Of a stretch of 64,000 nucleotides of DNA, positions 1-64,000 are shown one piece after another; within the stretch, counting starts at the first letter, position 1; each line of letters starts with the position of its first letter. Made by a program: the position numbers and the translations under genes. The DNA is from Acidobacteriaceae bacterium (GTDB lineage Bacteria > Acidobacteriota > Terriglobia > Terriglobales > Acidobacteriaceae): contig PLXE01000112.1 of assembly GCA_003151335.1 (NCBI GenBank), positions 131,555 through 195,554 of the forward strand, read 5' to 3'. Under the pieces are notes generated by a model that was given only the letters and a program-made list of their open reading frames with translations, had not been told where the DNA came from and made no database searches.

Positions 1-239
1 AATGTACTCTCCGTGGGAAAGTTTGCAGACGGTAGGCCACGTCGGCAGTTGCGGACGAGGCGCGCACCGTTACCGGTTGATTGTACCCGACGGGACGGCG
101 GGAAACAGCGGGAACTCGGCCGCGCTTATTAGTGAAACCGGTACGGTGAGCGAAATAAACATGACTCATTTCGCGATGAACTCAGTCCGGCTGCATTGAC
201 TCTTAACCGCGAACAGCTAACAATGAAACCACGCGGAAC

Positions 240-1925
240 GTGATGAGTTTGAAGGCCATAGTTGCGGCAGTATTCGGTTGCCTCCTGAGCTGCCCGTTCC
301 TAAACGGGCAAGTGACGCCCTCTTCCTCTGGGTCAACAACCAGCGCCGCCCCCGCTGGGCAACATTATCCCGAAGAGGCTTTTTTATCTGCAGCGCGTTA
401 CACCAATGGCTTTTTCGGCTTTTCCTTCGAGCTTCCTGCCGACGCGCATCTGGAGGCGATTTCGCAGTCAGTCGCCGATGACGGACGGATTCAACTGCTG
501 AAATTGGGCGGTCCTCCGCCCGCCGATGCAGTGGTTTCGATCGTCGCTTTTCCGCCACGGTCGCAGGAGGCCGCAGAGGCGAAAGCCCTGCTTCGCAAGG
601 CGCTTGACCAGGAGCTGTTCAGGGGAGTGGAAGAACTTCGCGCCCTGTCGAAGACCATGCTTGCGGGCCACCAGTTTTACTTCTACGAAACCCGTCGCGG
701 GATCGACCAGCACATGTTGGCGGCGGCCAATCTTGATGGCTATGTAGTGCTGGTGGAGTTGGGCGCCCACAACGAGAAGATGGTGAAAGAGCTGGAGTCC
801 TGCTTCCAGCACGTCGTGTTTTTTGCGCCTCAGCAGGTCCGGCAGTACATAACGGCGGACGCTCAGCCGTATGAAGGCCCGGCGATCTCATCGCATCGCC
901 TGGCCCGGTTGAGCGCCGATCCGCCGGGAAGCCATATTGATCCTGGCAAACTCGAGAGCGGCATCTACCGCAATGCAGCGCTCGGATTCAGCTACCAGAT
1001 TCCGCCCGGATGGTTTGTGGAGCCGCAAGGAGCGGTATTGCCGGCCATCGAACGCGCGCGCGCGACGGAATCGGCGGCGCTGCTCGACGGCGGTACACCC
1101 AATACGGGCGCTGCGGAACGCCAACTGATGAAAGCATGCAGCCGAACTCTGTTTTCGGTGTGGGCGGCGCGACCGGGAGCGGATGGCCAGATCCCCTACG
1201 ATAATTTTGGTGAGGTAACGCTCTCGGCAATGTCGGCGGAGTGTTTTCCTGGCGTGAAGTTTCCGGCCAGCGCGACCGACCGGCAGGCAGCGCAGGATTT
1301 TTTGTTGATGCTCGGCCCAAGCCATCCGATCCTGCGCGACATGCGCGACGCAAGGGCCTTCACATCGCATGGCGTGGTATTTCTGTTGCTCCACGGAAGC
1401 ATCGCATTTAAGGAACCCAACGACGAACTGTCGCGGCGGTTATCGGTTGCGATGGCGATCACCCAGCGGCGAGGCTACCTGCTGACCTGGTTTTTCGCGG
1501 CTCCTCATGACAGCGACTTGGAACCATTGCTGCAAGAGAGGGTCGGATTCGATCCAGAGCCGGCGACCAAGGACGCTGGCGCCACGAAAGCAGCAAGCAG
1601 GGAAGCGCCCGGTACGGAAGCCGCTCCACCTGCGGCAGCCAGCGCGAATCCTGCTCCAGGCCCAACCGCGCAAGCGGCTGCCGGCTCCGCCTCCGGAACG
1701 AGCGCAAGCTTGCCCGGTGGTGGCTCGACGGTGGACGGTCCGGCTTCGACAACTACAAGTGGCCAGAATGAAGCCTCGAATTCCAGCGGAACAGCCTCCG
1801 GCGGCACTTCGCAGCCGGAGAACAATCCGTCCAGTACTCCGCCAGCGACGCGTCCAACCTTGCTTCGTCCTGGCGAAACAATAGAAAGCCAGCAAGGGAA
1901 AGGCCCGCCCATTCGCAAGCATTAA
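240..1925 (+). CDS. Secreted hypothetical protein with Ala/Pro/Ser-rich tail
   Basis: I do not recognise the family. The 561-residue product opens with a short basic stretch and a hydrophobic segment ending near residue 24 (CLLSCPFLNG), which reads as a signal peptide. A GTG at 240 and an ATG at 243 are equivalent starts. Residues about 40-440 look globular, with two similar-looking segments about how an 'alkyl/hydrophobic core' residue run follows YxNxxLGFSY-type phrases (NGFFGFSFELP near residue 55 and NAALGFSYQIP near 245), suggesting an internal duplication. From about residue 440 the chain is low complexity (Ala, Pro, Ser, Gly, Thr) and ends with PPIRKH. It is probably exported; function unknown. 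Confidence 0.75.
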   Translation: MMSLKAIVAAVFGCLLSCPFLNGQVTPSSSGSTTSAAPAGQHYPEEAFLSAARYTNGFFGFSFELPADAHLEAISQSVADDGRIQLLKLGGPPPADAVVSIVAFPPRSQEAAEAKALLRKALDQELFRGVEELRALSKTMLAGHQFYFYETRRGIDQHMLAAANLDGYVVLVELGAHNEKMVKELESCFQHVVFFAPQQVRQYITADAQPYEGPAISSHRLARLSADPPGSHIDPGKLESGIYRNAALGFSYQIPPGWFVEPQGAVLPAIERARATESAALLDGGTPNTGAAERQLMKACSRTLFSVWAARPGADGQIPYDNFGEVTLSAMSAECFPGVKFPASATDRQAAQDFLLMLGPSHPILRDMRDARAFTSHGVVFLLLHGSIAFKEPNDELSRRLSVAMAITQRRGYLLTWFFAAPHDSDLEPLLQERVGFDPEPATKDAGATKAASREAPGTEAAPPAAASANPAPGPTAQAAAGSASGTSASLPGGGSTVDGPASTTTSGQNEASNSSGTASGGTSQPENNPSSTPPATRPTLLRPGETIESQQGKGPPIRKH

Positions 1926-1946
1926 CCTGGCGCGGATTGATGGCAG

Positions 1947-2993
1947 CTAGTTCAAGAAGAACCTGGTGTACAACGTGTCCCGCTGCGCAGGGCGGAAGCC
2001 GGCATCGCGAATGATGCGGCGCAGTTCCTCTTCGGTGGTGCAGTTGCGAACTCCGGCGGCGCGCACCACATTTTCCTCGATCATCACCGAGCCGACGTCG
2101 TTGCCTCCGAAGCGCAAGCCCGTCTGGCAGACTTTCAGGCCCTGCGTCACCCAACTCGACTGCACGTTCTCGAAGTTGCTGAGGAAAAGGCGCGCGATGG
2201 CCAGCGTCTTCAGGTATTCGATCGCGGTGGCTTCGTCCCAACCCCGTCCGCCGAGCGCGGTATTTTGCGGCTGAAACGACCAGGGAATAAACGCGGTGAA
2301 GCCGCCCGTCTCCTCCTGCAAATCGTAGATGTGCTGGAAGTGATTGATGCGGTGCTCGTAGGTTTCGCCGACGCCAAACATCATGGTCGCCGTCGTCCTC
2401 ATGCCGAGCTTATGAGCGGTGCGGTGTACGTTGAGCCAGTCGTTGGTGAGGCACTTCAAGCGCGCGATCTTGTAGCGCACTTCGTCGTCCAGGATCTCGG
2501 CGCCGCCGCCGGGGATGGAGTCGAGTCCGGCATCGCGCAGGCGCTTGATGGTGTCTTCGATGCTGAGGCCGCTGACTTCGGCGATGCAGATGATCTCGGA
2601 CGCCGAGAAACAATGCAGGTGGACCTGCGGAAAGCGCTGCTTCATGCCGCTCAACAGGGCCTCGTACCACTCAATCTTCAGATCGGGATGCAGACCGCCC
2701 TGCAGCAGGACTCCCGTACCGCCTAATTCGACCGTCTCGCGCACCTTGTCGTAAATGGTTTCGAAATCGAGGAGGTATCCTTCCTTCGCCATCTTGCCTT
2801 TCAGCGGCCGGTAGAACGCGCAGAAGGTGCAGTACTCGGTGCAGAAGTTGGTGTAATTAATATTGCGGTCGATGATGTAGGTCACCACGCCGTCGGGGTG
2901 CAATCGGCGGCGCAGCGCGTCGGCTTCCATGCCGATGCCGATGAGGTCATCGGAGCGATACATTTCCAGCGCTTCAGCTTTGGTCAGAGACAT
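1947..2993 (-). CDS. mqnC: Cyclic dehypoxanthinyl futalosine synthase MqnC
   Basis: Radical SAM enzyme of the futalosine (alternative menaquinone) pathway; it cyclises dehypoxanthinyl futalosine. The 348-residue protein carries the SAM-binding cluster motif CTEYCTFC near residue 52, followed by FYRP and the conserved LLQGGLHPDL region near residue 97, and has the usual family length. It starts at an ATG at 2993. The mqnA gene lies on the same strand 3.3 kb away at 6317-7162, which supports assignment to menaquinone synthesis rather than to the related F420 or MqnE enzymes. It stands alone, with opposite-strand genes on both sides. Confidence 0.95.
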   Translation of the reverse strand: MSLTKAEALEMYRSDDLIGIGMEADALRRRLHPDGVVTYIIDRNINYTNFCTEYCTFCAFYRPLKGKMAKEGYLLDFETIYDKVRETVELGGTGVLLQGGLHPDLKIEWYEALLSGMKQRFPQVHLHCFSASEIICIAEVSGLSIEDTIKRLRDAGLDSIPGGGAEILDDEVRYKIARLKCLTNDWLNVHRTAHKLGMRTTATMMFGVGETYEHRINHFQHIYDLQEETGGFTAFIPWSFQPQNTALGGRGWDEATAIEYLKTLAIARLFLSNFENVQSSWVTQGLKVCQTGLRFGGNDVGSVMIEENVVRAAGVRNCTTEEELRRIIRDAGFRPAQRDTLYTRFFLN

Positions 2994-3194
2994 AAGACGT
3001 CACAACCTACAGTGACATTCTAACCGGGCCCAGAGCGCGCAGGGAAGGCTGCCATTTATTTGTGGGTGGCGGGAAACCTTGGCCGCAAGCTGACACATCT
3101 AACTCCCGGTGTCTCGCGCGCAACAATCCTGCGCAAATGGGTTTTATAGCGGGGTGCTCCTCAAACGCAACGCCGGGTGGAGGCGGTGAACTCA

Positions 3195-3680
3195 ATGATC
3201 TTGCCTGAATGCCATCTAAGAACTTGCGCAAGAATTCTGGCGGCAGTGCTGCTTTTGGCAATGCCGTTTCCCGCCCGAGCTGTTCTGGGCGATAGCGCCG
3301 CCTCGGTCCTTACCGACCAGGCCCGCATGAAAGGAACGCTACGCAGCGTGGACCATGGCGCCTATGTGATGCATGAAATCACCACGACCACGGGTGCCGT
3401 GCGAGAGTTCGTTTCCCCGGCCGGAGCAGTTTTCGGCGTGGCTTGGGAAGGGCAGTTTCCGCCCAACTTTCAGCTATTGCTCGGCCCCTACTACCAACAG
3501 GTCCAGCAAGCGATTGCACAGCAGGCCAGCGAACAACCGACCCGCCGGCGCCGCGGTCCGGTCATGATCGAAACGCCCGGCATCGTGTTCTCTCAAGGCG
3601 GACACATGCGCAGCTTCCACGGTCAAGCCTACATTCCACAACTCGTGCCGCAGGGCGTTCAGACCAGCGATATCCGCTAA
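3195..3680 (+). CDS. DUF2844 family secreted protein
   Basis: About 161 residues from the ATG at 3195; an in-frame GTG at 3177 is possible, but the signal peptide starts naturally at 3195 with GGAGG 11 bases upstream. After the signal peptide (cleavage near PARA-VLG) comes the DUF2844 core: GTLRSVDHGAYVMHE, a VREFVSPAGAVFGVAW stretch, and GQFPPNFQLLLGPYY. The C-terminal part is Arg/Gln-rich and ends in a short extended tail. It lies 12 bp before a DUF3443 gene; these two families are known to occur as neighbours, so they probably act together at the envelope. The biochemical role is unknown. Confidence 0.85.
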   Translation: MILPECHLRTCARILAAVLLLAMPFPARAVLGDSAASVLTDQARMKGTLRSVDHGAYVMHEITTTTGAVREFVSPAGAVFGVAWEGQFPPNFQLLLGPYYQQVQQAIAQQASEQPTRRRRGPVMIETPGIVFSQGGHMRSFHGQAYIPQLVPQGVQTSDIR

Positions 3681-3692
3681 GGGAGAACTATC

Positions 3693-5246
3693 GTGCGAAA
3701 ACTATGGCTGTTACTCGTGCTGGCAAGCCTGACACTGATGGCGGCCTGCGGCGGTGGCGGCAGTGGATCATCGACGATCACATCGGTGACGGTTACCTGC
3801 TCGCCTTCCACCATCCTGTATGGCCAAACCAGTCAATGCTCGGCAACGGTGACAGGAACGGGAAGCTTCAGTTCGGGCGTGACGTGGACGGCGAGCGCCG
3901 GCACCATCTCCAGCTCGGGCTTGTTTGCTGCACCATCCGGAGGAGCTACGTCGCTGCAGGTCACGATTACCGCAACCTCGACGCAGGACACCAGCAAATC
4001 GGGGGCTGCCACGGTGACGGTGAACCCGGCCCAGCAGACGAATAATGTCCAGCCAATCGTTGTAGATGCCGGCCCTGAGCCGCAGACCTTCACCTCCACG
4101 AATGTGGCCTTCACTACCGTCACGGTTTGCGTGCCAGGTACGACCACCTGTCAGAGCATCGACCACGTTATGGTGGACACCGGCTCTTCTGGCTTGCGCC
4201 TCATCTCGGGTGTCTTGAGTATCGCGCTGCCTCCAGAAACTGACCCCAATAACAACAACGACGCCTTTGACGAGTGTTTGGTGTTCTTGGATGGCTACAT
4301 CTGGGGACCGGTCGCAACGGCAGACGTCACTATGTCCGGGGAAACGGCTTCATCAGTGCCGGTACAGGTCATCATCCCATCATCGAGCTCACCGGCGGTC
4401 CCAAGTAGTTGTTCCGTTCAGAATCCGGCAGGAGGGGCTGGTAACGAGGGGGGCAGCAGCAATTCCAATAGCGTTGCCACTTTCGGCGCTAATGGGATTA
4501 TCGGTGTGGGACTGTTCCAGCAGGATTGCGGAGGATACTGCGTGTCCCAGGGCTCGACCTGTAATAGTAGCAACAACAATCCGTGTGTCTACTATGATTG
4601 CCCACCCTCGGGCTGCAGTCCTGCCAACATTGCTCTCGCGGAGCAGATACCTAACCCGGTGACGGCGTTCACCTCGACGGGTGACGATAACGGGGTAATC
4701 ATCGAACTGCCTTCCGTTCCTGACGGCGGTTCGTCGCCTGTGGGCGGACCATACTTAACGGGCTCGTTGATCTTCGGTATAAACACGCAATCCAACAATC
4801 AGTTGAATGGCACCCAGGTTTACGACGTTCCGGACTCCGGACCCGATGCTGGCGGCTTCACCACCATCTTCAATGGAAACACCTATACCAGCAGTTTCAT
4901 CGACAGCGGCTCGAACGGGTTTTTCTTCAACGATTCCAGCATCTCAACCTGTCCCAGTCCTAATCAGTACTGGTTTTGCCCAACCACCTCGCCCCTCAGT
5001 CTCAGCGCCCAAAACCAGGGAACGAACATGACTTCTCCCGTATCGGTCAGCTTCAGCATCGAGAACGCGGACAATCTTTTCAACACTCCCAACACTGCCT
5101 TCAGCACGCTAGCTGGACCGTATGGAAGCACACCACCGGTGGAATTCGATTGGGGGCTATCGTTCTTCTATGGACGAAATGTTTTCACGGCTGTCGACAA
5201 CACGAACACTCCCGGAGTAGGCCCCGGACCGTACTTTGCCTACTGA
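3693..5246 (+). CDS. DUF3443 family lipoprotein, aspartic-protease-like
   Basis: A 517-residue protein starting with GTG (GGGAG just upstream). Residues 1-19 form a lipoprotein signal with lipobox LMAAC (Cys19), then a Gly/Ser linker and a bacterial Ig-like domain (about 27-112). The main domain is DUF3443. It has VDTGSSGLRL with Asp162 and a second IDSGSNGFFF with Asp404; this D-T/S-G-S pair, 240 residues apart, is how pepsin-type aspartic proteases place their two catalytic Asp residues. Numerous Cys residues suggest disulfides. It forms an operon with the DUF2844 gene upstream. The family assignment is firm; protease activity is my inference. Confidence 0.85.
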   Translation: MRKLWLLLVLASLTLMAACGGGGSGSSTITSVTVTCSPSTILYGQTSQCSATVTGTGSFSSGVTWTASAGTISSSGLFAAPSGGATSLQVTITATSTQDTSKSGAATVTVNPAQQTNNVQPIVVDAGPEPQTFTSTNVAFTTVTVCVPGTTTCQSIDHVMVDTGSSGLRLISGVLSIALPPETDPNNNNDAFDECLVFLDGYIWGPVATADVTMSGETASSVPVQVIIPSSSSPAVPSSCSVQNPAGGAGNEGGSSNSNSVATFGANGIIGVGLFQQDCGGYCVSQGSTCNSSNNNPCVYYDCPPSGCSPANIALAEQIPNPVTAFTSTGDDNGVIIELPSVPDGGSSPVGGPYLTGSLIFGINTQSNNQLNGTQVYDVPDSGPDAGGFTTIFNGNTYTSSFIDSGSNGFFFNDSSISTCPSPNQYWFCPTTSPLSLSAQNQGTNMTSPVSVSFSIENADNLFNTPNTAFSTLAGPYGSTPPVEFDWGLSFFYGRNVFTAVDNTNTPGVGPGPYFAY

Positions 5247-5286
5247 CGGCTTTCCTGGCTTAGAATCGGGCAACCGGAGGAGAGCC

Positions 5287-5784
5287 ATGGATGAAGCCAG
5301 CGTTACCGGCACTGGACCGAAAGCCTCACGTCCTCACATGGCAGGTTATGGTGTTCCAGAGTCCCTGGAAGGCAGCCTGCCTTGGGAATGGGCCCGCGAG
5401 CGGATCAGTAAGTCGCACAATTACTGGCTGACAACCGTGCGGCCCGACGGCGCACCGCACACCATGGTGGTCTGGGGCATCTGGCTCGACGGCGCGTATT
5501 ACTTCAGCACCAGCGCCACCAGTCGCAAGGGCCGCAATCTTCAGCAGAATCCAAATTGCGTGGTCTGCACGGAAAATGCGGAAGAGGTTGTGATTATCGA
5601 GGGTGTGGCACGCAAGCTGGACGACGACAGGATTCCGCAGCAAGCGTTCACCGACTACAAAGCGAAATACACTTGGGAGCTCGACCCCAAGATGGGGCCG
5701 GTGTTCGAGGTACGGCCACGGGTGGTCTTTGCCATGCCTGAAAAGCAGTTCCCCAAAGGCGTCACGCGCTGGAAGTTCGAATGA
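5287..5784 (+). CDS. Pyridoxamine 5'-phosphate oxidase-fold protein
   Basis: A 165-residue protein of the PNPOx/split-barrel flavin-binding superfamily. The start is the ATG at 5287, preceded by GGAGGAGAG. The N-terminal segment (SHNYWLTTVRPDGAPHTMVV, about residues 43-62) is the typical first strand pair of these proteins, followed by YYFSTSATSRKGRNL, where the SRKGRNL phrase is usual at the cofactor phosphate site, and a closing RVVFAMPEKQFPKGVTRWKF. Members bind FMN, F420 or haem; the sequence alone does not decide which. It follows the DUF3443 gene by 40 bp and may share its transcript, but no functional link is evident. Confidence 0.85.
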   Translation: MDEASVTGTGPKASRPHMAGYGVPESLEGSLPWEWARERISKSHNYWLTTVRPDGAPHTMVVWGIWLDGAYYFSTSATSRKGRNLQQNPNCVVCTENAEEVVIIEGVARKLDDDRIPQQAFTDYKAKYTWELDPKMGPVFEVRPRVVFAMPEKQFPKGVTRWKFE

Positions 5785-5848
5785 TTCACGACATTGAGGC
5801 CGGGGACGGGACAAAGGCCGGCAGATCGCCGGCCTGGGTGATCCGTCT

Positions 5849-6241
5849 TTACTGCGGCTTTGGCGGTGTGCCTGTGCTGCTCTTAGTCTTAGTCTTTGCG
5901 CCCGTTGCCCGATGAGCGATGATCTTGTCCTGGATGCCATCGTAAGTCTTCTGCGGAACAATCTTGCGAGTCAATAGGTCGCGCTTGGAATGGTAGGGGC
6001 GGCCGTCGATAATTTTCTGCGAGTAGGTGCTGCCAATGCCCGGCAGTGCCTCCAGCTGATCTTTCGTGGCGCGGTTGATGTCGAGTTTCTCCGATGGCGA
6101 GGTGGCTGAACTCGTCGGCTTGCCGGTCTGCGCGGCTTTGCCGCCAGCCGTGCCGCTGGAGGCCGTGCTCTGCGCGAGCAACGGTAAAGCGGTTAACAAA
6201 AGCATCAAGCTCAGATAAAGTGCGAGATTGCGAAGTTTCAT
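5849..6241 (-). CDS. ComEA-like helix-hairpin-helix protein
   Basis: A 130-residue secreted protein. The start is the ATG at 6241 (MKLRNLALYLS), which begins a signal peptide ending near LLAQ; a purine-rich GGAGGGG lies upstream. A Ser/Thr/Gly linker leads to a helix-hairpin-helix domain: LDINRATKDQLEALPGIGS, about residues 50-68, then a second hairpin around KRDLLTRKIVPQKTYDGI. This is the DNA-binding unit of ComEA-type competence proteins and of many small periplasmic HhH proteins. It ends in a basic Thr/Lys-rich tail. dprA, another DNA-uptake gene, is 2 kb away, but the two are not in one operon. Confidence 0.8.
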   Translation of the reverse strand: MKLRNLALYLSLMLLLTALPLLAQSTASSGTAGGKAAQTGKPTSSATSPSEKLDINRATKDQLEALPGIGSTYSQKIIDGRPYHSKRDLLTRKIVPQKTYDGIQDKIIAHRATGAKTKTKSSTGTPPKPQ

Positions 6242-6316
6242 GGGGAGGCCCCTCCATTTGATTATCAGAGGAATGCTACTCGGTGGATCGCCGTCTGTCA
6301 CGCAACATCGCGCACG

Positions 6317-7162
6317 CTACTTGCGAGAACTTCCGAATGCCACCGGCCCCAGGAAGCGCAGATCAGGAGCTGCCGGAATCAGTCCAATCTCTTGCGAATA
6401 TCGCAGGAAGAGTTGTAGGCCGGCATGGTTTGGGCGGTCGAGATAGTAATGAACGTTCTCGGTGAGATAGGTAAGAATGTCGGCTTCGCTCAGCTTCCGC
6501 TTGGACGACCACTGTTGAGCGATGACACGGAGGTTCGCCGGCTCCAGCCCGTGGTCTCGCGACTGCTGAAATACTTTCACCAGGTCAAGGTCGCGAGGCG
6601 TCCGATCCAGCGAGTCGAGTCGCACCGCCCAGAAGGCAAACACAAACGGCTGGCCCGTCCGTTCGTGCCATAGATGTGCCAGGTCATACACGAAGTATTC
6701 TTTGCCGACGGTTATCTCCAGGGCTGCGTCTCCAATCAGCAGCGCCGCGTCATGGCTGTGCAGCATGAGGTCAAGCTGCGGAGCATGAGGTGTGAGCTGC
6801 CGGGGCCCCCCGAAAAACTTGGCGAACAGCACCTGCAACAGCGCCACTGAGGTGCGCGATGAAGTGTCGGTAGCAACCGTCCCTACCTGCTCGATCGGCT
6901 TCTTGCTGACCAGCAGGATCGACCGGACAAAGTCCTTCGCGGCGATGGCAATGTTCGGCAGGATCACCAGCCCTGGTATCTCCGCGTACGTGACCGCCGG
7001 AATGATGCCGATGTCGGCCTGATTTGCTGCCAGGGCCGCCGCACACGCGGAGGGAATTGTGTATTCAATGACAAAATCGCGGGCCGCGTCTCCGTGCTCG
7101 AAGTCCCACATGAGGGGCGCGGTATTCAGAAAGGAGATGGCGGAGATGCGCAAGGGGACCAT
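6317..7162 (-). CDS. mqnA: Chorismate dehydratase MqnA
   Basis: First enzyme of the futalosine pathway: converts chorismate to 3-enolpyruvoylbenzoate. The 281-residue product begins VPLRISAISFLNTAPLMW, the family's typical substrate-binding-protein-like N-terminus, followed by the IGIIPAVTYAEIP segment near residue 50 and LIGDAAL near residue 145. I chose the ATG at 7162; a TTG two codons upstream is less likely. It sits on the same strand as mqnC but is separated from it by four genes, mostly on the opposite strand. MqnB and MqnD were not seen in the window. Confidence 0.93.
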   Translation of the reverse strand: MVPLRISAISFLNTAPLMWDFEHGDAARDFVIEYTIPSACAAALAANQADIGIIPAVTYAEIPGLVILPNIAIAAKDFVRSILLVSKKPIEQVGTVATDTSSRTSVALLQVLFAKFFGGPRQLTPHAPQLDLMLHSHDAALLIGDAALEITVGKEYFVYDLAHLWHERTGQPFVFAFWAVRLDSLDRTPRDLDLVKVFQQSRDHGLEPANLRVIAQQWSSKRKLSEADILTYLTENVHYYLDRPNHAGLQLFLRYSQEIGLIPAAPDLRFLGPVAFGSSRK

Positions 7163-7317
7163 AAACAATTGAGTCTAGCAAAGCTGGCGTGGTGGCGTCG
7201 GTGCAGTGAGTCGCTTCATTCGGTTTTAATCTGCGCGGCGGCCGAATCACGTCGATGTGTGACAGATGGTCTGTTCATTGCCCATTCCAGGCCCCATTAT
7301 TACGATAGGAGACTGGG

Positions 7318-8088
7318 ATGGACACTCCGATGGGCGCTGTGATTGTTATTGGCACCTCAATGCTGCTGTCTATCGCAGGATTGTTAGTGGTGCGTCGCTA
7401 TGCCAACGTCGACTGGCTGAAGCGGCATCACGAAGTTGCCAGCTATTTCTTCCTGATGATTGGAACGCTCTATGCGGTGCTGATCGCCTTTGCCATCTAC
7501 GTAGTCTGGAGCGCGTCCAAAGAGGCGGGCACCAACCTTGAACACGAAGCGACCGAGGTAGCCGACCTGTCCCGTCTGTCGATGGCAATGCCTGACCCAG
7601 TACGCAGAAAGATCACCCCAGCCCTCATGGAGTATCTCAACGCCGTCGTGGAAGATGAGTTTCCGGGTATGGAGCAAGGTCGCGACAGCCAGCGCACCTG
7701 GACGGCGGTGCAAGACCTGTGGGATGTGTATGGGGCGATCCAGCCCGAAACACCACGGTTGCAAATCTATTTCGCGGAGTCGCTAAAGCACTTGACTCGA
7801 CTCTCGGACTATCGCCGGACCCGGCTGTTCGCCAGCCATGGCACGGTCCCCTCCACGCTATGGTACCTGTTGCTTTCTGGCGGGATCCTGCTGATTCTCT
7901 TCACCTATTTTGTCGGGCACGAGAGCGCCTGGGCACAGGCCGCCATGACGGCGGCGCTGGCGGGGGTCCTGACCTTCAGCCTGTTTCTGGTATGGTCGCT
8001 GGATAGTCCATATTCGGGGGTGGCAAGCGTTACGCCGCAACCATTCAGGCTGGAACTGGCGCATGTAGCCGCAAGGATGCCAAAGTAA
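7318..8088 (+). CDS. DUF4239 (bestrophin-like) membrane protein
   Basis: A 256-residue protein with an ATG at 7318 after GGAGACTGGG. Two N-terminal membrane segments (about residues 6-24 and 42-65) are followed by a soluble helical region with EHEATEVADLSRLS, then two C-terminal membrane segments (about 175-195 and 200-225). This 2+2 arrangement matches the DUF4239 family, which resembles bestrophin channels. The substrate is unknown. It is monocistronic, divergent from mqnA and followed by dprA on the same strand. Confidence 0.8.
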   Translation: MDTPMGAVIVIGTSMLLSIAGLLVVRRYANVDWLKRHHEVASYFFLMIGTLYAVLIAFAIYVVWSASKEAGTNLEHEATEVADLSRLSMAMPDPVRRKITPALMEYLNAVVEDEFPGMEQGRDSQRTWTAVQDLWDVYGAIQPETPRLQIYFAESLKHLTRLSDYRRTRLFASHGTVPSTLWYLLLSGGILLILFTYFVGHESAWAQAAMTAALAGVLTFSLFLVWSLDSPYSGVASVTPQPFRLELAHVAARMPK

Positions 8089-8236
8089 TCTCACCTCACC
8101 CTGAGATCCGGCGCCCATTAACTCTGCTTTCAAATTAACCAGACCTCACCTGCACTGGTGACAGGCTCCCTTGACGGTAACCACGTTGATGGTTACTGTC
8201 CGACTGTGTGGACACCTTTGTCGCCTGGGGGCTGAT

Positions 8237-9409
8237 ATGCACGCTAAAACGCCGGTGAGAGCTCACGATTACGCAGTAACCCGCAAACTGCAATGGCTGG
8301 CTTTAGGGTTGACTCCCGGCGTGGGCGCCGGACGCGGCCGCAAGCTGGTTGAAATGTACGGGAGCATTGACCGGTTGTTCAGCGCGTCGCTCACCGAACT
8401 GGAAGCCGCTGGCCTGGCCAGCGCGGCGGCGCAGAGTCTGGCGTTAGGTAAGTCGATGGAACTGGCCAATGCCGAGTTTGACCATGCCCGTGAGCTGGGC
8501 GCTGAAGTGATCGTTCCCGGGGACGCGGAGTTCCCCAAACGCCTGCTGGAAATTTATGATCCGCCACTCGTGCTTTACCTTAAGGGAAATGCAGAAGTTG
8601 TAGATAAGCCAGGGATTGCGATTGTCGGTACCAGGCATCCCACGCCCTATGGAACGGGCATGGCGGAGCGGCTGGCCTGCGACCTCGCGGCCCGTGGGCT
8701 CATCATATTCAGTGGGATGGCGCGAGGTGTGGATACCGCCGCACATCGCGGGGCCTTGCAGGCACACGGTCGCACCGTGGCGATCTGGGGCACAGGAATC
8801 GACGTCGTTTACCCGGCGGAGAACCGCAAAATCACCGATCAGATACTGGCTGAGGGCGGCGCCATTCTCAGCGAATTTCCGCTGGGAACTTTTCCGGCGC
8901 CGCAGAATTTTCCCATCCGTAATCGGCTGATCAGTGGCATTGCCATTGGCGTTTTGGTGCTCGAGGCGGGGGAGTTCAGCGGGACCCGCGTGACGGCCCG
9001 TTGTGCGTTAGAGCAGGGACGAGAGGTTTTCGCGGTGCCGGGCAACGTCACCAACAAACTTTCCTGGGGACCTAACACGTTGATTAAGCAGGGCGCCGCC
9101 CTCGTAGCCACATGGGAGGACGTGTGGGAAGCGCTACCTGCCGATGTCCGCCTGGCGCTAACTCCGCCGGAGCCGCCTGCATCGGAGGAAGGCGTTGCGT
9201 CATCACTGTTTGAGGCGGCTGAGTTGCCGCCGAGTGAAAGAAGAGTTTATGCCCTGATGCGAGCAGACGAATCGATTCACATCGACCAGTTGGTCGAGCG
9301 CCTGGCGTCGTACCTCTCTTCGTCTGAGATCTTCAGCGCCTTGTTCGAGCTGGAGCTGAGCGGCCGCATCCGGCAACTGCCGGGGAAGTACTTTGTGAGG
9401 GTGATGTGA
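8237..9409 (+). CDS. dprA: DNA-processing protein DprA
   Basis: Binds incoming single-stranded DNA and loads RecA during transformation. The ATG at 8237 is preferred (preceded by GGGGGC). Upstream in-frame starts would run through a 7-bp inverted repeat at 8177-8196. An N-terminal helix-hairpin-helix region (LGLTPGVGAGRGRKL) is followed by the Rossmann domain with IVGTRHPTPYGTGM, FSGMARGVDTAAHRGAL and NFPIRNRLISGIA, and a C-terminal winged-helix DML1-like domain (about residues 315-390). In many bacteria dprA sits directly before topA, as here apart from an inserted 0.5 kb cassette. Confidence 0.95.
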   Translation: MHAKTPVRAHDYAVTRKLQWLALGLTPGVGAGRGRKLVEMYGSIDRLFSASLTELEAAGLASAAAQSLALGKSMELANAEFDHARELGAEVIVPGDAEFPKRLLEIYDPPLVLYLKGNAEVVDKPGIAIVGTRHPTPYGTGMAERLACDLAARGLIIFSGMARGVDTAAHRGALQAHGRTVAIWGTGIDVVYPAENRKITDQILAEGGAILSEFPLGTFPAPQNFPIRNRLISGIAIGVLVLEAGEFSGTRVTARCALEQGREVFAVPGNVTNKLSWGPNTLIKQGAALVATWEDVWEALPADVRLALTPPEPPASEEGVASSLFEAAELPPSERRVYALMRADESIHIDQLVERLASYLSSSEIFSALFELELSGRIRQLPGKYFVRVM

Positions 9410-9427
9410 CGGCGCGCTAGCGCCGTC
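9408..9427 (+). terminator. Hairpin at end of dprA
   Basis: GACGGCGC at 9408-9415 and GCGCCGTC at 9420-9427 form an 8-bp stem with a four-base loop. It overlaps the dprA stop codon. No T-run follows, so it is a weak intrinsic terminator candidate or an mRNA-stabilising hairpin. Confidence 0.45.
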
Positions 9428-9430
9428 TGA

Positions 9431-9462
9431 GCTGTCAGTCGTCAGCTATCAGCCGTCAGCTA
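9431..9462. repeat. Left inverted repeat of the four-helix-bundle cassette
   Basis: A run built of GTCAGC-like units, including TCAGCTATCAGCCGTCAGCT. Its reverse complement matches the run at 9895-9929 over about 23 bases with roughly three mismatches. The two copies enclose a 135-codon gene. Confidence 0.6.
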
Positions 9463-9482
9463 AACCGAAAGTGAGGCAGGCC

Positions 9483-9890
9483 GTGCAGAATTTCAGAAAT
9501 CTCGAGGTATGGAATAAAGCTCACGAACTCACGTTGCAGGTTTACCGGATTACGGAAGGCTTCCCGCGAACCGAAATATTCGGCCTGACAAGCCAGCTTC
9601 GCCGCGCAGCTGCTTCGATTGCTGCAAACCTTGCGGAAGGGTGCGGCCGAACGCAGCTTGAGTTTGCTAAATTCATTCAGATTGCGTTTGGATCGGCGAG
9701 CGAATCCGAATATCACTTGCTTCTCGCTCGTGACTTGGGTTTCGTGAATCCGGAGGACTACGAGCGATTGACAACACAGGTTGTAGAAACGAAGCGCATG
9801 CTTAGTTCTCTGTTGAAGAAGATTCAACTGGCAGCAAAAGCGAAACACCCAATCAATGCTGCCCCACGCTTGCCTAAGCAGCTCACTTAG
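9483..9890 (+). CDS. Four-helix bundle protein (S23 / IVP family)
   Basis: A 135-residue protein of the family first found encoded in intervening sequences of 23S rRNA genes. Hallmarks are NFRNLEVWNKAHELTLQVYR at the N-terminus, FGLTSQLRRAAASIAANLAEG (about residues 38-58) and the ESEYHLLLARDLGFV segment (about 77-92). I prefer the GTG at 9483 (GAGG six bases upstream, and family members start just before NF-R-L-VW); a GTG at 9471 is also possible. The gene is enclosed by inverted repeats and separates dprA from topA, which suggests that it arrived as a small cassette. The molecular function is unknown. Confidence 0.85.
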   Translation: MQNFRNLEVWNKAHELTLQVYRITEGFPRTEIFGLTSQLRRAAASIAANLAEGCGRTQLEFAKFIQIAFGSASESEYHLLLARDLGFVNPEDYERLTTQVVETKRMLSSLLKKIQLAAKAKHPINAAPRLPKQLT

Positions 9891-9894
9891 CATG

Positions 9895-9929
9895 ACTTAG
9901 CTGACAGCTGACGGCTGATGGCTGACGGC
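9895..9929. repeat. Right inverted repeat of the four-helix-bundle cassette
   Basis: Contains AGCTGACGGCTGATGGCTGA, near-identical to the reverse complement of the left copy at 9431-9462. It reaches into the topA leader and explains why the far-upstream topA start at 9918 is doubtful. Confidence 0.6.
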
Positions 9930-9983
9930 GCAGTTTCGCCGAAGGGCGAAACCGTGCTAGCTTCTAACAAGATTGAGGTTCCA

Positions 9984-12524
9984 TTGTCAAAAGGTTTAGT
10001 CATCGTCGAGTCGCCCACCAAAGCCAAGACGATCCAAAAATATCTTGGCTCGGGCTATGAGGTCGAAGCCTCGCTCGGACACATCAAGGACCTGCCCAAG
10101 AAGTCGCTGGGGGTCGATCTCGACGATAATTTTGCGACCGAGTACGTGATCATTCCGGGCAAGGAGAAGGTCGTCGCCCGACTGAAGAAGCTGGCGAAGA
10201 CGGCCAATGCCATCTACTTGGCGCCTGACCCCGACCGCGAAGGGGAAGCCATCGCCGCTCACCTCGCCGAAGAACTTGGCGGCGACTCGGTTGATGGCAA
10301 GAAGAAGAGCAAAAAGGGCGCGGTCGCCATCCACCGCGTCACTTTCAACGAAATTACCAAGCGCGCCGTGCAGGAGGCATTCCTCCATCCGCGCAACATC
10401 GATAGCAATCTGGTGGATGCGCAGCAGACCCGCCGCGTGCTCGACCGGCTGGTCGGGTACCAAGTGTCGCCGCTGTTGTGGGACAAAGTGCGCCGGGGAA
10501 TATCCGCCGGACGAGTGCAGACCGTGGCCTTGCGGCTGATCGTTGAGCGTGACCGCGAGATCAAGGCTTTTGTCAAGGAAGAGTACTGGACCATTGACGC
10601 CAATCTGCACGCGAACAAGCCGCCGACCTTCGCGGCGCGGTTCATTGGCATGGGCGACGAGAAAACGCCCGTGACGAACGGCGAAGATGCCGCCAAAATC
10701 AAGGCTGCGATTGAGACCGCCGACTGGAGCGTTCGCTCGGTTGACAAGCGCGAGCGCCGCCGCAGTCCGGCCGCGCCGTTTACCACCAGCAAGTTCCAGC
10801 AGGATGCCTCGCGTAAGCTGCGCTTCAGCGTGAAACGCGCCATGATGATCGCCCAACGCCTGTATGAAGGCGTCGATCTCGGCGATGAAGGTACAGTCGG
10901 ACTGATTACCTACATGCGTACCGACTCACCCCAGGTGTCGAACGACGCCGTGGCCGAGGTGCGCGAACTGATCGGCAAGGAGTTTGGCAAGCAGTTCCTG
11001 CCTGAGGCGCCGAACACATACAAGTCCAAGAAGAGCGCCCAAGAGGCGCACGAAGCCATTCGCCCGACGGCTGCTTCCCGGCATCCGGACCAGATCAAGC
11101 AGTATCTCCACGAAGACGAGTACAAGGTTTACAAGCTAATCTGGCAGCGTTTTGTCGCTTCGCAGATGAACCCCGCCGTCTTCGACCAGACTACGGTGGA
11201 GATCGATGCGAAGACCGGCGGCGACGTTTACCGCTTCCGGGTTACCGGCTCGGTGCTCAAGTTCGAAGGCTTCCTGAAGGTGTACGAGGAATCGAAGGAT
11301 GCCAAGGACGAAGAGGACGAGGCGCTAAAGCACAAGCTGCCGGTGCTGACCGAAGACCAAAAGCTCACCCTGAAGGGGGTCGATGCCGACCAGCACTTCA
11401 CTGAGCCTCCGCCGCGCTTCAACGAGGCCTCGCTGGTGAAGGAACTGGAGGACCGCGGCATCGGACGTCCGTCCACCTACGCGGCCATCATCAGCACCAT
11501 CCAGGAGCGGCAATACGTGCAGAAGATCGGGGGAAGGTTTATTCCCACCGAAATTGGATTTGTGGTCACCGATCTGCTGGTGGCGAACTTCAAGGACATT
11601 TTCGATCTGCAATACACGGCGCGGCTGGAAGAGGAACTTGACGAGATCGAGGACGGCAAGGAACGCTGGACCGACGCCCTGGCCGAGTTCTACAAGAAGT
11701 TCGAGAAGGAACTCCATTACGCCGAAAAGCACATGGAGAACGTAAAGCGGATGGAGAAACCCACCGACGAGAAGTGCGAGCGGTGCGGCTCGCCGCTGGT
11801 CATCAAGTGGGGCAAACACGGGTCGTTTTATGCGTGCAGCGCGTACGACAAGACCGACCCCAATAGTTGCACGTTCACCAAGGAAAACCCCATCGACCTG
11901 CCCGACCTCGATTCGGCCGATGTGCAGGAAACCACGCAGGAGGAATACTGCGAAAACTGCGGCCGGCCGATGGTACTGAAACGCGGGCGCTTTGGGCAGT
12001 TCATGGCTTGCACCGGATATCCCGATTGCAAAACCACGCGCCGGCTCGACCAGGCGAAGAAGGTCCCAGACATCCCGCTCGATGAAAAGTGCCCCCAGTG
12101 CGGACGCAACCTTCTGCTGCGGCATGGCCGCTATGGAGAGTTTATTTCTTGCAGCGGCTATCCGGAATGCAAGTGGGTGAAGCAGAACTACATCGGAGTG
12201 AAGTGTCCGCAGTGTGGGACGGGCGAGCTGGCGGAGAAAAAAGCGCGCCGCGGCAACTTCTTCTACGGTTGCTCCAACTATCCAAAGTGCCGGTTTACCT
12301 CGGCCTACAGGCCGGTGGCTGAGCCCTGTCCCGAGTGTGGCAGCCCGTATCTGCTGGAGAAGAACCTGAAGTCGGGCAACTTCCTGGTGTGTCCGAACAA
12401 CAAACGCACTGAAAGCGACGAGCCTAAGAGCTCCGGCAAGAGCCGCGGGAAGAAGAAACCCGGGGATGAAAGTACGGTTAAATGTGACTACTCGCGGGAA
12501 ATCCAGCCGGAAGCTGTTGCATAA
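9984..12524 (+). CDS. topA: DNA topoisomerase I TopA
   Basis: Type IA topoisomerase that relaxes negative supercoils. I take the TTG at 9984, preceded by GAGG five bases away, because the protein then begins SKGLVIVESPTKAKTI like other TopA proteins. In-frame GTG 9954 and ATG 9918 would add residues encoded by a repeat and by an 8-bp hairpin (9933-9952). The Toprim domain has DPDREGEAIA; the active-site tyrosine lies in GLITYMRTDSPQVS. The C-terminus holds five topoisomerase zinc-ribbon units with CxxC pairs (CERCG, CENCG, CPQCG, CPQCG, CPECG); in the last one the second Cys pair is reduced to one visible Cys. The protein is 846 residues from the chosen start. Confidence 0.95.
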   Translation: MSKGLVIVESPTKAKTIQKYLGSGYEVEASLGHIKDLPKKSLGVDLDDNFATEYVIIPGKEKVVARLKKLAKTANAIYLAPDPDREGEAIAAHLAEELGGDSVDGKKKSKKGAVAIHRVTFNEITKRAVQEAFLHPRNIDSNLVDAQQTRRVLDRLVGYQVSPLLWDKVRRGISAGRVQTVALRLIVERDREIKAFVKEEYWTIDANLHANKPPTFAARFIGMGDEKTPVTNGEDAAKIKAAIETADWSVRSVDKRERRRSPAAPFTTSKFQQDASRKLRFSVKRAMMIAQRLYEGVDLGDEGTVGLITYMRTDSPQVSNDAVAEVRELIGKEFGKQFLPEAPNTYKSKKSAQEAHEAIRPTAASRHPDQIKQYLHEDEYKVYKLIWQRFVASQMNPAVFDQTTVEIDAKTGGDVYRFRVTGSVLKFEGFLKVYEESKDAKDEEDEALKHKLPVLTEDQKLTLKGVDADQHFTEPPPRFNEASLVKELEDRGIGRPSTYAAIISTIQERQYVQKIGGRFIPTEIGFVVTDLLVANFKDIFDLQYTARLEEELDEIEDGKERWTDALAEFYKKFEKELHYAEKHMENVKRMEKPTDEKCERCGSPLVIKWGKHGSFYACSAYDKTDPNSCTFTKENPIDLPDLDSADVQETTQEEYCENCGRPMVLKRGRFGQFMACTGYPDCKTTRRLDQAKKVPDIPLDEKCPQCGRNLLLRHGRYGEFISCSGYPECKWVKQNYIGVKCPQCGTGELAEKKARRGNFFYGCSNYPKCRFTSAYRPVAEPCPECGSPYLLEKNLKSGNFLVCPNNKRTESDEPKSSGKSRGKKKPGDESTVKCDYSREIQPEAVA

Positions 12525-12547
12525 TGGAATAATTGTCAATCCAAACC

Positions 12548-12567
12548 GCCCGGCCATTAAGCCGGGC
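12548..12567 (+). terminator. GC-rich hairpin after topA
   Basis: GCCCGGC and GCCGGGC form a perfect 7-bp stem with a six-base loop, 24 bases after the topA stop. No clear T-run follows, so termination is probable rather than certain. Confidence 0.5.
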
Positions 12568-12589
12568 ATTCCTGTGAAAGGGGTGAAAC

Positions 12590-13069
12590 ATGGCAGGACA
12601 ATTGAAAGGTGGGACGATCATTGCCCACCTGATCGTCAATGACGGTCCCAAGGCTTTGGACTTTTACAAGAAGGCATTTGGGGCAGAAATCCTGGGCGTG
12701 CACAAAGCGCCCGACGGAAAGGTAATGCACGCGGAGTTGAGCGTCGGAGGCGCCAGACTCATGTTGGCTGACGAATTTCCCGGCATGGGATCTGGCTCGG
12801 CCAAGACGTTGGGTGGCAGCCCGGTGGTGCTGAATCTGTACGTTCAGGAAGACGTCGACGACCTGTTCAACCAAGCCGTCGCTGCCGGGGCGACCGTGAC
12901 CATGCCGCTGGCGAACCAGTTCTGGGGCGACCGTTACGGACAGCTTAAGGACCCTTTCGGCCACACCTGGGCCCTGGGACAGCACGTGGAGGACGTTGCG
13001 CCCGAAGAGATGGAGCGGCGCGCTCGCGAGGCCTTTGCTCAGATGGCGAAACCCGGCGGCCAAAAATAG
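12590..13069 (+). CDS. VOC family protein (glyoxalase/PhnB-like)
   Basis: A 159-residue vicinal-oxygen-chelate protein. It begins with the first beta-alpha-beta module typical of the PhnB-like branch (HLIVNDGPKALDFYKKAFGA, about residues 14-33), followed by HAELSVGGARLMLADEFP and the second module VYVQEDVDDLFNQAV-type segment and FWGDRYGQLKDPFGHTWAL. The metal-binding positions of the family (His, Glu and similar) cannot be assigned with certainty. The start ATG has AAAGGGG upstream. It is monocistronic between two hairpins, and its substrate is unknown. Confidence 0.85.
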   Translation: MAGQLKGGTIIAHLIVNDGPKALDFYKKAFGAEILGVHKAPDGKVMHAELSVGGARLMLADEFPGMGSGSAKTLGGSPVVLNLYVQEDVDDLFNQAVAAGATVTMPLANQFWGDRYGQLKDPFGHTWALGQHVEDVAPEEMERRAREAFAQMAKPGGQK

Positions 13070-13092
13070 ATGCCAGTAGACTCAGTCGTCTT

Positions 13093-13117
13093 GGGGCGCC
13101 ACAAAACATCGCGCCCC
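13093..13117 (+). terminator. Hairpin after the VOC gene
   Basis: GGGGCGC at 13093-13099 pairs with GCGCCCC at 13111-13117 (7 bp, 11-base loop), followed by TTC. It is a plausible rho-independent terminator with a poor T-tract. Confidence 0.5.
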
Positions 13118-13173
13118 TTCATGCTGTTAATGCCGGCGATGAATGACTTCGAACATAACCATAGGGAGGATCC

Positions 13174-13617
13174 ATGAGCACCTCACAAGCCACCCATCAA
13201 GACGCCGAACTTATCCTGAAGCTTTACGATCTACGCCGGGAGCCGGTCATGCGCGAAGCCCGGAACTTCGTAGTTGGCTTTGCGCCCAAGTCCGTGGACG
13301 AAATTCTCGCCCTCACCAACGCGTTTGGCAGCAAGGAAAATGCGTATCTCCGCCAGGTGTACGGTTATTGGGAGATGGTGGCTGCCTTGGTGGTCCATGG
13401 GACCCTGAACGCGCTGCTGGTTTACGATACCTGCCAGGAAATGTACTTCGCGTATGGCAAAATTCAGCCCTTCCTGGAGGAGTTTCGGCAGAAGGCGGGA
13501 ATGCCGGACTTCCTTTCCAACCTGCAGAAAGTCGTGGAAGGTTCTGCCGAGGGCCGCGAGCGGTTGGCGCGGGTGCAGAAGCGGCAGGCGGAGATGGCTG
13601 CGGCAGTTGCCCGATAG
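13174..13617 (+). CDS. Hypothetical protein, mostly helical
   Basis: A 147-residue protein with an ATG at 13174 and a good ribosome site (AGGGAGGATCC). I do not recognise the family. It is predicted mainly alpha-helical; residues about 66-90 (YWEMVAALVVHGTLNALLVY) are hydrophobic and could be one membrane-associated helix, but there is no signal peptide. The C-terminus is a charged helix rich in Arg, Glu and Ala. It converges with the ABC-transporter genes, whose last stop lies four bases beyond its own. Confidence 0.65.
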   Translation: MSTSQATHQDAELILKLYDLRREPVMREARNFVVGFAPKSVDEILALTNAFGSKENAYLRQVYGYWEMVAALVVHGTLNALLVYDTCQEMYFAYGKIQPFLEEFRQKAGMPDFLSNLQKVVEGSAEGRERLARVQKRQAEMAAAVAR

Positions 13618-13621
13618 ACGC

Positions 13622-14467
13622 CTAGCTTAGATATTCGCGAATGTAGGGATCGTTGCTGCGCAGCAGATCGGCGGCGGTCCCTTCGAAGATGATCTGTCCA
13701 CCCCGCAGCATCAGGAACTTGGTGTGGAGGTCGCGGATTCCACCGTCCGTGACCGGCACCATCTTGTTTTGCTTCTGGTCGAAACAGTGGCTCGCCATGG
13801 TGAACGCGTCTTGCAGACGACTGGTCACCAGCAGGGAGCTTGTCCCGTATACGTCGCGCTGTTTGACGATGAGCTCGATGATCGTATCCGAGGTCACCGG
13901 GTCGAGGCCGCCGGTGGGAGAATCGTAAAGGATGACTTCCGGCTGGGTGATGATGGCGCGCGCAATTGCCACCCGGCGCCGCATACCGCCGGAAAGCTCC
14001 GACGGGAACAGATCGACGGTGTGCTCCAGTTCGACGAAGCGCAAGGCCTCCAGCACCCGGCCATGGATTTCATCGGTCAGCCTGCCCGTCTCTTCCATGA
14101 GGCGATAGGCTACGTTCTCCTCCACCGTCAAGGAATCGAAGAGCGCGCTCTCCTGGAAGACCATACCGATCTTGCGCCGTAGCGCGAACAGGTCCTCCTC
14201 GCGCATTTGCGTAATCTCTTCGCCTAGGACCGTGATGCGCCCAGCGTCAGGCTTCAGTAAGCCGAGGGCCAGTTTCAGGACCAAGGTTTTTCCCGTGCCC
14301 GCCTCACCCATCAGGATCTTGGTTTCACCATAGGGCAGTCGAAAGGAAATACCCTCCAGCACCTGGTGCTCGAAAGCAATTTCAACGTTTTCGAAGCGAA
14401 TGGCAGTGTCAGCCTTGGATGTGGCTGTCGGTTGGCGCTGCTCGGCCGGCGGTGCGAGGCTGGACAT
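13622..14467 (-). CDS. MlaF-like ABC ATPase with degenerate catalytic residues
   Basis: Nucleotide-binding subunit of a Mla/MCE-type lipid transporter, 281 residues. Walker A is GEAGTGKT (54-61) and the signature LSGGM (158-162) is intact. After Walker B, however, the sequence is YDSPTGGLDP: the catalytic Glu is Ser183, and the H-loop reads LLVTSRLQDAF with Ser216 where His is expected. I checked both codons in the DNA. The gene starts on the last base of the permease stop (TAATG), so it is co-translated with it. A long insert follows the H-loop region (DQKQNKMVPVTDGG). It may be the non-hydrolysing half of a heterodimer with the ATPase at 16537. Confidence 0.9.
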   Translation of the reverse strand: MSSLAPPAEQRQPTATSKADTAIRFENVEIAFEHQVLEGISFRLPYGETKILMGEAGTGKTLVLKLALGLLKPDAGRITVLGEEITQMREEDLFALRRKIGMVFQESALFDSLTVEENVAYRLMEETGRLTDEIHGRVLEALRFVELEHTVDLFPSELSGGMRRRVAIARAIITQPEVILYDSPTGGLDPVTSDTIIELIVKQRDVYGTSSLLVTSRLQDAFTMASHCFDQKQNKMVPVTDGGIRDLHTKFLMLRGGQIIFEGTAADLLRSNDPYIREYLS

Positions 14468-15246
14468 TAGTACTGGAAGATCCCCATAAGCAGTCGGGTG
14501 ATGAAAAAATCGCTGACCAGGATGAGAACTGACGCTGCGACCACCGCTTGCGTGGTGGCGCGTCCCACGCCTTGCGTGCCGCCCTTGGCGGAGAGGCCGT
14601 AGTAACAGCCGATGCTGGAGATGATAAAGCCGAAGAACACGGGTTTACACAAGCCCATGAACACGTCTCCAAAGCGCAGCGCCTGGTAAGCGGTGGTCCA
14701 GTACTGGTTGGGATCAAGCCCCAACAGGAGGTACGAGATCACGAATCCGCCGGTCAGCCCCACCAGGTTAGAGATGATGCTGAGGAAGAACAGCATAACC
14801 ATGCTGGCGACGACGCGCGGCGTGACCAGTTTCTTGGATGGATCAACTCCCATGGCGCGCATGGCATCGATCTGCTCGGTGACTTTCATGGAGCCCAGTT
14901 CGCTGGCCATACCGCTGGAGTTGCGGCCAGCTACCATCAGTCCCGTCAGCACCGGGCCCAGCTCGCGCACCATCGACAGCGATACCAGTTTGCCGGTTAG
15001 CGACAACGAACCGAACTGCTGCAAAGTGCTGGAAGTTTGCAAAGCCAGCACCGCCCCGGTGAAGAAACCCGTCAGTATCACGATGGGCAGCGATCCGACC
15101 CCGATGGAATCGGCCTGCAACAGGGTGTCGGCAAAGTAGCGAGGATGCCCGAAGACATTGGTAAGCGAGCGGCCGGCGAGCAGGGAGTAATCCTGCACCG
15201 CCTCGACTTTGTCCTTAGCGATTTCCGTCGGCGAGAAAATTGGCAT
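14467..15246 (-). CDS. MlaE-family ABC transporter permease
   Basis: Inner-membrane permease of a Mla/MCE phospholipid transport system. From the ATG at 15246 it is 259 residues, the normal family length; an upstream in-frame start at 15417 would add 57 residues that no MlaE needs. Family features are GFFTGAVLALQTSSTLQQFG (about residues 57-76), VRELGPVLTGLMVAGRNSSG with the conserved EQIDAMRAMGVDP following, and five or so membrane helices. The neighbouring ATPase overlaps its stop by one base. No MlaD (MCE-domain) gene lies in the immediate operon. Confidence 0.9.
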   Translation of the reverse strand: MPIFSPTEIAKDKVEAVQDYSLLAGRSLTNVFGHPRYFADTLLQADSIGVGSLPIVILTGFFTGAVLALQTSSTLQQFGSLSLTGKLVSLSMVRELGPVLTGLMVAGRNSSGMASELGSMKVTEQIDAMRAMGVDPSKKLVTPRVVASMVMLFFLSIISNLVGLTGGFVISYLLLGLDPNQYWTTAYQALRFGDVFMGLCKPVFFGFIISSIGCYYGLSAKGGTQGVGRATTQAVVAASVLILVSDFFITRLLMGIFQY

Positions 15247-15488
15247 GCTTGGTTCCGGAAAAGCGATACCAACGAAAATATACCAGAGCGGCAGGGCTGG
15301 TCTGGGTTTCCGAGGGCGGTGGGCGCCGAACGGGCCCATTCCAAGGGAAAAACCGGCAGCCAATACAGCCCAGTAGCTTGATCTCACTGCCGGGCGAAAG
15401 CGGACCCGATTCGACACTTTGCGTGCAGGGGCGCATTCGTTTACTATGCAATGCCTAGCTGTGGACCGGCACGCCAGGAGGCGGCCAT

Positions 15489-15884
15489 ATGGCGTTTCAG
15501 GTTGATCGAAGCCCGTTCGATCCGGAATCAGGTTTTGAGTATTACATTTGCTTCAAACCGCCGACCGAGGTCGAGGGAGACGAAGTAGAGTCGCGGATTT
15601 CCGTCGAGGCGGCGCTCTCCGTGTCGGAAACGGGGGATGTTGCCGATATCAGCTTTATGCTGCCCAAGATGTGCCGCAACGATCACGCCCTTTCCTTCCT
15701 GAAACGCGATCCGACGGCGGCATGCGTAGAGAACCGCGTGTTTATTGCCTTGCCGGGCTTGAACGGCGATGCGGTGTTCAACGCTCCAGCCACCCTCGAA
15801 CTGGACCACGCCGGACGCATTGTCGCCATCGAGATCAACGGCTGCATTCCCAAGACCAGCACATTTCGCCCTGGCCACGCATAA
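15489..15884 (+). CDS. Hypothetical protein (131 aa)
   Basis: A soluble 131-residue protein, ATG at 15489 with a strong AGGAGG site eight bases upstream. I do not recognise a named family. The sequence has alternating hydrophobic strands (ISVEAALSVSETGDVADISF; ATLELDHAGRIVAIEI), the latter resembling the short strand repeats of DUF2283-type proteins. It lies just upstream of mobA (41 bp) on the same strand and could share a transcript with mobA and the second ABC ATPase. Confidence 0.65.
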   Translation: MAFQVDRSPFDPESGFEYYICFKPPTEVEGDEVESRISVEAALSVSETGDVADISFMLPKMCRNDHALSFLKRDPTAACVENRVFIALPGLNGDAVFNAPATLELDHAGRIVAIEINGCIPKTSTFRPGHA

Positions 15885-15925
15885 GCAGGCGTGGTTTGCA
15901 ACCGCGCTCGGGGTATGATGTCGGC

Positions 15926-16540
15926 GTGGACGATGTAACGGCTTTCATCCTCGCGGGCGGTCACAGCTCACGCATGGGGTCGGACAAAGCACTGCTCACC
16001 GTTGGCAACCAGACGCTGCTGGAGCGCGCCTTGCACACTGCTGCGGCCGTCGCCAACACGGTTTTTATCGCCGGTCCGCGCGATCGCTATGCGCAATACG
16101 GCGATGTGGTAGAGGATATCTTCCCTGATTGCGGCCCGCTTGGCGGAATCCACGCTGCGTTGTGTATTACCAGAACGGAGCTCAACCTGATGCTTTCGGT
16201 GGATACGCCTTCGATAGGGCCAGATTTTCTCGCCTGGCTGCTGCAACAGGCACGCGCCAGCAGTGAGCTCGTCGTGGTTCCCGAGGCACTGGGCGGGCTG
16301 CAACCGCTGGCCGCGGTTTACCATCGCCCTTTGCGAGCCGTGGCCGAACAGGCGCTGAAAAGGGGCGACTATAAGATCGGACATTTGTTCTCGCTTGCGC
16401 CTACGCGCTATATCTCGGAAGCTGAGATCCGTGCGGCGGGTTTCTCGCCGATACTCTTTCGCAATGTGAATACTTTCGAAGAATATGAAGATCTGGTACA
16501 GAAGGAAGATGCCTTGCGAGTGAGAGGTAACGCCGAATGA
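15926..16540 (+). CDS. mobA: Molybdenum cofactor guanylyltransferase MobA
   Basis: Adds GMP to molybdopterin to make the guanine-dinucleotide cofactor. The 204-residue product starts at a GTG (15926) and shows the nucleotidyltransferase signature FILAGGHSSRMGSDKALL, then DCGPLGGIHAAL (about residues 74-85) and the LSVDTPSI metal-site region. The ATG codons nearby are out of frame. Its stop overlaps the start of the next gene in an ATGA, coupling it to an ABC ATPase of the Mla type, an odd partner. No molybdopterin-synthesis genes are seen nearby. Confidence 0.88.
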   Translation: MDDVTAFILAGGHSSRMGSDKALLTVGNQTLLERALHTAAAVANTVFIAGPRDRYAQYGDVVEDIFPDCGPLGGIHAALCITRTELNLMLSVDTPSIGPDFLAWLLQQARASSELVVVPEALGGLQPLAAVYHRPLRAVAEQALKRGDYKIGHLFSLAPTRYISEAEIRAAGFSPILFRNVNTFEEYEDLVQKEDALRVRGNAE

Positions 16541-17334
16541 ACGAGCGCAAGCCCTATATCGAGTTCCAGGATGTGCACAAAGCGTTCGGCAGCAACGTTG
16601 TGCTCAATGGCGTGAGCTTCGACGTCATGCCCGGCGAGACGGTTTGCATCCTGGGGCGAAGCGGGGTGGGCAAGTCGGTTGCGCTGCACGAGATCATGGG
16701 CTTCCTTAAGCCGGACAAGGGGCGGGTTTGGGTCGCCAACGAAGACATCACCGATTACAGCGAAAACGACCTGGAGCGCATCCGCAAGAAGGTGACCATG
16801 GTGTTTCAAAATGGAGCGCTCTTCGATTCCCTAACGATTGGCGAGAATATTGCGTTTCCTCTGCGCGAACGGGGTGGTTTGCAGGAGGAGCAGATCTATC
16901 AGATCATCGACGGCCTGCTTGAAATGGTGGGCGTGCGGGAGTTCCGCGACATGCTGCCGTCCGACCTGTCGACCGGCATGAAGCGTTCCGTAGCCATTGC
17001 CCGCGCGCTGGCGGCGCAGCCTGACGCGGTGCTCTACGATGAGCCGACCACCATGGTCGATCCGCTGATGGCGCACCTGCTGGGCGACTTGATCAAGAAA
17101 CTCAAGAAGCAGTTGAAGTTGACCAGCATCGTAGTTACCCACGACATGGCCCTGGCCAAGAAGCTGTCCGACCGCCTGCTGTTTCTGCACGAGGCGCGCG
17201 CCATCTTCTTTGGGACGTTTGCGGAAATGGCTAACTGCAAGGAGCCCATCGTGCAGGAATTCCTCGAACTCGACTCGCTGGACTTTGAGCACTACTTCGG
17301 GGCGCAACGTCCGCCGCACGAACCGCGCGTGTAA
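16537..17334 (+). CDS. MlaF-like ABC ATPase with altered signature motif
   Basis: A 265-residue nucleotide-binding subunit related to MlaF. Walker A is GRSGVGKS (40-47), Walker B continues YDEPTTMVDP with the catalytic Glu169 present, and the H-loop VVTHDM has His202. The signature motif, normally LSGGM/Q, is LSTGM (144-148), and the D-loop is MVDP rather than GLDP. It thus keeps exactly what the ATPase at 13622 lacks and is weak where that one is strong. It is translationally coupled to mobA (ATGA). It could pair with the 13622 ATPase on the MlaE permease. Confidence 0.9.
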   Translation: MNERKPYIEFQDVHKAFGSNVVLNGVSFDVMPGETVCILGRSGVGKSVALHEIMGFLKPDKGRVWVANEDITDYSENDLERIRKKVTMVFQNGALFDSLTIGENIAFPLRERGGLQEEQIYQIIDGLLEMVGVREFRDMLPSDLSTGMKRSVAIARALAAQPDAVLYDEPTTMVDPLMAHLLGDLIKKLKKQLKLTSIVVTHDMALAKKLSDRLLFLHEARAIFFGTFAEMANCKEPIVQEFLELDSLDFEHYFGAQRPPHEPRV

Positions 17335-17358
17335 ACGATACAGGCGTTGCGGCCGGAA

Positions 17359-18003
17359 TCAGAACCCCTGCGCGACCAACCGCTCTACCGTCAGCGCTCC
17401 GCTCTGCTCATCGCGCTTGGTCCATTTCTCCAGGTACTTGGCGACGATGTCGGTCTCAATGTTCACCGGATCGCCGGGCTTCAGCGAACCGAGATTTGTC
17501 ATCTTCACGGTGTGCGGGATGATGGCAATGGTAAGCCGCAGACCTTCCAGCTTTGCCACCGTGAGGCTGATTCCTTCGATGGCGATTGAGCCCTTGAACA
17601 CAACATACTTCTCCAGCTCCTCCGGGATATCGAGGAGCAGCCAGAAGTCGTCGGCGTTGGCAATTGGCTCCAAGCCCACGAAACGGCCCGTGCCATCCAC
17701 GTGTCCTTGCACCATGTGACCGCCCATGCGGCCATCCGCCTTCAGTGGCAACTCCAGGTTTACCAGCGCGCCCTGAGTGATGCGAGAGAGCGAAGTCAGC
17801 CTCCAGGTTTCGGCGGCCAGGTCGGCGCAGAAGGATTGCGGCGTGATGTCGAGCGCGGTAAGGCAGACGCCACTCACGGCGACGCTGTTCCCCTGCTGCA
17901 ACTCCTTCGCGGTGGCCGGGGCGTTGATGGTAATGCGGTGATTGCCGCCGCGTTCGACAATGCTGGCAATCGTTCCGACTTCTTCGACGAGTCCAGTAAA
18001 CAT
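17359..18003 (-). CDS. ribE: Riboflavin synthase (alpha subunit) RibE
   Basis: Dismutates two 6,7-dimethyl-8-ribityllumazine molecules to riboflavin. The 214-residue protein starts MFTGLVEEVGTI at 18003, the nearly invariant N-terminus, and has the two tandem lumazine-binding barrels: NSVAVSGVCLTALDI in the first and the equivalent GSIAIEGISLTVAKLEG in the second, plus GHMVQGHVDGTGR. It lies on the same strand as ribD, 120 bp downstream of it, separated by a degenerate repeat. No FMN riboswitch is evident in the window upstream of ribD. Confidence 0.95.
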   Translation of the reverse strand: MFTGLVEEVGTIASIVERGGNHRITINAPATAKELQQGNSVAVSGVCLTALDITPQSFCADLAAETWRLTSLSRITQGALVNLELPLKADGRMGGHMVQGHVDGTGRFVGLEPIANADDFWLLLDIPEELEKYVVFKGSIAIEGISLTVAKLEGLRLTIAIIPHTVKMTNLGSLKPGDPVNIETDIVAKYLEKWTKRDEQSGALTVERLVAQGF

Positions 18004-18016
18004 TATGATGACCTCG

Positions 18017-18135
18017 AAATGCGGCAATTAGCAATTGGCACTTAGCCTTTAGGTCATTTTACAGGCCGAGGGGTGACAGTTTTCTTATTATCAAGCCGAA
18101 AGGTAAATGCTAAATGCCAAACGCTAAGTGCTGAC
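18017..18135. repeat. Degenerate short-unit repeats between ribD and ribE
   Basis: Two patches, 18017-18043 (GGCAATTAGCAATTGGCACT) and 18104-18135 (AAATGCTAAATGCCAAACGC), built of imperfect 8-9-base units. The second covers the ribD stop codon, so the last residues of RibD are repeat-encoded. They resemble the runs at 58094 and 61918. Confidence 0.5.
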
Positions 18136-19344
18136 TTCGTAAGGATCGCGCAGATAGCCTTCCACGGCAAAGTCTTCTCCGAAGCGATGCAGCACCAGCG
18201 ATTTTACGTAAGCCGCTTCGCTGATGCGGCGATATCCCGCACCCAGCGCAAACGGAATGGACCCCGTGCCCGCGAGAATCTTCGGAGCATAGTAAAAGAA
18301 AATCTTATCCACCACTCCCGCGGATAGAGCGGCCCAATTCACCATGGCCCCGCCTTCGATAATCAGGCTGGTGACTTCACACCCGCCAAGGTTAGCCAAC
18401 ACTCTTTCGAGATCAGGCCGACCGTCGATGGCCGGGGAACTGCCGGGGAAGGGAATGGTACCGTCTTCGACGGGACGGCGCATCGGGACCTGCTCCACGA
18501 TGACGCCGCGCGCTTCCAGTTCACGCCGCTTGTTCTCCTCCGCGAAACAACAAAATACGATCAGATCTTCCCGCGCTGTCTTGACCACGCGCGAGTCGAG
18601 CGGCAAGCGCAAGCGGGAATCGAGGATCACGCGCAGCAACGGCCTGCGGCGGGGAAGGCCGGTGCGATCGGTAAGCAGTGGATCGTCTGCGATTATGGTG
18701 CCCACGCCGACCATGATGGCATCGTTGGCGTGGCGCAGTTGGTGCACGTGCGCCCGTGCTTCTTCACTGGTGATCCAGTCGCCACTCGCCGTCAAGGACC
18801 CCAGGGCCCCCGGAGTTGCGCTTTCTCCCGGCGGCGGAGCGATCTTTCCGTCGAGCGTCATCGCCGTCTTGAGGGTGACAAACGGAGTCTTGTGACGGAC
18901 ATACTTTGCGAAGGACTCATTCAGCTTCCTGGCTTCGGCTTCACCAAGGCCTTCCTGCAGCTCTATCCCGGCATTGCGCAACCTGGCCAATCCTTGTCCC
19001 CCGACCGCCGGATTGGGATCGCGCATAGCCACGAAGACGCGCTTCACCCCGGCGGCAATGAGGGCGTCGGCGCACGGACCCGTGCGTCCCACGTGGGAGC
19101 AGGGTTCGAGATTTACATAGAGAGTGGCGCCACGGGCACGGTCCCCCGCTTCTTCCAACGCCAGCAGTTCGGCGTGTTTGCGGCCCTCGTAAGTATGCGT
19201 ACCGCGACCGATGACCTTGCCCTCTGCGTCAACAAGCATCGCGCCAACGCACGGGTTCGGAGAAGCGAGGGCGATGCCTTTGCGGGCCAGTTCCAGCGCT
19301 TGCTGCATGAACTGCTCATCACGAGTTGGTGATTGACCGGCCAT
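18124..19344 (-). CDS. ribD: Bifunctional riboflavin deaminase/reductase RibD
   Basis: Second and third steps of riboflavin synthesis. The N-terminal deaminase (about 1-150) has the zinc site HAELLALEEAG and EPCSHVGRTGPC, and the family's NPCVGAMLV. The C-terminal reductase (about 155-400) begins PFVTLKTAMTLDGKIA and contains VGVGTIIADDPLLTDR and RVILDSRLRLP. It is 406 residues long, slightly over the usual length because of a spacer (PPGESATPGALGSLTASG) before the reductase GDWITSEEAR. It starts 12 bp after the hicA stop on the same strand, so it may be read through from hicBA. Confidence 0.95.
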   Translation of the reverse strand: MAGQSPTRDEQFMQQALELARKGIALASPNPCVGAMLVDAEGKVIGRGTHTYEGRKHAELLALEEAGDRARGATLYVNLEPCSHVGRTGPCADALIAAGVKRVFVAMRDPNPAVGGQGLARLRNAGIELQEGLGEAEARKLNESFAKYVRHKTPFVTLKTAMTLDGKIAPPPGESATPGALGSLTASGDWITSEEARAHVHQLRHANDAIMVGVGTIIADDPLLTDRTGLPRRRPLLRVILDSRLRLPLDSRVVKTAREDLIVFCCFAEENKRRELEARGVIVEQVPMRRPVEDGTIPFPGSSPAIDGRPDLERVLANLGGCEVTSLIIEGGAMVNWAALSAGVVDKIFFYYAPKILAGTGSIPFALGAGYRRISEAAYVKSLVLHRFGEDFAVEGYLRDPYEVST

Positions 19345-19356
19345 TAATTGCCCAGG

Positions 19357-19608
19357 CTACCGCTCCTCCGTGAAGAACCACGTTTTCAGATCAGCTTCCG
19401 GAATGTAACGGCACGCTTGCCGGAAGACTGCATGTAGGGTGCCAGGCACAATATTCTTATGGATCGGTACGGTGAGCGTTTGTCGCTCGCCGCTCGGAAG
19501 AATGCGCCTCAGTTTGGCGTGACTGCCCCGGACCGTCATTATTTGAAAACCAAAACTTCCTAAAGCCTTCAACACTTCGCGAGCAGACAGATGCCGAAGC
19601 TTGGTCAT
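19357..19608 (-). CDS. hicA: HicA-type toxin (mRNA interferase)
   Basis: An 83-residue HicA/YcfA-like protein. HicA toxins carry a double-stranded-RNA-binding fold with a catalytic His in a G-S-H-x-x motif; here VRGSHAKLRR has His30. The N-terminus (REVLKALGSFGFQIM) and the closing VPGTLHAVFRQA are typical. It overlaps the antitoxin stop by four bases (ATGA), with the antitoxin first, the reverse of the classical E. coli order. Confidence 0.85.
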   Translation of the reverse strand: MTKLRHLSAREVLKALGSFGFQIMTVRGSHAKLRRILPSGERQTLTVPIHKNIVPGTLHAVFRQACRYIPEADLKTWFFTEER

Positions 19609-20153
19609 AGGCTCAGGGGTGCTTCAAAAATCACCTGCAGGCGCGGGCGGTCCGACAATCCCAACGCTGCCAGATCTTCTCCTTCGAGATGCAGGGCGAG
19701 TGCATCGCTGAGGTTCCGCACGACTTCATCCAAAGTATTTCCTTGAGTCACTACCGCGACCTCCAGGCACTCGGCTGTGCAGACGTCTTGGTCGGTATGG
19801 ATGACGGCGTGAATCACATCGCGCAGTGACGGATGGTCGGGGTTCTCTCGCCGTGAGTTCGTTCTGGCCACGGAAGGCCCACCAGCATGACTTCCCGTGC
19901 TCAGCCCGGTCGTCCGGTACTTGGGCAAGACTTCATATTGCCCATGCCCCACTCGCCGGAAGTAATCCCACTTGCGCAAATGGTTCTTGGGCGCATTAAC
20001 GCAGCAGCGGCTGACGATATCAGTGCGAACCGAGTTCTCCTTAAGCCCAGGGAGCGCCCGCACCACCTCATACGGAGTAAAAGTCCAGTCACCACGCTGA
20101 ACTGCAATTCGGTTGGCTGCCGCAAGGACTTCTTCGTGAACATGCAAGCTCAT
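19605..20153 (-). CDS. hicB: HicB-type antitoxin with N-terminal winged-helix extension
   Basis: A 182-residue protein in two parts. Residues about 110-182 match the small HicB fold (VIHTDQDVCTAECLEVAVVT, then TLDEVVRNLSDALALHLEGE), which neutralises HicA. Residues 1-75 form a separate domain (EVLAAANRIAVQRGDWTFTP, then SVRTDIVSRCCVNAPKNH and RVGHGQYEV) that resembles a winged-helix domain otherwise found attached to nucleases and restriction-type proteins. Classical HicB carries its DNA-binding domain at the C-terminus, so this architecture is unusual. ATG at 20153, GGAGAG upstream. Confidence 0.8.
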   Translation of the reverse strand: MSLHVHEEVLAAANRIAVQRGDWTFTPYEVVRALPGLKENSVRTDIVSRCCVNAPKNHLRKWDYFRRVGHGQYEVLPKYRTTGLSTGSHAGGPSVARTNSRRENPDHPSLRDVIHAVIHTDQDVCTAECLEVAVVTQGNTLDEVVRNLSDALALHLEGEDLAALGLSDRPRLQVIFEAPLSL

Positions 20154-20177
20154 AAAACTCTCCGGGGCTAAATTTAT

Positions 20178-20205
20178 TTGATAATCACGTGATTGTCTAG
20201 TGCAA
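20178..20205 (-). promoter_or_regulatory. hicBA promoter with palindromic operator
   Basis: On the minus strand TTGCAC (20200-20205) and TATCAA (20178-20183) are 16 bases apart, fitting -35 and -10 boxes. Between them lies a perfect 12-bp palindrome, AATCACGTGATT (20183-20194), about 30 bases before the hicB start: a natural site for autorepression. Confidence 0.55.
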
Positions 20206-20211
20206 AGATCT

Positions 20212-21162
20212 TCAGTCGAACAACGAATTCACGAAGTCCTGCGGGTTGAAGGGCAGAAGATCGCTCACCTTTTCACCGACTCCAACATAGCGCACCGGCA
20301 AGCCCAGTTCCTTCGAGATGGCCACCACCACGCCGCCCTTGGCGGTGCCGTCGAGCTTGGTGAGCACAATTCCGGTGACGCCGGCGGATTGCGTGAACAG
20401 ACGCGCTTGTTGCAAACCGTTCTGGCCGGTGGTTGCGTCCATCACCAGCAAGGTCTCGTGGGGAGCGTTGGCGCTGAGGCGTTGCGCGGTGCGGCGCATC
20501 TTCGCCAGCTCTTCCATCAGGCTGGTTTTGGTATGCAGACGGCCAGCGGTGTCCACGATGACGTAGTCGATGTTGCGCGCTTTGGCGGCTTGCATCGCGT
20601 CAAAGAGCACGGCCGCAGGATCGCCGCCTGGCTTGTTCTTGATGACTTCGGTTCCGGTGCGGTCGCCCCAGATCTCGAGCTGCTCAATGGCCGCGGCGCG
20701 AAACGTGTCTGCCGCCGCCAGCAGCACGGTTTTACCCTGGCCGCGCAAAGTGTGCGCCAGCTTGCCGATGGTCGTCGTCTTGCCAACCCCATTCACCCCG
20801 ACCACCAGGATGACTTCCGGCTCGCCGTCAACTTTTTGGACCGGCTTCTTGTCCGTGGTATTCAGGATGGCCAACAGTTCGTCTTTCAACACGCGCTTTA
20901 ACTCCTCGACGTTGCCCACCTGCTTGCGATCGACTTTCTCGCGTAAGGCCGCCAGCACGGTCGAGGTGGTAGCTGTGCCGAGATCGGCAGTCAGTAGTGT
21001 CGCTTCCAAGTCGTCCAGAGTGTCGCGGTCAATCTCCTTGCGGATGGCGACTACCTCTTCAATCCGCTCGCTGAGGGTCTCGCGGGTCCGCGTGACCGCC
21101 TCTTTCATGCGTTGGAGGAAACTGGGCTTTTCTTCGGTGTTGCCAAATAAGGTTTGAATCAT
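20212..21162 (-). CDS. ftsY: Signal recognition particle receptor FtsY
   Basis: SRP-receptor GTPase for co-translational membrane targeting. The 316-residue protein (ATG at 21162; a TTG at 21189 is possible) has a short charged N-domain and an NG domain with [39 protein letters not shown] and [11 protein letters not shown]. It lacks the long acidic A-domain of E. coli FtsY, as usual outside the gammaproteobacteria. Its start faces the left end of the Mu-like element 123 bp away, so its promoter lies just outside, or was affected by, the insertion. Confidence 0.96.
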
Positions 21163-21280
21163 GAAGGAATCCGGCGCGACAGTCGCCAAATACGCCGACG
21201 GAGGTAATTTGCCGCTCCCACGATAGCGATGCGTCGCGAAAGTCCATTATAGACACGGGATTGCGCTGCCGCTTCGATTC

Positions 21281-21285
21281 GCTGT
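21281..21285. repeat. 5-bp target site duplication, left copy
   Basis: GCTGT immediately left of the element's terminal TG. The same five bases follow the terminal CA at 36999-37003. Mu-type transposition makes 5-bp duplications. Confidence 0.85.
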
Positions 21286-21332
21286 TGTGGCTACAGGAAT
21301 TAAATGCAATAAAAACAGGAATTGCGTGAAAT
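21286..21332 (+). promoter_or_regulatory. Left end with two transposase-binding-site candidates
   Basis: L1 ACAGGAATTAAATGCAAT (21293-21310) and L2 ACAGGAATTGCGTGAAAT (21315-21332) are direct repeats 22 bases apart, pointing inward from the terminal TG. The right end has the same motif inverted. Confidence 0.8.
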
Positions 21333-21476
21333 AACGGGCGATTCGGCTGGGCAAAAAAATGCGGCCGCTTGGCGTAGCCTAAAGCCAAGCAATTCAGTGG
21401 AGCGATGATCCATCACAGCCAACGCAGAGTGAGGGACTCTGTACTACCTGAGAGGGCCGAAGGTGATGGCCCAGCT

Positions 21477-21752
21477 TCAACCGGACGGAGTAGCTGTCGG
21501 CGCCAGTCCGCCAGGAACTATAGGCAAAGGGTTGGGCTCCTCATCTCTTCTTCCGCAGTATGGGCAACGGGGAGCTTTGCGCGCCGCTGCTCGCCGATCG
21601 CGTTGCCGCTCCGCAGCGTCTGCGTTCTTGCATGGCCTCCCACAGAACCTCATTCGATAGTTCGGTACTACCTTCCCACATTTCGGAAGCTGGCAGATCC
21701 TGGCAATCAACTCGACACCCGCACTCTTCTGCTCGTTCGCGCGGAGGTGCAT
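21477..21752 (-). CDS. Small Cys-rich (zinc-binding) protein
   Basis: A 91-residue basic protein. Cys residues are arranged ICQLPKCGK, then RFCGRPCKN, then RCPYCGRR, a pattern expected of one or two zinc fingers, with an Arg/Ala-rich helix (ADAAERQRDRRAAARK) between. The first two pairs resemble the short RYC-xx-C fingers seen in small regulators. It is the last gene of the element's minus-strand arm, next to the left end, where Mu-like phages often keep small accessory genes. The function is not assigned. The start at 21752 overlaps a 46-codon frame ending at 21707. Confidence 0.5.
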   Translation of the reverse strand: MHLRANEQKSAGVELIARICQLPKCGKVVPNYRMRFCGRPCKNADAAERQRDRRAAARKAPRCPYCGRRDEEPNPLPIVPGGLAPTATPSG

Positions 21753-21847
21753 CCTTCCCGCCTGACAACACCCTCTTTCAATAATTCAGCGGCCTGCGTT
21801 GCCGTCAGGTGAATCTTCGACAATGGCTCATGCACGATGTTAGGCAT
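21707..21847 (-). CDS. Possible 46-aa peptide coupled to gp27-like gene
   Basis: Starts ATGCCTAA, so its ATG overlaps the stop of the gp27-like gene. The product (KIHLTATQAAELLKEGVVRR in its middle) looks like the first helices of an excisionase- or MerR-type HTH. It overlaps the Cys-rich gene in another frame; a frameshift fusing the two is possible. Evidence is limited to the coupling and the protein-like N-terminus. Confidence 0.35.
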   Translation of the reverse strand: MPNIVHEPLSKIHLTATQAAELLKEGVVRREGCTSARTSRRVRVSS

Positions 21848-22544
21848 TGCTCACCGGAGGCAATCCGAAGACGCGCTCACGCAAGCGGTTGATATCGTCG
21901 ACCGTGATCTCCTTGCCTTTGCCCACCTTCGCCGAGAGTTTCTCCATGTCCTTCTGGAGGCGCGCGCGCTGGAGCTCGGAAGTCTTCACCAACTCGTCGA
22001 CGCGCTGTTGCTCTGTCGCGGCCAGCTGCTCGCGCACCGTGTTCTTGCGCGCCTCCTGGGCGAGCTGGGCCAGCGCCAGTAGGTACTTGGCCCGTTTTTC
22101 TGGGGCCTGCGACTCCAGCATGGCGAAGATCACGTTGGAGGCGCCCTTGAGGGCCGCCTCGTCTAAGTGCTCAATGCCACCAGCGGCGAGGACTTCCACG
22201 ACCTCCTTCGCCTGTGCAGATACCTTAAGAAACTCTTCCCTCACCTGCTCGTAGCGCAGGTCGTACCAACGCAGCAGCGTCGAAGCCGGCAAACGCCGCG
22301 TTGGAAAGAGCTCCAGCACTTTGGCATCAAGCGAATCCCAATCGACAAATCCATCCCTGCCCAGCCGGGCCTTCCAGTCCTCTTTATAGGGCAGCGCTGA
22401 AAGGCGCTCGATCTCCGGCCAGGTCATTGGATAGTCGGCGCGCAGGGCCTTGATGGCCTCACCTACCGACGGAGGGAGAGCGTCGATGGTCAAGCGTTGG
22501 CGCTTCAGCCGCGCCTCTCCGACTTTTGGCCGCTGCTTTGACAT
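21840..22544 (-). CDS. Mu gp27-like protein (DUF3486 family)
   Basis: A 234-residue protein resembling Mu gp27, the presumed small-terminase-position protein of transposable phages. Shared features are the N-terminal LTIDALPPSVGEAIKAL, a segment on picking a site by a HTH (RRLPASTLLRWYDLRYEQVR), and the long C-terminal helices. Residues about 170-215 are a charged coiled coil (REQLAATEQQRVDELVKTSE). In Mu-like phages the large terminase and portal genes follow at once; here only small genes and the element's left end follow. Confidence 0.75.
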   Translation of the reverse strand: MSKQRPKVGEARLKRQRLTIDALPPSVGEAIKALRADYPMTWPEIERLSALPYKEDWKARLGRDGFVDWDSLDAKVLELFPTRRLPASTLLRWYDLRYEQVREEFLKVSAQAKEVVEVLAAGGIEHLDEAALKGASNVIFAMLESQAPEKRAKYLLALAQLAQEARKNTVREQLAATEQQRVDELVKTSELQRARLQKDMEKLSAKVGKGKEITVDDINRLRERVFGLPPVSNA

Positions 22545-22547
22545 AAT

Positions 22548-22865
22548 TCAGAGAACCAGGACGAGTGGGTCCTTCATATAACCCTCCAACAGGCGCAGTC
22601 CCGTAGTCGTGAGCTCGATGCGCTCCATCCACCTCGTGCCCTTCCGGTTGTCAACTTTTTCCTCGTACTTGACATAGTCAGCGTTGTGGAGTTCCTGCAG
22701 CAGGGTGAAGACGTAGTCCTGCGCCACAGTGAACCCCATCCTCGTCATCATGGCCCAAAGGGTCAGGTCGTCCATGTGCGAGCGCTGCCCGTAGTGGTTG
22801 TTGCGGACGAACTGCAGGATCACGCCGCGGTGGCGGGCTAATTGAGTGGTCTCAATCGCGTCCAT
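22548..22865 (-). CDS. Winged-helix phage protein (105 aa)
   Basis: A 105-residue protein whose layout, three helices and a beta-wing (RHRGVILQFVRNNHYGQRSH, DYVFTLLQELHNADYVKYEE, RIELTTTGLRLLEG), is that of a winged helix. Similar small winged-helix genes sit just before the gp27 gene in many Mu-like prophages, as here (2-bp gap). It overlaps the preceding DUF3467 gene by 14 bases, indicating translational coupling. Confidence 0.65.
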   Translation of the reverse strand: MDAIETTQLARHRGVILQFVRNNHYGQRSHMDDLTLWAMMTRMGFTVAQDYVFTLLQELHNADYVKYEEKVDNRKGTRWMERIELTTTGLRLLEGYMKDPLVLVL

Positions 22866-23196
22866 TTATTTTGTCCCCATCTTTCATGGTCCCGTTCTTA
22901 GCCTCGAAGCGCGCGACGGCCTCCGCGATCCCCTGACTCACCCGCTTGGCTTGCTGCCATGAGACGGTTACAGCTACTCGCTGCGTGACCACTCCTGGCA
23001 GTGCCGTGGTTTTCGCGTTTCCTTCCGGCCATTCGAAAGCGGCATCAAAGATCTGTCCCTCCGCCGGGACGATCTGGCCGAAAGCAAGCCTGAGATCGTC
23101 TCTGGTGGTACTGAGCGCAACATGGTTGCTGTAAATCTCGGGGAGACCCCCATCGGGTTCGACCAACCTGAAGGCTTTGAGTTTGTCTTTTGGCAT
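22852..23196 (-). CDS. DUF3467-like protein, copy 1
   Basis: A 114-residue protein from the ATG at 23196 (GGGA upstream). It has the DUF3467 pattern: an N-terminal EIYSNHVALSTTRDDLRLAFG strand-helix followed by VAVTVSWQQAKRVSQGIAEA and a C-terminal helix ending EAKNG. The neighbour at 23225-23590 is a clear paralogue. DUF3467 proteins are small, of unknown function and not standard Mu genes. An upstream extension to 23313 is not needed. Confidence 0.65.
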   Translation of the reverse strand: MPKDKLKAFRLVEPDGGLPEIYSNHVALSTTRDDLRLAFGQIVPAEGQIFDAAFEWPEGNAKTTALPGVVTQRVAVTVSWQQAKRVSQGIAEAVARFEAKNGTMKDGDKINGRD

Positions 23197-23224
23197 TCCC
23201 TTGTCTGCCTCTTCCTGCCGCTCA

Positions 23225-23590
23225 CTAATTAGTGAAGTCTTGGCGGCTACTCTGTGGCCCTGGCTCGGCCCCCGGACACACGGGCTGCTTAATTTCACCG
23301 TTAGCCGCCTCAAAGCCTTGCACGGCCTCTGTTAGCATCCCGACCAGGATTTTCAAGTCAGACCATGATGTCGTTACGGCCGCGCGTTCTTCGGCCAGCA
23401 GCTTGGTCCGTTGGTTGCTCCATCCTCCGAGCTTCCCATCAGTTGCCGCTGGGCCATCTGAAGCAACGATAAGCTGTGAGAACGCTATACGAACGTCGCG
23501 CCCCGTCCAGCCCAGCGAGAAGAGGTTGCTGTACACCTCGCAGGGATGCTGGCGCTCAGTTGAGGGGGAGCCATCCTGATTTTTGTTCAT
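23225..23590 (-). CDS. DUF3467-like protein, copy 2
   Basis: A 121-residue paralogue of the downstream gene. It shares EVYSNLFSLGWTGRDVRIAF with EIYSNHVALSTTRDDLRLAF, and AAVTTSWSDLKILVGMLTEA with the equivalent helix, ending EAANGEI. The ATG at 23590 is preferred; a longer frame reaches into the tape-measure gene. Tandem duplication is likely; the role is unknown. Confidence 0.6.
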   Translation of the reverse strand: MNKNQDGSPSTERQHPCEVYSNLFSLGWTGRDVRIAFSQLIVASDGPAATDGKLGGWSNQRTKLLAEERAAVTTSWSDLKILVGMLTEAVQGFEAANGEIKQPVCPGAEPGPQSSRQDFTN

Positions 23591-23627
23591 TGCCTCTGTT
23601 CCCTTTCCCCGATAGAACTGCTCAGCC

Positions 23628-26600
23628 TCAGGCACCGAGGGCCTTCCCTGCATAGCGGTTGGCGTTGGCGTTGAGGTGCGACTGAATCTCTTGCGCGCCG
23701 CCCGAGCGCAGGAAGCGCGAAAAGTCCTGCACGTCGAGGGCGCGAATATGTACATGCAGATGGCTTTCGCCGCCGCCGCCGTTTCCTCCGCCGCCCAGTC
23801 CCAGGCCGTTGCCGCGCGAGATGTCCGCGCCGCGGTTCATGGCGTCGAGCGTCGAGCTGTGCCGCATGTTGGTCATCCGGTCCATCATCCGTTCGCCCAC
23901 TTGCGCGTGAATGTAGCCCGAGTTTGGCCCGGTGGAGAGGTCCCCGAAATGCCTAATTACTCCGCCCGAGTCGTACTGTGCCGCTTGCATGGTGATGGCG
24001 CCGCTGCGATCGGCGTTCTGCTGGCGCTGCATTTCGTCGATGGCCGCTGCGATCTCCGGCACGACCTTGCGCTGGTACACGCCCACCGCTCCGCTGCCCC
24101 ACTGCTTGGCCTGCGCGTCGGCCTTCATCTGCAGCAGGTTCATGTCCTGCATTCCCTGGTCGAATCCCACCTGCGCCGCGGTGTAGGCCGTTAGTTCTTT
24201 CGTGATGGCCGGAACGACCTGCTCGTCGTTGTACTTGCGCATCTGGCTGGCGCCGTGGTCGCCAAACAACGAACCAAAGAGGCCCAGTATCGCGCCCCCG
24301 ATCGCCCCGATTGCGGTGCCGATGCCGGGTAGGATCGCGGTGCCAAGGGATGCGCCGGCCATCGCGTCGTTCAGGACTGCGCTCCCGATATTTGGGTTGC
24401 CCCAGTTTTGGGCAATGGTCATGCCTGCACCGATCCCGGCCATGCCAATCCCCATCCCCTGTGCGAGCCCGAAACTGCTGCCGCTGCTGTCGCCGGAAGG
24501 CGGCGTTCCGAGCACACCTGCATCGTTGGTCGGTGGCTGATTGATGTCAGTAGGTTGGAAGCCGCCCGGTACGCCTGGGACTCCGTTCGGATTGAGCATC
24601 GGGGCCGCGCCCGTCCCGCCGCTCATAAAATTCTGCACTCCGCTGCCGAAGACTCCGCCGCTAGCCAGAGTGCCAAACAGGCTGCTGCTCTGGCCAACGG
24701 CACCCGCAGCCGGTCCGCCGATCGCTGAGGCCATTCCGGGCACTGCGCCCATCACTCCGGTTGCGCCGGTCGGTGCAGCATTGATGTCAGAAGGTTGGAA
24801 GCCGCCGCCCATCGCGCCCGTGCCGCCGCTGCCGAACATGTCGGTGAAATCTCCAGTGCCACCGCCCGGAGTCAAACCACCGCCGCCGAAGCCGCCCGCG
24901 CCAACTCCGCCCCCGCTGGCCAGGCTGCCGACTTGCATCGCTGCTGAGGTCAGCGACTGCGCGGCTGAGGCCAGCATCGTGCCCGACGATGACAAAGTTG
25001 TGCCGGCTGCATTCAGCGTCGAGCCTGCGCTGCTGAGCGTGCTGCCGGCTGCGCTTAGTGTCGAGCTTCCGCCCGCTCCGGCCGCGCCGTGCTGCGGCGC
25101 AAAGATGCTGCCCAGCGCGGTCTTTGGGTTGGTGCTGGTGGACATCTCCGGATTCATGCCGAAGAGCACCGACAGGGCGCTCCCCATCGGGCCTTTAGCC
25201 TCCGTGATTTGCATCATCCAGTTGGCCAGCATGTCCATCATGATTTGCTTGCCGCGCTGCTCTATATATTTCGAGGGGTTATCGAGGAGCGAAGTCAGCG
25301 AGCCTGCCAGTTTGTCGCGCGTCTGCTGCTGCGCCTTTTCCATTTCCGCCGCAGCTCGGTTTGCCTCTGCCGTGACGCGCTGATAGTACTGGTTCCATAC
25401 TTGCTCTTGCGCCGCCGCCTGTTCTGTGGTCAGCCCATGTTGCTGGTCCGCAACTTGCTTGAAGTAGGCAAGCTGCGCCTCCAGATCGGCTTTGGCCTTC
25501 TGTGCGGTTTCATCGAACTGTTCGCGGATCAACTCCTGCGCCGCCAGCCACGGCGGAAGGCTGGCCTTGGCGGTTTCGGCATTGATGCGCGCGATTTCCT
25601 GATTGTCGCGCTCGCTCATCTGCTGGCGTTCGCGCTGCGCGTTTTGATCAACGCCGTTCAGGGCAGCCTGGGCACGCTGCTCAGCGGCAACGCGCTCCGG
25701 GTCCTGAGCTGGAAGCTGACCATAGCCCTTGGTGAATTCCTCAGAGATGCGGGCCTTGGTGCGCGCGGCATCGGCTTCAATGCGAGCGTAGCCGGTTTCC
25801 ATCTGCGCGTCGGCGCGCATGGACAGGTCGGCCATCTGCTGATTGAATTGCCCGTGGGCGTCAAGGATCTCGGCATCGGTTTGCTGTTCCAGCGCGAGGG
25901 CGCGCTTCTGCTTCTCCTCGTCGGGGACCGCCCGGTTTGCGGGGTTCGCCCACAGGTCCGTGACCCGCTCATTGCCCTCGGCCCTGATTTTCGCCACGCC
26001 GGTCAGCCCAGCTTGTGCAGCCGTCTGCTGGATCTTCTCGGTCGCGAATTGCTCCTCGGCGATCTTGTCCAACACCTGCTGGTCGTACTTCTCTCGGATG
26101 GCGGCGATCTCCCGGATGCCGCCCTTTGCTGCCTCGATGGCCTGCTGCTCCTGGCTGCGAATCAGTGCGACGCCGGCGAGGTGGGAATTGGTAGCCGCGT
26201 TCTGCGCCGTGGTGACTGCGGCTGTGTCGCTCCGCGATTGAGCCGCATCGGCGGCTTGGCGCTGCGCCAGGTGCGTCGCCTGCGCATCGTGCTGCTGTTG
26301 GTCGTACTGCCCCTTCAACGCCTCCGGCGTAATGTGGAGCCCCGCCTTCTGCGCTTCGGCCGATGTGTTGATGGTCTCCGCTAGGGCTGCGGCATTAGCC
26401 CGCTGCTGATCGAAGTGGAGCTTGGAGAGGGCGTCGGCGTCTTTCTGGGCCTGGGAATTCTTGGCGTAGCCTTCCAACTGCCCAGCGTGCACGGTTGCTT
26501 GATTGCGCAGCGCCTGTTGGGCCTCTTCGTCCTGCAGTTTGGTCTTGTGCTCATGCAGCTGGCCGGCCTGCCCCATCTTTTTGGCTTGATCCGCATCATT

Positions 26601-27293
26601 AGCAGTGGTGAAGGATTGCGTCTGTCCGGGGGTGAATCCAGTGGAACCATTCACTCCCCATATATCCTCGGTCCCCTGCGCCCCATACCGGTTAAATTCG
26701 GCTACGCTCTCGCGCTTTTGTTTTAGGTCGTCAATCTGCTGGCCGATGTCCTGTAGCAGCGCACTGGTGGTCTCCAGCGACGCAGTATCAAATAGCTTCT
26801 GCTGTGCGGCCTCCGCTGCCTTCTGTTGGTAAGCCTCAACCTCTTTTTCCACATCGAGCCATTTTTCATAGAGCTGGTAGGCGCCCTCGCCGAGCTGCTC
26901 GAAGATGTTCACGGCGCCGATGGCGATGAACAGCCCCATCGTCGCTTGCAGCCCCGCGGCCAGCGTTGCATTGCTCCCAATCACACGCGCCATGGCTCGG
27001 GGAATGCGGAGGCCCATCTCTTCGGAGGCCAGGCGCACGCTGTCCATTTTGCCGCGCAGGTTCTCGTATCCCGCGCCCGCAGCAGCAGCCGCGCCCGTGG
27101 CGTTCGAGGCGAACGTCGCGCCGGCCGCACCGGCGTGCTCCAGCGCCGGAGCCATGGTCGCCATTTTGGCGCTGGCCGCGGTGCCCGTCGTACCCAGCGT
27201 GTTCAGCTTGGTCTCGACGTTCGCGATCACACCGCTCGACGCATCCACCGTCTGGATGGTGATCGTCACGACGCCATCAGTAGCTCCTGGCAT
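23628..27293 (-). CDS. Phage tail tape measure-like protein
   Basis: At 1,221 residues it is by far the longest gene of the element. The N-terminus (VVTITIQTVDASSGVIANVE) is the usual tape-measure opening, followed by a hydrophobic helix (ATLAAGLQATMGLFIAIGAV) and long Gln/Ala/Glu-rich helical stretches (about 150-700) fit to span a tail. From about 740 it becomes Gly/Ser/Ala-rich with internal repeats (STLSSAGSTLNAAGTTLSS; two copies of FQP-DIN-xPT) and then a glycine-zipper membrane segment (GMGIGMAGIGAGMTIAQ). The C-terminus has YDSGGVIRHFGD and a Gly-rich linker. No tail tube or sheath genes are nearby. Confidence 0.8.
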   Translation of the reverse strand: MPGATDGVVTITIQTVDASSGVIANVETKLNTLGTTGTAASAKMATMAPALEHAGAAGATFASNATGAAAAAGAGYENLRGKMDSVRLASEEMGLRIPRAMARVIGSNATLAAGLQATMGLFIAIGAVNIFEQLGEGAYQLYEKWLDVEKEVEAYQQKAAEAAQQKLFDTASLETTSALLQDIGQQIDDLKQKRESVAEFNRYGAQGTEDIWGVNGSTGFTPGQTQSFTTANDADQAKKMGQAGQLHEHKTKLQDEEAQQALRNQATVHAGQLEGYAKNSQAQKDADALSKLHFDQQRANAAALAETINTSAEAQKAGLHITPEALKGQYDQQQHDAQATHLAQRQAADAAQSRSDTAAVTTAQNAATNSHLAGVALIRSQEQQAIEAAKGGIREIAAIREKYDQQVLDKIAEEQFATEKIQQTAAQAGLTGVAKIRAEGNERVTDLWANPANRAVPDEEKQKRALALEQQTDAEILDAHGQFNQQMADLSMRADAQMETGYARIEADAARTKARISEEFTKGYGQLPAQDPERVAAEQRAQAALNGVDQNAQRERQQMSERDNQEIARINAETAKASLPPWLAAQELIREQFDETAQKAKADLEAQLAYFKQVADQQHGLTTEQAAAQEQVWNQYYQRVTAEANRAAAEMEKAQQQTRDKLAGSLTSLLDNPSKYIEQRGKQIMMDMLANWMMQITEAKGPMGSALSVLFGMNPEMSTSTNPKTALGSIFAPQHGAAGAGGSSTLSAAGSTLSSAGSTLNAAGTTLSSSGTMLASAAQSLTSAAMQVGSLASGGGVGAGGFGGGGLTPGGGTGDFTDMFGSGGTGAMGGGFQPSDINAAPTGATGVMGAVPGMASAIGGPAAGAVGQSSSLFGTLASGGVFGSGVQNFMSGGTGAAPMLNPNGVPGVPGGFQPTDINQPPTNDAGVLGTPPSGDSSGSSFGLAQGMGIGMAGIGAGMTIAQNWGNPNIGSAVLNDAMAGASLGTAILPGIGTAIGAIGGAILGLFGSLFGDHGASQMRKYNDEQVVPAITKELTAYTAAQVGFDQGMQDMNLLQMKADAQAKQWGSGAVGVYQRKVVPEIAAAIDEMQRQQNADRSGAITMQAAQYDSGGVIRHFGDLSTGPNSGYIHAQVGERMMDRMTNMRHSSTLDAMNRGADISRGNGLGLGGGGNGGGGESHLHVHIRALDVQDFSRFLRSGGAQEIQSHLNANANRYAGKALGA

Positions 27294-27303
27294 TGCGGCT
27301 TAT

Positions 27304-28398
27304 TTACCTCGCGTCCGGCAGAGTCAATTCGGGGTGCTCGACTGCGCACTGCGAAAGTGCCTCCCCGAAGGTAATATGATCTTCGCGAGCGCGCTCGTTC
27401 GCGAGATCGGTCAATTTCTGCCCGTTCGATTTGGGGGCCTCTTCCTCGAAGCTGATGACTCCATCTGGGAGCGTGAGCTTTGGATTGTCTGCTGCGACCT
27501 GCGATAAAGCCTCACCGAAGGACAATGTTTTGTCTTCCCGCGCGCGCTGCGTCGCGAGTTCACTGAGGCGCTCGGAATTTGTTTGGAAGCGGAACGTCTC
27601 GCCGTTCTGCTCTACCGAATGGCCCCGGCTCGGGACAGTCAGTTCAGGATGCGCGGCGGCGGTTGCGATAAGTGCTTCCGCGAATGAGATGTGCTGCTCA
27701 TGCTGGCGCGCCACAGCAAGATCATTCAACTTGACAGAGTTTGGATCGAAGGGGAACGCCCTGCCGTGATGTTGCGCCGCCGGGCGTTTTGTTGGCCCGT
27801 CCGTGACGATGAATTCGACGCGACCTGCATCCCCGGCGTTGAACTGTACAACCTCGCCGGCACTGTCCTTGTTTGCCAGCTTTGTGAGGCCCGCGTCAGT
27901 TGAGTCCCCCTCGAGCATCACTCCCCCGACCCCGTACACTCGCGGCGGTAGGAAGCCGTAACCTGTGAGGGATGCTCCTTTTGCTGGATCTCGTTCGAAG
28001 CGCATGGACCGGGCAGTGCGGCCACCAAGTTTTTTTGACTTGAGGAGCTGATCGAAGCGGGGATCTACCCGGACTAACTTCCCAGAGAGTTTCGCGCCAT
28101 CCCGCCGCAACGCGCTAACGTTGGCGACAATAGGCCCGTCGCTGTTCGTGCGGCCAAAACGAACGGGAATGTGGTCAGCGATACTCGAAGGTTGAAAATT
28201 GGAGACCATGGAGTCGAGGTCCGCTTTGGTGAGAGGCACGTTATCATTGCCGGTGTCCGCCAGCGGGACCCATTGCCCTTCTTCATAGTGCAGAGCTGGA
28301 GAGCCGTCATCACTGCGTTGCGCGGAATCGTTGCCTCCAGTTTGCGCCCCGCCTCTCTGGGCTATGTCCATCTTTAACCAGTCGATCTTGTCAGCCAT
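27304..28398 (-). CDS. Mu gpI-like prohead protease/scaffold protein
   Basis: A 364-residue protein (ATG at 28398, GGGCGAGAG upstream). The N-terminal part (SMVSNFQPSSIADHIPVRFG, then KSKKLGGRTARSMRFER) has the layout of Mu-type I proteins, which act as capsid protease and scaffold. The C-terminal third holds three repeats of about 33 residues, each with an (F/S)FxEAL core and ending HPELT/NPKLT (around 245-275, 290-320 and 330-360). The repeats probably form the scaffold helix region. The tape-measure gene starts 10 bp beyond it. Confidence 0.7.
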   Translation of the reverse strand: MADKIDWLKMDIAQRGGAQTGGNDSAQRSDDGSPALHYEEGQWVPLADTGNDNVPLTKADLDSMVSNFQPSSIADHIPVRFGRTNSDGPIVANVSALRRDGAKLSGKLVRVDPRFDQLLKSKKLGGRTARSMRFERDPAKGASLTGYGFLPPRVYGVGGVMLEGDSTDAGLTKLANKDSAGEVVQFNAGDAGRVEFIVTDGPTKRPAAQHHGRAFPFDPNSVKLNDLAVARQHEQHISFAEALIATAAAHPELTVPSRGHSVEQNGETFRFQTNSERLSELATQRAREDKTLSFGEALSQVAADNPKLTLPDGVISFEEEAPKSNGQKLTDLANERAREDHITFGEALSQCAVEHPELTLPDAR

Positions 28399-28521
28399 GC
28401 TCTCGCCCTTTCTGCCCCAGCTCGGGAACTCGGGCGAGGGAGTGGCTCGCCCGTATCTCCGTTTCGCCATCCAGGGAGGCAAAGGATCTCCCCGCGAAAA
28501 GCTAACTCGAAACCCTCAGAA

Positions 28522-28555
28522 CGCGGGGGGAGGCTGGCCGGCCCCGACCCCCGCG
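28522..28555. other. GC-rich hairpin in the 212-bp gap upstream of the protease gene
   Basis: CGCGGGGG (28522-28529) and CCCCCGCG (28548-28555) make an 8-bp stem. Another pair, CTCGCCC/GGGCGAG, lies at about 28403-28439. The gap 28399-28610 has no gene and could hold a terminator plus a late promoter on the minus strand. Confidence 0.4.
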
Positions 28556-28610
28556 CTGTTCCGCTTGTCGAGGAGGTTACTCGCAAGCGAAAACTCTGTA
28601 CTCCAAAATC

Positions 28611-29279
28611 TCAGACCCGCTCGGCCGCGGGCTCCAACTCAGCAACATTGTCGAGCGCCTGCAGCACTTCCCTGAAGTTCTGTACCGCTGATGCCTGGGG
28701 ATCGCGACCGATATTGTCCAGATACGCCTTGCTAAAGGGATTCTCCAGTACCGGGGCCAAGTTGCCGGAGATCATCTCCGGCACACGCGTCCCCATTCTG
28801 CCCACTCGGTCCGCGCATGGCAGCAGGGACGGATGGATGCTTTGCAAGGCCTCAACGATTTCCCCGTCCGAGGCTGCTATCTGTCCCAGCGTCCTCTTCA
28901 AATCCAGCGCCAGGCCTAGCGCCTTCTGCTCCAGGTCGCCAGCCACACGGGGTTCGATAAGTTGGCGCACAGCAGCACACCGTTCGTGCCACTGCTCGCG
29001 TCGCAGTTCGGCCTTTATTGCTTCGATCTCGCCCGAGATCTGAATGAATGCCTCACCATTGAGAGCATCTTCCTCTCGGGCTTTGGTGATCTTCGCTACA
29101 AGGCGCTCGATGGCTTTCTGGGCATCGGGGCTCTTGTGGACGCGAGCTGCGACCACTAGGCCGTGCCGCTCAGCTTCGAGCGCGTCGATCTCCTCTTTGG
29201 ATTGACGCCTCTTGTCTTGTAGCTCCAGAAGTTGAGCTTCCTTCTCCTGGATCTCGGCCTGCAGCTTACTTGTTTTCAT
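28611..29279 (-). CDS. Coiled-coil protein of the Mu-like element
   Basis: A 222-residue protein, ATG at 29279 with GGAGGAG upstream. Residues 1-110 form an almost continuous charged heptad-rich coiled coil (SKLQAEIQEKEAQLLELQDK). The C-terminal half contains DLKRTLGQIAASDGEIVEAL and a segment ending AYLDNIGRDPQASA. I do not recognise a family. It overlaps the repressor gene end by 14 bases and may be co-transcribed with it. Confidence 0.65.
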   Translation of the reverse strand: MKTSKLQAEIQEKEAQLLELQDKRRQSKEEIDALEAERHGLVVAARVHKSPDAQKAIERLVAKITKAREEDALNGEAFIQISGEIEAIKAELRREQWHERCAAVRQLIEPRVAGDLEQKALGLALDLKRTLGQIAASDGEIVEALQSIHPSLLPCADRVGRMGTRVPEMISGNLAPVLENPFSKAYLDNIGRDPQASAVQNFREVLQALDNVAELEPAAERV

Positions 29280-30207
29280 CACAGTGTCTCCTCCACATCG
29301 CTTCCTGCGGTCCTATGGTCCTGAACCAGCAGACCACTCGCCCCTTAATCCGTTTACCTTTCAGGCTGATCTTTCGGGCTGCCGAGAAAGTCTCCCAATT
29401 GGTGAGCGGAACGGCTATCCCAGCGGCGACCCCTTTTACGCTCGCAGCCTGCAGCACCAGCCGCCACGGGCGCCCTGCTGTCTCCGGCCAATTCGCGGAG
29501 GCATGGTCGAGATCATCCCCTGCAACCTCAAAGCGGAGCCAGCCAGCCTGGATGGCTTCGAGTTGGATCATCCCATCCTTATCGGGCGTCCAGCGTTTCG
29601 CTAGTTCCTTTTCGAATTCATCCTGCGCGGCGAGAGCTTCTACCGCAACATCGGACCCATACAGCTCAACGAGCTGGCGCCGGATCGATTTCTCTTTGTC
29701 CTCGAACTCCAGGTCAACCCCCGCACCACGCCGCTGAAAAAATTCTGGAGGCTGACTGAGGATGTCTGGTGATAGAAGCTCAGGGTATTTAGTGAACTGA
29801 ACTACCACTAACTGCTGAAGGAAAGCCCAGGGGTCAGTCTCGGGGTGGCCGGGGTCACCCTCAACCCCCACCAGGTCTCCGGCTGCGAATGGGTACAGGG
29901 TATGACTCAGGCGCAGCATCTGTTTCGGCCGGACTGCAGTCAGCTTTTCGGTGTCGATGCCAGCTTTGCCCCATATTTCTAAGGCCAGCTCATAGTCAAC
30001 CTGGTTTGCCAGCCGAATCAGGCTCTCAGCCGAAGGCCGAAAGTCTCCGTTCTCCCAAGACCTCACCGCGCTTCTGTTAAGCCCAAGCATCAGGGCGAGA
30101 TCCTGCCGGCTCTTCTTGAGTTTTATCTTCCGGAAGTTGGCAAGCCACTTCCCTAGCTCAGCTACCTCTGGTGCCCTGGATCGTGTCGGCGTTTTTTTCT
30201 TCTTCAT
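29266..30207 (-). CDS. XRE-family HTH regulator, likely element repressor
   Basis: A 313-residue protein with a Lys-rich start and a Cro/cI-type HTH at about residues 26-68 (SRQDLALMLGLNRSAVRSWE). The C-terminal two thirds do not match a LexA/S24 protease that I can recognise; near the end VKGVAAGIAVPLTNWETFSA is the most structured piece. It is transcribed away from the transposition operon, and the 111-bp gap between them carries a promoter facing the transposase genes. The position equals that of the Mu repressor. Confidence 0.75.
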   Translation of the reverse strand: MKKKKTPTRSRAPEVAELGKWLANFRKIKLKKSRQDLALMLGLNRSAVRSWENGDFRPSAESLIRLANQVDYELALEIWGKAGIDTEKLTAVRPKQMLRLSHTLYPFAAGDLVGVEGDPGHPETDPWAFLQQLVVVQFTKYPELLSPDILSQPPEFFQRRGAGVDLEFEDKEKSIRRQLVELYGSDVAVEALAAQDEFEKELAKRWTPDKDGMIQLEAIQAGWLRFEVAGDDLDHASANWPETAGRPWRLVLQAASVKGVAAGIAVPLTNWETFSAARKISLKGKRIKGRVVCWFRTIGPQEAMWRRHCDENK

Positions 30208-30214
30208 TCTCTTC

Positions 30215-30242
30215 TTGACTTTCCGGCTCCGGGCACTACAAT
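30215..30242 (+). promoter_or_regulatory. Promoter of the transposition operon
   Basis: TTGACT (30215-30220) and TACAAT (30237-30242) are 16 bases apart, a good sigma-70 promoter, 77 bases before the first plus-strand gene. It begins eight bases beyond the repressor start, so repressor binding here would control both directions. Confidence 0.6.
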
Positions 30243-30318
30243 CATCTCATGCGTTGTTCACCGCCCATGACGGGCAGTACACTAAGCACGATTAAATGCT
30301 TCCCGAGGCCAACCCACA

Positions 30319-30711
30319 ATGACTAAGATAAGCTCGGAAATCGCTAACGACCAGCAGTATGAGCCCCGGGACGCGTTTGAGGCTGATGTCCGCCGGATGC
30401 TGAAGGCATTGTTGCCCAGGAAAAAACGCGCGGAGCTGGCAGCGGCCCTCACCGACATCCTAGATAACGAGCCCGCGCGAAGGATCACGAAGGCCCAACT
30501 CGACAACTTCGTCGCCGAAGGCAAGTGCCAGCCGCGGCTCCCACTCTCAGTGGCGAAAGCACTTTGCCAGTTGATCGGGCACCGCTCGCTCACTCGATAT
30601 CTGAACACCGAAGAAGAGCTGGCGTTAATCGCAATCGGCGAACACGCGAGAGCGAACAGGAAACTCCTCACTCAAATTGCTACACCAAAGGTCAAGGCAT
30701 GCCGGCATTAG
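30319..30711 (+). CDS. Phage early regulatory protein (CII position)
   Basis: A 130-residue, mostly helical protein at the head of the early operon. The sequence (RRITKAQLDNFVAEGKCQPR, then LPLSVAKALCQLIGHRSLTR) is consistent with a CII- or Ner-like DNA-binding protein, but I cannot fix a family. In Mu the equivalent place is held by Ner. ATG at 30319. Confidence 0.6.
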   Translation: MTKISSEIANDQQYEPRDAFEADVRRMLKALLPRKKRAELAAALTDILDNEPARRITKAQLDNFVAEGKCQPRLPLSVAKALCQLIGHRSLTRYLNTEEELALIAIGEHARANRKLLTQIATPKVKACRH

Positions 30712-30920
30712 AGTTGGGTAGCTCGATTTTGATTGCACGGGCCGCGAACCGGCCAGGTGATGCCCTTGCCTCACTTTCCGGGTTCAGCCCCGCCAATGCC
30801 TCTTGTCGCATGGTACACACGGGTCCTCCTCAATGCTCGCGTTTGGTCAGACTGCTTCTCAGAGACCTTTTTTCGTTTTCTGAATTTCGGCTGCTGCGGG
30901 CCTTGGGGGTGCTGAGATGA
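30699..30920 (+). CDS. Small uncertain ORF between early regulator and HTH gene
   Basis: A 73-codon frame that overlaps the previous gene by 13 bases and the next by ATGA, so coupling favours it. The product (MPALELGSSILIARAANRPG) is not recognisable. An alternative 51-codon frame at 30760-30915, rich in aromatic residues (WYTRVLLNARVWSD), overlaps it; only one is likely real. Confidence 0.3.
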   Translation: MPALELGSSILIARAANRPGDALASLSGFSPANASCRMVHTGPPQCSRLVRLLLRDLFSFSEFRLLRALGVLR

Positions 30921-31420
30921 AAAGCTCTGGGCCACAGCGCAGCGCCGCAGATCGGCTCATGATAATTGCCGCCATGCTTCCGCAGAACCGCGAGAGTGCT
31001 ACCGCTCAAGCCTCGCAGCCGCGCAATTGCCATGGCCTCTTCTCCGCTGTCGGTTTGGCACAAGGGCAGAGGCCGTCACTCGTTTCGATTGCGAAGCAAA
31101 TTGCGGTGGACAATAGTATGGGTGAAAGCACCGTATGGAACTGGTACCGCCGCTATCAGCAAGGCGGCTACGAAGCGCTTGGCAGGAAGCGGCGCGCCGA
31201 CCGTGGGCGGGCCATTTTCCTCGACCGATACCCGGAATTGCTTCCCATGATTGATGTCCGGCTGTCTGCTGGCCTGAGCCCCAAAGCAGTTTGGAAGTCG
31301 CTGCTCTGGATTCGCGGCCTCCACGGGCCTTCATACGACGTCGTACTCCGTTACGCCAGGGGCGGCTACCGCTTTGACGGGGAATCTCCCGCCCACGCAG
31401 GATCGGCGGCGACACTATGA
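30917..31420 (+). CDS. Stand-alone HTH protein related to transposase N-region
   Basis: A 167-residue protein. The middle (STVWNWYRRYQQGGYEALGR, followed by KRRADRGRAIFLDRYPELLP) is closely parallel to a segment of the following transposase (TIYRWVRRFTKRGLVGLADQ, followed by ARSDRGNSRFFEKYPDAATL). It thus looks like a separate copy of the Mu-type HTH/binding subdomain. It is coupled to the transposase by ATGA. It could assist or modulate end recognition. Confidence 0.65.
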   Translation: MKSSGPQRSAADRLMIIAAMLPQNRESATAQASQPRNCHGLFSAVGLAQGQRPSLVSIAKQIAVDNSMGESTVWNWYRRYQQGGYEALGRKRRADRGRAIFLDRYPELLPMIDVRLSAGLSPKAVWKSLLWIRGLHGPSYDVVLRYARGGYRFDGESPAHAGSAATL

Positions 31421-33555
31421 ATGGCCGCTGGCTTAGCCGCAAAGAGGTCCTGTCCGCCACGGGCTGGAGTGCACGTACCTTACCGCGCAAGGTGCACAGC
31501 GGGGAGCTTAAAACGCGCCAGGTGCGGGGCATTCGAGAGTACTCCCTCGACTCACTGCCGTTCGAATTCAAGGTGCGACTACAGCAGCAGCAAAGCGCGG
31601 CGGCTAACACATCGGAATTGGCTCTGGTTGCTTCGAGCAGTGCGCCAGAGCAGCCCGCGGTGGAGGAGGCGCCGGCAACGCAGCCGCCGGTGAAGGTTGC
31701 TTTCGCTTCCCCTGAGCAAGAGGCGCAAGCCCGCGAGCGTTATTCCAAGATCGAGCCCCTGATCCGATTTCAAGCCGAGGAGCGATCAAACCCGGCCGGG
31801 CAATTGCACCTTGCCCTGTCTCTGGTGCTACCCGATGGGAGCCCGGTTACAACGCGCACCCAGATGCGCCTCTACCTCGCCAACAAGCACGGCCTCTCCG
31901 ACATTACGATTTATCGATGGGTGCGCCGATTCACCAAACGTGGGCTGGTCGGGCTCGCTGACCAGGCGCGCAGCGATCGTGGCAACTCTCGCTTCTTTGA
32001 GAAATATCCCGATGCAGCAACCCTTGCTGCCTACCTCTACCTCGGGCAAAGGCAAAGTGCGCGCGCGGCCTATGAGGCCATCCAGCGCGATTGTTTGTTG
32101 CTCAAACTGAAGCCGTGCGAGCTGCCCTCGTACGAGACGGTGCGCGCATTCCTTAAGCGGACTCCCGAGCCACTGAAGCTGCTGGCGCGCGAAGGCGCAA
32201 GGGTCTATCGCGAGCGCTGCGCTCCGTACATCTCACGCGGATACGCGGATGTTTTCTCGAATGAGATCTGGGTATCCGATCACGCCCTGCATGACGTGGA
32301 ATGCCAGAACGACTGTTTTCTTGATGCTGATTTCGGAACCCCGATCCGACTGCGCCTCACATGTATTCTTGACTTCCGCTCGCGCTTTGTCGTGGGCTAT
32401 TCATGGGCATGGGAAGGAAGTTCCCGGTCCATCACCACGGCGCTTCGCCGGGCTGTGGCCCTGTACGGCCCAGCCGAAGTTTTCTACTGCGACAACGGCA
32501 AGGACTATCTAAAGGTTGGGCGCGGAGCGATGCCGGCCTATCTGCGCGAGAGTGGTGAGGCTCCCACAGAGTGGTACATGCACGAGATGGGCGCGATTGA
32601 GGAAATGGGTGTGCTGGCGCGGCTGGGCATGACTGTGCAGCACTGCATCGTGCGTCACCCGCAGAGCAAGCACGTTGAACGGTTCTTCCGCACGATGCAT
32701 GAGCGCTTCGATAAAAAGTTCCCGACATACACCGGAGGGTCTCCAGATCGCCGTCCAGATTTCACCACGGAAGCGATGGCCGAGCACCGCAAGCTCCTGC
32801 GCATCGGTGAGCCGGGCAGGTCGCTGCACCCACCGGCGAGCGCCTTCATTCGCATGGCCCTGGCCTGGCTGGATCAGTACCACTCCACTCCGCACAGTGG
32901 CAAAGGGATGGCCGGCCGCACTCCGCGCCAGGTCTTCGAGCAGGAGCGCAACCCACGGCAGAAGCCGGTGCCTGCTCCCGAAGTGCTGGCGCTGATGCTG
33001 GCAGAACGCCAGCGGCGCAAGGTGCAGGAGTGCTCGATCGTGCTGGAGAAGAAGCGATATATCGGCGACGATCAGGTTTCCGCCGCCATGCTGCATGAAC
33101 TCAATTCCCGCGAGGTGGTAGTGGCCTTCGATCTCCTCGACTTGGAGAAGGTCGCCATCCTGGACGACGAGGGCCGGCTGATTGCTTGGGCGCGCCAGGA
33201 AAACTATGTAACACAGTCCGCGGATGCGAACGAAGAAATTGCGGCTAGCATGCAGCAGCGCCGCCACCTGGAGAAGCAGACGCGGCACTTGATCGGCGGC
33301 ATCGCTGCTGCGGCGCGGGCCAACGGTGCGCGCACTGATGTGGAGCATCTCGCAATGCGCGCTGGCGTCGCTGGAGTTGGTGACGTCGTGACCCAGCGGC
33401 GCCCGCGGTTGCGTCCCGATAACACTGCGCTGGCCCCACTCTCAGCTTGCGAGATCGCGAGGCGCGCACTCGGGCACGCGCGCGTGCGTTCGGACAACTC
33501 GGCCGTGGCGCCGCTGAGCGCCGCCGAGGTTGCCCGGCGGTTCAGGGAAGGGTGA
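31417..33555 (+). CDS. MuA-like DDE transposase
   Basis: A 712-residue transposase. The N-terminal MuA-type HTH (LSRKEVLSATGWSARTLPRK) is followed by an Ala/Pro/Gln linker and an end-binding HTH region. The catalytic core shows D288 in IWVSDHALHD, D359 in FYCDNGKDY and E421 in SKHVERFFRTMH, the DDE triad with spacing like MuA. The Mu-C barrel region follows, and the C-terminus carries two copies of a R-DN-A-APLSA-E-ARR motif (about 668-690 and 693-712). It is followed by a MuB-like ATPase gene four bases later. Confidence 0.93.
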   Translation: MNGRWLSRKEVLSATGWSARTLPRKVHSGELKTRQVRGIREYSLDSLPFEFKVRLQQQQSAAANTSELALVASSSAPEQPAVEEAPATQPPVKVAFASPEQEAQARERYSKIEPLIRFQAEERSNPAGQLHLALSLVLPDGSPVTTRTQMRLYLANKHGLSDITIYRWVRRFTKRGLVGLADQARSDRGNSRFFEKYPDAATLAAYLYLGQRQSARAAYEAIQRDCLLLKLKPCELPSYETVRAFLKRTPEPLKLLAREGARVYRERCAPYISRGYADVFSNEIWVSDHALHDVECQNDCFLDADFGTPIRLRLTCILDFRSRFVVGYSWAWEGSSRSITTALRRAVALYGPAEVFYCDNGKDYLKVGRGAMPAYLRESGEAPTEWYMHEMGAIEEMGVLARLGMTVQHCIVRHPQSKHVERFFRTMHERFDKKFPTYTGGSPDRRPDFTTEAMAEHRKLLRIGEPGRSLHPPASAFIRMALAWLDQYHSTPHSGKGMAGRTPRQVFEQERNPRQKPVPAPEVLALMLAERQRRKVQECSIVLEKKRYIGDDQVSAAMLHELNSREVVVAFDLLDLEKVAILDDEGRLIAWARQENYVTQSADANEEIAASMQQRRHLEKQTRHLIGGIAAAARANGARTDVEHLAMRAGVAGVGDVVTQRRPRLRPDNTALAPLSACEIARRALGHARVRSDNSAVAPLSAAEVARRFREG

Positions 33556-33559
33556 CTAG

Positions 33560-34570
33560 ATGGCGACACTGATGAGCCAAGGCGCGATCCATAAACTGCG
33601 GCTGGAGTCCAACCCGAAGGACGGCCGGGAAGCGACGCGGGCGCGACTAATCGACTACCTGCAGCGCACGGGGCTGACCCAAGCCGAGTTTGCGAGGCGG
33701 GTTCAATACGCGCATAAAACCCTGAGAATGTTTTTGAGCGACAAGTGGTACCACGTCGCGGGCAACTCCGATTACATATGTCGCGCGATCAACAAATACA
33801 TTGGCACCCATCCCATAGCGCCGGCGCCTCAGCCCTTCGGCGAAATCTACGATACCGCCAACGTCCGGGCCATGCGCGAGACCTTTAAGGCCCTGCTGCG
33901 CCGCCCCGTGGCTTACATGATCTACGCCCCGCCGGGGAGCCAGAAGAGTTTTGTACTGGAGCACCTGGTTGGGGAATTGAATGGCCAAGAGTCCGCAAAA
34001 CGCGAACCCACGCAGGCAGCATTCTACTTGTACGCAATAGCTCAGATGACTCCCTCTCAGGTTATGAAGGCGGTCACGATCGCCTGCGGCGCCTCCTCCG
34101 CGGGCGACAGGATGAGCATGGCACGCAACCTGGCGCATGACTTTCAAGGCCGGCGCGTTCTGTTGGTCATGGACGAGGCACAGCACCTCTCCATCAACGC
34201 CTTCGAGACGCTGCGCGTTCTGCTAGACCAGCCCCCGCACTTCTCGCTTCTGTTCGCCGGTTCGCATGACCTGAAGCAGACCTTCGACAAATTTTCAGCA
34301 ACGCTGGAACAGTGGAATAGCCGCATCGTGGACAAGGTTCGGTTGCCAGGAGTGAAAGCGGACGAGGCCGAGGGGATCATCCGGCGCGAGATCGGCGAGT
34401 TGCTGAAAGCAGGCACGGCGGAGAGCGCGCGAAAAATGATCCGCGCCCTAATCGCTGGCGCCACGGTGAAGGATCAATTCGAAGAAGGCCGGCAGTACGT
34501 GAACATTCGGACCTTAAGTAATGCTTTAGCTGAGATCAAGCTGCAGTCTGGGACTGTGAGAAATGACTGA
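33560..34570 (+). CDS. MuB-like AAA ATPase (transposition target protein)
   Basis: A 336-residue protein equivalent to MuB. An N-terminal Cro-like HTH (LTQAEFARRVQYAHKTLRMF) is followed by the ATPase domain: P-loop region IYAPPGSQKSFVLEHL, in which both glycines of a canonical Walker A are replaced (A and Q), and Walker B RVLLVMDEAQHLS. A C-terminal helical domain ends at 336. MuB-type proteins deliver target DNA and stimulate MuA. The start lies four bases after the transposase stop. Confidence 0.85.
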   Translation: MATLMSQGAIHKLRLESNPKDGREATRARLIDYLQRTGLTQAEFARRVQYAHKTLRMFLSDKWYHVAGNSDYICRAINKYIGTHPIAPAPQPFGEIYDTANVRAMRETFKALLRRPVAYMIYAPPGSQKSFVLEHLVGELNGQESAKREPTQAAFYLYAIAQMTPSQVMKAVTIACGASSAGDRMSMARNLAHDFQGRRVLLVMDEAQHLSINAFETLRVLLDQPPHFSLLFAGSHDLKQTFDKFSATLEQWNSRIVDKVRLPGVKADEAEGIIRREIGELLKAGTAESARKMIRALIAGATVKDQFEEGRQYVNIRTLSNALAEIKLQSGTVRND

Positions 34571-35150
34571 AGCGAAACCCATCTCGGCACAGCAACTGAA
34601 GCGCCTGCAGACGCAATACGCGCGGTTTGCCGCGGCCTCCGCCGATCCGCGCACGCGATCGCGCGAGGAACGCTTGTTGTGGGCATCCCTCATTGTGGGA
34701 CGCACGGTCGCATCATTCAGCAAACTGACGAGCGAAGAAGCGGCGACCGCGATCATGCGCTTGCAGCAAGATACGCCGCAAACTAAGGCTCGTCCCAAGC
34801 CGATGGACCGTGACGCCGCGGAGCGGCACGCGAAAGACGGGCGCTGGGATGGCGAGAAGTTTCGCCCCACGCCGCAGATCGCGTCGGAGTTTGACCTAGC
34901 GAACATTGCAAAGTACTACACGCGCCTAGGCTGGGACCGCGACACCTTCGATCGTTGGCTGCGTTCGCCGCGCTCTCCGTTGGGTCGGAGATCACAGCCG
35001 CAGATCCGCACGGTGGCCCAGGCCAACCGGGTACGCTGGGCGTTGAAAAAGATGCTTCAGTCTCGCGGACTGTGGGCAGCGGAGCCACCGCAACCTGCGC
35101 GTGGGGAAAGCATTGAAGGATGTGAAACAAATGTGATGTCTGCGGGATAG
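34563..35150 (+). CDS. GemA-like / DUF1018 position protein
   Basis: A 195-residue protein overlapping the MuB-like gene by eight bases. The pattern ISAQQLKRLQTQYARF, then SREERLLWASLIVGRTVASF and LTSEEAATAIMRLQ recalls the GemA (gp16) family of Mu-like phages; the C-terminal part (TVAQANRVRWALKKMLQSRG) also fits. This is the usual place for that gene after A and B. Homology is inferred from order and pattern only. Confidence 0.55.
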   Translation: MTEAKPISAQQLKRLQTQYARFAAASADPRTRSREERLLWASLIVGRTVASFSKLTSEEAATAIMRLQQDTPQTKARPKPMDRDAAERHAKDGRWDGEKFRPTPQIASEFDLANIAKYYTRLGWDRDTFDRWLRSPRSPLGRRSQPQIRTVAQANRVRWALKKMLQSRGLWAAEPPQPARGESIEGCETNVMSAG

Positions 35151-35233
35151 GCCGCCCTGGCACGCAAGCCAACACTGCCGCGGTACTTTTTAACTATTGT
35201 TCGCGTGTCTCCAGCGCTGGCGGAAAGCCCAGC
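35142..35233 (+). promoter_or_regulatory. Structured leader, copy 1
   Basis: Shares with 35892-35975 the blocks GGATAGGC, CCTGGCACGCAA, TCGCGTGTCTCCAG and GCTGGCGGAAAGCCCAGCA. CTGGCACGC (35157-35165) can pair with GCGTG (35203-35207) and CCAG (35211-35214), leaving a TCT bulge. GCTGG/CCAGC (35216-35233) forms a hairpin with loop CGGAAAGC. The hairpin around the first block is weaker than in copy 2 (GCGG/CCGC, GGC/GCC). The candidate ribosome site AAAGAGG and the ATG at 35253 lie just after. Confidence 0.6.
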
Positions 35234-35252
35234 AGAGAAGAAAGAGGCTGTG

Positions 35253-35876
35253 ATGATATCAAAATCGAAAGCGAAGGTGCTCCCACAAAACTCAGGGCGG
35301 ACCTATTGGGATAGGGCAAGCGATGAAATATTTGCTGATCTTCTCACCGCTAACAGCTGCACAGAAAGGATAGCCCTGGGAGATGCGTGTATGGGGAGAG
35401 GGTTGCTGTCGGCTTCCATCAGTGATGCCTTGGCCCTTGTTTACTTCCTTGCCGAGACCGTTGTAGCAGCTCAGGTGGCTGCGCGGCGATATGGCCTACA
35501 GGCTAGCGTGCTGCTCGCGATTGCCAGGCTGCGCTCTGGGTACGATCCTGCAGACTGGGCGGCAGATCATGGCTACCCTGTGCCCCCAGGCACATCTGCC
35601 CTTGACCGGATGCATTTCATTGAGCAGTCATTCATCGAAGAGGCTAGGTCTTTGGTGACAAAGCGCAGCCTTAGCCCAGCGATGCTAGTGGCCGGTGATC
35701 CGGCGGCCTACTTTAAGAAGTTGTGTGAACTCGGTTGGTGTGAGCCCTTCGAGATGTTAGACCTTCCCGGGCTGGCGCGCGACTTTAGTTTTGCTGATAA
35801 GCCCGTTGCGCTGGAGATGCACGTAGATCCAAGGAACCCTGGACTCACACCTTCAGTCGCGGCGAATGCGTGCTGA
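35253..35876 (+). CDS. Hypothetical, glucosaminidase-like helical motif, paralogue 1
   Basis: A 207-residue protein from the ATG at 35253 (AAAGAGG upstream). A GTG at 35205 lies inside the structured leader and is rejected. Residues about 70-95 (AQVAARRYGLQASVLLAIAR, then LRSGYDP) recall the YGxPASVxLAQAxLESGWG helix of glucosaminidase-type lysozymes, but the catalytic Glu position is Arg. The same kind of motif is in the next gene. Probable roles would be binding or regulation rather than hydrolysis. The family is not recognised. Confidence 0.5.
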   Translation: MISKSKAKVLPQNSGRTYWDRASDEIFADLLTANSCTERIALGDACMGRGLLSASISDALALVYFLAETVVAAQVAARRYGLQASVLLAIARLRSGYDPADWAADHGYPVPPGTSALDRMHFIEQSFIEEARSLVTKRSLSPAMLVAGDPAAYFKKLCELGWCEPFEMLDLPGLARDFSFADKPVALEMHVDPRNPGLTPSVAANAC

Positions 35877-35891
35877 GTGCCGAGGGTTAAA

Positions 35892-35975
35892 GTGGGGATA
35901 GGCTTCCTGGCACGCAAAGCCTACCCCCACGCGCTTAGTTGTCGCGTGTCTCCAGTGGCTGGCGGAAAGCCCAGC
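35892..35975 (+). promoter_or_regulatory. Structured leader, copy 2
   Basis: GTGGGGATAGGCTT (35892-35905) pairs with AAGCCTACCCCCAC (35917-35930) in a 13-bp stem with one A.C mismatch. Its 11-base loop carries CTGGCACGC (35907-35915), which pairs with GCGTG (35944-35948) and CCAG (35952-35955). A GCTGG/CCAGC hairpin (35958-35975) follows. The layout allows a pseudoknot or two exclusive folds. The next gene starts 20 bases on. Confidence 0.6.
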
Positions 35976-35994
35976 ACGAAAGGCTGTGAGCCCG

Positions 35995-36816
35995 ATGTCT
36001 AAGAATTCCCTGAACCCCTCTCCTACTCAGAACGAGCAAAGGGAAAAACCCCTCGACGCGAACACCCAACTGTGGCTGCTCACTTTGAAAAAGCTTCCCG
36101 CTCTCGACGGGGAATTTGTCCAGGACGGAAGCGACCTGATTCCCGTGTCCGTAATGGAGTACTTCTCCGTGTTGCTAGTCCTCTCGCGGATCGGACTCGC
36201 CGCACAAAATGCCCAACGGGTGTACGGTGTTTCCGCGTCCTTCCTGATCGGTAAATATCTCGTGGACTATGGTTGGATGCCCGAGCATTCGGGTAAAGAA
36301 GCGGGGCAGCTATTTCTAAAAGAAGCAGAGACCCTGAGCCGCAACTTCCCCGCCGATTTGGACCTACTGAGTCGCCCCGTCGAGTACGCGATCGCCCTGG
36401 ACAAACGCGGCGGCTTAGTAAATGCGCGCGACGGCGAGTCCGGTAGGACTTACGTCTCGGACGTGGCTGAGCGGATTATCGACCATGGGCTCCTTGAATG
36501 CGACTACCGCTACGGGACTGGCGGCCTGTATGACCTCGGCAAGGATCCACAGTTCCCCAGGCCAACCGATCTTTGCCCAGAGGATGTCGCCGCGGTTCTC
36601 GGGTGCTCTGTCGAATCGGCTTCCCGTCTGTATGAATCAGGTGAGTTGACAGGGTGCAGCCAGAGGCCCTGCACCTCTGCCCACTGGACGGTAAGAGGTT
36701 CTCAGCTTCGCGCCTACGTGCAGCGGGACCAGTATAGAAAGTTTCGTGCCACTCCTGCACCGGTGGCCCCGAGCTCGAACCGGTTGGCGCTGGTGTCGCC
36801 ATCGCATCTCCCGTAA
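35995..36816 (+). CDS. Hypothetical, glucosaminidase-like helical motif, paralogue 2
   Basis: A 273-residue protein (ATG at 35995; an in-frame GTG at 35986 is possible). AQNAQRVYGVSASFLIGKYL then VDYGW matches the glucosaminidase-like segment of the preceding gene, again without a proper catalytic Glu (Asp in its place). It continues with GGLYDLGKDPQFPRPTDLCP and a C-terminal region VAAVLGCSVESASRLYESGE that looks like a small excisionase-type HTH. It is the last gene before the element's right end. Confidence 0.5.
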   Translation: MSKNSLNPSPTQNEQREKPLDANTQLWLLTLKKLPALDGEFVQDGSDLIPVSVMEYFSVLLVLSRIGLAAQNAQRVYGVSASFLIGKYLVDYGWMPEHSGKEAGQLFLKEAETLSRNFPADLDLLSRPVEYAIALDKRGGLVNARDGESGRTYVSDVAERIIDHGLLECDYRYGTGGLYDLGKDPQFPRPTDLCPEDVAAVLGCSVESASRLYESGELTGCSQRPCTSAHWTVRGSQLRAYVQRDQYRKFRATPAPVAPSSNRLALVSPSHLP

Positions 36817-36858
36817 GTCATTGATTCTAGGTTGGCCGTCTGTCGCTTTGCGACATTT

Positions 36859-36998
36859 ATTGCATTTAATTCCTGTTTTTTTGTCGCCCTCCATTTTTCC
36901 AACAGGTGCGCTTTCCCCCGCTTAAACACCGCCAAAAACCGCGCTTTGCCGCGCTTTGCCGCCCATTGCCGCCATTTCACTTAATTCCTGTTCTCACA
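36859..36998 (-). promoter_or_regulatory. Right end with transposase-binding-site candidates
   Basis: On the minus strand R1 ACAGGAATTAAGTGAAAT (36991-36974) sits seven bases from the terminus and R2 ACAGGAATTAAATGCAAT (36876-36859) about 115 bases inward. R2 is identical to left-end L1. The stretch between them has no gene. Confidence 0.8.
36941..36973. repeat. Tandem decamers GCGCTTTGCC at the right end
   Basis: GCGCTTTGCC at 36941-36950 and 36951-36960, then GCCCATTGCC at 36961-36970 and GCC. They abut R1 and could be part of the end structure. Confidence 0.55.
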
Positions 36999-37003
36999 GC
37001 TGT
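36999..37003. repeat. 5-bp target site duplication, right copy
   Basis: GCTGT directly after the terminal CA, identical to 21281-21285. Confidence 0.85.
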
Positions 37004-37083
37004 TGCGATCCTGCGCGCTGGATTGCGGGAATCTGACCCTCGCGCCGGTTCATCCAAGGAAGATATCTCTTAGAGGCGGGCTC

Positions 37084-37338
37084 ATGGCGAAGTGTGAGCA
37101 CGTAAAGCAAGCCAATCCCAATGTCGCGCCCAGCGGAGAGGGCTGCAAGGAATGTCTCGAGACGGGCCAGCGTTGGGTGCAACTGCGCAAATGTCTGAGC
37201 TGCGGACACGTCGGCTGCTGCGATTCTTCTCCCGGTCAGCACGCCAACAAGCACTTCAAGGAGACGGGACATCCCGTGATGCAGGCCTTCAAGTCGGGCG
37301 ATTGGAAGTGGTGCTATGTAGATGAGGCGTACGTTTGA
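37084..37338 (+). CDS. UBP-type zinc finger protein
   Basis: An 84-residue protein (ATG at 37084, AGGCGGG upstream). It is a single UBP zinc finger: CEHVKQ, CKECLETG, WVQLRKCLSCGHVGCCDSSP and HANKHFKETGHPVMQAF supply the Cys and His ligands. In eukaryotes this fold binds the ubiquitin C-terminus; in bacteria its ligand is unknown. The element's right end is 85 bp upstream, so its promoter is partly the old intergenic DNA that once lay opposite ftsY. Confidence 0.88.
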   Translation: MAKCEHVKQANPNVAPSGEGCKECLETGQRWVQLRKCLSCGHVGCCDSSPGQHANKHFKETGHPVMQAFKSGDWKWCYVDEAYV

Positions 37339-37445
37339 TTCGGCAACAACTGCCTGACTGGCCCGGCTCGCACTTCGCGCCGGGCCGCATCTTTGTGTAC
37401 TCTGTACGTCAGCCGTCGAACTGCTAATTCTGTTCGTGACAACCG

Positions 37446-40184
37446 ATGCCATCGTCTAACCGAACCAGCTCCCTGCGTAGTTTAGGTACGCGCGTCAGTC
37501 TGTACCTGGTTCTCGCGCTTCTGGCGACGACAGCCTTCGCGCAAGTTCCATCGCCTTGGGTCGATACCAAGCCGCTTCCGGTGGATACCGGCGACGCCGG
37601 GCTGAAAGAGATGTTGCGCCGCCTGCATACCACGGCGCGCCTCATGCATACCGTCGCCCATCCTGACGACGAAGACGGCGGCATGCTCACGCTTGAATCT
37701 CGCGGACACGGCGTCACCGCCTTGCAGCTCACCCTGAATCGTGGCGAAGGCGGCCAGAACAAAATTGGCAGCAATCTTCTGGATGAACTCGGCATCGTTC
37801 GCACCCTGGAGTTGCTGGCGGCCGACCGCTATTACGGAGTTGACCAGCGTTTCACCCGGGTTGCCGATTTCGGATTCTCCAAAACGCCGGATGAAACCTT
37901 TCAGATGTGGCACGGCCATGACGTCGCCCTTGGCGATATGGTGCGCGTGATTCGCACCTTCCGTCCTGACGTGATCTGCACTCGTTTCCGGGGCGACAGC
38001 CGCGACGGGCATGGCCATCATCAGGCCTCCGGAATCCTGACCCGGGAAGCCTTTCGCGCGGCTTCCGATCCGGCGCGCTTTCCCGAGCAGCTTCGCGAAG
38101 GGCTGCTACCCTGGCAGGCGAAGAAGCTGTACATGGACAATGTTCGCGGCACAGAAGACTGGACTATCGAGCTGCAAACTTCGCAGTTCGACCCGCTGCT
38201 GGGCGAAACCTACGTGCAATTCGCCTGGAAGGGCCTGAAGCACCAACTCTCGCAAGGCGCCGGCGGATGGACTCTTCCCGAGGGCCGCCGTACCAGCTAC
38301 TACAAGCTGATTGATTCCGTATTGCCGAACCCACCGGCACCAGGCGCGCACGAAAAGGATTTCTTCGACGGAATCGACACCTCGTTGCCAGGGTTGGCAT
38401 CGCGGCTGGGCGCCGAACAAGCGAAAGCTCCCTGGCTTGGACCGCAGCTTGAGGCGCTTGCGAAAACGGTGGATGAAGCTACCACAGCGGCGCAGACAAA
38501 TGACCAGGCGGCAGCAAAGCCCTTGCTTCACGGTCTTAGCCTGACGCGAGAACTAATCAGCAAGGTTGAGCAGGCGGATTTGCTGGCTGCCGAAAAAGCC
38601 GATCTGCTCGCCTCTTTGCGCACCAAGCAAGAGCAGTTCGAACAGGCCGCCAATCTGGCACTGGGCCTCGATCTGGGCGTTAGTCCGGGCACTCCCGACG
38701 GGCGTCCCATGGCGGAAGCCCTGCCCACCGCGAATGGCGACGTGCTGGCGGCAGTCATCACGGCAGGCAAGTCGTTCCTGCTGCTGGCCCAGCTGCACAA
38801 CGGCAGCGCGCTTCCGCTGGATCTGAAGCAGCTTACGCTTGACGTTCCTCCGGGCTGGAAAGCCGAGCTATTCATGGACCACATGCCCAAGCGTATCGCG
38901 CCCGGCGACGGATGTGCGCTGACCTTTCGGGTTACGGCCCCCGCCGACGCACAGCTCTCCAAAGCTTATTTCCACCGCGATAATCCCGAGACCGATGCCA
39001 TCTACCAGATCGATGAGCCGGAGTATGTGACTCTCGCCCTGCCGCCGCCGCCTGTGGCCGCGCATGCGGTGTACAGCATCAATGGCGAAGAAGGTGAGAT
39101 TCGCAGCTTCGCGCGCACGCCGGTGCACGACACCCACGGCGAGGCTTGGTCCATGCCGCTGGCGGTGGTGCCGCCCTTCTCCGTGGAGACCGCGCCCAGC
39201 ACACAGGTCATCCCGGCTGGTTCGAATCCTTCCGCGCAGTTGAGCGTAATGGTGCGCTCAACCGTGGCTCACGCAAACGGTACCGTGCATCCGGAAATAC
39301 CGTCGGGATGGAAGGTCGAACCGCCGTCGGCCGCCGTCGAGTTCAGCAAGACCGGCGAAAAGGCCGCTGAATTCAAGATTCTGCCGGATGGTGCTAAAGA
39401 GTTCCGGTATCAAGTGCGCGCGCTGCTGAACGCCAGCGATCGCGATTACAACGAAGGCTATAGCCTGGTCACGCGGCCCGATCTCGGCGGCTTCTTCTAT
39501 TACCAACCTGCGTTGCAGCGCGCCAGCGTGGTGGAGGTGAAGGTGCCGCAGGGCCTGAAGATTGGTTATGTCATGGGCGCTGGAGATGACATTCTTGTTG
39601 TTTTGAGACAGCTTGGCTTGGATGTGACATTATTGGCGGCAGATGACATTGAACACGGCGACCTGACACGCTTTGGAACGATTGTGCTCGGCATTCGCGC
39701 CTACGACACCCGCGATGACGTGAAAAAGTACAATCAGCGGCTCCTTGAGTATGCGCAGAACGGAGGCACGCTGCTGGTGCAATACAACACCTCGCCAAGC
39801 GAATTCAACGCCGGGCACTACACTCCATTTCCAGCGCAACTGAGCCGCGAGCGTGTAACCGTGGAACAGGCGCCGGTCACCATCCTTGATCCGCAAAGCC
39901 CGGTATTCCATTATCCCAACCAGATTGCGGCGCGCGATTTTGACGGCTGGGTGCAGGAGCGTGGCTTGTACTTCATGGACCAGTGGGACCCGCACTTCAC
40001 GCCGCTTTTGGCTTGCAACGATCCCGGCGAGCCGCCACAAAAAGGCGGCCTGTTGCTGGCGCAATATGGCAAGGGATACTACCTGTACACCGGATATGCC
40101 TTCTTCCGCCAGTTGCCGTTCGGTGTACCCGGAGCCATCCGTCTTTACGTGAACCTGCTGAGCGTGGGACATGAGCCCAAATAG
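37446..40184 (+). CDS. PIG-L family deacetylase, secreted
   Basis: A 912-residue protein. The signal peptide ends near TTAFAQ (about residue 33). The PIG-L deacetylase domain (about 60-300) has the metal motif VAHPDDEDGG, with HGHHQASG as the third ligand region; such enzymes remove N-acetyl groups from GlcNAc-type substrates. Middle repeats of beta type (about 430-690) follow, and the C-terminus (about 700-900; LGIRAYDTRDDVKKYNQRLL, GGTLLVQYNT) resembles a ThuA/glutamine-amidotransferase-like domain. This combination is common in Acidobacteria and Bacteroidetes proteins. It overlaps the next gene by 14 bases. Confidence 0.88.
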   Translation: MPSSNRTSSLRSLGTRVSLYLVLALLATTAFAQVPSPWVDTKPLPVDTGDAGLKEMLRRLHTTARLMHTVAHPDDEDGGMLTLESRGHGVTALQLTLNRGEGGQNKIGSNLLDELGIVRTLELLAADRYYGVDQRFTRVADFGFSKTPDETFQMWHGHDVALGDMVRVIRTFRPDVICTRFRGDSRDGHGHHQASGILTREAFRAASDPARFPEQLREGLLPWQAKKLYMDNVRGTEDWTIELQTSQFDPLLGETYVQFAWKGLKHQLSQGAGGWTLPEGRRTSYYKLIDSVLPNPPAPGAHEKDFFDGIDTSLPGLASRLGAEQAKAPWLGPQLEALAKTVDEATTAAQTNDQAAAKPLLHGLSLTRELISKVEQADLLAAEKADLLASLRTKQEQFEQAANLALGLDLGVSPGTPDGRPMAEALPTANGDVLAAVITAGKSFLLLAQLHNGSALPLDLKQLTLDVPPGWKAELFMDHMPKRIAPGDGCALTFRVTAPADAQLSKAYFHRDNPETDAIYQIDEPEYVTLALPPPPVAAHAVYSINGEEGEIRSFARTPVHDTHGEAWSMPLAVVPPFSVETAPSTQVIPAGSNPSAQLSVMVRSTVAHANGTVHPEIPSGWKVEPPSAAVEFSKTGEKAAEFKILPDGAKEFRYQVRALLNASDRDYNEGYSLVTRPDLGGFFYYQPALQRASVVEVKVPQGLKIGYVMGAGDDILVVLRQLGLDVTLLAADDIEHGDLTRFGTIVLGIRAYDTRDDVKKYNQRLLEYAQNGGTLLVQYNTSPSEFNAGHYTPFPAQLSRERVTVEQAPVTILDPQSPVFHYPNQIAARDFDGWVQERGLYFMDQWDPHFTPLLACNDPGEPPQKGGLLLAQYGKGYYLYTGYAFFRQLPFGVPGAIRLYVNLLSVGHEPK

Positions 40185-41643
40185 TCCGCCTGAGCAGCCC
40201 GAACTGATTCGCGGCGTGGGCCTGGCCGGCGCAACCACGCTGAACATGATTGACATGATCGGCGTGGGGCCGTTCATCACCATCCCGCTGATCGTGAGTG
40301 CGGCGGGCGGACCGCAAGCCATGCTCGGCTGGATCTTGGGCGCAGTCTTCGCCCTGTGCGATGGCCTGGTCTGGGCCGAGTTGGGCGCAGCCATGCCAGG
40401 GGCAGGCGGCTCGTATCGCTACCTCAAAGAAATCTACGGGCCTCGAACCATGGGACGGCTGCTGTCGTTCCTTTTCATCTGGCAACTTTCGTTCAGCGCT
40501 CCATTGTCGGTTGCCTCAGGCTGTATCGGACTGTCGCACTATGCCGGATATCTGTGGCCCGGACTTGACCGCTCGCTCGCGGAACGCACGCTTCATCTCG
40601 CTCTGCCTGGACTGGGCGGGCTTGAGGCGCGCGTGATCCTGATGCCGGGTACGTTCGTCGCGATGGCAACCTGTGCCTTGGTTGTGTTTCTGCTGTACCG
40701 CCGGATCACCGCCATTGAAAAGCTCTCCGAACTGCTGTGGCTCGGTGTCGCGCTCACGGTAGCGTGGATCATTGTGGCTGGATTAACGCACTTTAGCGCT
40801 GCGCGGGCTTTCGATTTTCCCCCGGGGGCGTTCCACCCGTCGAATGCTTTCTTTACCGGTATGGGCGCGGCCATGCTGCTCGCCACTTATGACTATTGGG
40901 GTTATTACAACGTTTGTTTCCTGGGTGCTGAGATAAGAGATCCGGGGCGCACAATTCCGCGCGCCCTCATCCTTTCCATCCTGGTCGTGGCAATAATCTA
41001 CATCGTCATGAACATCTCCGTGCTGGGCGTTATTCCGTGGAGGGAACTGAGCGGAAATTCGAACCAGCAGGGAAACTACGTTATATCGGTGTTCATGCAG
41101 CGCATCTACGGAAACTGGGCGGGGCGGGCTGTAACCGGCTTGATCATGTGGACCGCGTTCGCGTCGGTGTTCTCGCTGTTGCTTGGCTATTCGCGGGTGC
41201 CCTACGCTGCGGCGCTCGACGGCAATTACTTCCGCGCTTTTGCGCGGGTCCACCCGCAGCATCGCTTTCCTACCGTCTCACTGCTTGCCCTTGGCGGAGT
41301 TGCAATGCTGTTTTGCCTGTTGCGTCTGGCCGACGTGATTGCCGCCCTGGTGGTCATTCGGATCCTGTTGCAGTTCATTGTGCAGGCGGTTGGTTTGATG
41401 GTTTTGCGCAAGCGCCAACCCGATCTGGCGCGGCCCTTTCGCATGTGGCTTTATCCGCTGCCCGCGCTATTGGCGATCGCGGGATTCATCTTCATTCTGG
41501 TGGCGCGCAAGAACTTTCTGCGCGAAATCCGCTATGCAGTCGTCATTCTTGTGCTGGGCTTGGCGATCTACTTTGTGCGTTCGTGGCGACGCGGCGAGTG
41601 GCCTTTCGCGGCCCACCCGGCAGACGCGGAGGCCGCGGGATGA
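40171..41643 (+). CDS. APC-superfamily amino acid permease
   Basis: A 490-residue inner-membrane protein with about 12 helices. The first helix (TLNMIDMIGVGPFITIPLIV) has the broken GxG(P)F motif of the APC substrate site; GGSYRYLKEIYGP is the conserved loop after helix 2. It is likely an amino acid/polyamine importer; the substrate cannot be told. It starts inside the deacetylase gene and is probably translated with it. It is followed by a truncated MFS gene. Confidence 0.88.
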   Translation: MSPNSPPEQPELIRGVGLAGATTLNMIDMIGVGPFITIPLIVSAAGGPQAMLGWILGAVFALCDGLVWAELGAAMPGAGGSYRYLKEIYGPRTMGRLLSFLFIWQLSFSAPLSVASGCIGLSHYAGYLWPGLDRSLAERTLHLALPGLGGLEARVILMPGTFVAMATCALVVFLLYRRITAIEKLSELLWLGVALTVAWIIVAGLTHFSAARAFDFPPGAFHPSNAFFTGMGAAMLLATYDYWGYYNVCFLGAEIRDPGRTIPRALILSILVVAIIYIVMNISVLGVIPWRELSGNSNQQGNYVISVFMQRIYGNWAGRAVTGLIMWTAFASVFSLLLGYSRVPYAAALDGNYFRAFARVHPQHRFPTVSLLALGGVAMLFCLLRLADVIAALVVIRILLQFIVQAVGLMVLRKRQPDLARPFRMWLYPLPALLAIAGFIFILVARKNFLREIRYAVVILVLGLAIYFVRSWRRGEWPFAAHPADAEAAG

Positions 41644-41832
41644 CGGCAGCCGCTCCACCGCAACTGGTCACGCTTTGCCAGCCACTCGCAACGTCTGCGT
41701 CCGAATCTGGACGCAACCGGATTACGTTTCTGCCGCCGTGCGGTCAGATTCTCGATGGCCACGAGCGGAGCATGGCAACAACCTGTTGTGCCCCCAGTTG
41801 CCGCGCCGGTGACGGTCGAGGGGTCTGAGCCC

Positions 41833-42135
41833 ATGTCGGAACTCGGGTCCATCCCACCGCTGCCCGTAGCGCCTCCGCGACGACGCAGCGTGCTTGGTCC
41901 CTTACAGGAACCCCTGTTCCGAACTCTGTGGATTGCGGCAGTTGTAAGCTACACCGGCACCTGGATGCAAAACGTTGGCGCCGGATGGCTGATGACCTCG
42001 TTGACCATGTCGCCGCTGATGGTCGGACTGGTGCAGGCGGCCGGCAGCATTGCCGTGTTCCTGGTGGTCCTTCCCGCCGGCGCGATCGCTAAATGCAGCG
42101 CTGAAGCGCTGCTCCACCCTGTACACCAAAGGTGA
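41833..42135 (+). pseudogene. Truncated MFS transporter (N-terminal fragment)
   Basis: About 100 codons remain. RTLWIAAVVSYTGTWMQNVG, WLMTSLTMSPLMVGLVQAAG and LVVLPAGAIA are the first two helices of the MFS_3 (Ent S-like) family; intact members continue AD-xxDRR for about 400 residues. Here the frame turns at AIAKCSAEALL and stops at 42135. The next gene begins 71 bp on, so the rest of the transporter is missing, not merely frameshifted. It looks like a deletion junction near 42090. Confidence 0.75.
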
Positions 42136-42206
42136 AACTGCTCTAGAATCGATATCACGCTCTTCGGCCACAAGTTTACATAACCATTACAGTGGAGGAT
42201 TTCTTG

Positions 42207-42803
42207 ATGAACAAGCAAGTTGCGATGGGAATTTTGTTGCTCGCGCTCGGCCCAATAGGAACTGCGGTTGCGGCAAATCCGCAAGCCGCCATGCAAGCTA
42301 AACCCGACCAGAAACCCACCTTTGCGATGGTGCTCGACCGTTCGCTGAGCAATGTCGAGCACGAAGTGGTTCCGGCGGCTGAAGCCATGCCCGAGGACAA
42401 GTTTAATTTCGCGCCCACCCAGGGCGAGTTCAAGACCGTGCGGACGTTCGCGCAGCAGGTGAAACACATCGCGGCTGCCAACTACCTGCTCGGCGCGGGA
42501 ATCCTTGCGGAAAAACCGCCTCTGGATTTAGAGGGTGAAAACGGGCCCGCCAAGATCACGTCGAAGGCAGATGTGGTTCAATTCCTGAAAGACTCATTCA
42601 CCTATCTGCACAAGGCAATGAACAGCATCGACGAGAACAATGTTCTCGGACAGGTTCAGAGCCCATTTGGACCCAACAAGGTCTCGCGGCTCGGGCTTGC
42701 TGTCGTCGCGATCAGCCATCCCTTCGATCATTACGGCCAGATGGTGGAATATTTGCGCATGAACAACATCATTCCTCCAGCCAGTCGGCCGCAGAAGAAG
42801 TAG
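42207..42803 (+). CDS. DinB family protein, secreted
   Basis: About 198 residues from the ATG at 42207 (GGAGG eight bases upstream). An N-terminal signal peptide ends near AVAA. The rest is a DinB four-helix bundle: DRSLSNVEHEVVPAAEAMPE, then FAQQVKHIAAANYLL with a His ligand and SHPFDHYGQMVEYLR with the other His pair. DinB proteins bind divalent metals and act as thiol-dependent transferases in some cases; the function of exported forms is unknown. Confidence 0.85.
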   Translation: MNKQVAMGILLLALGPIGTAVAANPQAAMQAKPDQKPTFAMVLDRSLSNVEHEVVPAAEAMPEDKFNFAPTQGEFKTVRTFAQQVKHIAAANYLLGAGILAEKPPLDLEGENGPAKITSKADVVQFLKDSFTYLHKAMNSIDENNVLGQVQSPFGPNKVSRLGLAVVAISHPFDHYGQMVEYLRMNNIIPPASRPQKK

Positions 42804-42838
42804 TTTGTGCGGTAGGTTCCCAACGGTTTCAGGAACAG

Positions 42839-42868
42839 GGCGCGAAGGGTCGCGCCTTTTCTATTTTT
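42839..42868 (+). terminator. Intrinsic terminator after the DinB gene
   Basis: GGCGCG/CGCGCC stem (6 bp, six-base loop AAGGGT) followed by TTTTCTATTTTT. A clear rho-independent terminator. Confidence 0.85.
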
Positions 42869-43024
42869 GCCCAGAGACGGCGCAATGTTCTTTGACTGCC
42901 GCGCGTCTGAGGTGCATGGTGACGCGGGATTCGCCGGTCACGTCTATCCACGCCTTGCCTTCGCATCCAGGATGAGCCCCCCGTACGTTAGGATGAGATA
43001 CGCCGAGCGAAGGCGTACCTCGCC

Positions 43025-44110
43025 ATGCATATACCTGACGGCTACTTGAGTCCATCCACCTGCGCGGTGTTGTATGCGGCCGCGATCGCAGGGTGGTACT
43101 CCGCGCTGAAGCGACTGAAACGCATGCTGCTCAGTCGCGTGGTCCCGCTGATCTCGGTGTTTGCCGCATTTTCATTCGTGGTCATGATGTTCAACCTGCC
43201 GTTGCCCGGCGGCACTACCGGCCACGCGTTGGGCGTAACCATCTCCGCTATCGTGCTCGGTCCATCAGGGGCCGTTCTCGCCATCTCCATCGCGCTGGCG
43301 ATCCAGGCGCTGTTCTTTGGCGACGGCGGTATCAGTACGCTTGGCGCTAACTGCTTCAACATGGCGATTGTGGCTTCGCTGGTCGCTTATGCAAGCTACC
43401 GATTGATTGCTGCCGGCGCTGCCATCGGCTCCAAGCGGCGAGTTGCCGCAGCCGCCATCGCCGGATATCTTGCGGTGAATGCTGCGGCGTTGATCGCGGC
43501 CATCGAGTTTGGCATTCAACCCGCGCTCTTCCACGATGCCCGAGGGATGCCACTGTACGCGCCTTATCCCTTGGGCATCGCGGTGCCCGCAATGATGATC
43601 GGCCACCTGACTTTGGCAGGGGCGGCCGAAGCGGCAATCTCCGCAGGACTCGTCGCCTATTTGCAGGCCGCCGATCCTACTCTCTTGCGCAATACTGCGG
43701 GAGTGCTGCCAGCCACGGAAACAGCGTCGGCACTCATGCCTGCTGCTACGACCTCGCTGCGAAGGCTATGGATGGCGGTCGCTCTGCTGATGGTGCTCAC
43801 TCCGCTTGGAATTTTAGCGGCGGGAAAAGCCTGGGGCGAGTGGTCTCCCTCCGAGCTTGCTATGCGGCAAAGCGCGGGACAAACAGCCTCCGCAGCGGGC
43901 GATTCTGTCGCGCCGTCGGCTCCTCCTGCCGGAATGCAGCGGCTCGCTAAGCTCTGGACTGCGCCGTTTCCAGCCTACGCGCCCAGCTTCGTAAAGAGCG
44001 CACGCTTCGGCTATCTTCTCTCCGCAATGTTCGCCGTCGGAATTTTGGTGCTGGTTTCCTTTGCGGCGCAGTTTTGGGTCCAGCGACGACGGGAAGTGAG
44101 GCATTCCTGA
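43025..44110 (+). CDS. cbiM: CbiM/NikM-type metal importer, fused to CbiN-like domain
   Basis: A 361-residue substrate-specific component of a cobalt or nickel ECF transporter. It begins MHIPDGYLSP; His2 is the family's N-terminal metal ligand. Helices include GTTGHALGVTISAIVLGPSG and FFGDGGISTLGANCFNMAIV (metal-site loop). From about residue 295 a PDGLE/CbiN-like segment with one membrane helix follows (LWTAPFPAYAPSFVKSARFG), so CbiM and CbiN are fused. A 6-bp hairpin (TACGCC/GGCGTA, 42999-43017) precedes the ATG; I see no cobalamin riboswitch. The gene stop overlaps the next start (TGATG). Confidence 0.9.
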   Translation: MHIPDGYLSPSTCAVLYAAAIAGWYSALKRLKRMLLSRVVPLISVFAAFSFVVMMFNLPLPGGTTGHALGVTISAIVLGPSGAVLAISIALAIQALFFGDGGISTLGANCFNMAIVASLVAYASYRLIAAGAAIGSKRRVAAAAIAGYLAVNAAALIAAIEFGIQPALFHDARGMPLYAPYPLGIAVPAMMIGHLTLAGAAEAAISAGLVAYLQAADPTLLRNTAGVLPATETASALMPAATTSLRRLWMAVALLMVLTPLGILAAGKAWGEWSPSELAMRQSAGQTASAAGDSVAPSAPPAGMQRLAKLWTAPFPAYAPSFVKSARFGYLLSAMFAVGILVLVSFAAQFWVQRRREVRHS

Positions 44111-44928
44111 TGGCGCGCGCTGGGTTCCTTACTTCGACAATGCTCGGGTTCACGCGTGCGCTGGCTCGTGCCATGGTGTCTGAACAGATTGCCCGTCAGG
44201 CCGGACTCTTGCAGTCGCTCGACCCGCGGGTTCGCGTCATCGGGCTTTTCACCATGGTCCTGGCAGTGCTTCTCTCGCGGAGAATTGCCGTGATTGTTGC
44301 CTTGTTCTTCGTCGCGGTAATTATCGCGATCCTGTCGAGGGTTGGTGTCGGAATGCTAGTGAAGCGGGTGTGGCTCGTCGTCCTGGGCTTCACCGGAGTG
44401 ATTGCATTCCCGGCGATCTTTCTTACTCCGGGAGATCCAGTTGCTGCTTTTGCGGGCGGGCCGCTCCGCATTACGGTGCAAGGTGTGCAAACCGCTACGC
44501 TGCTGATCGCGCGCGTGGAAACTGCGGTGACGTTTACGTCCCTGCTGGTGCTGTGCACTCCATGGACGCACGTGCTCAAGGCGCTGCGGACCTTTCGCTT
44601 GCCGCAAGAGGCGGTCATGCTGCTGGCCATGACGCATCGGTACATCTTCCTTCTGGTGGAAACCGCGGGGCAGATGTTTGAATCGCGCCAGAGCCGGACG
44701 GTGGGCCTTTTGAAGGGAGCCGCGGGCCGCCGCATTACCGCCCGGAGTGCTGGCGTCCTGCTCAGCAAGAGCATTGAGTTGAGCAACGAAGTATATCTGG
44801 CGATGCAGTCACGAGGATTCCGCGGCGAGATTCGAATCCTGTCTGACTTCCACATGCGTTCGTGGGATTATCTCGGACTGGCGGCGTTCCTGGCCGCGGG
44901 CAGCCTGTCCGCCTGGGTAGGAAGATAG
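44110..44928 (+). CDS. cbiQ: ECF transporter T component CbiQ
   Basis: A 272-residue transmembrane scaffold of the metal importer. The ATG at 44110 overlaps the cbiM stop by one base. It has the CbiQ coupling-helix signatures (GLLKGAAGRRITARSAGVLL; YLAMQSRGFRGE) and the hydrophobic run of five or so helices. An upstream in-frame start at 44074 lies inside cbiM and is rejected. Confidence 0.9.
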   Translation: MARAGFLTSTMLGFTRALARAMVSEQIARQAGLLQSLDPRVRVIGLFTMVLAVLLSRRIAVIVALFFVAVIIAILSRVGVGMLVKRVWLVVLGFTGVIAFPAIFLTPGDPVAAFAGGPLRITVQGVQTATLLIARVETAVTFTSLLVLCTPWTHVLKALRTFRLPQEAVMLLAMTHRYIFLLVETAGQMFESRQSRTVGLLKGAAGRRITARSAGVLLSKSIELSNEVYLAMQSRGFRGEIRILSDFHMRSWDYLGLAAFLAAGSLSAWVGR

Positions 44929-44944
44929 GAGGATAGGAAGGTAG

Positions 44945-45763
44945 ATGGCTATGCCGCCGATGTTCGAATTGCGCGACGTGTACTTCGAATACGACGGTAT
45001 TCCAGCGCTGCACGGCCTCTCGGTTCAGATCGCGGAAGGAGAAAGCGTTGCGCTACTGGGCGCGAACGGCTCTGGCAAGTCCACGCTCTTACGAATTCTC
45101 GACGCGCTGTATTTTCCTTCGCGCGGTCAAGTTTGTTTCAGCGGCCAGCCGCTAACGCCGGAAGCGTTGCACCAAGAGGAGTTTGCCCTCTCGTTTCGCA
45201 GAAGGGTGGCACTCGTCTTCCAGAATCCTGATGTGCAGCTATTTAATCCGACGGTATTCGACGAGGTCGCATTCGGTCCCCTGCAAATGCAATGGTCGAA
45301 GGAAGAGGTGCTGTCGAGGGTCAGTGCAACCATGGAATTGATGGGCATCGCGCATCTACGCGATCGTCCCCCCTACCGTCTGTCCGGCGGGGAGAAGAAA
45401 CGAGTTGCGCTGGCCTCGGTGATCGTGCTCGATCCTGATGTGCTGCTGCTGGATGAACCGACTTCGACCCTCGATCCGCGCAGTCAAAGCCAGGTCATTG
45501 ATCTGATTCAGGACTGGAAAGGCTCGTCAAAGACCGTCATCACGGCAACCCATCAGTTGGAAATTGTGGACGACATTGCAAGCCGGGTTCTTGTGCTGGA
45601 AGAGGGAAGAGTCGGCGCCACCGCTGCGCCCGCCGAGATTTTGGCGAACTACGAGTTATTGCTGCGGGCCAATCTGGTGCATGCCCACCGGCATTCGCAT
45701 GGGACGATCACGCACAGCCATCCGCATCTGCACTCTCACTCGAAACACGAACATGAACATTAA
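44945..45763 (+). CDS. cbiO: ECF transporter ATPase CbiO with His-rich tail
   Basis: A 272-residue ATPase. Walker A is GANGSGKST, the signature LSGGEKKRVA, Walker B LLLDEPTSTLDP, and the H-loop ATHQLE. Q-loop FQNPDVQLFNPTVFDEVAFG is typical of CbiO. The last 25 residues are His-rich (about 11 His), a putative nickel or cobalt sink. ATG at 44945 with GGAAGG. It follows cbiQ by 16 bp in one operon. Confidence 0.93.
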   Translation: MAMPPMFELRDVYFEYDGIPALHGLSVQIAEGESVALLGANGSGKSTLLRILDALYFPSRGQVCFSGQPLTPEALHQEEFALSFRRRVALVFQNPDVQLFNPTVFDEVAFGPLQMQWSKEEVLSRVSATMELMGIAHLRDRPPYRLSGGEKKRVALASVIVLDPDVLLLDEPTSTLDPRSQSQVIDLIQDWKGSSKTVITATHQLEIVDDIASRVLVLEEGRVGATAAPAEILANYELLLRANLVHAHRHSHGTITHSHPHLHSHSKHEHEH

Positions 45764-45817
45764 GACCTGTCTCACAAACGTGGGGTGCCGGCCCTTCGTA
45801 GCAACCGGCGGCCCGCG

Positions 45818-46426
45818 CTAGTCTTTCAGATAGGACAGCATTTCTTTGAATTGCGCGGTTCCCGAGCAACGCAACAGTTCATACATCATCATCTCGGTGG
45901 AAGAGATGACTGCGCCCGCCTCCCTCATGCGATCAAGCCCGATGCGCCAATTCCATTCCGTGCGCGAGCTGACGGCATCGGAGGCAACGTGCACCAGATA
46001 TCCGTCGTTGAGCGCGCCCAGCGCAGTTTGCATGACGCAGATATGCGTCTCCATACCGCATAGCAAAAGGGTGTTGCGGTTGCCGGGAAGGGCCCTGAGT
46101 CCCGAGCGGAAGACATCGCTGCCGAAACAACCGAACTCAAGTTTGTCGATGGCCGTGACCTCGGGCAGCAGGGAAGCAACTTCCGGGACGGTTGCGCCCA
46201 GCCCCCTGCTGTACTGCGTTGTCATCATGATCGGAATGGACAAAACCTTTGCCAGGCGAACCAGTAGCTGTGAGTTCTTGACCAGCGTTTCTTTGTGGAA
46301 GATGGGAGGCAACAGCTTCTGTTGGATATCGACTACGATCAAGGCGCACTGCTCGGCCTCGAGCGGGCGGCGCGCGACTTCAGTTGGGTCGGTTGAGAAT
46401 CCGACGGTGCCCATCGCCGATGACAT
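45818..46426 (-). CDS. Isochorismatase-family hydrolase
   Basis: A 202-residue protein from the ATG at 46426 (GGAGG upstream). The cysteine hydrolase fold is visible: LIVVDIQQKLLP with the catalytic Asp, DKLEFGCFGSD with the Lys, and LLLCGMETHICVMQTALGAL with the nucleophilic Cys. The closest relatives are the bacterial YcaC/isochorismatase-like hydrolases; the substrate is unknown. A longer frame to 46684 would run antisense through the tRNA gene and is not used. Confidence 0.9.
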   Translation of the reverse strand: MSSAMGTVGFSTDPTEVARRPLEAEQCALIVVDIQQKLLPPIFHKETLVKNSQLLVRLAKVLSIPIMMTTQYSRGLGATVPEVASLLPEVTAIDKLEFGCFGSDVFRSGLRALPGNRNTLLLCGMETHICVMQTALGALNDGYLVHVASDAVSSRTEWNWRIGLDRMREAGAVISSTEMMMYELLRCSGTAQFKEMLSYLKD

Positions 46427-46609
46427 AGAACTTCCTCCGCAGTATGGAATGGTGTTCATTCTAGCGCGTTGTTCGTCGGCAGTGGGTGCGCGACACAGGA
46501 ATTTCGCGGCTGACGCGCATGTGCCGCGAAGTTGACGCTCCATTCGCGTAACCAATACAATCCGATTAGCGCAAGCGCAGCGCAGCGCGTTCGCAGCGGC
46601 CCGCGCTGC

Positions 46610-46683
46610 TGCCCCCTCGTTCAATGGCAGGACAGCTGACTCTGGATCAGCATATCGGGGTTCGAATCCCTGGGGGGCAGCCA
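46610..46683 (+). tRNA. tRNA-Gln (anticodon CTG)
   Basis: Acceptor TGCCCCC (46610-46616) pairs with GGGGGCA (46673-46679); discriminator G and an encoded CCA follow (46681-46683). Anticodon stem GCTGA/TCAGC encloses loop CTCTGGA, anticodon CTG. The T-arm is CGGGG-TTCGAAT-CCCTG. Confidence 0.95.
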
Positions 46684-46829
46684 AATATTTTCTGAAACTT
46701 CCAAGTTCTCTCGTTCTAACTGCGCCACGTCGTGCGGTAATATTCGTCTCTGATGCAAAAGATCGGCCGCCTCAATATCCATTTCGCACGAAAGTCCGCA
46801 CGGACAATCCGGAAGAACAGGAGTACCCC

Positions 46830-48446
46830 ATGAAGAATCGTTGGCTTCGCCTCGCAGCGATCATCGTCGCGGTTATTGTCGTGGTCCTGATTGCGCTCCC
46901 ATTCCTGATTAACGTGAACAACTTCCGCCCGAAGATCGAATCAGAGGCGAGCAGCGCGCTGGGGCGCCAGGTTACGCTCGGCAATCTGAGCCTGTCCATC
47001 CTCTCCGGCAGTGTCGAGGCGAACAATATCGCGATTACGGACGATCCCGCGTTCAGCAAGTCGCCTTTCGTCACCGCGCAATCGTTGAAGATTGGTGTCG
47101 AACTAATGCCTCTGATTTTCTCGAAGCAGATGAACGTGACTGAGATCATCCTCGAGCAGCCGCAAATCTCACTGCTCAGGGCCGCCAATGGGACCTGGAA
47201 CTACTCCAGTCTGGGCGGAGCGTCTGCGGAGAAGGCGAAGGCGCCCAAGGCGGGCGAGGCGCCCCCGAATCTTTCCGTTGGTAAGCTGAGTGTCAAAAAC
47301 GGCAAGCTGATAGTCGGGAAAGCAAATTCTTCCGCCAAGCCTCAGGTTTACGACAAGGTCGACATCACGGTCACGAATTTCGCCGCTACCTCGCAGTTTC
47401 CTTTCAAGCTGACGGCGGATCTTCCCGGCGGAGGCAATGCGGACATTTCGGGGAAGGCCGGCCCGATCAATGCGGCGGACGCATCCAAAACTCCGTTTGA
47501 AGCCGCAGTCAAAGTGAACCATATGGACATTGCGGCTTCCGGCTTCATCGATCCGGCAACTGGCATCGCGGGGCTGGCGGATTTTGATGGGACGCTGACC
47601 TCCGGTGGCAGCCAGGCAAAGGCCGTCGGGACCTTCACCGGCACAAAACTGAAGCTGTCGCCCAAGGGAACGCCGGCTCCCAAGACCGTTGTAATCAAGC
47701 ACACGGTGGATGTGGACCTCGACAAGCAGTTGGGAACATTGGCGCAAGGAGATATTGCGATTGGCAAAGCCGAGGCCCATCTGACGGGGACGTTCCATAC
47801 CCAGGGCGAGACGCAAATCGTAAACCTCAAGCTGAACGCGCCCAGCATGCCTGTGGAAGAACTCTCGGCGATGTTGCCGTCGCTGGGTATCGTGCTTCCT
47901 TCCGGGTCACAACTGAAGGGCGGAACTCTGTCGGCAACCCTGGACATCACGGGGCCCGTTGACAAGCTGGTCATCACCGGTCCCGTGCGGCTCGCCAACA
48001 CGAGCCTAGCTGGCTTCAACTTGGGAGCGAAGATGGGAGCGATGTCAGCCTTTGCCGGAAAGGCAGTGTCGAAGCCTGACACCTCGATTAGCAATCTCAG
48101 CCTCAACGCTCGGGTCGCGCCGGAAGGCACGCAAGCTAACAACATCAACCTCGATGTTCCCGCCATCGGTGTAATTACGGGGGCCGGTAGGGTAAGCCCG
48201 ACAGGAGCGCTCAACTTCAAGATGCTGGCGAACCTGAGTGGAGGTATGGTGGGCGGCTTCAGCCAGGTGGCCTCGGTGGGCGGCGGCAAGAATGGTATTC
48301 CGTTCGCAATTCAGGGCACGATCTCGGACCCGAAATTCGTTCCGGACATCGGAGGAGTGGCTGGAAGTCTCGCCAAAGGCGCGCTGCAAGGCGTCGCGCC
48401 GGGAAAGGTACCTAACTTGGGCGGGCTGTTCGGCAAAAAGAAGTAG
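46830..48446 (+). CDS. AsmA family protein
   Basis: A 538-residue envelope protein. One N-terminal membrane helix (AAIIVAVIVVVLIALPFLIN) anchors a periplasmic beta-rich AsmA-type chain. NVNNFRPKIESEASSALGRQ and VTLGNLSLSILSGSVEANNI are hallmarks of the family (AsmA-like proteins help lipid transport to the outer membrane). The C-terminus ends NLGGLFGKKK. It is a single gene after the tRNA. Confidence 0.88.
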   Translation: MKNRWLRLAAIIVAVIVVVLIALPFLINVNNFRPKIESEASSALGRQVTLGNLSLSILSGSVEANNIAITDDPAFSKSPFVTAQSLKIGVELMPLIFSKQMNVTEIILEQPQISLLRAANGTWNYSSLGGASAEKAKAPKAGEAPPNLSVGKLSVKNGKLIVGKANSSAKPQVYDKVDITVTNFAATSQFPFKLTADLPGGGNADISGKAGPINAADASKTPFEAAVKVNHMDIAASGFIDPATGIAGLADFDGTLTSGGSQAKAVGTFTGTKLKLSPKGTPAPKTVVIKHTVDVDLDKQLGTLAQGDIAIGKAEAHLTGTFHTQGETQIVNLKLNAPSMPVEELSAMLPSLGIVLPSGSQLKGGTLSATLDITGPVDKLVITGPVRLANTSLAGFNLGAKMGAMSAFAGKAVSKPDTSISNLSLNARVAPEGTQANNINLDVPAIGVITGAGRVSPTGALNFKMLANLSGGMVGGFSQVASVGGGKNGIPFAIQGTISDPKFVPDIGGVAGSLAKGALQGVAPGKVPNLGGLFGKKK

Positions 48447-48490
48447 GACGACAGGTCGCAATCACTCTAAGAATCTCAGACCTTCCCCGT

Positions 48491-49678
48491 TTACCCGCGA
48501 TAGAGCCATCCGAACGCGCCGGCCGTCACGATCAGCCATGCCGAATTGACCCGAAACCTCAACAACAGCGCCGTGCTCACAATGGCAATCGCCAGCGTCG
48601 GCCAATCAATGATGGCCGCCCGTCCAAGCTGACAGGCCACTACCCCCATCAAGGCAAGCGATCCCACCACCACACCGTCCAGCATGGCAGCCGCTATGCG
48701 CGACCTTCGAATCCTCGGAATCAGCAATCCGCTTAGCGCTACGTACACGAACCCGGGTGCGAAGATGCCAACCGTGGCTACGACCGCCCCGGGAACTCCG
48801 CCGATGATGTACCCGATGAACGTGGCCGATGTGAACACCGGCCCGGGTGTGACCTGACCGATGGCGACCGCATCCAGCAACTGTCGTTCCGTCAGCCAGT
48901 GCAGGCGGTCGACCAGGTCGGCTCGCAGGAAGGCCAGCAGGACATAGCCGCTGCCAAAGAGCACGGCGCCAATTTTTGCGAAAACCAGAAACAGTCGCCA
49001 CAGAGCAAACGGCACCGCCGTTGCAGCCAAGACAATGGGGAGGCGCAGCGGCGTTATTCGCGTCAGCAGAAGGGTGGAAAAACCTCTAGAACTCCTCACC
49101 CTGCGATACAGGACAGGTGCTCCAGCCAACGCCGCCGCAATCGCGAGTGTGAGCACCTCGTGCACTCGAAGCACATACAAGAGAGCAGCAACACTGCCCA
49201 CGATGCCCAGCCAAATTGACTTCACCGCGGTTCGCGCCAACTTCCAGAAAGCCTGGATTACCACGGCGATCACCACTGGTTTCAGGGCGTACAGAATTCC
49301 ATTCACCTGCGGGAGAGTGCCATATCGAACGTAGGCACTGGCGATGGCGCCTACCAGGATGGCGGCCGGAAGAATGAAAGCGCAGCCGGCAACCAGGAGA
49401 CCAGGCCAGCCTCGTTTCTCGTAGCCGATGAAGATGGCCATTTCGGTTGAACTCGGCCCAGGAATGAGGTTCGCCGCTCCCAGACGGTCGAGAAACTGCT
49501 CTCGCGTAAGCCACCGACGACGGGTAACGAACTCGTCTTCCATCATCGCGATGTGCGCTGCCGGGCCGCCAAATGCGACGGTACCCAGCTTAAGAAACAC
49601 CAGTGCCACCTCTTTGAGTGACGCCGCAGCCGTGGACGCGCCAGCGGCAGCAGTTGGGCCTGCTTCCTGACCTTCCAT
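48491..49678 (-). CDS. chrA: Chromate transporter ChrA
   Basis: A 395-residue transporter with two CHR domains: FLKLGTVAFGGPAAHIAMME with LGAANLIPGPSSTEMAIFIG in the first, and FGSGYVLLAFLRADLVDRLH with AIGQVTPGPVFTSATFIGYI in the second, as in long-chain ChrA that exports chromate. The start ATG at 49678 overlaps the doxX stop (TAATG); a longer frame to 50131 is read out of doxX in another frame and is rejected. Co-translated with doxX. Confidence 0.92.
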   Translation of the reverse strand: MEGQEAGPTAAAGASTAAASLKEVALVFLKLGTVAFGGPAAHIAMMEDEFVTRRRWLTREQFLDRLGAANLIPGPSSTEMAIFIGYEKRGWPGLLVAGCAFILPAAILVGAIASAYVRYGTLPQVNGILYALKPVVIAVVIQAFWKLARTAVKSIWLGIVGSVAALLYVLRVHEVLTLAIAAALAGAPVLYRRVRSSRGFSTLLLTRITPLRLPIVLAATAVPFALWRLFLVFAKIGAVLFGSGYVLLAFLRADLVDRLHWLTERQLLDAVAIGQVTPGPVFTSATFIGYIIGGVPGAVVATVGIFAPGFVYVALSGLLIPRIRRSRIAAAMLDGVVVGSLALMGVVACQLGRAAIIDWPTLAIAIVSTALLLRFRVNSAWLIVTAGAFGWLYRG

Positions 49679-50157
49679 TATCGATTCTTCTCTTCCGCGG
49701 AACTTGAGCTTCCAAGGTGTGAGTCCACTGACCAAGAACCGGCGCCCGCGACAAGCAGGAACAGCAAGGACATCAGCATGGAGAAATCCGTCCGCGCATC
49801 GCTGACCATAAACCAGAATCCTTGGTTGGGCCTCGACAATTCGGGGACCTTGGTCGTGGCAATTGCGGTGCAAATGACGATCAGGAGTGGAATGGCGGCG
49901 ATGCGGGTCACCAGGCCAATCAGGACTAGAAACCCGCACACCATCTCGAAGGCGCCCACAAAATGCGCAGTGAAGTAGGGGTGAGGAAATCCGATCTTCG
50001 CAAAGCGATCGACCCCCAGGTTGGGGTCGATGTACTTGAGAACGCCCTGGGTGAAAAAGATCAGGCCGACGGCCAGGCGGATCAAGAATACCGTTTGCGA
50101 ACGCCACCCTGGCCGAAACACCCTGGACCACAGCGATTGATCTGTTTCGGGTTCCAT
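49678..50157 (-). CDS. DoxX family membrane protein
   Basis: A 159-residue four-helix DoxX-type protein: IRLAVGLIFFTQGVLKYIDP, HFVGAFEMVCGFLVLIGLV and DARTDFSMLMSLLFLL. ATG at 50157. DoxX-like proteins often accompany oxidative-stress or transport genes; here the next gene is chrA, overlapping by one base. The divergent truncated PadR gene at 50224 suggests that the pair was once regulated by it. Confidence 0.88.
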   Translation of the reverse strand: MEPETDQSLWSRVFRPGWRSQTVFLIRLAVGLIFFTQGVLKYIDPNLGVDRFAKIGFPHPYFTAHFVGAFEMVCGFLVLIGLVTRIAAIPLLIVICTAIATTKVPELSRPNQGFWFMVSDARTDFSMLMSLLFLLVAGAGSWSVDSHLGSSSSAEEKNR

Positions 50158-50223
50158 GCCTGCCGCGTACAACAGAAGCATTATAATCGGCCTTCGATAG
50201 CGGCCCTCCCTAGGAAGCAGGCG

Positions 50224-50421
50224 ATGTCATCGGCCGATCAAGGCCTCTACTCAAAGCTGATCCGGCTGCACATACTTCACCACGCATGCCACGAGCCGAT
50301 TTTCGACGTGGGAATGATCGAGGAGCTGGGGATGAAGGCCCAGATTATGCCATGCGAATCCCGGTGGAACAATAGAATCTCTCGCTACTGTATAGGTTCC
50401 GGCTCACTACATCGTTGTTAG
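50224..50421 (+). pseudogene. Truncated PadR-family regulator
   Basis: The first 35 or so codons (ADQGLYSKLIRLHILHHACH, then EPIFDVGMIEEL) are the N-terminal helices of a PadR-type repressor, which normally continues through a winged helix (LSPGTLYPILHxLExxGYL). Here the frame diverges to GMKAQIMPCESRW and stops at 50421, so the DNA-binding wing is lost. It sits divergent to doxX-chrA, which a PadR would plausibly have controlled, and its 3' end touches the next MFS gene. Confidence 0.7.
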
Positions 50422-51722
50422 TCGGGCAGCACTTTGCCTTGGGTTTCCAGGGCGAAGGGAATCACCAGCAGTCCGACGCCAAAGGCAATCGCTGTGAACG
50501 CAACCGGCTTGCCGAGGGCTCCCATGTTTCGGACCAGCGCGCCGACTCCGAAGTTGGCACCCGCGGCAATGAAGCGTCCGAACGACGTGGTGAACGCGAA
50601 GGCGGTGGCCCGCTCGGTGGTGCCGTACTGCTCCGGCAGCCAAAGGCTGAAGACGGCGAAGTTGCCGCCAAAGAAGCCCAGAAAGAACAGCACCGCGATG
50701 AAGGGGTGAAGTCCCTGCGGCAGGTAGAACGCCCAACCGAAGCTCAGCAGGATGCAGGCCGCCATCCCGAGGAAGTAAAAGGTCAGGGTGCGCTTGCGCC
50801 CGAAGCGTTCGGCGAGTGGCGGGACCGCCAGGCATCCGAGGATGGTTCCCAGCGACAGCAAGCCCATGCCGAAGGAAGACACGCGCACCGCTTGCGGCTG
50901 CAACATGCCAGCCTTCTTCGCCAGAGCAATAATTGCCGTCGGCGCATAAACCGCTCCCGACCAGAGGCCGCAAATGGCCGCAGCCAGCAGAACGGTATTG
51001 ACCAGCGTGCGCTGCGTGTAGGGAGGGCTGAAGATTCTACGAAGAGAAGAAAGCCCTCCGGCGGCCTTCGCCTTGGCTTTTTGTTCCCAGCGCTGGGGCT
51101 CCTTCACGCGCAGCAGGACCATCAGGGCGACGATGACCGGCGTCAGGCCGCACCAGAACATGGCGCGCCAGCCATAGTGCGCGCCCACCGTGTAGTTGAG
51201 CGCTGAGGCCAGAAAGAAGCCCGCGTAATAACCGGTTTGCAGATATCCGGCGCCCATCTTGCGGCGGTCTTCCGGCCACGCTTCCGCGACGTACGTGCCT
51301 GCCAGCGCCCATTCGCCGCCAATTCCGATGCCCGCCAGCAAGCGGAACAACCCCAACTGCCACACCGTTTGCGACATCGCGGCGGCGCCAGTGAAGATGG
51401 CGTAAACGAAGATGGTGGCGGCAAGCACTCGGGTGCGGCCGAACCTGTCGGCGATCGGACCCCAAATTAACGAGAGTCCCCATCCCACCAGGAAGAGCGC
51501 AAACAGGACCGAGCCGGCGTACCCGACCGTCGCAGGCGTGGCCTTGTATCCCGACTTCGGAAGCAGTTCGGTCAGTGCGGGACTGAGGACGAGTGCATAG
51601 ATCACCGAATCCATGCCGTCCAGCGTCCAGCCCGCCCATGCGCCCCAGAATCCGGTGATTTGGTGGCGGTTCAGTTTGGTGTGAACTGTTAGTCGTGGAA
51701 GGGCCACTGCGTCGTTGGCCAA
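50418..51722 (-). CDS. MFS transporter (AAHS/sugar-porter-like)
   Basis: A 434-residue, 12-helix transporter. Signatures are IWGPIADRFGRTRVLAATIF (loop 2-3 motif), GIGIGGEWALAGTYVAEAWP and LAERFGRKRTLTFYF. I chose the TTG at 51722 because AAGGAG lies seven bases upstream. It is probably a carboxylate or aromatic-acid importer, but the substrate is not decidable. Its 3' end overlaps the PadR remnant by four bases on the opposite strand. Confidence 0.88.
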   Translation of the reverse strand: MANDAVALPRLTVHTKLNRHQITGFWGAWAGWTLDGMDSVIYALVLSPALTELLPKSGYKATPATVGYAGSVLFALFLVGWGLSLIWGPIADRFGRTRVLAATIFVYAIFTGAAAMSQTVWQLGLFRLLAGIGIGGEWALAGTYVAEAWPEDRRKMGAGYLQTGYYAGFFLASALNYTVGAHYGWRAMFWCGLTPVIVALMVLLRVKEPQRWEQKAKAKAAGGLSSLRRIFSPPYTQRTLVNTVLLAAAICGLWSGAVYAPTAIIALAKKAGMLQPQAVRVSSFGMGLLSLGTILGCLAVPPLAERFGRKRTLTFYFLGMAACILLSFGWAFYLPQGLHPFIAVLFFLGFFGGNFAVFSLWLPEQYGTTERATAFAFTTSFGRFIAAGANFGVGALVRNMGALGKPVAFTAIAFGVGLLVIPFALETQGKVLPD

Positions 51723-51852
51723 GGTGATCTCCTTAACCGCAAGCGCTCACACAGACTTGCCGGGCGGAAGCAGCATAGCATGGCATGGCATGTCAAGGGC
51801 GCACCGGAAGATAACGAGTGATAAGGCGAATTTATCAACAGGTATTGAGATT

Positions 51853-52431
51853 TCAGTTCACGAGTGTCAGGTGGTCAAGTAAGAACTGGTAATCCTTTCT
51901 GTATACCTCGACCTCGGCCCTTGTTTCACCGGATATAACGACATTGAGCAATAAGCCGCCAATCGAAATCTTCGTAACCAACTCCACAAATGCATTCGGC
52001 CTTCTGTTGCAGGAAAACAACTGTGTTATTGCTTCACACCCACGTTCCAACAGCTCTGGTTTCTTCTCCTCTCGCACCGTAGATGGCTGACAATTCGACT
52101 GGAATGATTCGGCGTCATTTTGCACAGCATTGCGGAACGGTACCTCCAACCTCTCGACATTGACATACATCAACGTCCGAGCCGATTCGTAATTTTCACC
52201 ACGTTTGAAGAAATAAAATGGTTTCCGTCGCGACTTGTCCAGTACCCATCCTGATGGCGGTTCTGCCGCGATGATTCCTAGCGCATCTGTGAGGTACTCT
52301 GGATGGTCTAGGGTCACCTTTGCTTTTCCGCAAGCAGATGTCACTGCGGAATCCTGTGCCGCGGCAAGTCCCGCTGCGAACAGCAGGGCAAACACGCAGA
52401 ACCGCACCCGGGAGCCTGGCAGATATTTCAT
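51853..52431 (-). CDS. Secreted hypothetical protein (192 aa)
   Basis: Begins with a signal peptide (FCVFALLFAAGLAAAQ). Four or five Cys residues and an EPPSGWVLDKSRRKPFYFFK segment are visible; the middle (NVERLEVPFRNAVQNDAESF) and the C-terminus look like one small alpha-beta domain of the kind seen in envelope proteins. I do not recognise a family. Single gene. Confidence 0.7.
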   Translation of the reverse strand: MKYLPGSRVRFCVFALLFAAGLAAAQDSAVTSACGKAKVTLDHPEYLTDALGIIAAEPPSGWVLDKSRRKPFYFFKRGENYESARTLMYVNVERLEVPFRNAVQNDAESFQSNCQPSTVREEKKPELLERGCEAITQLFSCNRRPNAFVELVTKISIGGLLLNVVISGETRAEVEVYRKDYQFLLDHLTLVN

Positions 52432-52515
52432 TCATCACCTATCTCAAATTATCTTTGACATTACGCGTAATCCCAAAGCGGAATCTCGGCCGGATCAATC
52501 GCCGCCACCCGCGTT

Positions 52516-54021
52516 TTAGAACATCGCCTTGATTGCCGGCTTCATTACTTTTCCCATCGCATTGCGCGGCAGCGCATCCAGCACCAGCAGGCGCGACGGT
52601 AGTTTGTAGGCCGCGAGAAATTCTTTTGCCCAAGCGCGAAGGGACGGCAGGTCGAGTGCACCGCCATCGTTTAGCACCACCGCCGCGGCGACGCGCTCGC
52701 CCCACTCCAGATCGGGCACGCCCACCACAGCACACTCGGCAACCGCCGGATGCTCGCGCAGCGTTTCTTCGATCTCCAGCGCGGACCCCTTGTGCCCGCC
52801 GGTCTTGAGGATGTCAATGTTGGTCCGGCCCAGGATGCGATAGACACCGTTCTCGATGACCGCAGTATCGCCCGTGCGAAACCAGCCGTCGCGGAAGGCA
52901 TCGCGCGTGGCCTCGGGCTTAGCCCAGTATTCCGCAAACACGCTGGGACCGCGAACTTCGATCTCGCCCGGCGTGCCCGGCGCAACCGGCAGGCCGTTTT
53001 CGCCGATAAGCTGTACTTCTACGCTCGGCAGTGGCGTGCCGACGCTGCCCGGCACGCGCCCGCCCCGAAACGGGTTCGACAGCGCCATGCCAATCTCCGT
53101 CATGCCGTAGCGCTCCAGCAGGGTGTGGCCGCTGATTTCCTTCCAGCGTTCCAGCGTGCTCACCGGCAGCGCTGCCGAGCCGGACACCATCAAGCGCAAC
53201 TTGGCGCACGCCTGACTGAGCACGGCGCGGCGCGCCGGCGGGGCCGCGTCCCAGGCGGCGATGAGCTTCACGTAGATGGTCGGCACCGCCATGAACAAAG
53301 TCAGGGCGCTGCCAGCGATGCGCTCCCATACGGCACTCGCGTCGAAGCGCGGCAACGCCTCGCAGGTGGCGCCGGACCACAGCGCACAAGCAACCACGTT
53401 GACGATCCCATGCACGTGGTGCAGCGGCAAACACAGCAGGATGCGATCGTCGGCCGACCACTCCCATGCCTCCACCAGGCACATGATTTGCGCGGCAATG
53501 TTGGCGTGGGTGGTGACCACGCCCTTGGGCCGGTTCGTCGTGCCGCTGGTGTAGAGAATCATGGCCCGCCGCTCGCTGGCGACGTCCGGCAATTCCGCTG
53601 CTTGGCCAGCGAGAACCTGGTCATACCGCAAAGCGCGGATGTGACGCACCTCCGCGATGGGCGCAAGTTGGGTCTCCGCCGCAGCATCGAACATCAATGT
53701 CGATGTTTGAGTGTCGTCGATGAAATATTCCAGCTCGGATCTCGTAGAGTTGAGAGGTAAGGGAACCGCAACGCCGCCGGCCCGCCAGATGCCCCGCTGC
53801 ACCGCGACCCATGCAAATCCCGGCGTCAGCAGAAACGCTACACGCTGTTCCTGAAGGTCCTCGCGGCCAGCGAGCAGCGCGGTCGCCACGCGCGAGGACG
53901 CATCCAGCAAATCGTTGTAAGTGAAAGACCCCTGCGAATCGACGACCGCGGTGCGTGCGCCGTGCCGCTCGGCTTGAGCTATCAGCGGAACATGAGAAAG
54001 ATGGCGGGTGCGGCTTACCAC
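52516..54021 (-). CDS. Malonyl-CoA synthetase-like acyl-CoA ligase
   Basis: A 501-residue adenylate-forming enzyme. A3 core ILYTSGTTNRPKGVV; A5 LLERYGMTEIGMALSNP; A8 GRTNIDILKTGGHKGSALEI; C-terminal LPRNAMGKVMK with the catalytic Lys. The GMALSNP, PGSVGTPLP and NIDILKTGGxK phrases fit the MatB/ACSF3 branch, which ligates malonate or methylmalonate. The start is a GTG at 54021. No decarboxylase is adjacent, so the assignment to malonate remains likely rather than proved. Confidence 0.85.
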   Translation of the reverse strand: MVSRTRHLSHVPLIAQAERHGARTAVVDSQGSFTYNDLLDASSRVATALLAGREDLQEQRVAFLLTPGFAWVAVQRGIWRAGGVAVPLPLNSTRSELEYFIDDTQTSTLMFDAAAETQLAPIAEVRHIRALRYDQVLAGQAAELPDVASERRAMILYTSGTTNRPKGVVTTHANIAAQIMCLVEAWEWSADDRILLCLPLHHVHGIVNVVACALWSGATCEALPRFDASAVWERIAGSALTLFMAVPTIYVKLIAAWDAAPPARRAVLSQACAKLRLMVSGSAALPVSTLERWKEISGHTLLERYGMTEIGMALSNPFRGGRVPGSVGTPLPSVEVQLIGENGLPVAPGTPGEIEVRGPSVFAEYWAKPEATRDAFRDGWFRTGDTAVIENGVYRILGRTNIDILKTGGHKGSALEIEETLREHPAVAECAVVGVPDLEWGERVAAAVVLNDGGALDLPSLRAWAKEFLAAYKLPSRLLVLDALPRNAMGKVMKPAIKAMF

Positions 54022-54141
54022 AGGCAGACCTTACATCGTCTCTGCAAGGTTGTCCACCTTGTCAGCAGGACGGATGGTCAGCCTCCGTCGTGATGCTCGC
54101 CTGAACATTTACGCGGATGTCCAGTGCGGTATGATGTAAGA

Positions 54142-54606
54142 ATGGCGTCGCGACTCAGGTTCACCTCTGCTGTCCTGGCAATACTCGTGTTTGCCGGTCT
54201 AAGCGGCTGCAAGCAGCCCAAGGCAAAAAATACGCCCGCCCTGGTGCGGGTGGCGCGCAATCTCAGCTCCCCTTACGGCAGCGAAATGGACCACCGGATC
54301 GTGGAATTTCAAATCAGCAATCCGCGCTTGCCGTCCGGCAAACCAATTGTGATACAGACAGTGGAGAGCGACTATCACGATCTGCTGCAGCACCATCTCA
54401 GCAATGCCGACCTGGTCATTCTGGATGCTCCGGCGGATGCCGACCTGAATCCCGCCCTGCAGGCCGATATGGCGCACGCGGTGAACATCTGCTCGGCGGT
54501 GAAGGCTTGTCCAGCGGAGGTCCCGGCGCTGATTCCATCTTCCGACTCGCCCGATCGCAAGGAAGCGGCGCAAAAGTTTCTCGACGCTCTACAGAAACAA
54601 CCGTAG
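54142..54606 (+). CDS. Lipoprotein, hypothetical
   Basis: A 154-residue lipoprotein (ATG at 54142): signal LAILVFAGLSGC with a lipobox Cys. The mature part has a DADLNPALQADMAHAVNICS stretch and two Cys likely to form a disulfide (NICSAVKACP). The family is not recognised. Confidence 0.7.
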   Translation: MASRLRFTSAVLAILVFAGLSGCKQPKAKNTPALVRVARNLSSPYGSEMDHRIVEFQISNPRLPSGKPIVIQTVESDYHDLLQHHLSNADLVILDAPADADLNPALQADMAHAVNICSAVKACPAEVPALIPSSDSPDRKEAAQKFLDALQKQP

Positions 54607-54781
54607 CGACGCGCATTTTTCCCTGGCCCGGAGGCGATACAGCAGGGCAGCTCAAGAGGGTGTGTGAGAACTCGTTTTGAGTTGGCTAGGTGGAGCGATT
54701 GCGCAAAGTCTAGCCCCGCAACCGGGGTCCCTAGTTCGCGCCCCGCCGTGGCGGCAATCCTCGGCTGGTAGTGCGTGGCGA
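54607..54781. other. Non-coding spacer
   Basis: First part of the 344-bp gap between the lipoprotein gene and the membrane protein gene. No credible gene, promoter or hairpin was seen here; the rest of the gap (54782-54950) is a gene remnant. Confidence 0.6.
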
Positions 54782-54950
54782 TCACGTAAACAGGCTTGTA
54801 ACAGGTATCACGATGTTGCTCAGATTGTGGCCAAACACAGATGGCCAGAGACTATCCGTGCGCTCACGCATCCACCTGAAACCAGGAGTATGGAAGTGAT
54901 GACGAGCCGCCAGCCGTTGAGGGGAATGAACACGGGCAAGACCAGCATCG
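54782..54950 (-). pseudogene. Duplicated 3' remnant of a CPBP protease gene
   Basis: On the minus strand it reads WMRERTDSLWPSVFGHNLSN then IVIPVTSLFT and stops at 54782. The intact gene at 55496 ends WVRERTDSVWPCVFGHNLSN IVIPVASLFT. The DNA is about 90 percent identical over the last 95 bases and decays upstream. No start or N-terminal half remains. Confidence 0.75.
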
Positions 54951-55442
54951 TCAGTGTTTGTCCCCTACCCCAGGTCGGCGTCTAATCTCTAAGAGACCGA
55001 TAGCGATCGTCACGACAACTACGAAGAGAAGCGAGTCCAGAACGAAGTGCATCGCGTCGGGCGCGGGGTGTCCGATGGAAGATGGAAATAACTTGTACGT
55101 TTTTTGGAGGGCCTTCTGATTGCTCAGGGCGCGCTCGTCGGCGCCGAAAATCCACGGTATCCACCAACTCTGAATCTGCATAACAGCCCAAAAGCCATTG
55201 CCAATCAGCCCCACCCAAATCAGCCAAACCCAGCGTTTCCAAATGGACAAGGAGAAAAGCAGAACTGGGAGCAGCATCGCGAGCGCAAAACCCATCACGC
55301 CCAATGCCTGACCTTCGTTGAGAAGTGTGATCAGCCGCTTTCCAGGCTGGTCGTTCCAGGAGCCGAGCGGAAACCAGAGAATCGCCTGAAAGTACGCCGC
55401 TAAGAGGATTTGAACCAGCAACGACGCTTTGAGCCACTTCAT
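54951..55442 (-). CDS. Four-helix membrane protein, hypothetical
   Basis: About 163 residues from the ATG at 55442 (an in-frame ATG at 55487 is also possible, both with weak ribosome sites). Four hydrophobic segments: LLVQILLAAYFQAILWFPLG, ALGVMGFALAMLLPVLLFSL, VWLIWVGLIGNGFWAVMQI and FVLDSLLFVVVVTIAIGLLE. I do not recognise a family. It lies between an intact CPBP protease gene and a remnant of a second copy. Confidence 0.65.
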   Translation of the reverse strand: MKWLKASLLVQILLAAYFQAILWFPLGSWNDQPGKRLITLLNEGQALGVMGFALAMLLPVLLFSLSIWKRWVWLIWVGLIGNGFWAVMQIQSWWIPWIFGADERALSNQKALQKTYKLFPSSIGHPAPDAMHFVLDSLLFVVVVTIAIGLLEIRRRPGVGDKH

Positions 55443-55495
55443 TGAGGATACTGGCACACCCTTGCTCACTTCTGGTTTCCCTCTCATAATGGCGA

Positions 55496-56242
55496 TCAAG
55501 TAAACAGGCTTGCAACAGGTATCACGATGTTGCTCAGATTGTGGCCAAACACACATGGCCAGACGCTATCCGTGCGCTCGCGTACCCATCCTGAAACGAA
55601 GCTCAACATGACCGGCGCAATGGCCGCGTGAGGCACGATGCGGGCATGAAGTTGAGGGTCCACGGCGACAAGGCCGTTGGATCCGGCGAAAAGTATGGCA
55701 GTGATGATGAGCCCCCAGCCGAACTCCGCGTTGGCCAGTCGCCACGGTTTCCCGAAAACACGATTCAACAAGGACTGAAACACACCCCGGAATACCAGTT
55801 CCTCGGCGAGGCCGGGCATGATCAGGAGGAAGGCCCAGCCCTCGGCGTCCAGTTTCTTGCGAGCCCCAAGAATGAAGAAGAGTGCGGGCACCGCCAGAGC
55901 CAGGAGCAAAGCGACGATCGACGGCTTCAACCAGCCTTGCCGGAAGCGCGACGTCACGCCAATTGAGGCTAGCGAAATTCCGGGGACGAGAGCGACGAGC
56001 AAGAATGGCCATGCCGTCGAGAGGAGGCACGCCTGCCAACTCCAATGCAGGTGCTGGAAACCATCGATCCGAGGTATTTCTCCAAGCGCAAAGTCCAGGA
56101 CGACTAAGGATGCTACGAATAACAATAAGCCCCAACGCCGCGTGCGGGAGCGCCAGACGGCAATCAACACAAAGGGCAGGGCGCACGCCAGGGTCAGCCC
56201 CGCTTCCAGGGCCACACGACAGAGATAACTGCGAAGCGGCAC
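55496..56242 (-). CDS. CPBP family intramembrane metalloprotease
   Basis: A 248-residue multi-helix membrane protein. The CPBP/ABI motif 1 EELVFRGVFQSLLNR supplies the paired Glu and Arg, and motif 3 FGHNLSNIVI supplies the His. Such proteases (Rce1 relatives) cleave within membranes or give bacteriocin immunity. The ATG is at 56242. Its 3' end is duplicated at 54782-54950. Confidence 0.88.
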   Translation of the reverse strand: MPLRSYLCRVALEAGLTLACALPFVLIAVWRSRTRRWGLLLFVASLVVLDFALGEIPRIDGFQHLHWSWQACLLSTAWPFLLVALVPGISLASIGVTSRFRQGWLKPSIVALLLALAVPALFFILGARKKLDAEGWAFLLIMPGLAEELVFRGVFQSLLNRVFGKPWRLANAEFGWGLIITAILFAGSNGLVAVDPQLHARIVPHAAIAPVMLSFVSGWVRERTDSVWPCVFGHNLSNIVIPVASLFT

Positions 56243-56317
56243 GCCGTATTCTAACTCTTTATCCCCTCACAAAGCTGTTCGAACAAGAAAGCCGGCTTTC
56301 TCGAAAAGCCAACCGAT

Positions 56318-57130
56318 CTACCTCGAGTTTTTCCGCAACCTGCTGGAGGATTTCTTGCGGCTTTGGGCGGGCTTTCTGGATTGGCTCGGCGAAGTTTTCT
56401 TGGCGACCGAAGCTTTCTTGGCGCTGGGCGCGGCTGTCTTCTTTGCCCCATCGCTCGCCATCGGTAGGTCCTTCATCTCGGCGGCACGCCACAGGTACCA
56501 GGAAGCAACGCTGCGATAAGGGCGCCAGCGCTCGCCATAGGCCAGCAACTCTTTCGGCTTGGGCAGTTCGGCGAGTCTGCGCATTTTGGCGAAGCCCTTG
56601 CGGAGGCCGTAGTCGTCAATCGCCAGCACGTCCGGGCGCGCCAGTCGAAAGATCAGCAGCATCTCCACCGTCCAGCGGCCGACGCCGCGCACGGTGTCGA
56701 GGCGTTCGATCAGCTCCTCATCGCTCATGCGATGGGCTTGCTTGACCGTTGGCACCGTGCCGTCAATCGTCTTGGCCGCGAGATCGCGAATCGCCAGCAT
56801 CTTGGCGCGCGAGAGTCCCGCCGAACGCAGCAATTCTTCCGGCGCCGCCAGAATCTGTTCCGGGCTGGGAAAACCGGCGACCAGCCCGCGGCGGGTGCGC
56901 AGCCGCTTGGTATTCTCGGGGAACAGCGCCTTCACGCGCGCGGTGATGGTGGCGGCAACCTTCCCGTTGAGCTGCTGGTAGATGATCGACTCCAGCAGCG
57001 CCTCGAAGATGCTCTGCGTGGTTTCCTGCTGCAGGCGGCATTCGCCGGAGCGAACGATGATCCGCGCCAGGCGACGGTCGGCCCGCGCAAGATGTTCCAG
57101 GGCGGCGGTGTGGTCAAGCTTCTTGGGCAT
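56318..57130 (-). CDS. DNA-3-methyladenine glycosylase (AlkA-type)
   Basis: A 270-residue HhH-GPD glycosylase. The helix-hairpin-helix RLDTVRGVGRWTVEMLLIF and the catalytic Asp in VLAIDDYGLRKGF are both present; QSIFEALLESIIYQQLNGKV is the usual N-terminal helix. The start is ATG 57130; longer frames run through a repeat patch (57135-57169). From about residue 215 a Lys/Ser/Ala-rich basic tail of some 50 residues follows, an extension likely to bind DNA. Confidence 0.9.
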   Translation of the reverse strand: MPKKLDHTAALEHLARADRRLARIIVRSGECRLQQETTQSIFEALLESIIYQQLNGKVAATITARVKALFPENTKRLRTRRGLVAGFPSPEQILAAPEELLRSAGLSRAKMLAIRDLAAKTIDGTVPTVKQAHRMSDEELIERLDTVRGVGRWTVEMLLIFRLARPDVLAIDDYGLRKGFAKMRRLAELPKPKELLAYGERWRPYRSVASWYLWRAAEMKDLPMASDGAKKTAAPSAKKASVAKKTSPSQSRKPAQSRKKSSSRLRKNSR

Positions 57131-57134
57131 GATG

Positions 57135-57169
57135 CAGTAGTCAGTTGCCAGTAGCCAGTTGTCAGTTGA
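57135..57169. repeat. Degenerate AGTAGCCAGT-type repeat upstream of the glycosylase gene
   Basis: GTAGTCAGTTGCCAGTAGCC and continuing CAGTT/GTCAGTT units (about 9-base period, imperfect). Confidence 0.55.
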
Positions 57170-57213
57170 GCAGCCGATAGAGTGAGTGGGCAGTATAACG
57201 CGCCAGCAGAATA

Positions 57214-57272
57214 GGGGTCCTTCGACTCCTCGTCCGGTCGCCACGGCGACCCAAATCGTCGCTCGGGATGAC
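57214..57272. repeat. Dispersed TCCTTCGACTC...CGCTCGGGATGAC repeat
   Basis: GGGGTCCTTCGACTCCTCG to GTCGCTCGGGATGACAGAC. Shorter or diverged copies are at 58064-58083 and 63614-63656. This type of intergenic element is common in several bacterial phyla. Confidence 0.6.
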
Positions 57273-57341
57273 AGACTATAAAGATTTTTCGTCCACCCAT
57301 GAGTGCCGCAGGCTCATGCTACGCTCCGGATGGCAGCAGAC

Positions 57342-57381
57342 CTGACTACTGACAACTGACTACTGGCTACTGGCTACTGAC
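57342..57381. repeat. Degenerate repeat overlapping the recX 3' end
   Basis: TGACTACTGACAACTGACTA, then CTGGCTACTGGCTACTGACT. The recX stop and last residues (SSQ) are encoded by it. Inverted relative to 57931-57990 on the other side of recX. Confidence 0.6.
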
Positions 57382-57903
57382 TTCCTCCTCCAACGCCTCA
57401 ATCGTCTCGTCATGCACGTCCCACTTCTTCAGGATACGAAAGATAATGCCGCTGCTGAATCCGGCGCGCATCAGGGTGCGAAATACCCGCGCCGCCTGCT
57501 TCTGGCCCACAGGTTTCACCATGCGCTTGCGCTGCAAGAACGCGCGCGCCTGGTGTTCCTCGTTGACGTCGCCGTAGGCCGCGCTGACCACGCTGTCGAT
57601 GATGTCGCCGTGCACGCCCTTGATCTTCAGGTCCTGGATGACGCGCAGCCGCCCGAATTTTTCGTTTTCCTTGCGGAAGCGCGAATAGTTTTCGGCGTAG
57701 CTGGTGTCGTTGAGATATTTCTGTTCCTTCAGCCGGGCCACCACCATCTCGACCAGCAGTTCGCCGTGCTCCTGCTCCTTCACCCGGTTGCGCATCAGGC
57801 GCTTGATTTCCGCCACCGTGCGCATCTGCCGAGCCAGCGCTCTCACGGCGTACTCGTAGAGCGATTCTCGGTCGTAGGTTTTGCGCGCGCGCTGGAACGG
57901 CAT
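57367..57903 (-). CDS. recX: Recombination regulator RecX
   Basis: Binds RecA and limits its filament. 178 residues from the ATG at 57903. The three tandem three-helix units are visible: YDRESLYEYAVRALARQMRT, EQEHGELLVEMVVARLKEQK with YLNDTSYAENYSRFRKEN, and AARVFRTLMRAGFSSGIIFR. The longer upstream frame runs through a repeat patch. RecX is often next to recA; recA is not in this window. Confidence 0.88.
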   Translation of the reverse strand: MPFQRARKTYDRESLYEYAVRALARQMRTVAEIKRLMRNRVKEQEHGELLVEMVVARLKEQKYLNDTSYAENYSRFRKENEKFGRLRVIQDLKIKGVHGDIIDSVVSAAYGDVNEEHQARAFLQRKRMVKPVGQKQAARVFRTLMRAGFSSGIIFRILKKWDVHDETIEALEEEVSSQ

Positions 57904-57930
57904 GAAGAAGATTATAGGCGGCAAGCGTGG

Positions 57931-57990
57931 ACAGCAGCAGTCAGTAGCCAGTAGCCAGTAGTTGCCAGCAGTCAGTAGCCAGTTGCCAGA
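57931..57990. repeat. Degenerate repeat upstream of recX
   Basis: AGTCAGTAGCCAGTAGCCAG, then TAGTTGCCAGCAGTCAGTAG and CCAGTTGCCAG; a period of about 9 bases with unit drift. No CRISPR-like unique spacers. Confidence 0.6.
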
Positions 57991-58063
57991 GGAAGCATTC
58001 AACATCCAGCATAGGCGGCCGCAAAGAGGCTGCGTTTCTTAGGATACCAAGCGCGGGAACCGC

Positions 58064-58083
58064 AGGTCCTTCGACTCGTCGCT
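58064..58083. repeat. Short copy of the TCCTTCGACTC repeat
   Basis: CAGGTCCTTCGACTCGTCGC, matching the start of the element at 57214-57272. Confidence 0.45.
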
Positions 58084-58093
58084 ACAACAGCGC

Positions 58094-58140
58094 AGCTAAT
58101 AGCCGCCAGCCGACTCCTAATTGCTAGTTGGTAATTGCTG
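58094..58140. repeat. Degenerate repeat at the end of the diguanylate cyclase gene
   Basis: AGCTAATAGCCGCCAGCCGA, then CTCCTAATTGCTAGTTGG and TAATTGC. Related to 61918-61957 and 18017-18135. Confidence 0.5.
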
Positions 58141-59838
58141 TTACACAGTCACGGTACTCGGGTTGGACGCCTGCGAGGGGCCCACGACGCAAACGGTCTG
58201 CACACAATAAGTAGAAACCCGATCGCCCGCCGTCACAAACAGTAGTTTCCTACCCTTGTCGGAAGGCAAGACCCCAATCGCTCGATCTTTCCCAAGCGTC
58301 TTGGCTTCAAAAACCCCGCGGTCAGCCAAGCCCAGGACTGCCTCCAAGGGAACGGCCTTGGGCTCGCCGGGGTCCCAGGGGAAAGCCGCCCAACCAATCG
58401 AGCAGGTCTGGCGCAAGTGGATGCCGGTGTTGGCCATGCCGGCTCCTCCCTCTGCAACTGCCGTCAAGATCCGCGAGGCAAAGGCGGACGCGTCTGCCCG
58501 ATTGGAATAGCGGGACACGATCAGGAATTCATCGCCGCCCCAACGCACCAGGACGTCGGAGCTACGGATCACGGAATTGATGCGCCGGGTCACCTCCAGC
58601 AAGACCTGATCGCCAACGCCGTGTCCGTAGCGATCGTTGACTTCCTTGAAATCGTCAAGATCGACCATATAGAAGATCAAGTCACTGACCCGGAGTTCTT
58701 GGACCTCGTAAGACCGCAGTGCATGATTAGCGTCGCCAGCGATGGAAGTGTCAAAGAATCTGCGATTGCGGGCCCCAGTAAGAGGGTCGGTGGCGGAGGC
58801 TTCCTGAAGCACCAGGTTGGCCTTGGCCAGGGCAATCCTCATCCGATGCAGCTTGGCAAACACCAGAAAGGTCATCACCAGCATAATGCCCCGCGTAACC
58901 AGTTCTCGGAACCTGGTAACCGGCGCAGGCGAATTCCGATTGAGGACTGCCCATGCGCCCATGACCGGCAAGGACAGCACGGCCAGCATCCCCAGCCTGG
59001 TCACAGGAACGGACGCCTGCGATTTCGTCGCGGCCACCGGAGCGTCGGCCAGCTTGAGGCCGAAAAAGCCGACGAGCGTGAACGAAGCGAGAGCCACCGA
59101 GAGGGGAAGGTCGTACCAACTCCCCGGATAGTAAAGATGCTTGTCGATCGCCTGGTTCGCCAGGTAACCGCTCGCCGTTATGAGCAATTGTGCTCCAAAA
59201 AGAAGCGCATAAAACCATTTCCAGCGTCCCAAGCATCGGCTCCACAAGAAAGCCAGCGTCAACAGCAGCACAATATCCAATAAACCATTGAGCCGGTTAT
59301 AGTTGGAACCATATTTGGCCTCGTCTAGTACGACGTATTGCCAGGGAACCACGAAGAACAAGTAGAGATTAAGCCACCACAGAAGCAGCAACAGAAAATC
59401 CATGGTGCCCCTGGACTCACGACCTTTAACTGGGTCAAGGTGGGGCTGCAAGAGCAGAGCCGCTAAGAATGGAATATTGGACAGGAACAGCAGAATGTCG
59501 CCGACAAACGGATTGGGCGCTTCCTTGCGCAGCACCAGATCGAAATACATCCACATCAGCTGCGAGACCAGCGTTACTCCCCAACATGCCGCCAGCAGCA
59601 TCCAGAACAGTCGAGTTGGTCTCGGGCTGGCGCTCGCGTTTACCAGGAAGACAAGCAGCGCCGACAAGATGAGGAGAAACTCAATGACATCGTTGATTAG
59701 AGTGAGCGAAAGCGAGCGCGGAACGAAGATGGTCGCGGCAAACTGCGCCAACGTCAACAAAACAACCAGCGCAGCCCAGAGGGCTATATGATTGCGCCGG
59801 CCGGGACGCGCTGCTGGTGGCACAAAGTCAGCGCTCAT
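58141..59838 (-). CDS. Membrane-bound diguanylate cyclase (GGDEF)
   Basis: Makes c-di-GMP from two GTP. A 565-residue protein: residues about 15-330 hold eight to ten membrane helices (first LWAALVVLLTLAQFAATIF), followed by a short coiled linker (HRMRIALAKANLVLQEASAT) and a GGDEF domain (DPLTGARNRRFF; VDLDDFKEVNDRYGHGVGD; VRWGGDEFLIV). The RSSD five residues before GGDEF is an inhibitory I-site, so the enzyme is probably feedback controlled. No EAL domain. The stimulus sensed by the membrane part is unknown. Confidence 0.92.
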   Translation of the reverse strand: MSADFVPPAARPGRRNHIALWAALVVLLTLAQFAATIFVPRSLSLTLINDVIEFLLILSALLVFLVNASASPRPTRLFWMLLAACWGVTLVSQLMWMYFDLVLRKEAPNPFVGDILLFLSNIPFLAALLLQPHLDPVKGRESRGTMDFLLLLLWWLNLYLFFVVPWQYVVLDEAKYGSNYNRLNGLLDIVLLLTLAFLWSRCLGRWKWFYALLFGAQLLITASGYLANQAIDKHLYYPGSWYDLPLSVALASFTLVGFFGLKLADAPVAATKSQASVPVTRLGMLAVLSLPVMGAWAVLNRNSPAPVTRFRELVTRGIMLVMTFLVFAKLHRMRIALAKANLVLQEASATDPLTGARNRRFFDTSIAGDANHALRSYEVQELRVSDLIFYMVDLDDFKEVNDRYGHGVGDQVLLEVTRRINSVIRSSDVLVRWGGDEFLIVSRYSNRADASAFASRILTAVAEGGAGMANTGIHLRQTCSIGWAAFPWDPGEPKAVPLEAVLGLADRGVFEAKTLGKDRAIGVLPSDKGRKLLFVTAGDRVSTYCVQTVCVVGPSQASNPSTVTV

Positions 59839-59974
59839 CGGCCGTCCATTGTCGCGTCCTGGACTGCGGCATTCTTCCCCTGATCAAGACGGCGTCCATC
59901 ATAACTGCTCGCTATATTTCACGCTGGTCGAATGGGTCCCCAGTCGCAGCCCCGGGGCGCATTCTCTTGCAGCG

Positions 59975-60400
59975 TCACGGGCGGAACTTGGCCGATTGCA
60001 CCGGCCCTCGCCCGTCCCGTCGCCGAGGCGCACTGAGCCCATAAAGTTTGCCAACCTGCGTACTCAGTTCATCCAACACCGACTTGTGATCGGGCGAACT
60101 TCCCGAGCCAGTGCCCCCATTCCCATTTCCAGAAAGCCAGCCATTACGGAAACACACGGCCACCGCATGAGCGCGGTTATCGGCGCCCAGTTTCAGATGG
60201 ATTACCCGCATCATGTTCTTCACCGCTTGCCGCGTGGTTTGAAAATACTCGGCGATGGCTCGATTGTCATAGCCGTAGGACACCAGTTCGAGGACGTTCA
60301 ACTCCTTACCGGTCAGTATCGCCTTGTGACTGGGTGGGCGAAGCACGCCCGCAGGTCGGCTGTTCGCTGACTTGGCCTTCATGACCTCTTCGGTCTCCAT
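59975..60400 (-). CDS. LuxR-type HTH transcriptional regulator
   Basis: About 141 residues. LTGKELNVLELVSYGYDNRA, IAEYFQTTRQAVKNMMRVIH and LKLGADNRAHAVAVCFRNGW form the LuxR/GerE HTH; there is no receiver domain, only short flanking tails. I chose the ATG at 60400 (GGGG eight bases upstream); the ATG at 60406 is equally possible. It lies directly upstream (same strand) of the diguanylate cyclase gene, with 136 bp between them. Confidence 0.85.
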   Translation of the reverse strand: METEEVMKAKSANSRPAGVLRPPSHKAILTGKELNVLELVSYGYDNRAIAEYFQTTRQAVKNMMRVIHLKLGADNRAHAVAVCFRNGWLSGNGNGGTGSGSSPDHKSVLDELSTQVGKLYGLSAPRRRDGRGPVQSAKFRP

Positions 60401-60623
60401 CTTCATGCCCCACAATTGTGGAATTAGACGAAGTGAGGCTGCATCATCTTGCGCCGTTCGGGCAACGAGAGTCAGTGACGATCAGGGGAGGATACTTACG
60501 AAAGTAACCATTAGGACATGTACCTGTGGCGGGTAGGACGAATCTCGCGGCAGACGAGTTGTGACGCCGTGCTCGTCAGTGTGGATTGTTCGCGAAAGAA
60601 TGTTTTGTGTATCCCAGTGCGGG

Positions 60624-61457
60624 TCATTGCCGGATCACGAACCAGCCATCGGGACGGTGTATCCAGTAGCTGCCGATTTCCCAGCGCCATTTCGGCTGGC
60701 CATCCTGTGCGAGTTCCTTCGAGGCGGCCTGGATTGGCGCTTTCCCGTTGGGGCTAATCACGACGAAGAGACGGTTGCCGTAGTCGCTCTCCACCTTCAG
60801 ATCGGCAGGCAGTGGTTCGACCTTTGAGATCCGGGCATACTCCGCCAGCTGCTGCGAAAACGCGTCTGGGGTACCTACGGCGGCTTCTCCCATGTAGGCA
60901 AGCAGGTCGCTGTACATGGGTTTAAGTGTGGCCTGCAGGGCCTTGGCGTCGTGGTCGACGAAGGCTTTGTGCAGGGCGCGCACCGCGGCCAGGACCTCAT
61001 CCTTGTTGCCGGTGAAAGGCTCGACCTTCAGGAACGCCCATTGCGGCACATTCTTCAGGACGATGGTCTTTTCGGACTTCCCGCTGCCTGCGATCGTCTC
61101 TTTGAACAGCGGAGGCTTGTCAAAGTCTTCGAGCGATGCGGTTGCCACCATGGCGATGAAGGTAGTGGTGGCCGTGGTCTGCCCTTTCTCCGGCTGCGCC
61201 TCGACGGTTACCACGTTCGGTCCGTTGGTAGCGAAGGTAGAAAACATACCCAGCGAATCCGTGAGCGACCCATTCCCCAACTTAGGGTCGGAAGAAAAAT
61301 GAAGGATGAGAACGCCATTCACGTGGACATCACCTTCCGAGCCATCGTGTTGAATGACGATCAGGGCCTGCTTGGCGTCGATGGGCGCAGTCTGCGCCGC
61401 GGCTGGTAAGACGGTGAGCAACGCGAGGAGGAGAGCGAGTTGGAATTGGCGTGGCAT
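60624..61457 (-). CDS. Secreted hypothetical protein (277 aa)
   Basis: ATG at 61457 starting a signal peptide (LALLLALLTVLPAAAQ). The mature chain has an N-terminal beta-rich part (QALIVIQHDGSEGDVHVNGV; ATTTFIAMVATASLEDFDKP) and a C-terminal helical-then-strand part ending KWRWEIGSYWIHRPDGWFVI, which looks like a NTF2/SnoaL-type ending. Family not recognised. Confidence 0.7.
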   Translation of the reverse strand: MPRQFQLALLLALLTVLPAAAQTAPIDAKQALIVIQHDGSEGDVHVNGVLILHFSSDPKLGNGSLTDSLGMFSTFATNGPNVVTVEAQPEKGQTTATTTFIAMVATASLEDFDKPPLFKETIAGSGKSEKTIVLKNVPQWAFLKVEPFTGNKDEVLAAVRALHKAFVDHDAKALQATLKPMYSDLLAYMGEAAVGTPDAFSQQLAEYARISKVEPLPADLKVESDYGNRLFVVISPNGKAPIQAASKELAQDGQPKWRWEIGSYWIHRPDGWFVIRQ

Positions 61458-61656
61458 CACGGCGGAATTATACGCGTGGCTTCGGGCTCGGGCCGGACTA
61501 ATCGTGGTCGCTGGGGTAAGGGTTGTTCTCGACAGTAATCCCGCAACGGGCTACCATTCATGCCGTCTTTGGTGCGTCATTCCCACCTTGCGCAGCAAAA
61601 TCACGCGCGGAGGATGAGCACCTGGCTGGAACGAACCCTGTCATGGAGGATTGCCG

Positions 61657-61866
61657 ATGTCACTGGGATTCAAGATTGATAGACAGTGCCCCAAATGCTA
61701 CACCGACAGAACCCTGCTGGATACGAGCTTTGCACTTCCCGGACATATCGACCCACAGCCGCAAAAAGACAGCGCTGAGTGTATTAACCTGACCAGCGCC
61801 CTGCCGGTCCGCGTGGTCCTCTGTCCCCGCTGTCATTATCTGGAGCTGTATCACGACGTGGGATAA
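61657..61866 (+). CDS. Small zinc-ribbon-like protein
   Basis: A 69-residue protein; ATG at 61657 with GGAGG seven bases before. Cys pairs CPKC (about residues 11-14) and CPRC (about 56-59) suggest one zinc ribbon. No family recognised; other members of this size occur as stand-alone proteins. Confidence 0.65.
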   Translation: MSLGFKIDRQCPKCYTDRTLLDTSFALPGHIDPQPQKDSAECINLTSALPVRVVLCPRCHYLELYHDVG

Positions 61867-61917
61867 GCCCAAGAAACGCCGCACGCTTCATCGGGGAATG
61901 AGAGTGTGAAGGCAAAG

Positions 61918-61957
61918 TGCTGAATGCTGACTGCTAGTTGCTACCGGCTAATTGCTT
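61918..61957. repeat. Degenerate repeat upstream of guaA
   Basis: TGCTGAATGCTGACTGCTAG, then TTGCTACCGGCTAATTGC. Same family as the runs near ribE and the diguanylate cyclase gene. Confidence 0.5.
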
Positions 61958-62003
61958 CCCGCTGCTTCCCGCTTTACACTGCTCCCGTCCTCTGGCAAAG
62001 TAA

Positions 62004-63557
62004 ATGGTGGAAACGCAAGCGATCGTCGTCCTCGACTTTGGCGCGCAGTATTCGCAACTGATCGCGCGCCGCATCCGCGAACAGAACGTCTTCTCCGTCG
62101 TTCTGCCCTGTACCGCCTCGCTCGACGAAATCAAGAGCTACTCGCCCGCCGGCATTGTGCTGTCGGGCGGGCCGTCGTCCGTCTATGACGCCGATGCGCC
62201 GCCGGCGGACGAGCGCGTCCTGCATCTCGGATTGCCGGTGCTGGGCATCTGTTACGGCTTGCAATTCATGGTGTACAAACTGGGCGGCAAGGTGCGCGCC
62301 GCCGACAAGCGCGAGTACGGCCACGCCCAAGTCGAATTGCTGGGCGGCCATTCCGCGCTGCTCAAAGGGCTGCAAGGGCCGCTGACGGTCTGGATGTCGC
62401 ACGGCGACGAAGCCCTGGACCTTCCGCCCGGTTTCGAGCTGATTGGCCGGACCGCCAACGCCGTCGCTGCCATCCAGAATCCCGCGCAGAAGTACTACGC
62501 GGTGCAGTTTCATCCCGAAGTGCACCACACGCCGCAGGGCGCGGCCATCCTGCGCAATTTTGTGTTCGAGATCTGCGGGCTCAAGCCGAACTGGACGGCG
62601 CAGAGCTTCATCGACGAGACCATCGCCAGCGTTCGCCAGACGGTCGGCATGGGCCGCGTGATTTGCGGCCTGTCGGGCGGCGTGGATTCCTCGGTTGCAG
62701 CCGAGCTGGTGCATCGCGCGATCGGCGATCAGTTGACCTGCATCTTCGTGAACAACGGCGTACTGCGCAAGAACGAGTTCGTCACCGTGCAGAAAAATCT
62801 GCGCGAGAAGCTAGGCCTCAACATCGACGCGGTGGACGCTAGCGAGCGCTTCCTCAGCAAGCTGGCCGGCGTCAGCGAGCCGGAGAAGAAGCGCAAGATC
62901 ATCGGCAACGAGTTCATCGCGGTCTTCGAGGAAGAGGCGCACCGCATCGAGCAGTTGCACGGCAAAGTCGATTGGCTGGTGCAGGGCACGTTGTATCCCG
63001 ACGTGATCGAGTCGCGCTCGGTGCGCGGGCCGTCGCAGACCATCAAGAGCCATCACAATGTCGGCGGGCTGCCCGACATCATGAAGCTCAAGCTGATCGA
63101 GCCGCTGAAAGATCTGTTCAAGGACGAGGTGCGCAAGATCGGCCGCGACCTCGGTATGCCGGAAGAGATCCTGCAACGCCAGCCGTTTCCGGGGCCGGGG
63201 CTGGCGGTGCGCATCCTGGGCGAAGTGACCGCCGAGCGCGTGGCCCTGCTGCAAGAAGCCGACGACATTGTGGTCACCGAAATCAAGCGCGCCGGGCTGT
63301 ACAACAAGGTGTGGCAATCGTTCGCGGTGCTGCTGCCGGTGATGTCGGTGGGCGTGATGGGCGACATGCGGACCTACGCGTACACCTGCGCCATCCGCGC
63401 AGTGCATTCCGAGGACGGCATGACCGCCGACTGGGTCCCCCTGCCGCACGAGGTGCTGAAAACCATCTCCAGCCGCATTGTGAACGAGGTGAAGGGCATT
63501 AACCGCGTGGTGTACGACGTGACCAGCAAACCGCCGGGCACGATTGAGTGGGAGTGA
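62004..63557 (+). CDS. guaA: GMP synthase (glutamine-hydrolysing) GuaA
   Basis: Converts XMP to GMP. The 517-residue enzyme has the class I amidotransferase domain with Cys in LGICYGLQFM and His in VQFHPEVHHT (about residue 175), the ATP-pyrophosphatase P-loop LSGGVDSSVAAEL, and the C-terminal dimerisation domain (RMYxYTCAIRAVHSEDGM-type, here DMRTYAYTCAIRAVHSEDGM). Length is normal. ATG at 62004 (MVETQAIVVLDFGAQYSQLI). Confidence 0.97.
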   Translation: MVETQAIVVLDFGAQYSQLIARRIREQNVFSVVLPCTASLDEIKSYSPAGIVLSGGPSSVYDADAPPADERVLHLGLPVLGICYGLQFMVYKLGGKVRAADKREYGHAQVELLGGHSALLKGLQGPLTVWMSHGDEALDLPPGFELIGRTANAVAAIQNPAQKYYAVQFHPEVHHTPQGAAILRNFVFEICGLKPNWTAQSFIDETIASVRQTVGMGRVICGLSGGVDSSVAAELVHRAIGDQLTCIFVNNGVLRKNEFVTVQKNLREKLGLNIDAVDASERFLSKLAGVSEPEKKRKIIGNEFIAVFEEEAHRIEQLHGKVDWLVQGTLYPDVIESRSVRGPSQTIKSHHNVGGLPDIMKLKLIEPLKDLFKDEVRKIGRDLGMPEEILQRQPFPGPGLAVRILGEVTAERVALLQEADDIVVTEIKRAGLYNKVWQSFAVLLPVMSVGVMGDMRTYAYTCAIRAVHSEDGMTADWVPLPHEVLKTISSRIVNEVKGINRVVYDVTSKPPGTIEWE

Positions 63558-63613
63558 GGAAGAAGCACCTGGCAACTAGCTGTGGTCGCACATAAAGCAT
63601 TGCAATGGCATGT

Positions 63614-63656
63614 AGGGTCCCTCAACTAGTCGCTGCGCTCGTCGCTCGGGATGACA
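63614..63656. repeat. Copy of the dispersed TCCTTCGACTC-type repeat
   Basis: AGGGTCCCTCAACTAGTCGC to GTCGCTCGGGATGACACTGC. Diverged copy of 57214-57272. Confidence 0.5.
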
Positions 63657-63743
63657 CTGCAAAGGTCTTATACTGGTGAATGATTAACTTAAAGTACACC
63701 TTTATCCGTTCTGCGTAAGATGCTGACGTTGGAATGAATCCTT

Positions 63744-64000
63744 CTACCGCGCAACCGGCTTCCATTTGTTCAGGAATTGCAGCACATCCTCGGGCGCCAG
63801 AGCGCGGGCCCGCTCGAACTCCCCACCCTTCTGGCTATACAGCAGCTTGCCATTGCTATCCAGGACTGCGACCGCCGGGATGCCGCGCTTCATCGGGACC
63901 TCGTACTGCTGCATGATGTCCTGGTTCTTGTCACCTTCGCCCACATCTACGTGCACCACTTCAAAGTTCTGCTGCAGCACCCCGGCGACATCGGGACGAT
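63744..64000 (-). CDS. Thioredoxin-like protein, partial
   Basis: Enters from beyond the right edge. The visible 85 or so residues (VVHVDVGEGDKNQDIMQQYE, VPMKRGIPAVAVLDSNGKLL, YSQKGGEFERARALAPEDV) show the cis-Pro loop (GIPAVAVLD) and C-terminal helix of a thioredoxin fold. The CxxC, which would lie upstream, is outside the window, so oxidoreductase activity is not confirmed. Confidence 0.8.
   Translation of the reverse strand, partial: RPDVAGVLQQNFEVVHVDVGEGDKNQDIMQQYEVPMKRGIPAVAVLDSNGKLLYSQKGGEFERARALAPEDVLQFLNKWKPVAR

Follow-up and report, generated by a model that had tools for sequence, protein, structure and literature searches.

Introduction

Phage satellites such as P4 and the SaPIs have about one third of the size of their helper. 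PICIs carry an integrase, and the PLEs integrate by means of a recombinase. Mini-Mu elements are laboratory deletion derivatives of phage Mu, for which the ends together with the A and B genes suffice for transposition, and which need a helper for packaging. Passages considered from a review on helper-dependent elements (2024) list the families P4-like, PICI, cfPICI, PLE and PICMI, along with some newer ones, and present none of them as transposing (PMC11389934). PICIs have specific attachment sites (PMC6092414), some authors define a satellite strictly by an integrase, att sites and a lack of structural genes (PMC13376191), and the tape measure of the PLE satellites of Vibrio phage ICP1 is built into chimeric tails and is needed for efficient transduction; these satellite-encoded tape measures were reported in 2026, with candidates in other satellites (PMC12987554). 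Searches of open-licence PMC full texts turned up no satellite that transposes in the manner of Mu, although one may have been described elsewhere, and nothing relevant, by title, on Acidobacteria and Mu-like prophages.

Here, we analyze a 64,000-nucleotide stretch (hereafter, the window) of contig PLXE01000112.1 from a soil acidobacterium. It contains a 15,713 bp Mu-type element (21286–36998), with ends placed to the base, that we are inclined to regard as a mobile, Mu-transposing phage satellite.

Results

A precisely bounded insertion

The left end of the element reads TGTGGCTACAGGAATTAAATGCAAT from 21286 and the right end, inverted, reads TGTGAGAACAGGAATTAAGTGAAAT from 36998. The motif ACAGGAATT is found five times in the 64-kb window, whereas 100 shuffles gave 0.28 copies on average (maximum 2); four of the copies are located at the two ends of the element and the fifth is at 46495, outside of it. 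ACAGGAATTAAATGCAATAAA occurs once per end and never in the shuffles. A degenerate end pattern (≤2 mismatches) matched the 4.65-Mb genome twice, at the element's own ends (control pattern, 0), and when the two end zones were scanned for TG...CA termini with a duplication, the element's pair ranked first, with a score of 33 versus 22 for the runner-up. The exact ends and 5 bp duplication proposed in the first-pass annotation were therefore confirmed, as both termini and their paired end sites could be located to the base and GCTGT is found on either side (Table 1).

The genes ftsY and UBP, between which the element lies, are side by side in all eight congeners. The four closest congeners can be aligned across the junction and have the target once, as ATTCGCTGT in G173, G187, and G139, and as ATTCTCTGT in G115; the spacers of the remaining four are too diverged for a base-by-base reading. 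The element is an insertion that is absent from its congeners, and both the suggested clean split of the ftsY/UBP spacer and the empty site that relatives were expected to show are borne out by these alignments. Further copies with different duplications had also been anticipated. A genome-wide search, including one with the end pattern, revealed a single copy in the element's own genome; between genomes, the expectation held, with related compact elements carrying ATGGC, GTCGT, and CGGTG.

Table 1. Features of the element, in window coordinates
Feature	Position	Strand	Remarks
Target-site duplication GCTGT	21281..21285 (left); 36999..37003 (right)		
Late-gene end	21286..21337	+	TGTGGCT terminus; two ACAGGAATT sites (21293, 21315)
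91-aa zinc-ribbon-like protein	21477..21752	-	Weak Pfam match; 54% identical in compact relative G139
gp27-like protein, probable terminase small subunit	21840..22544	-	Named via homologue in phage G119; no direct family match
gp26-like protein	22548..22865	-	phrog_436, E 0.005
DUF3467 protein	22852..23313	-	78% identical in G139
Second DUF3467-like frame	23225..23755	-	Under Pfam cut-off; start uncertain, overlaps neighbours
1221-aa tail tape-measure-like protein	23628..27293	-	Named through relatives
392-aa head maturation protease/scaffold-like protein	27304..28482	-	phrog_976, E 2e-9, residues 81–154
p223, 223-aa coiled-coil protein	28611..29282	-	Common to compact elements
313-aa HTH repressor-like protein	29266..30207	-	HTH_3, E 7e-10; PHROG repressors
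130-aa CII-like regulator	30319..30711	+	phrog_2345, E 7e-9; divergent from repressor
167-aa HTH protein	30917..31420	+	Resembles MuA DNA-binding part
712-aa MuA-type DDE transposase	31417..33555	+	phrog_310, E 1e-87; Mu-transpos_C; TnsB match
336-aa MuB-type AAA ATPase	33560..34570	+	phrog_296, E 5e-21; AAA_22
195-aa early protein	34563..35150	+	No family match; conserved in full and compact elements; presumably occupies GemA position
223-aa endolysin-like protein	35205..35876	+	Catalytic Glu position is Arg; no NNFFG counterpart
276-aa protein	35986..36816	+	Second endolysin-like domain (Glu position is Asp, no NNFFG counterpart); weak HTH_17
Subterminal end site	36856..36876	-	Perfect inverted copy of 21293–21313
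Transposase-side end	36974..36998	-	TGTGAG terminus

Transposition genes are intact and most virion genes are undetected

The catalytic triad of the transposase (D288, D359, and E421) is unchanged in all 20 MuA rows compared, and TnsB is its sole match among solved structures. With the triad, the adjacent AAA ATPase, TG...CA ends, 5 bp duplication and empty site, the locus has what defines a Mu-type element, as had been claimed; the frames of the transposase, ATPase, and repressor genes are open, in agreement with their description as intact. The label of a "complete" Mu-like element stands for a transposon and not for a phage, most virion genes being undetected. Neither family matches nor the late-gene matrix revealed a large terminase (TerL), portal, major capsid, baseplate, or most tail genes in the element, that is, the genes expected of an autonomous Mu-like phage, and no integrase was matched. 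The virion-related genes that were detected are the tape measure, the protease-like gene (whose structure model is poor), and gp26–gp27 only.

The 1221-aa frame has no direct family match and owes its name to its relatives: the one in G109 matches the phrog_24 tape measure (E 3e-7), and in full phages G119, G032, and G031, the position of the tape measure is matched by a profile built from the frame together with two relatives. Four compact elements have open tape-measure frames, of 1221, 1186, 1051, and 909 aa. The gp27 homologue in phage G119 matches Pfam Phage_Mu_Gp27 and is located directly ahead of TerL. Shorter matches to the zinc-ribbon-like protein occur in some full phages.

Both endolysin-like copies lack the catalytic Glu and NNFFG, and an endolysin-like protein with an altered active site is present in most compact elements (in seven of the eight p223-bearing Mu-type elements, the copies lack an intact ILES/NNFFG pair). 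The element therefore has no recognizable active endolysin, and may have some other lysis gene.

Compact relatives and full phages

Other genera harbour compact elements whose ends are exact and which are flanked by duplications (G387, 13,428 bp; G109, 14,489 bp; G049, 14,887 bp), and a partly decayed cousin of ~11 kb, G139, is found in the same genus, its ends being read by eye from repeats, with a duplication that is off by one base. Judged by gene content, the window element belongs to a group of elements of about 11–16 kb that have further genes in common. Ends of this kind were also placed in two full Mu-like phages, of 43,320 bp (G032) and 42,743 bp (G119). The end pair of G119 was third by end score (29, two other pairs having 30) and was chosen because of the motif, which fits at the late end only; since the motif was derived from these same ends, its matches there are partly by construction. 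An automatic search yielded no usable end pair for G139, G047, G031, G015, or G504, and G155, G050:C7, and G055 are contig-edge pieces, G055 having p223 and MuA on separate contigs.

Beyond these genomes, similar DNA was absent from 50,697 phage records. A similar transposase occurs in 145 phage records, in none over 80% of its length, and the best 8 of the 145 are 25–28% identical. IMG/VR yielded two relatives by transposase and one, 30% identical, by protease, whilst a pattern scan of named genomes gave no transposase relatives. An IMG/VR match to p223, lying within a tape-measure-like frame, was dismissed by eye as due to chance.

The retained morphogenesis genes are scattered among the compact elements, the subset varying from one element to another, and TerL is in none. 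The MuA of compact elements nests among that of phages, forcing at least three changes between compact and full labels (G030 being labelled full though its TerL sits on another contig). Together with end motifs of the same kind as those of full phages, this tree is what one would expect if the compact elements were defective-interfering, mini-Mu-like derivatives, made recently and repeatedly from resident phages. We nevertheless consider such an origin highly improbable. The MuA of the window element is just 48–59% identical to that of its nearest full phages, which is far from recent derivation, and the compact elements, most of which also have a tape-measure gene, share p223, which was not found in any of the nine genomes searched, eight of them picked for their full phages and one, G115, for its transposons, with a positive control run. 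When loci found through the transposase only are counted, p223 is in 4/4 compact elements (window, G139, G109, and G049, the first two being close relatives of each other) and 0/9 full phages (G119, G032, G031, G047, G140, G015, G187, L032, and L033, several of them incomplete at contig or sequence ends, and G031 without a detected TerL); G387 was found through p223 only and is subject to selection bias. In G025 and G504, relatives of p223 adjoin tyrosine integrases and tape measures, in a prophage or satellite setting, so p223 may extend beyond satellites. Its structure model is reliable over about the first 100 residues only (the N-terminal helices), and its best match among solved structures is to coiled-coil-like chains (E 0.03).

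Maintenance and apparent gain of genes

Could the element be a decaying Mu-like prophage, a transitional remnant that lost most of its virion genes through internal deletions? Most of its parts have phage relatives, the variable gene subsets are as independent decay would give, in G139, MuB is interrupted by a stop and the tape measure is truncated, and a partial prophage without p223 does exist (G050:C12). We regard this as unlikely. Both ends of the window element are intact, and p223 recurs in elements whose MuA genes are distant. Moreover, the window element and G139 have the compact layout in common at 69–71% MuA identity and at different loci, so the layout is older than both insertions. 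In this one pair, dN/dS is 0.16–0.51 for seven genes (protease, 0.24, and p223, 0.27, both with dS about 2), values that show purifying selection on these kept genes.

The gp26–gp27 cassette (21841..22878, minus strand) also argues against decay. It is 87.4% identical at the nucleotide level, over 1,038 bp, to full phage G187:C31, whereas the MuA proteins of the two are just 41% identical, and G139-like element DNA flanks the cassette on both sides. The cassette thus appears to have been imported, gained rather than kept.

Search for a helper

A search for TerL in ten genomes detected it in G187, the full-phage carrier, only; it was absent from the eight genomes with p223 elements and from G115. 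Hence, a resident helper, sought as a Mu-like TerL, was found neither in the element's own genome nor in the other seven p223 genomes. This would be in keeping with a Mu-type transposon that is self-sufficient, that is confined to movement within cells or to chance transfers, and whose phage genes serve immunity to, or interference with, Mu-like phages rather than packaging, as would the many Mu-type transposase loci in this genome that have no late genes. We think this quite unlikely. It is difficult to account for open tape-measure, protease, and small-terminase-like frames unless they have a role in virions, the element is near one third of the size of a phage, and PADLOC gave no convincing defence match for seven small or unknown proteins (one at E 0.007), a result that bears on known defence families only.

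Discussion

The reading that we favour is that of a satellite which transposes. Its gene content, an incomplete virion set with putative packaging and assembly genes, would fit a satellite in the broad sense, and its relatives and the borrowed gene pair suggest packaging by a Mu-like helper phage. In the absence of a phage, the element would stay under the control of its own repressor. If a Mu-like phage were growing in the same cell, the element would replicate via its own transposition, and gp26–gp27, with its probable small terminase, would recruit the large terminase and portal of the helper to the element's DNA. The protease/scaffold-like protein and p223 may act on head assembly, and the element's own tape measure could lead to chimeric tails. 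Lysis would be left to the helper, because the endolysin-like proteins lack an active site.

We see the evidence as evenly balanced on the wider proposal, namely that a group of satellites in several acidobacterial genera moves by Mu-type transposition rather than site-specific integration, replicates by its own transposition, swaps small-terminase cassettes with the phages it exploits, makes chimeric tails with its own tape measure, and has given up lysis.

Compared to Mu and Mu-like phages, the element has the same DDE transposase, MuB-type ATPase, TG...CA ends with repeated sites, 5 bp duplication, repressor, and gp27-like gene, but it is ~1/3 as long as the two full relatives that were measured, TerL, portal, capsid, and baseplate genes are undetected in it, its endolysin-like proteins lack the active site, and it has p223. 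It shares a transposase family and ATPase partner with Tn7/TnsB-type and Mu-type cargo transposons, from which it differs by its phage morphogenesis genes. Unlike mini-Mu, the compact elements are natural, occur across genera, and have conserved genes and regulators of their own. PICIs/SaPIs and P4-like satellites are similar in size and have packaging or head-modifying genes, which in the element are predicted from sequence; however, with a DDE transposase, a duplication, and no integrase match, it is not a PICI. The PLEs, compared by role, encode a tape measure, as the element is predicted to do, and differ in their recombinase-based integration and lytic helper. In place of the integrase, attL/attR, and lack of structural genes of the strict definition (PMC13376191), the element has a transposase and duplication, and tape-measure-like and protease-like genes.

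If our reading is true, a transposing satellite could insert almost anywhere and might dispense with the helper's replication, and such satellites would be missed by integrase-based searches. The element would add another case of satellite tape measures and would be a natural counterpart of mini-Mu, and the exchange of gp26–gp27 makes the packaging idea directly testable.

A Mu-type element between ftsY and the UBP-zinc-finger gene

The element's termini, TGTGGCTACAGGAATT and TGTGAGAACAGGAATT, are mutual inverted relatives, each with a further copy of the end site inward of it, and one pair of end sites is a perfect inverted match of 21 bases. Five copies of ACAGGAATT occur in the 64-kb window, against 0.28 expected, and four lie at the element ends; the fifth, ~100 bp from a tRNA-Gln, is probably due to chance. 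The end pattern had no further match elsewhere in the element's own 4.65-Mb genome. A search for FtsY gave matches in all nine genomes of the genus, including its own, and the UBP gene adjoins ftsY in the eight others. The joined flanks of the four closest congeners (G115, G173, G187, and G139) align across the junction with a single target copy, and among the nine genomes the insertion is restricted to one. The host is an acidobacterium; its closest named FtsY matches, at 97-98% identity, come from four Acidobacteriaceae MAGs (isolates palsa or bog).

Rightward genes encode, in order, a CII-like regulator, an HTH protein, MuA transposase, MuB ATPase, an early protein, and two endolysin-like proteins. 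Leftward genes encode an HTH repressor, the coiled-coil protein p223, a head maturation protease-like protein, a 1221-aa tape-measure-like protein, DUF3467 proteins, a gp26-gp27-like pair, and a zinc-ribbon-like protein. MuA matches phrog_310 (E 1e-87) and the protease phrog_976 (E 2e-9), and D288, D359, and E421, taken as the MuA catalytic triad, are invariant in all 20 MuA rows. The element is of Mu type in anatomy and insertion. The first-pass annotation had described a complete Mu-like element, and the ends and GCTGT duplication that it gave stand. The element is not a complete Mu phage: searches revealed no gene for a large terminase, portal, capsid, or baseplate.

Positions and sizes of features (window coordinates unless another sequence is named; G numbers, genomes (G000, the own genome); C, contigs; L, loci)
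Feature	Position	Size	Remark
Element	21286-36998	15,713 bp	
GCTGT duplication	21281-21285; 36999-37003		
p223	28611..29282 (-)	223 aa	
Fifth ACAGGAATT	46495-46503		outside element
tRNA-Gln	46610		
gp26-gp27 cassette	element bases 556-1593	1,038 bp	87.4% DNA identity to phage G187
Stretch beside cassette	element bases 265-548		79% match to G139
Stretch beside cassette	element bases 1589-1903		84% match to G139
Compact element, G109		14,489 bp	exact duplication GTCGT
Compact element, G049		14,887 bp	exact duplication CGGTG
Compact element, G387		13,428 bp	exact duplication ATGGC; located via p223
Compact element, G139		about 11 kb	partly decayed
MuB stop, truncated tape measure, G139	L034 13400-14401; L042		
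p223 relative, G504	L111 (G504:C39) 1560-8670		
p223 relative, G025	L067/L058 and L113 (G025:C15)		
Capsid gene before p223, G155	L063 (G155:C60) 2032-3903		contig edge
MuA/MuB pair beside cas operon	L046 (G000:C45, own genome) 553-12482		

Compact relatives and full phages

Among 200 family genomes searched with the transposase, 21 had a match, the own genome counted; neighbourhoods were taken from 16 of them, the other five (G013, G094, G116, G160, and G183) having partial matches. Full Mu-like phages were found in G119, G032, G031, G047, G140, G015, and G187 and on IMG/VR contigs L032 and L033; the two with both ends measure 43,320 bp (G032) and 42,743 bp (G119). Compact elements are those of the window, G139, G109, G049, and G387, and p223-bearing pieces lie at contig edges in G155, G050:C7, and G055; G050:C12 is a partial prophage without p223. 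Other MuA loci, for example in the own genome and G115, have no late genes across the stretch read. When these sequences, 1.03 Mb in all, were searched with a motif drawn from element ends, ten matches appeared: nine are at element ends and one (G030) is unexplained. The motif's reversed control gave none.

The G139 relative is probably decaying, because MuB contains a stop and the tape measure is truncated. Its ends, read by eye (TGTGAG/TGTGGC, then TTTGCAATTT), are unlike the window's, though the transposases are ~70% identical; the site recognised may have changed quickly.

p223 occurs in 8 of 398 family genomes (two-row profile) and 10 of 399 class genomes (eight-row profile; three only at E 4e-5 to 7e-4), own genome counted in both, and in none of nine genomes picked for full phages (eight) or only transposons (G115). 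TerL, the terminase large subunit, was found in seven of eight full-phage genomes (G031 being the miss) and, among 10 genomes searched, in G187 only. Downstream of p223, a tape-measure-like gene is present in the window, G387, G109, G155, and G055; in G049 it is upstream, G139 has its start portion only, and the stretch seen of G050:C7 has none. In G504 (with primase and head protease) and G025 (with tape measure), p223 relatives adjoin a tyrosine integrase; these loci may be satellites or ordinary prophages. In G155 a Mu-type major capsid gene directly precedes p223, so some members may make their own heads.

Compact elements are not united in the MuA tree: six rows (including G155) need four label changes, three forced by well supported branches. 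Therefore p223 was joined to different transposases, or persisted while transposases were exchanged. That the window's element is a recent mini-Mu-like derivative seems very improbable to us.

Endolysin-like proteins, selection, and an apparent cassette exchange

Five full-phage endolysin rows all carry ILES and an [NH]N[FY]FG segment; phage G015 has IES and NNFFG, and phage L032 has ILEYG and no intact NNFFG. Of the eight Mu-type elements with p223, seven together hold eight endolysin-like copies, and none was found in G049. Glu is replaced in six copies, G387 and G109 retaining it in that column, and NNFFG is intact in none: its counterpart is absent from both window copies, G139, G155, and G387, diverged in G109 and G055, and reads NNDFF in G050:C7. 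The putative assignment rests on similarity to phage endolysins, not on the group's weak match (E 0.65) to the peptidoglycan hydrolase FlgJ.

Between the window and G139, the only pair compared, a simple counting method gave dN/dS of 0.17 for MuA, 0.16 for the early protein, 0.48 for the endolysin-like protein, 0.32 for DUF3467, 0.51 for the zinc ribbon, and, at dS of about 2, 0.27 for p223 and 0.24 for the protease. The gp26-gp27 pair appears to have entered by exchange at the gene boundaries, because its G187-like cassette sits between G139-like stretches. In phage G119, a gp27 relative matching Pfam Phage_Mu_Gp27 directly precedes TerL; in the transposable phage KS10, the gene adjoining TerL carries the annotation small terminase (PMC2628397). 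We take the dN/dS values and the apparent exchange as signs of function. A decaying prophage is in our estimate unlikely.

Other MuA loci in the own genome

Eleven more MuA-like matches, some partial, lie on 10 contigs (C83, C6, C54, C45, C34, C84, C7, C98, C11, and C37), many at contig ends, as expected of repeats. Four placed in the tree form a tight clade, and no late-gene matches were found in nine contigs read (C37 left out). For the window's element, a transposon without packaging seems to us a little less probable than a decaying prophage. At L046 a MuA/MuB pair adjoins a type I-G cas operon (Cas3g, Cas8g2-like (below cut-off), Csb1, Csb2, and a Cas4/Cas1 fusion), which suggests that a CRISPR system is carried by, or lies next to, a Mu-type transposon.

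A satellite-like group

We lean, with some reserve, towards a phage satellite. Compact elements of 13.4-15.7 kb against full phages of about 43 kb give a ratio near one third, as do P4 and SaPIs. Packaging would depend on a helper, a full Mu-like phage: gp26-gp27 would steer its terminase to the element, heads would be the target of p223 and the protease, and the helper would carry out lysis. The tape measure may yield chimeric tails, as described for PLEs (PMC12987554). The point beyond the first-pass annotation is that the element belongs with other compact, transposing elements in a group resembling phage satellites.
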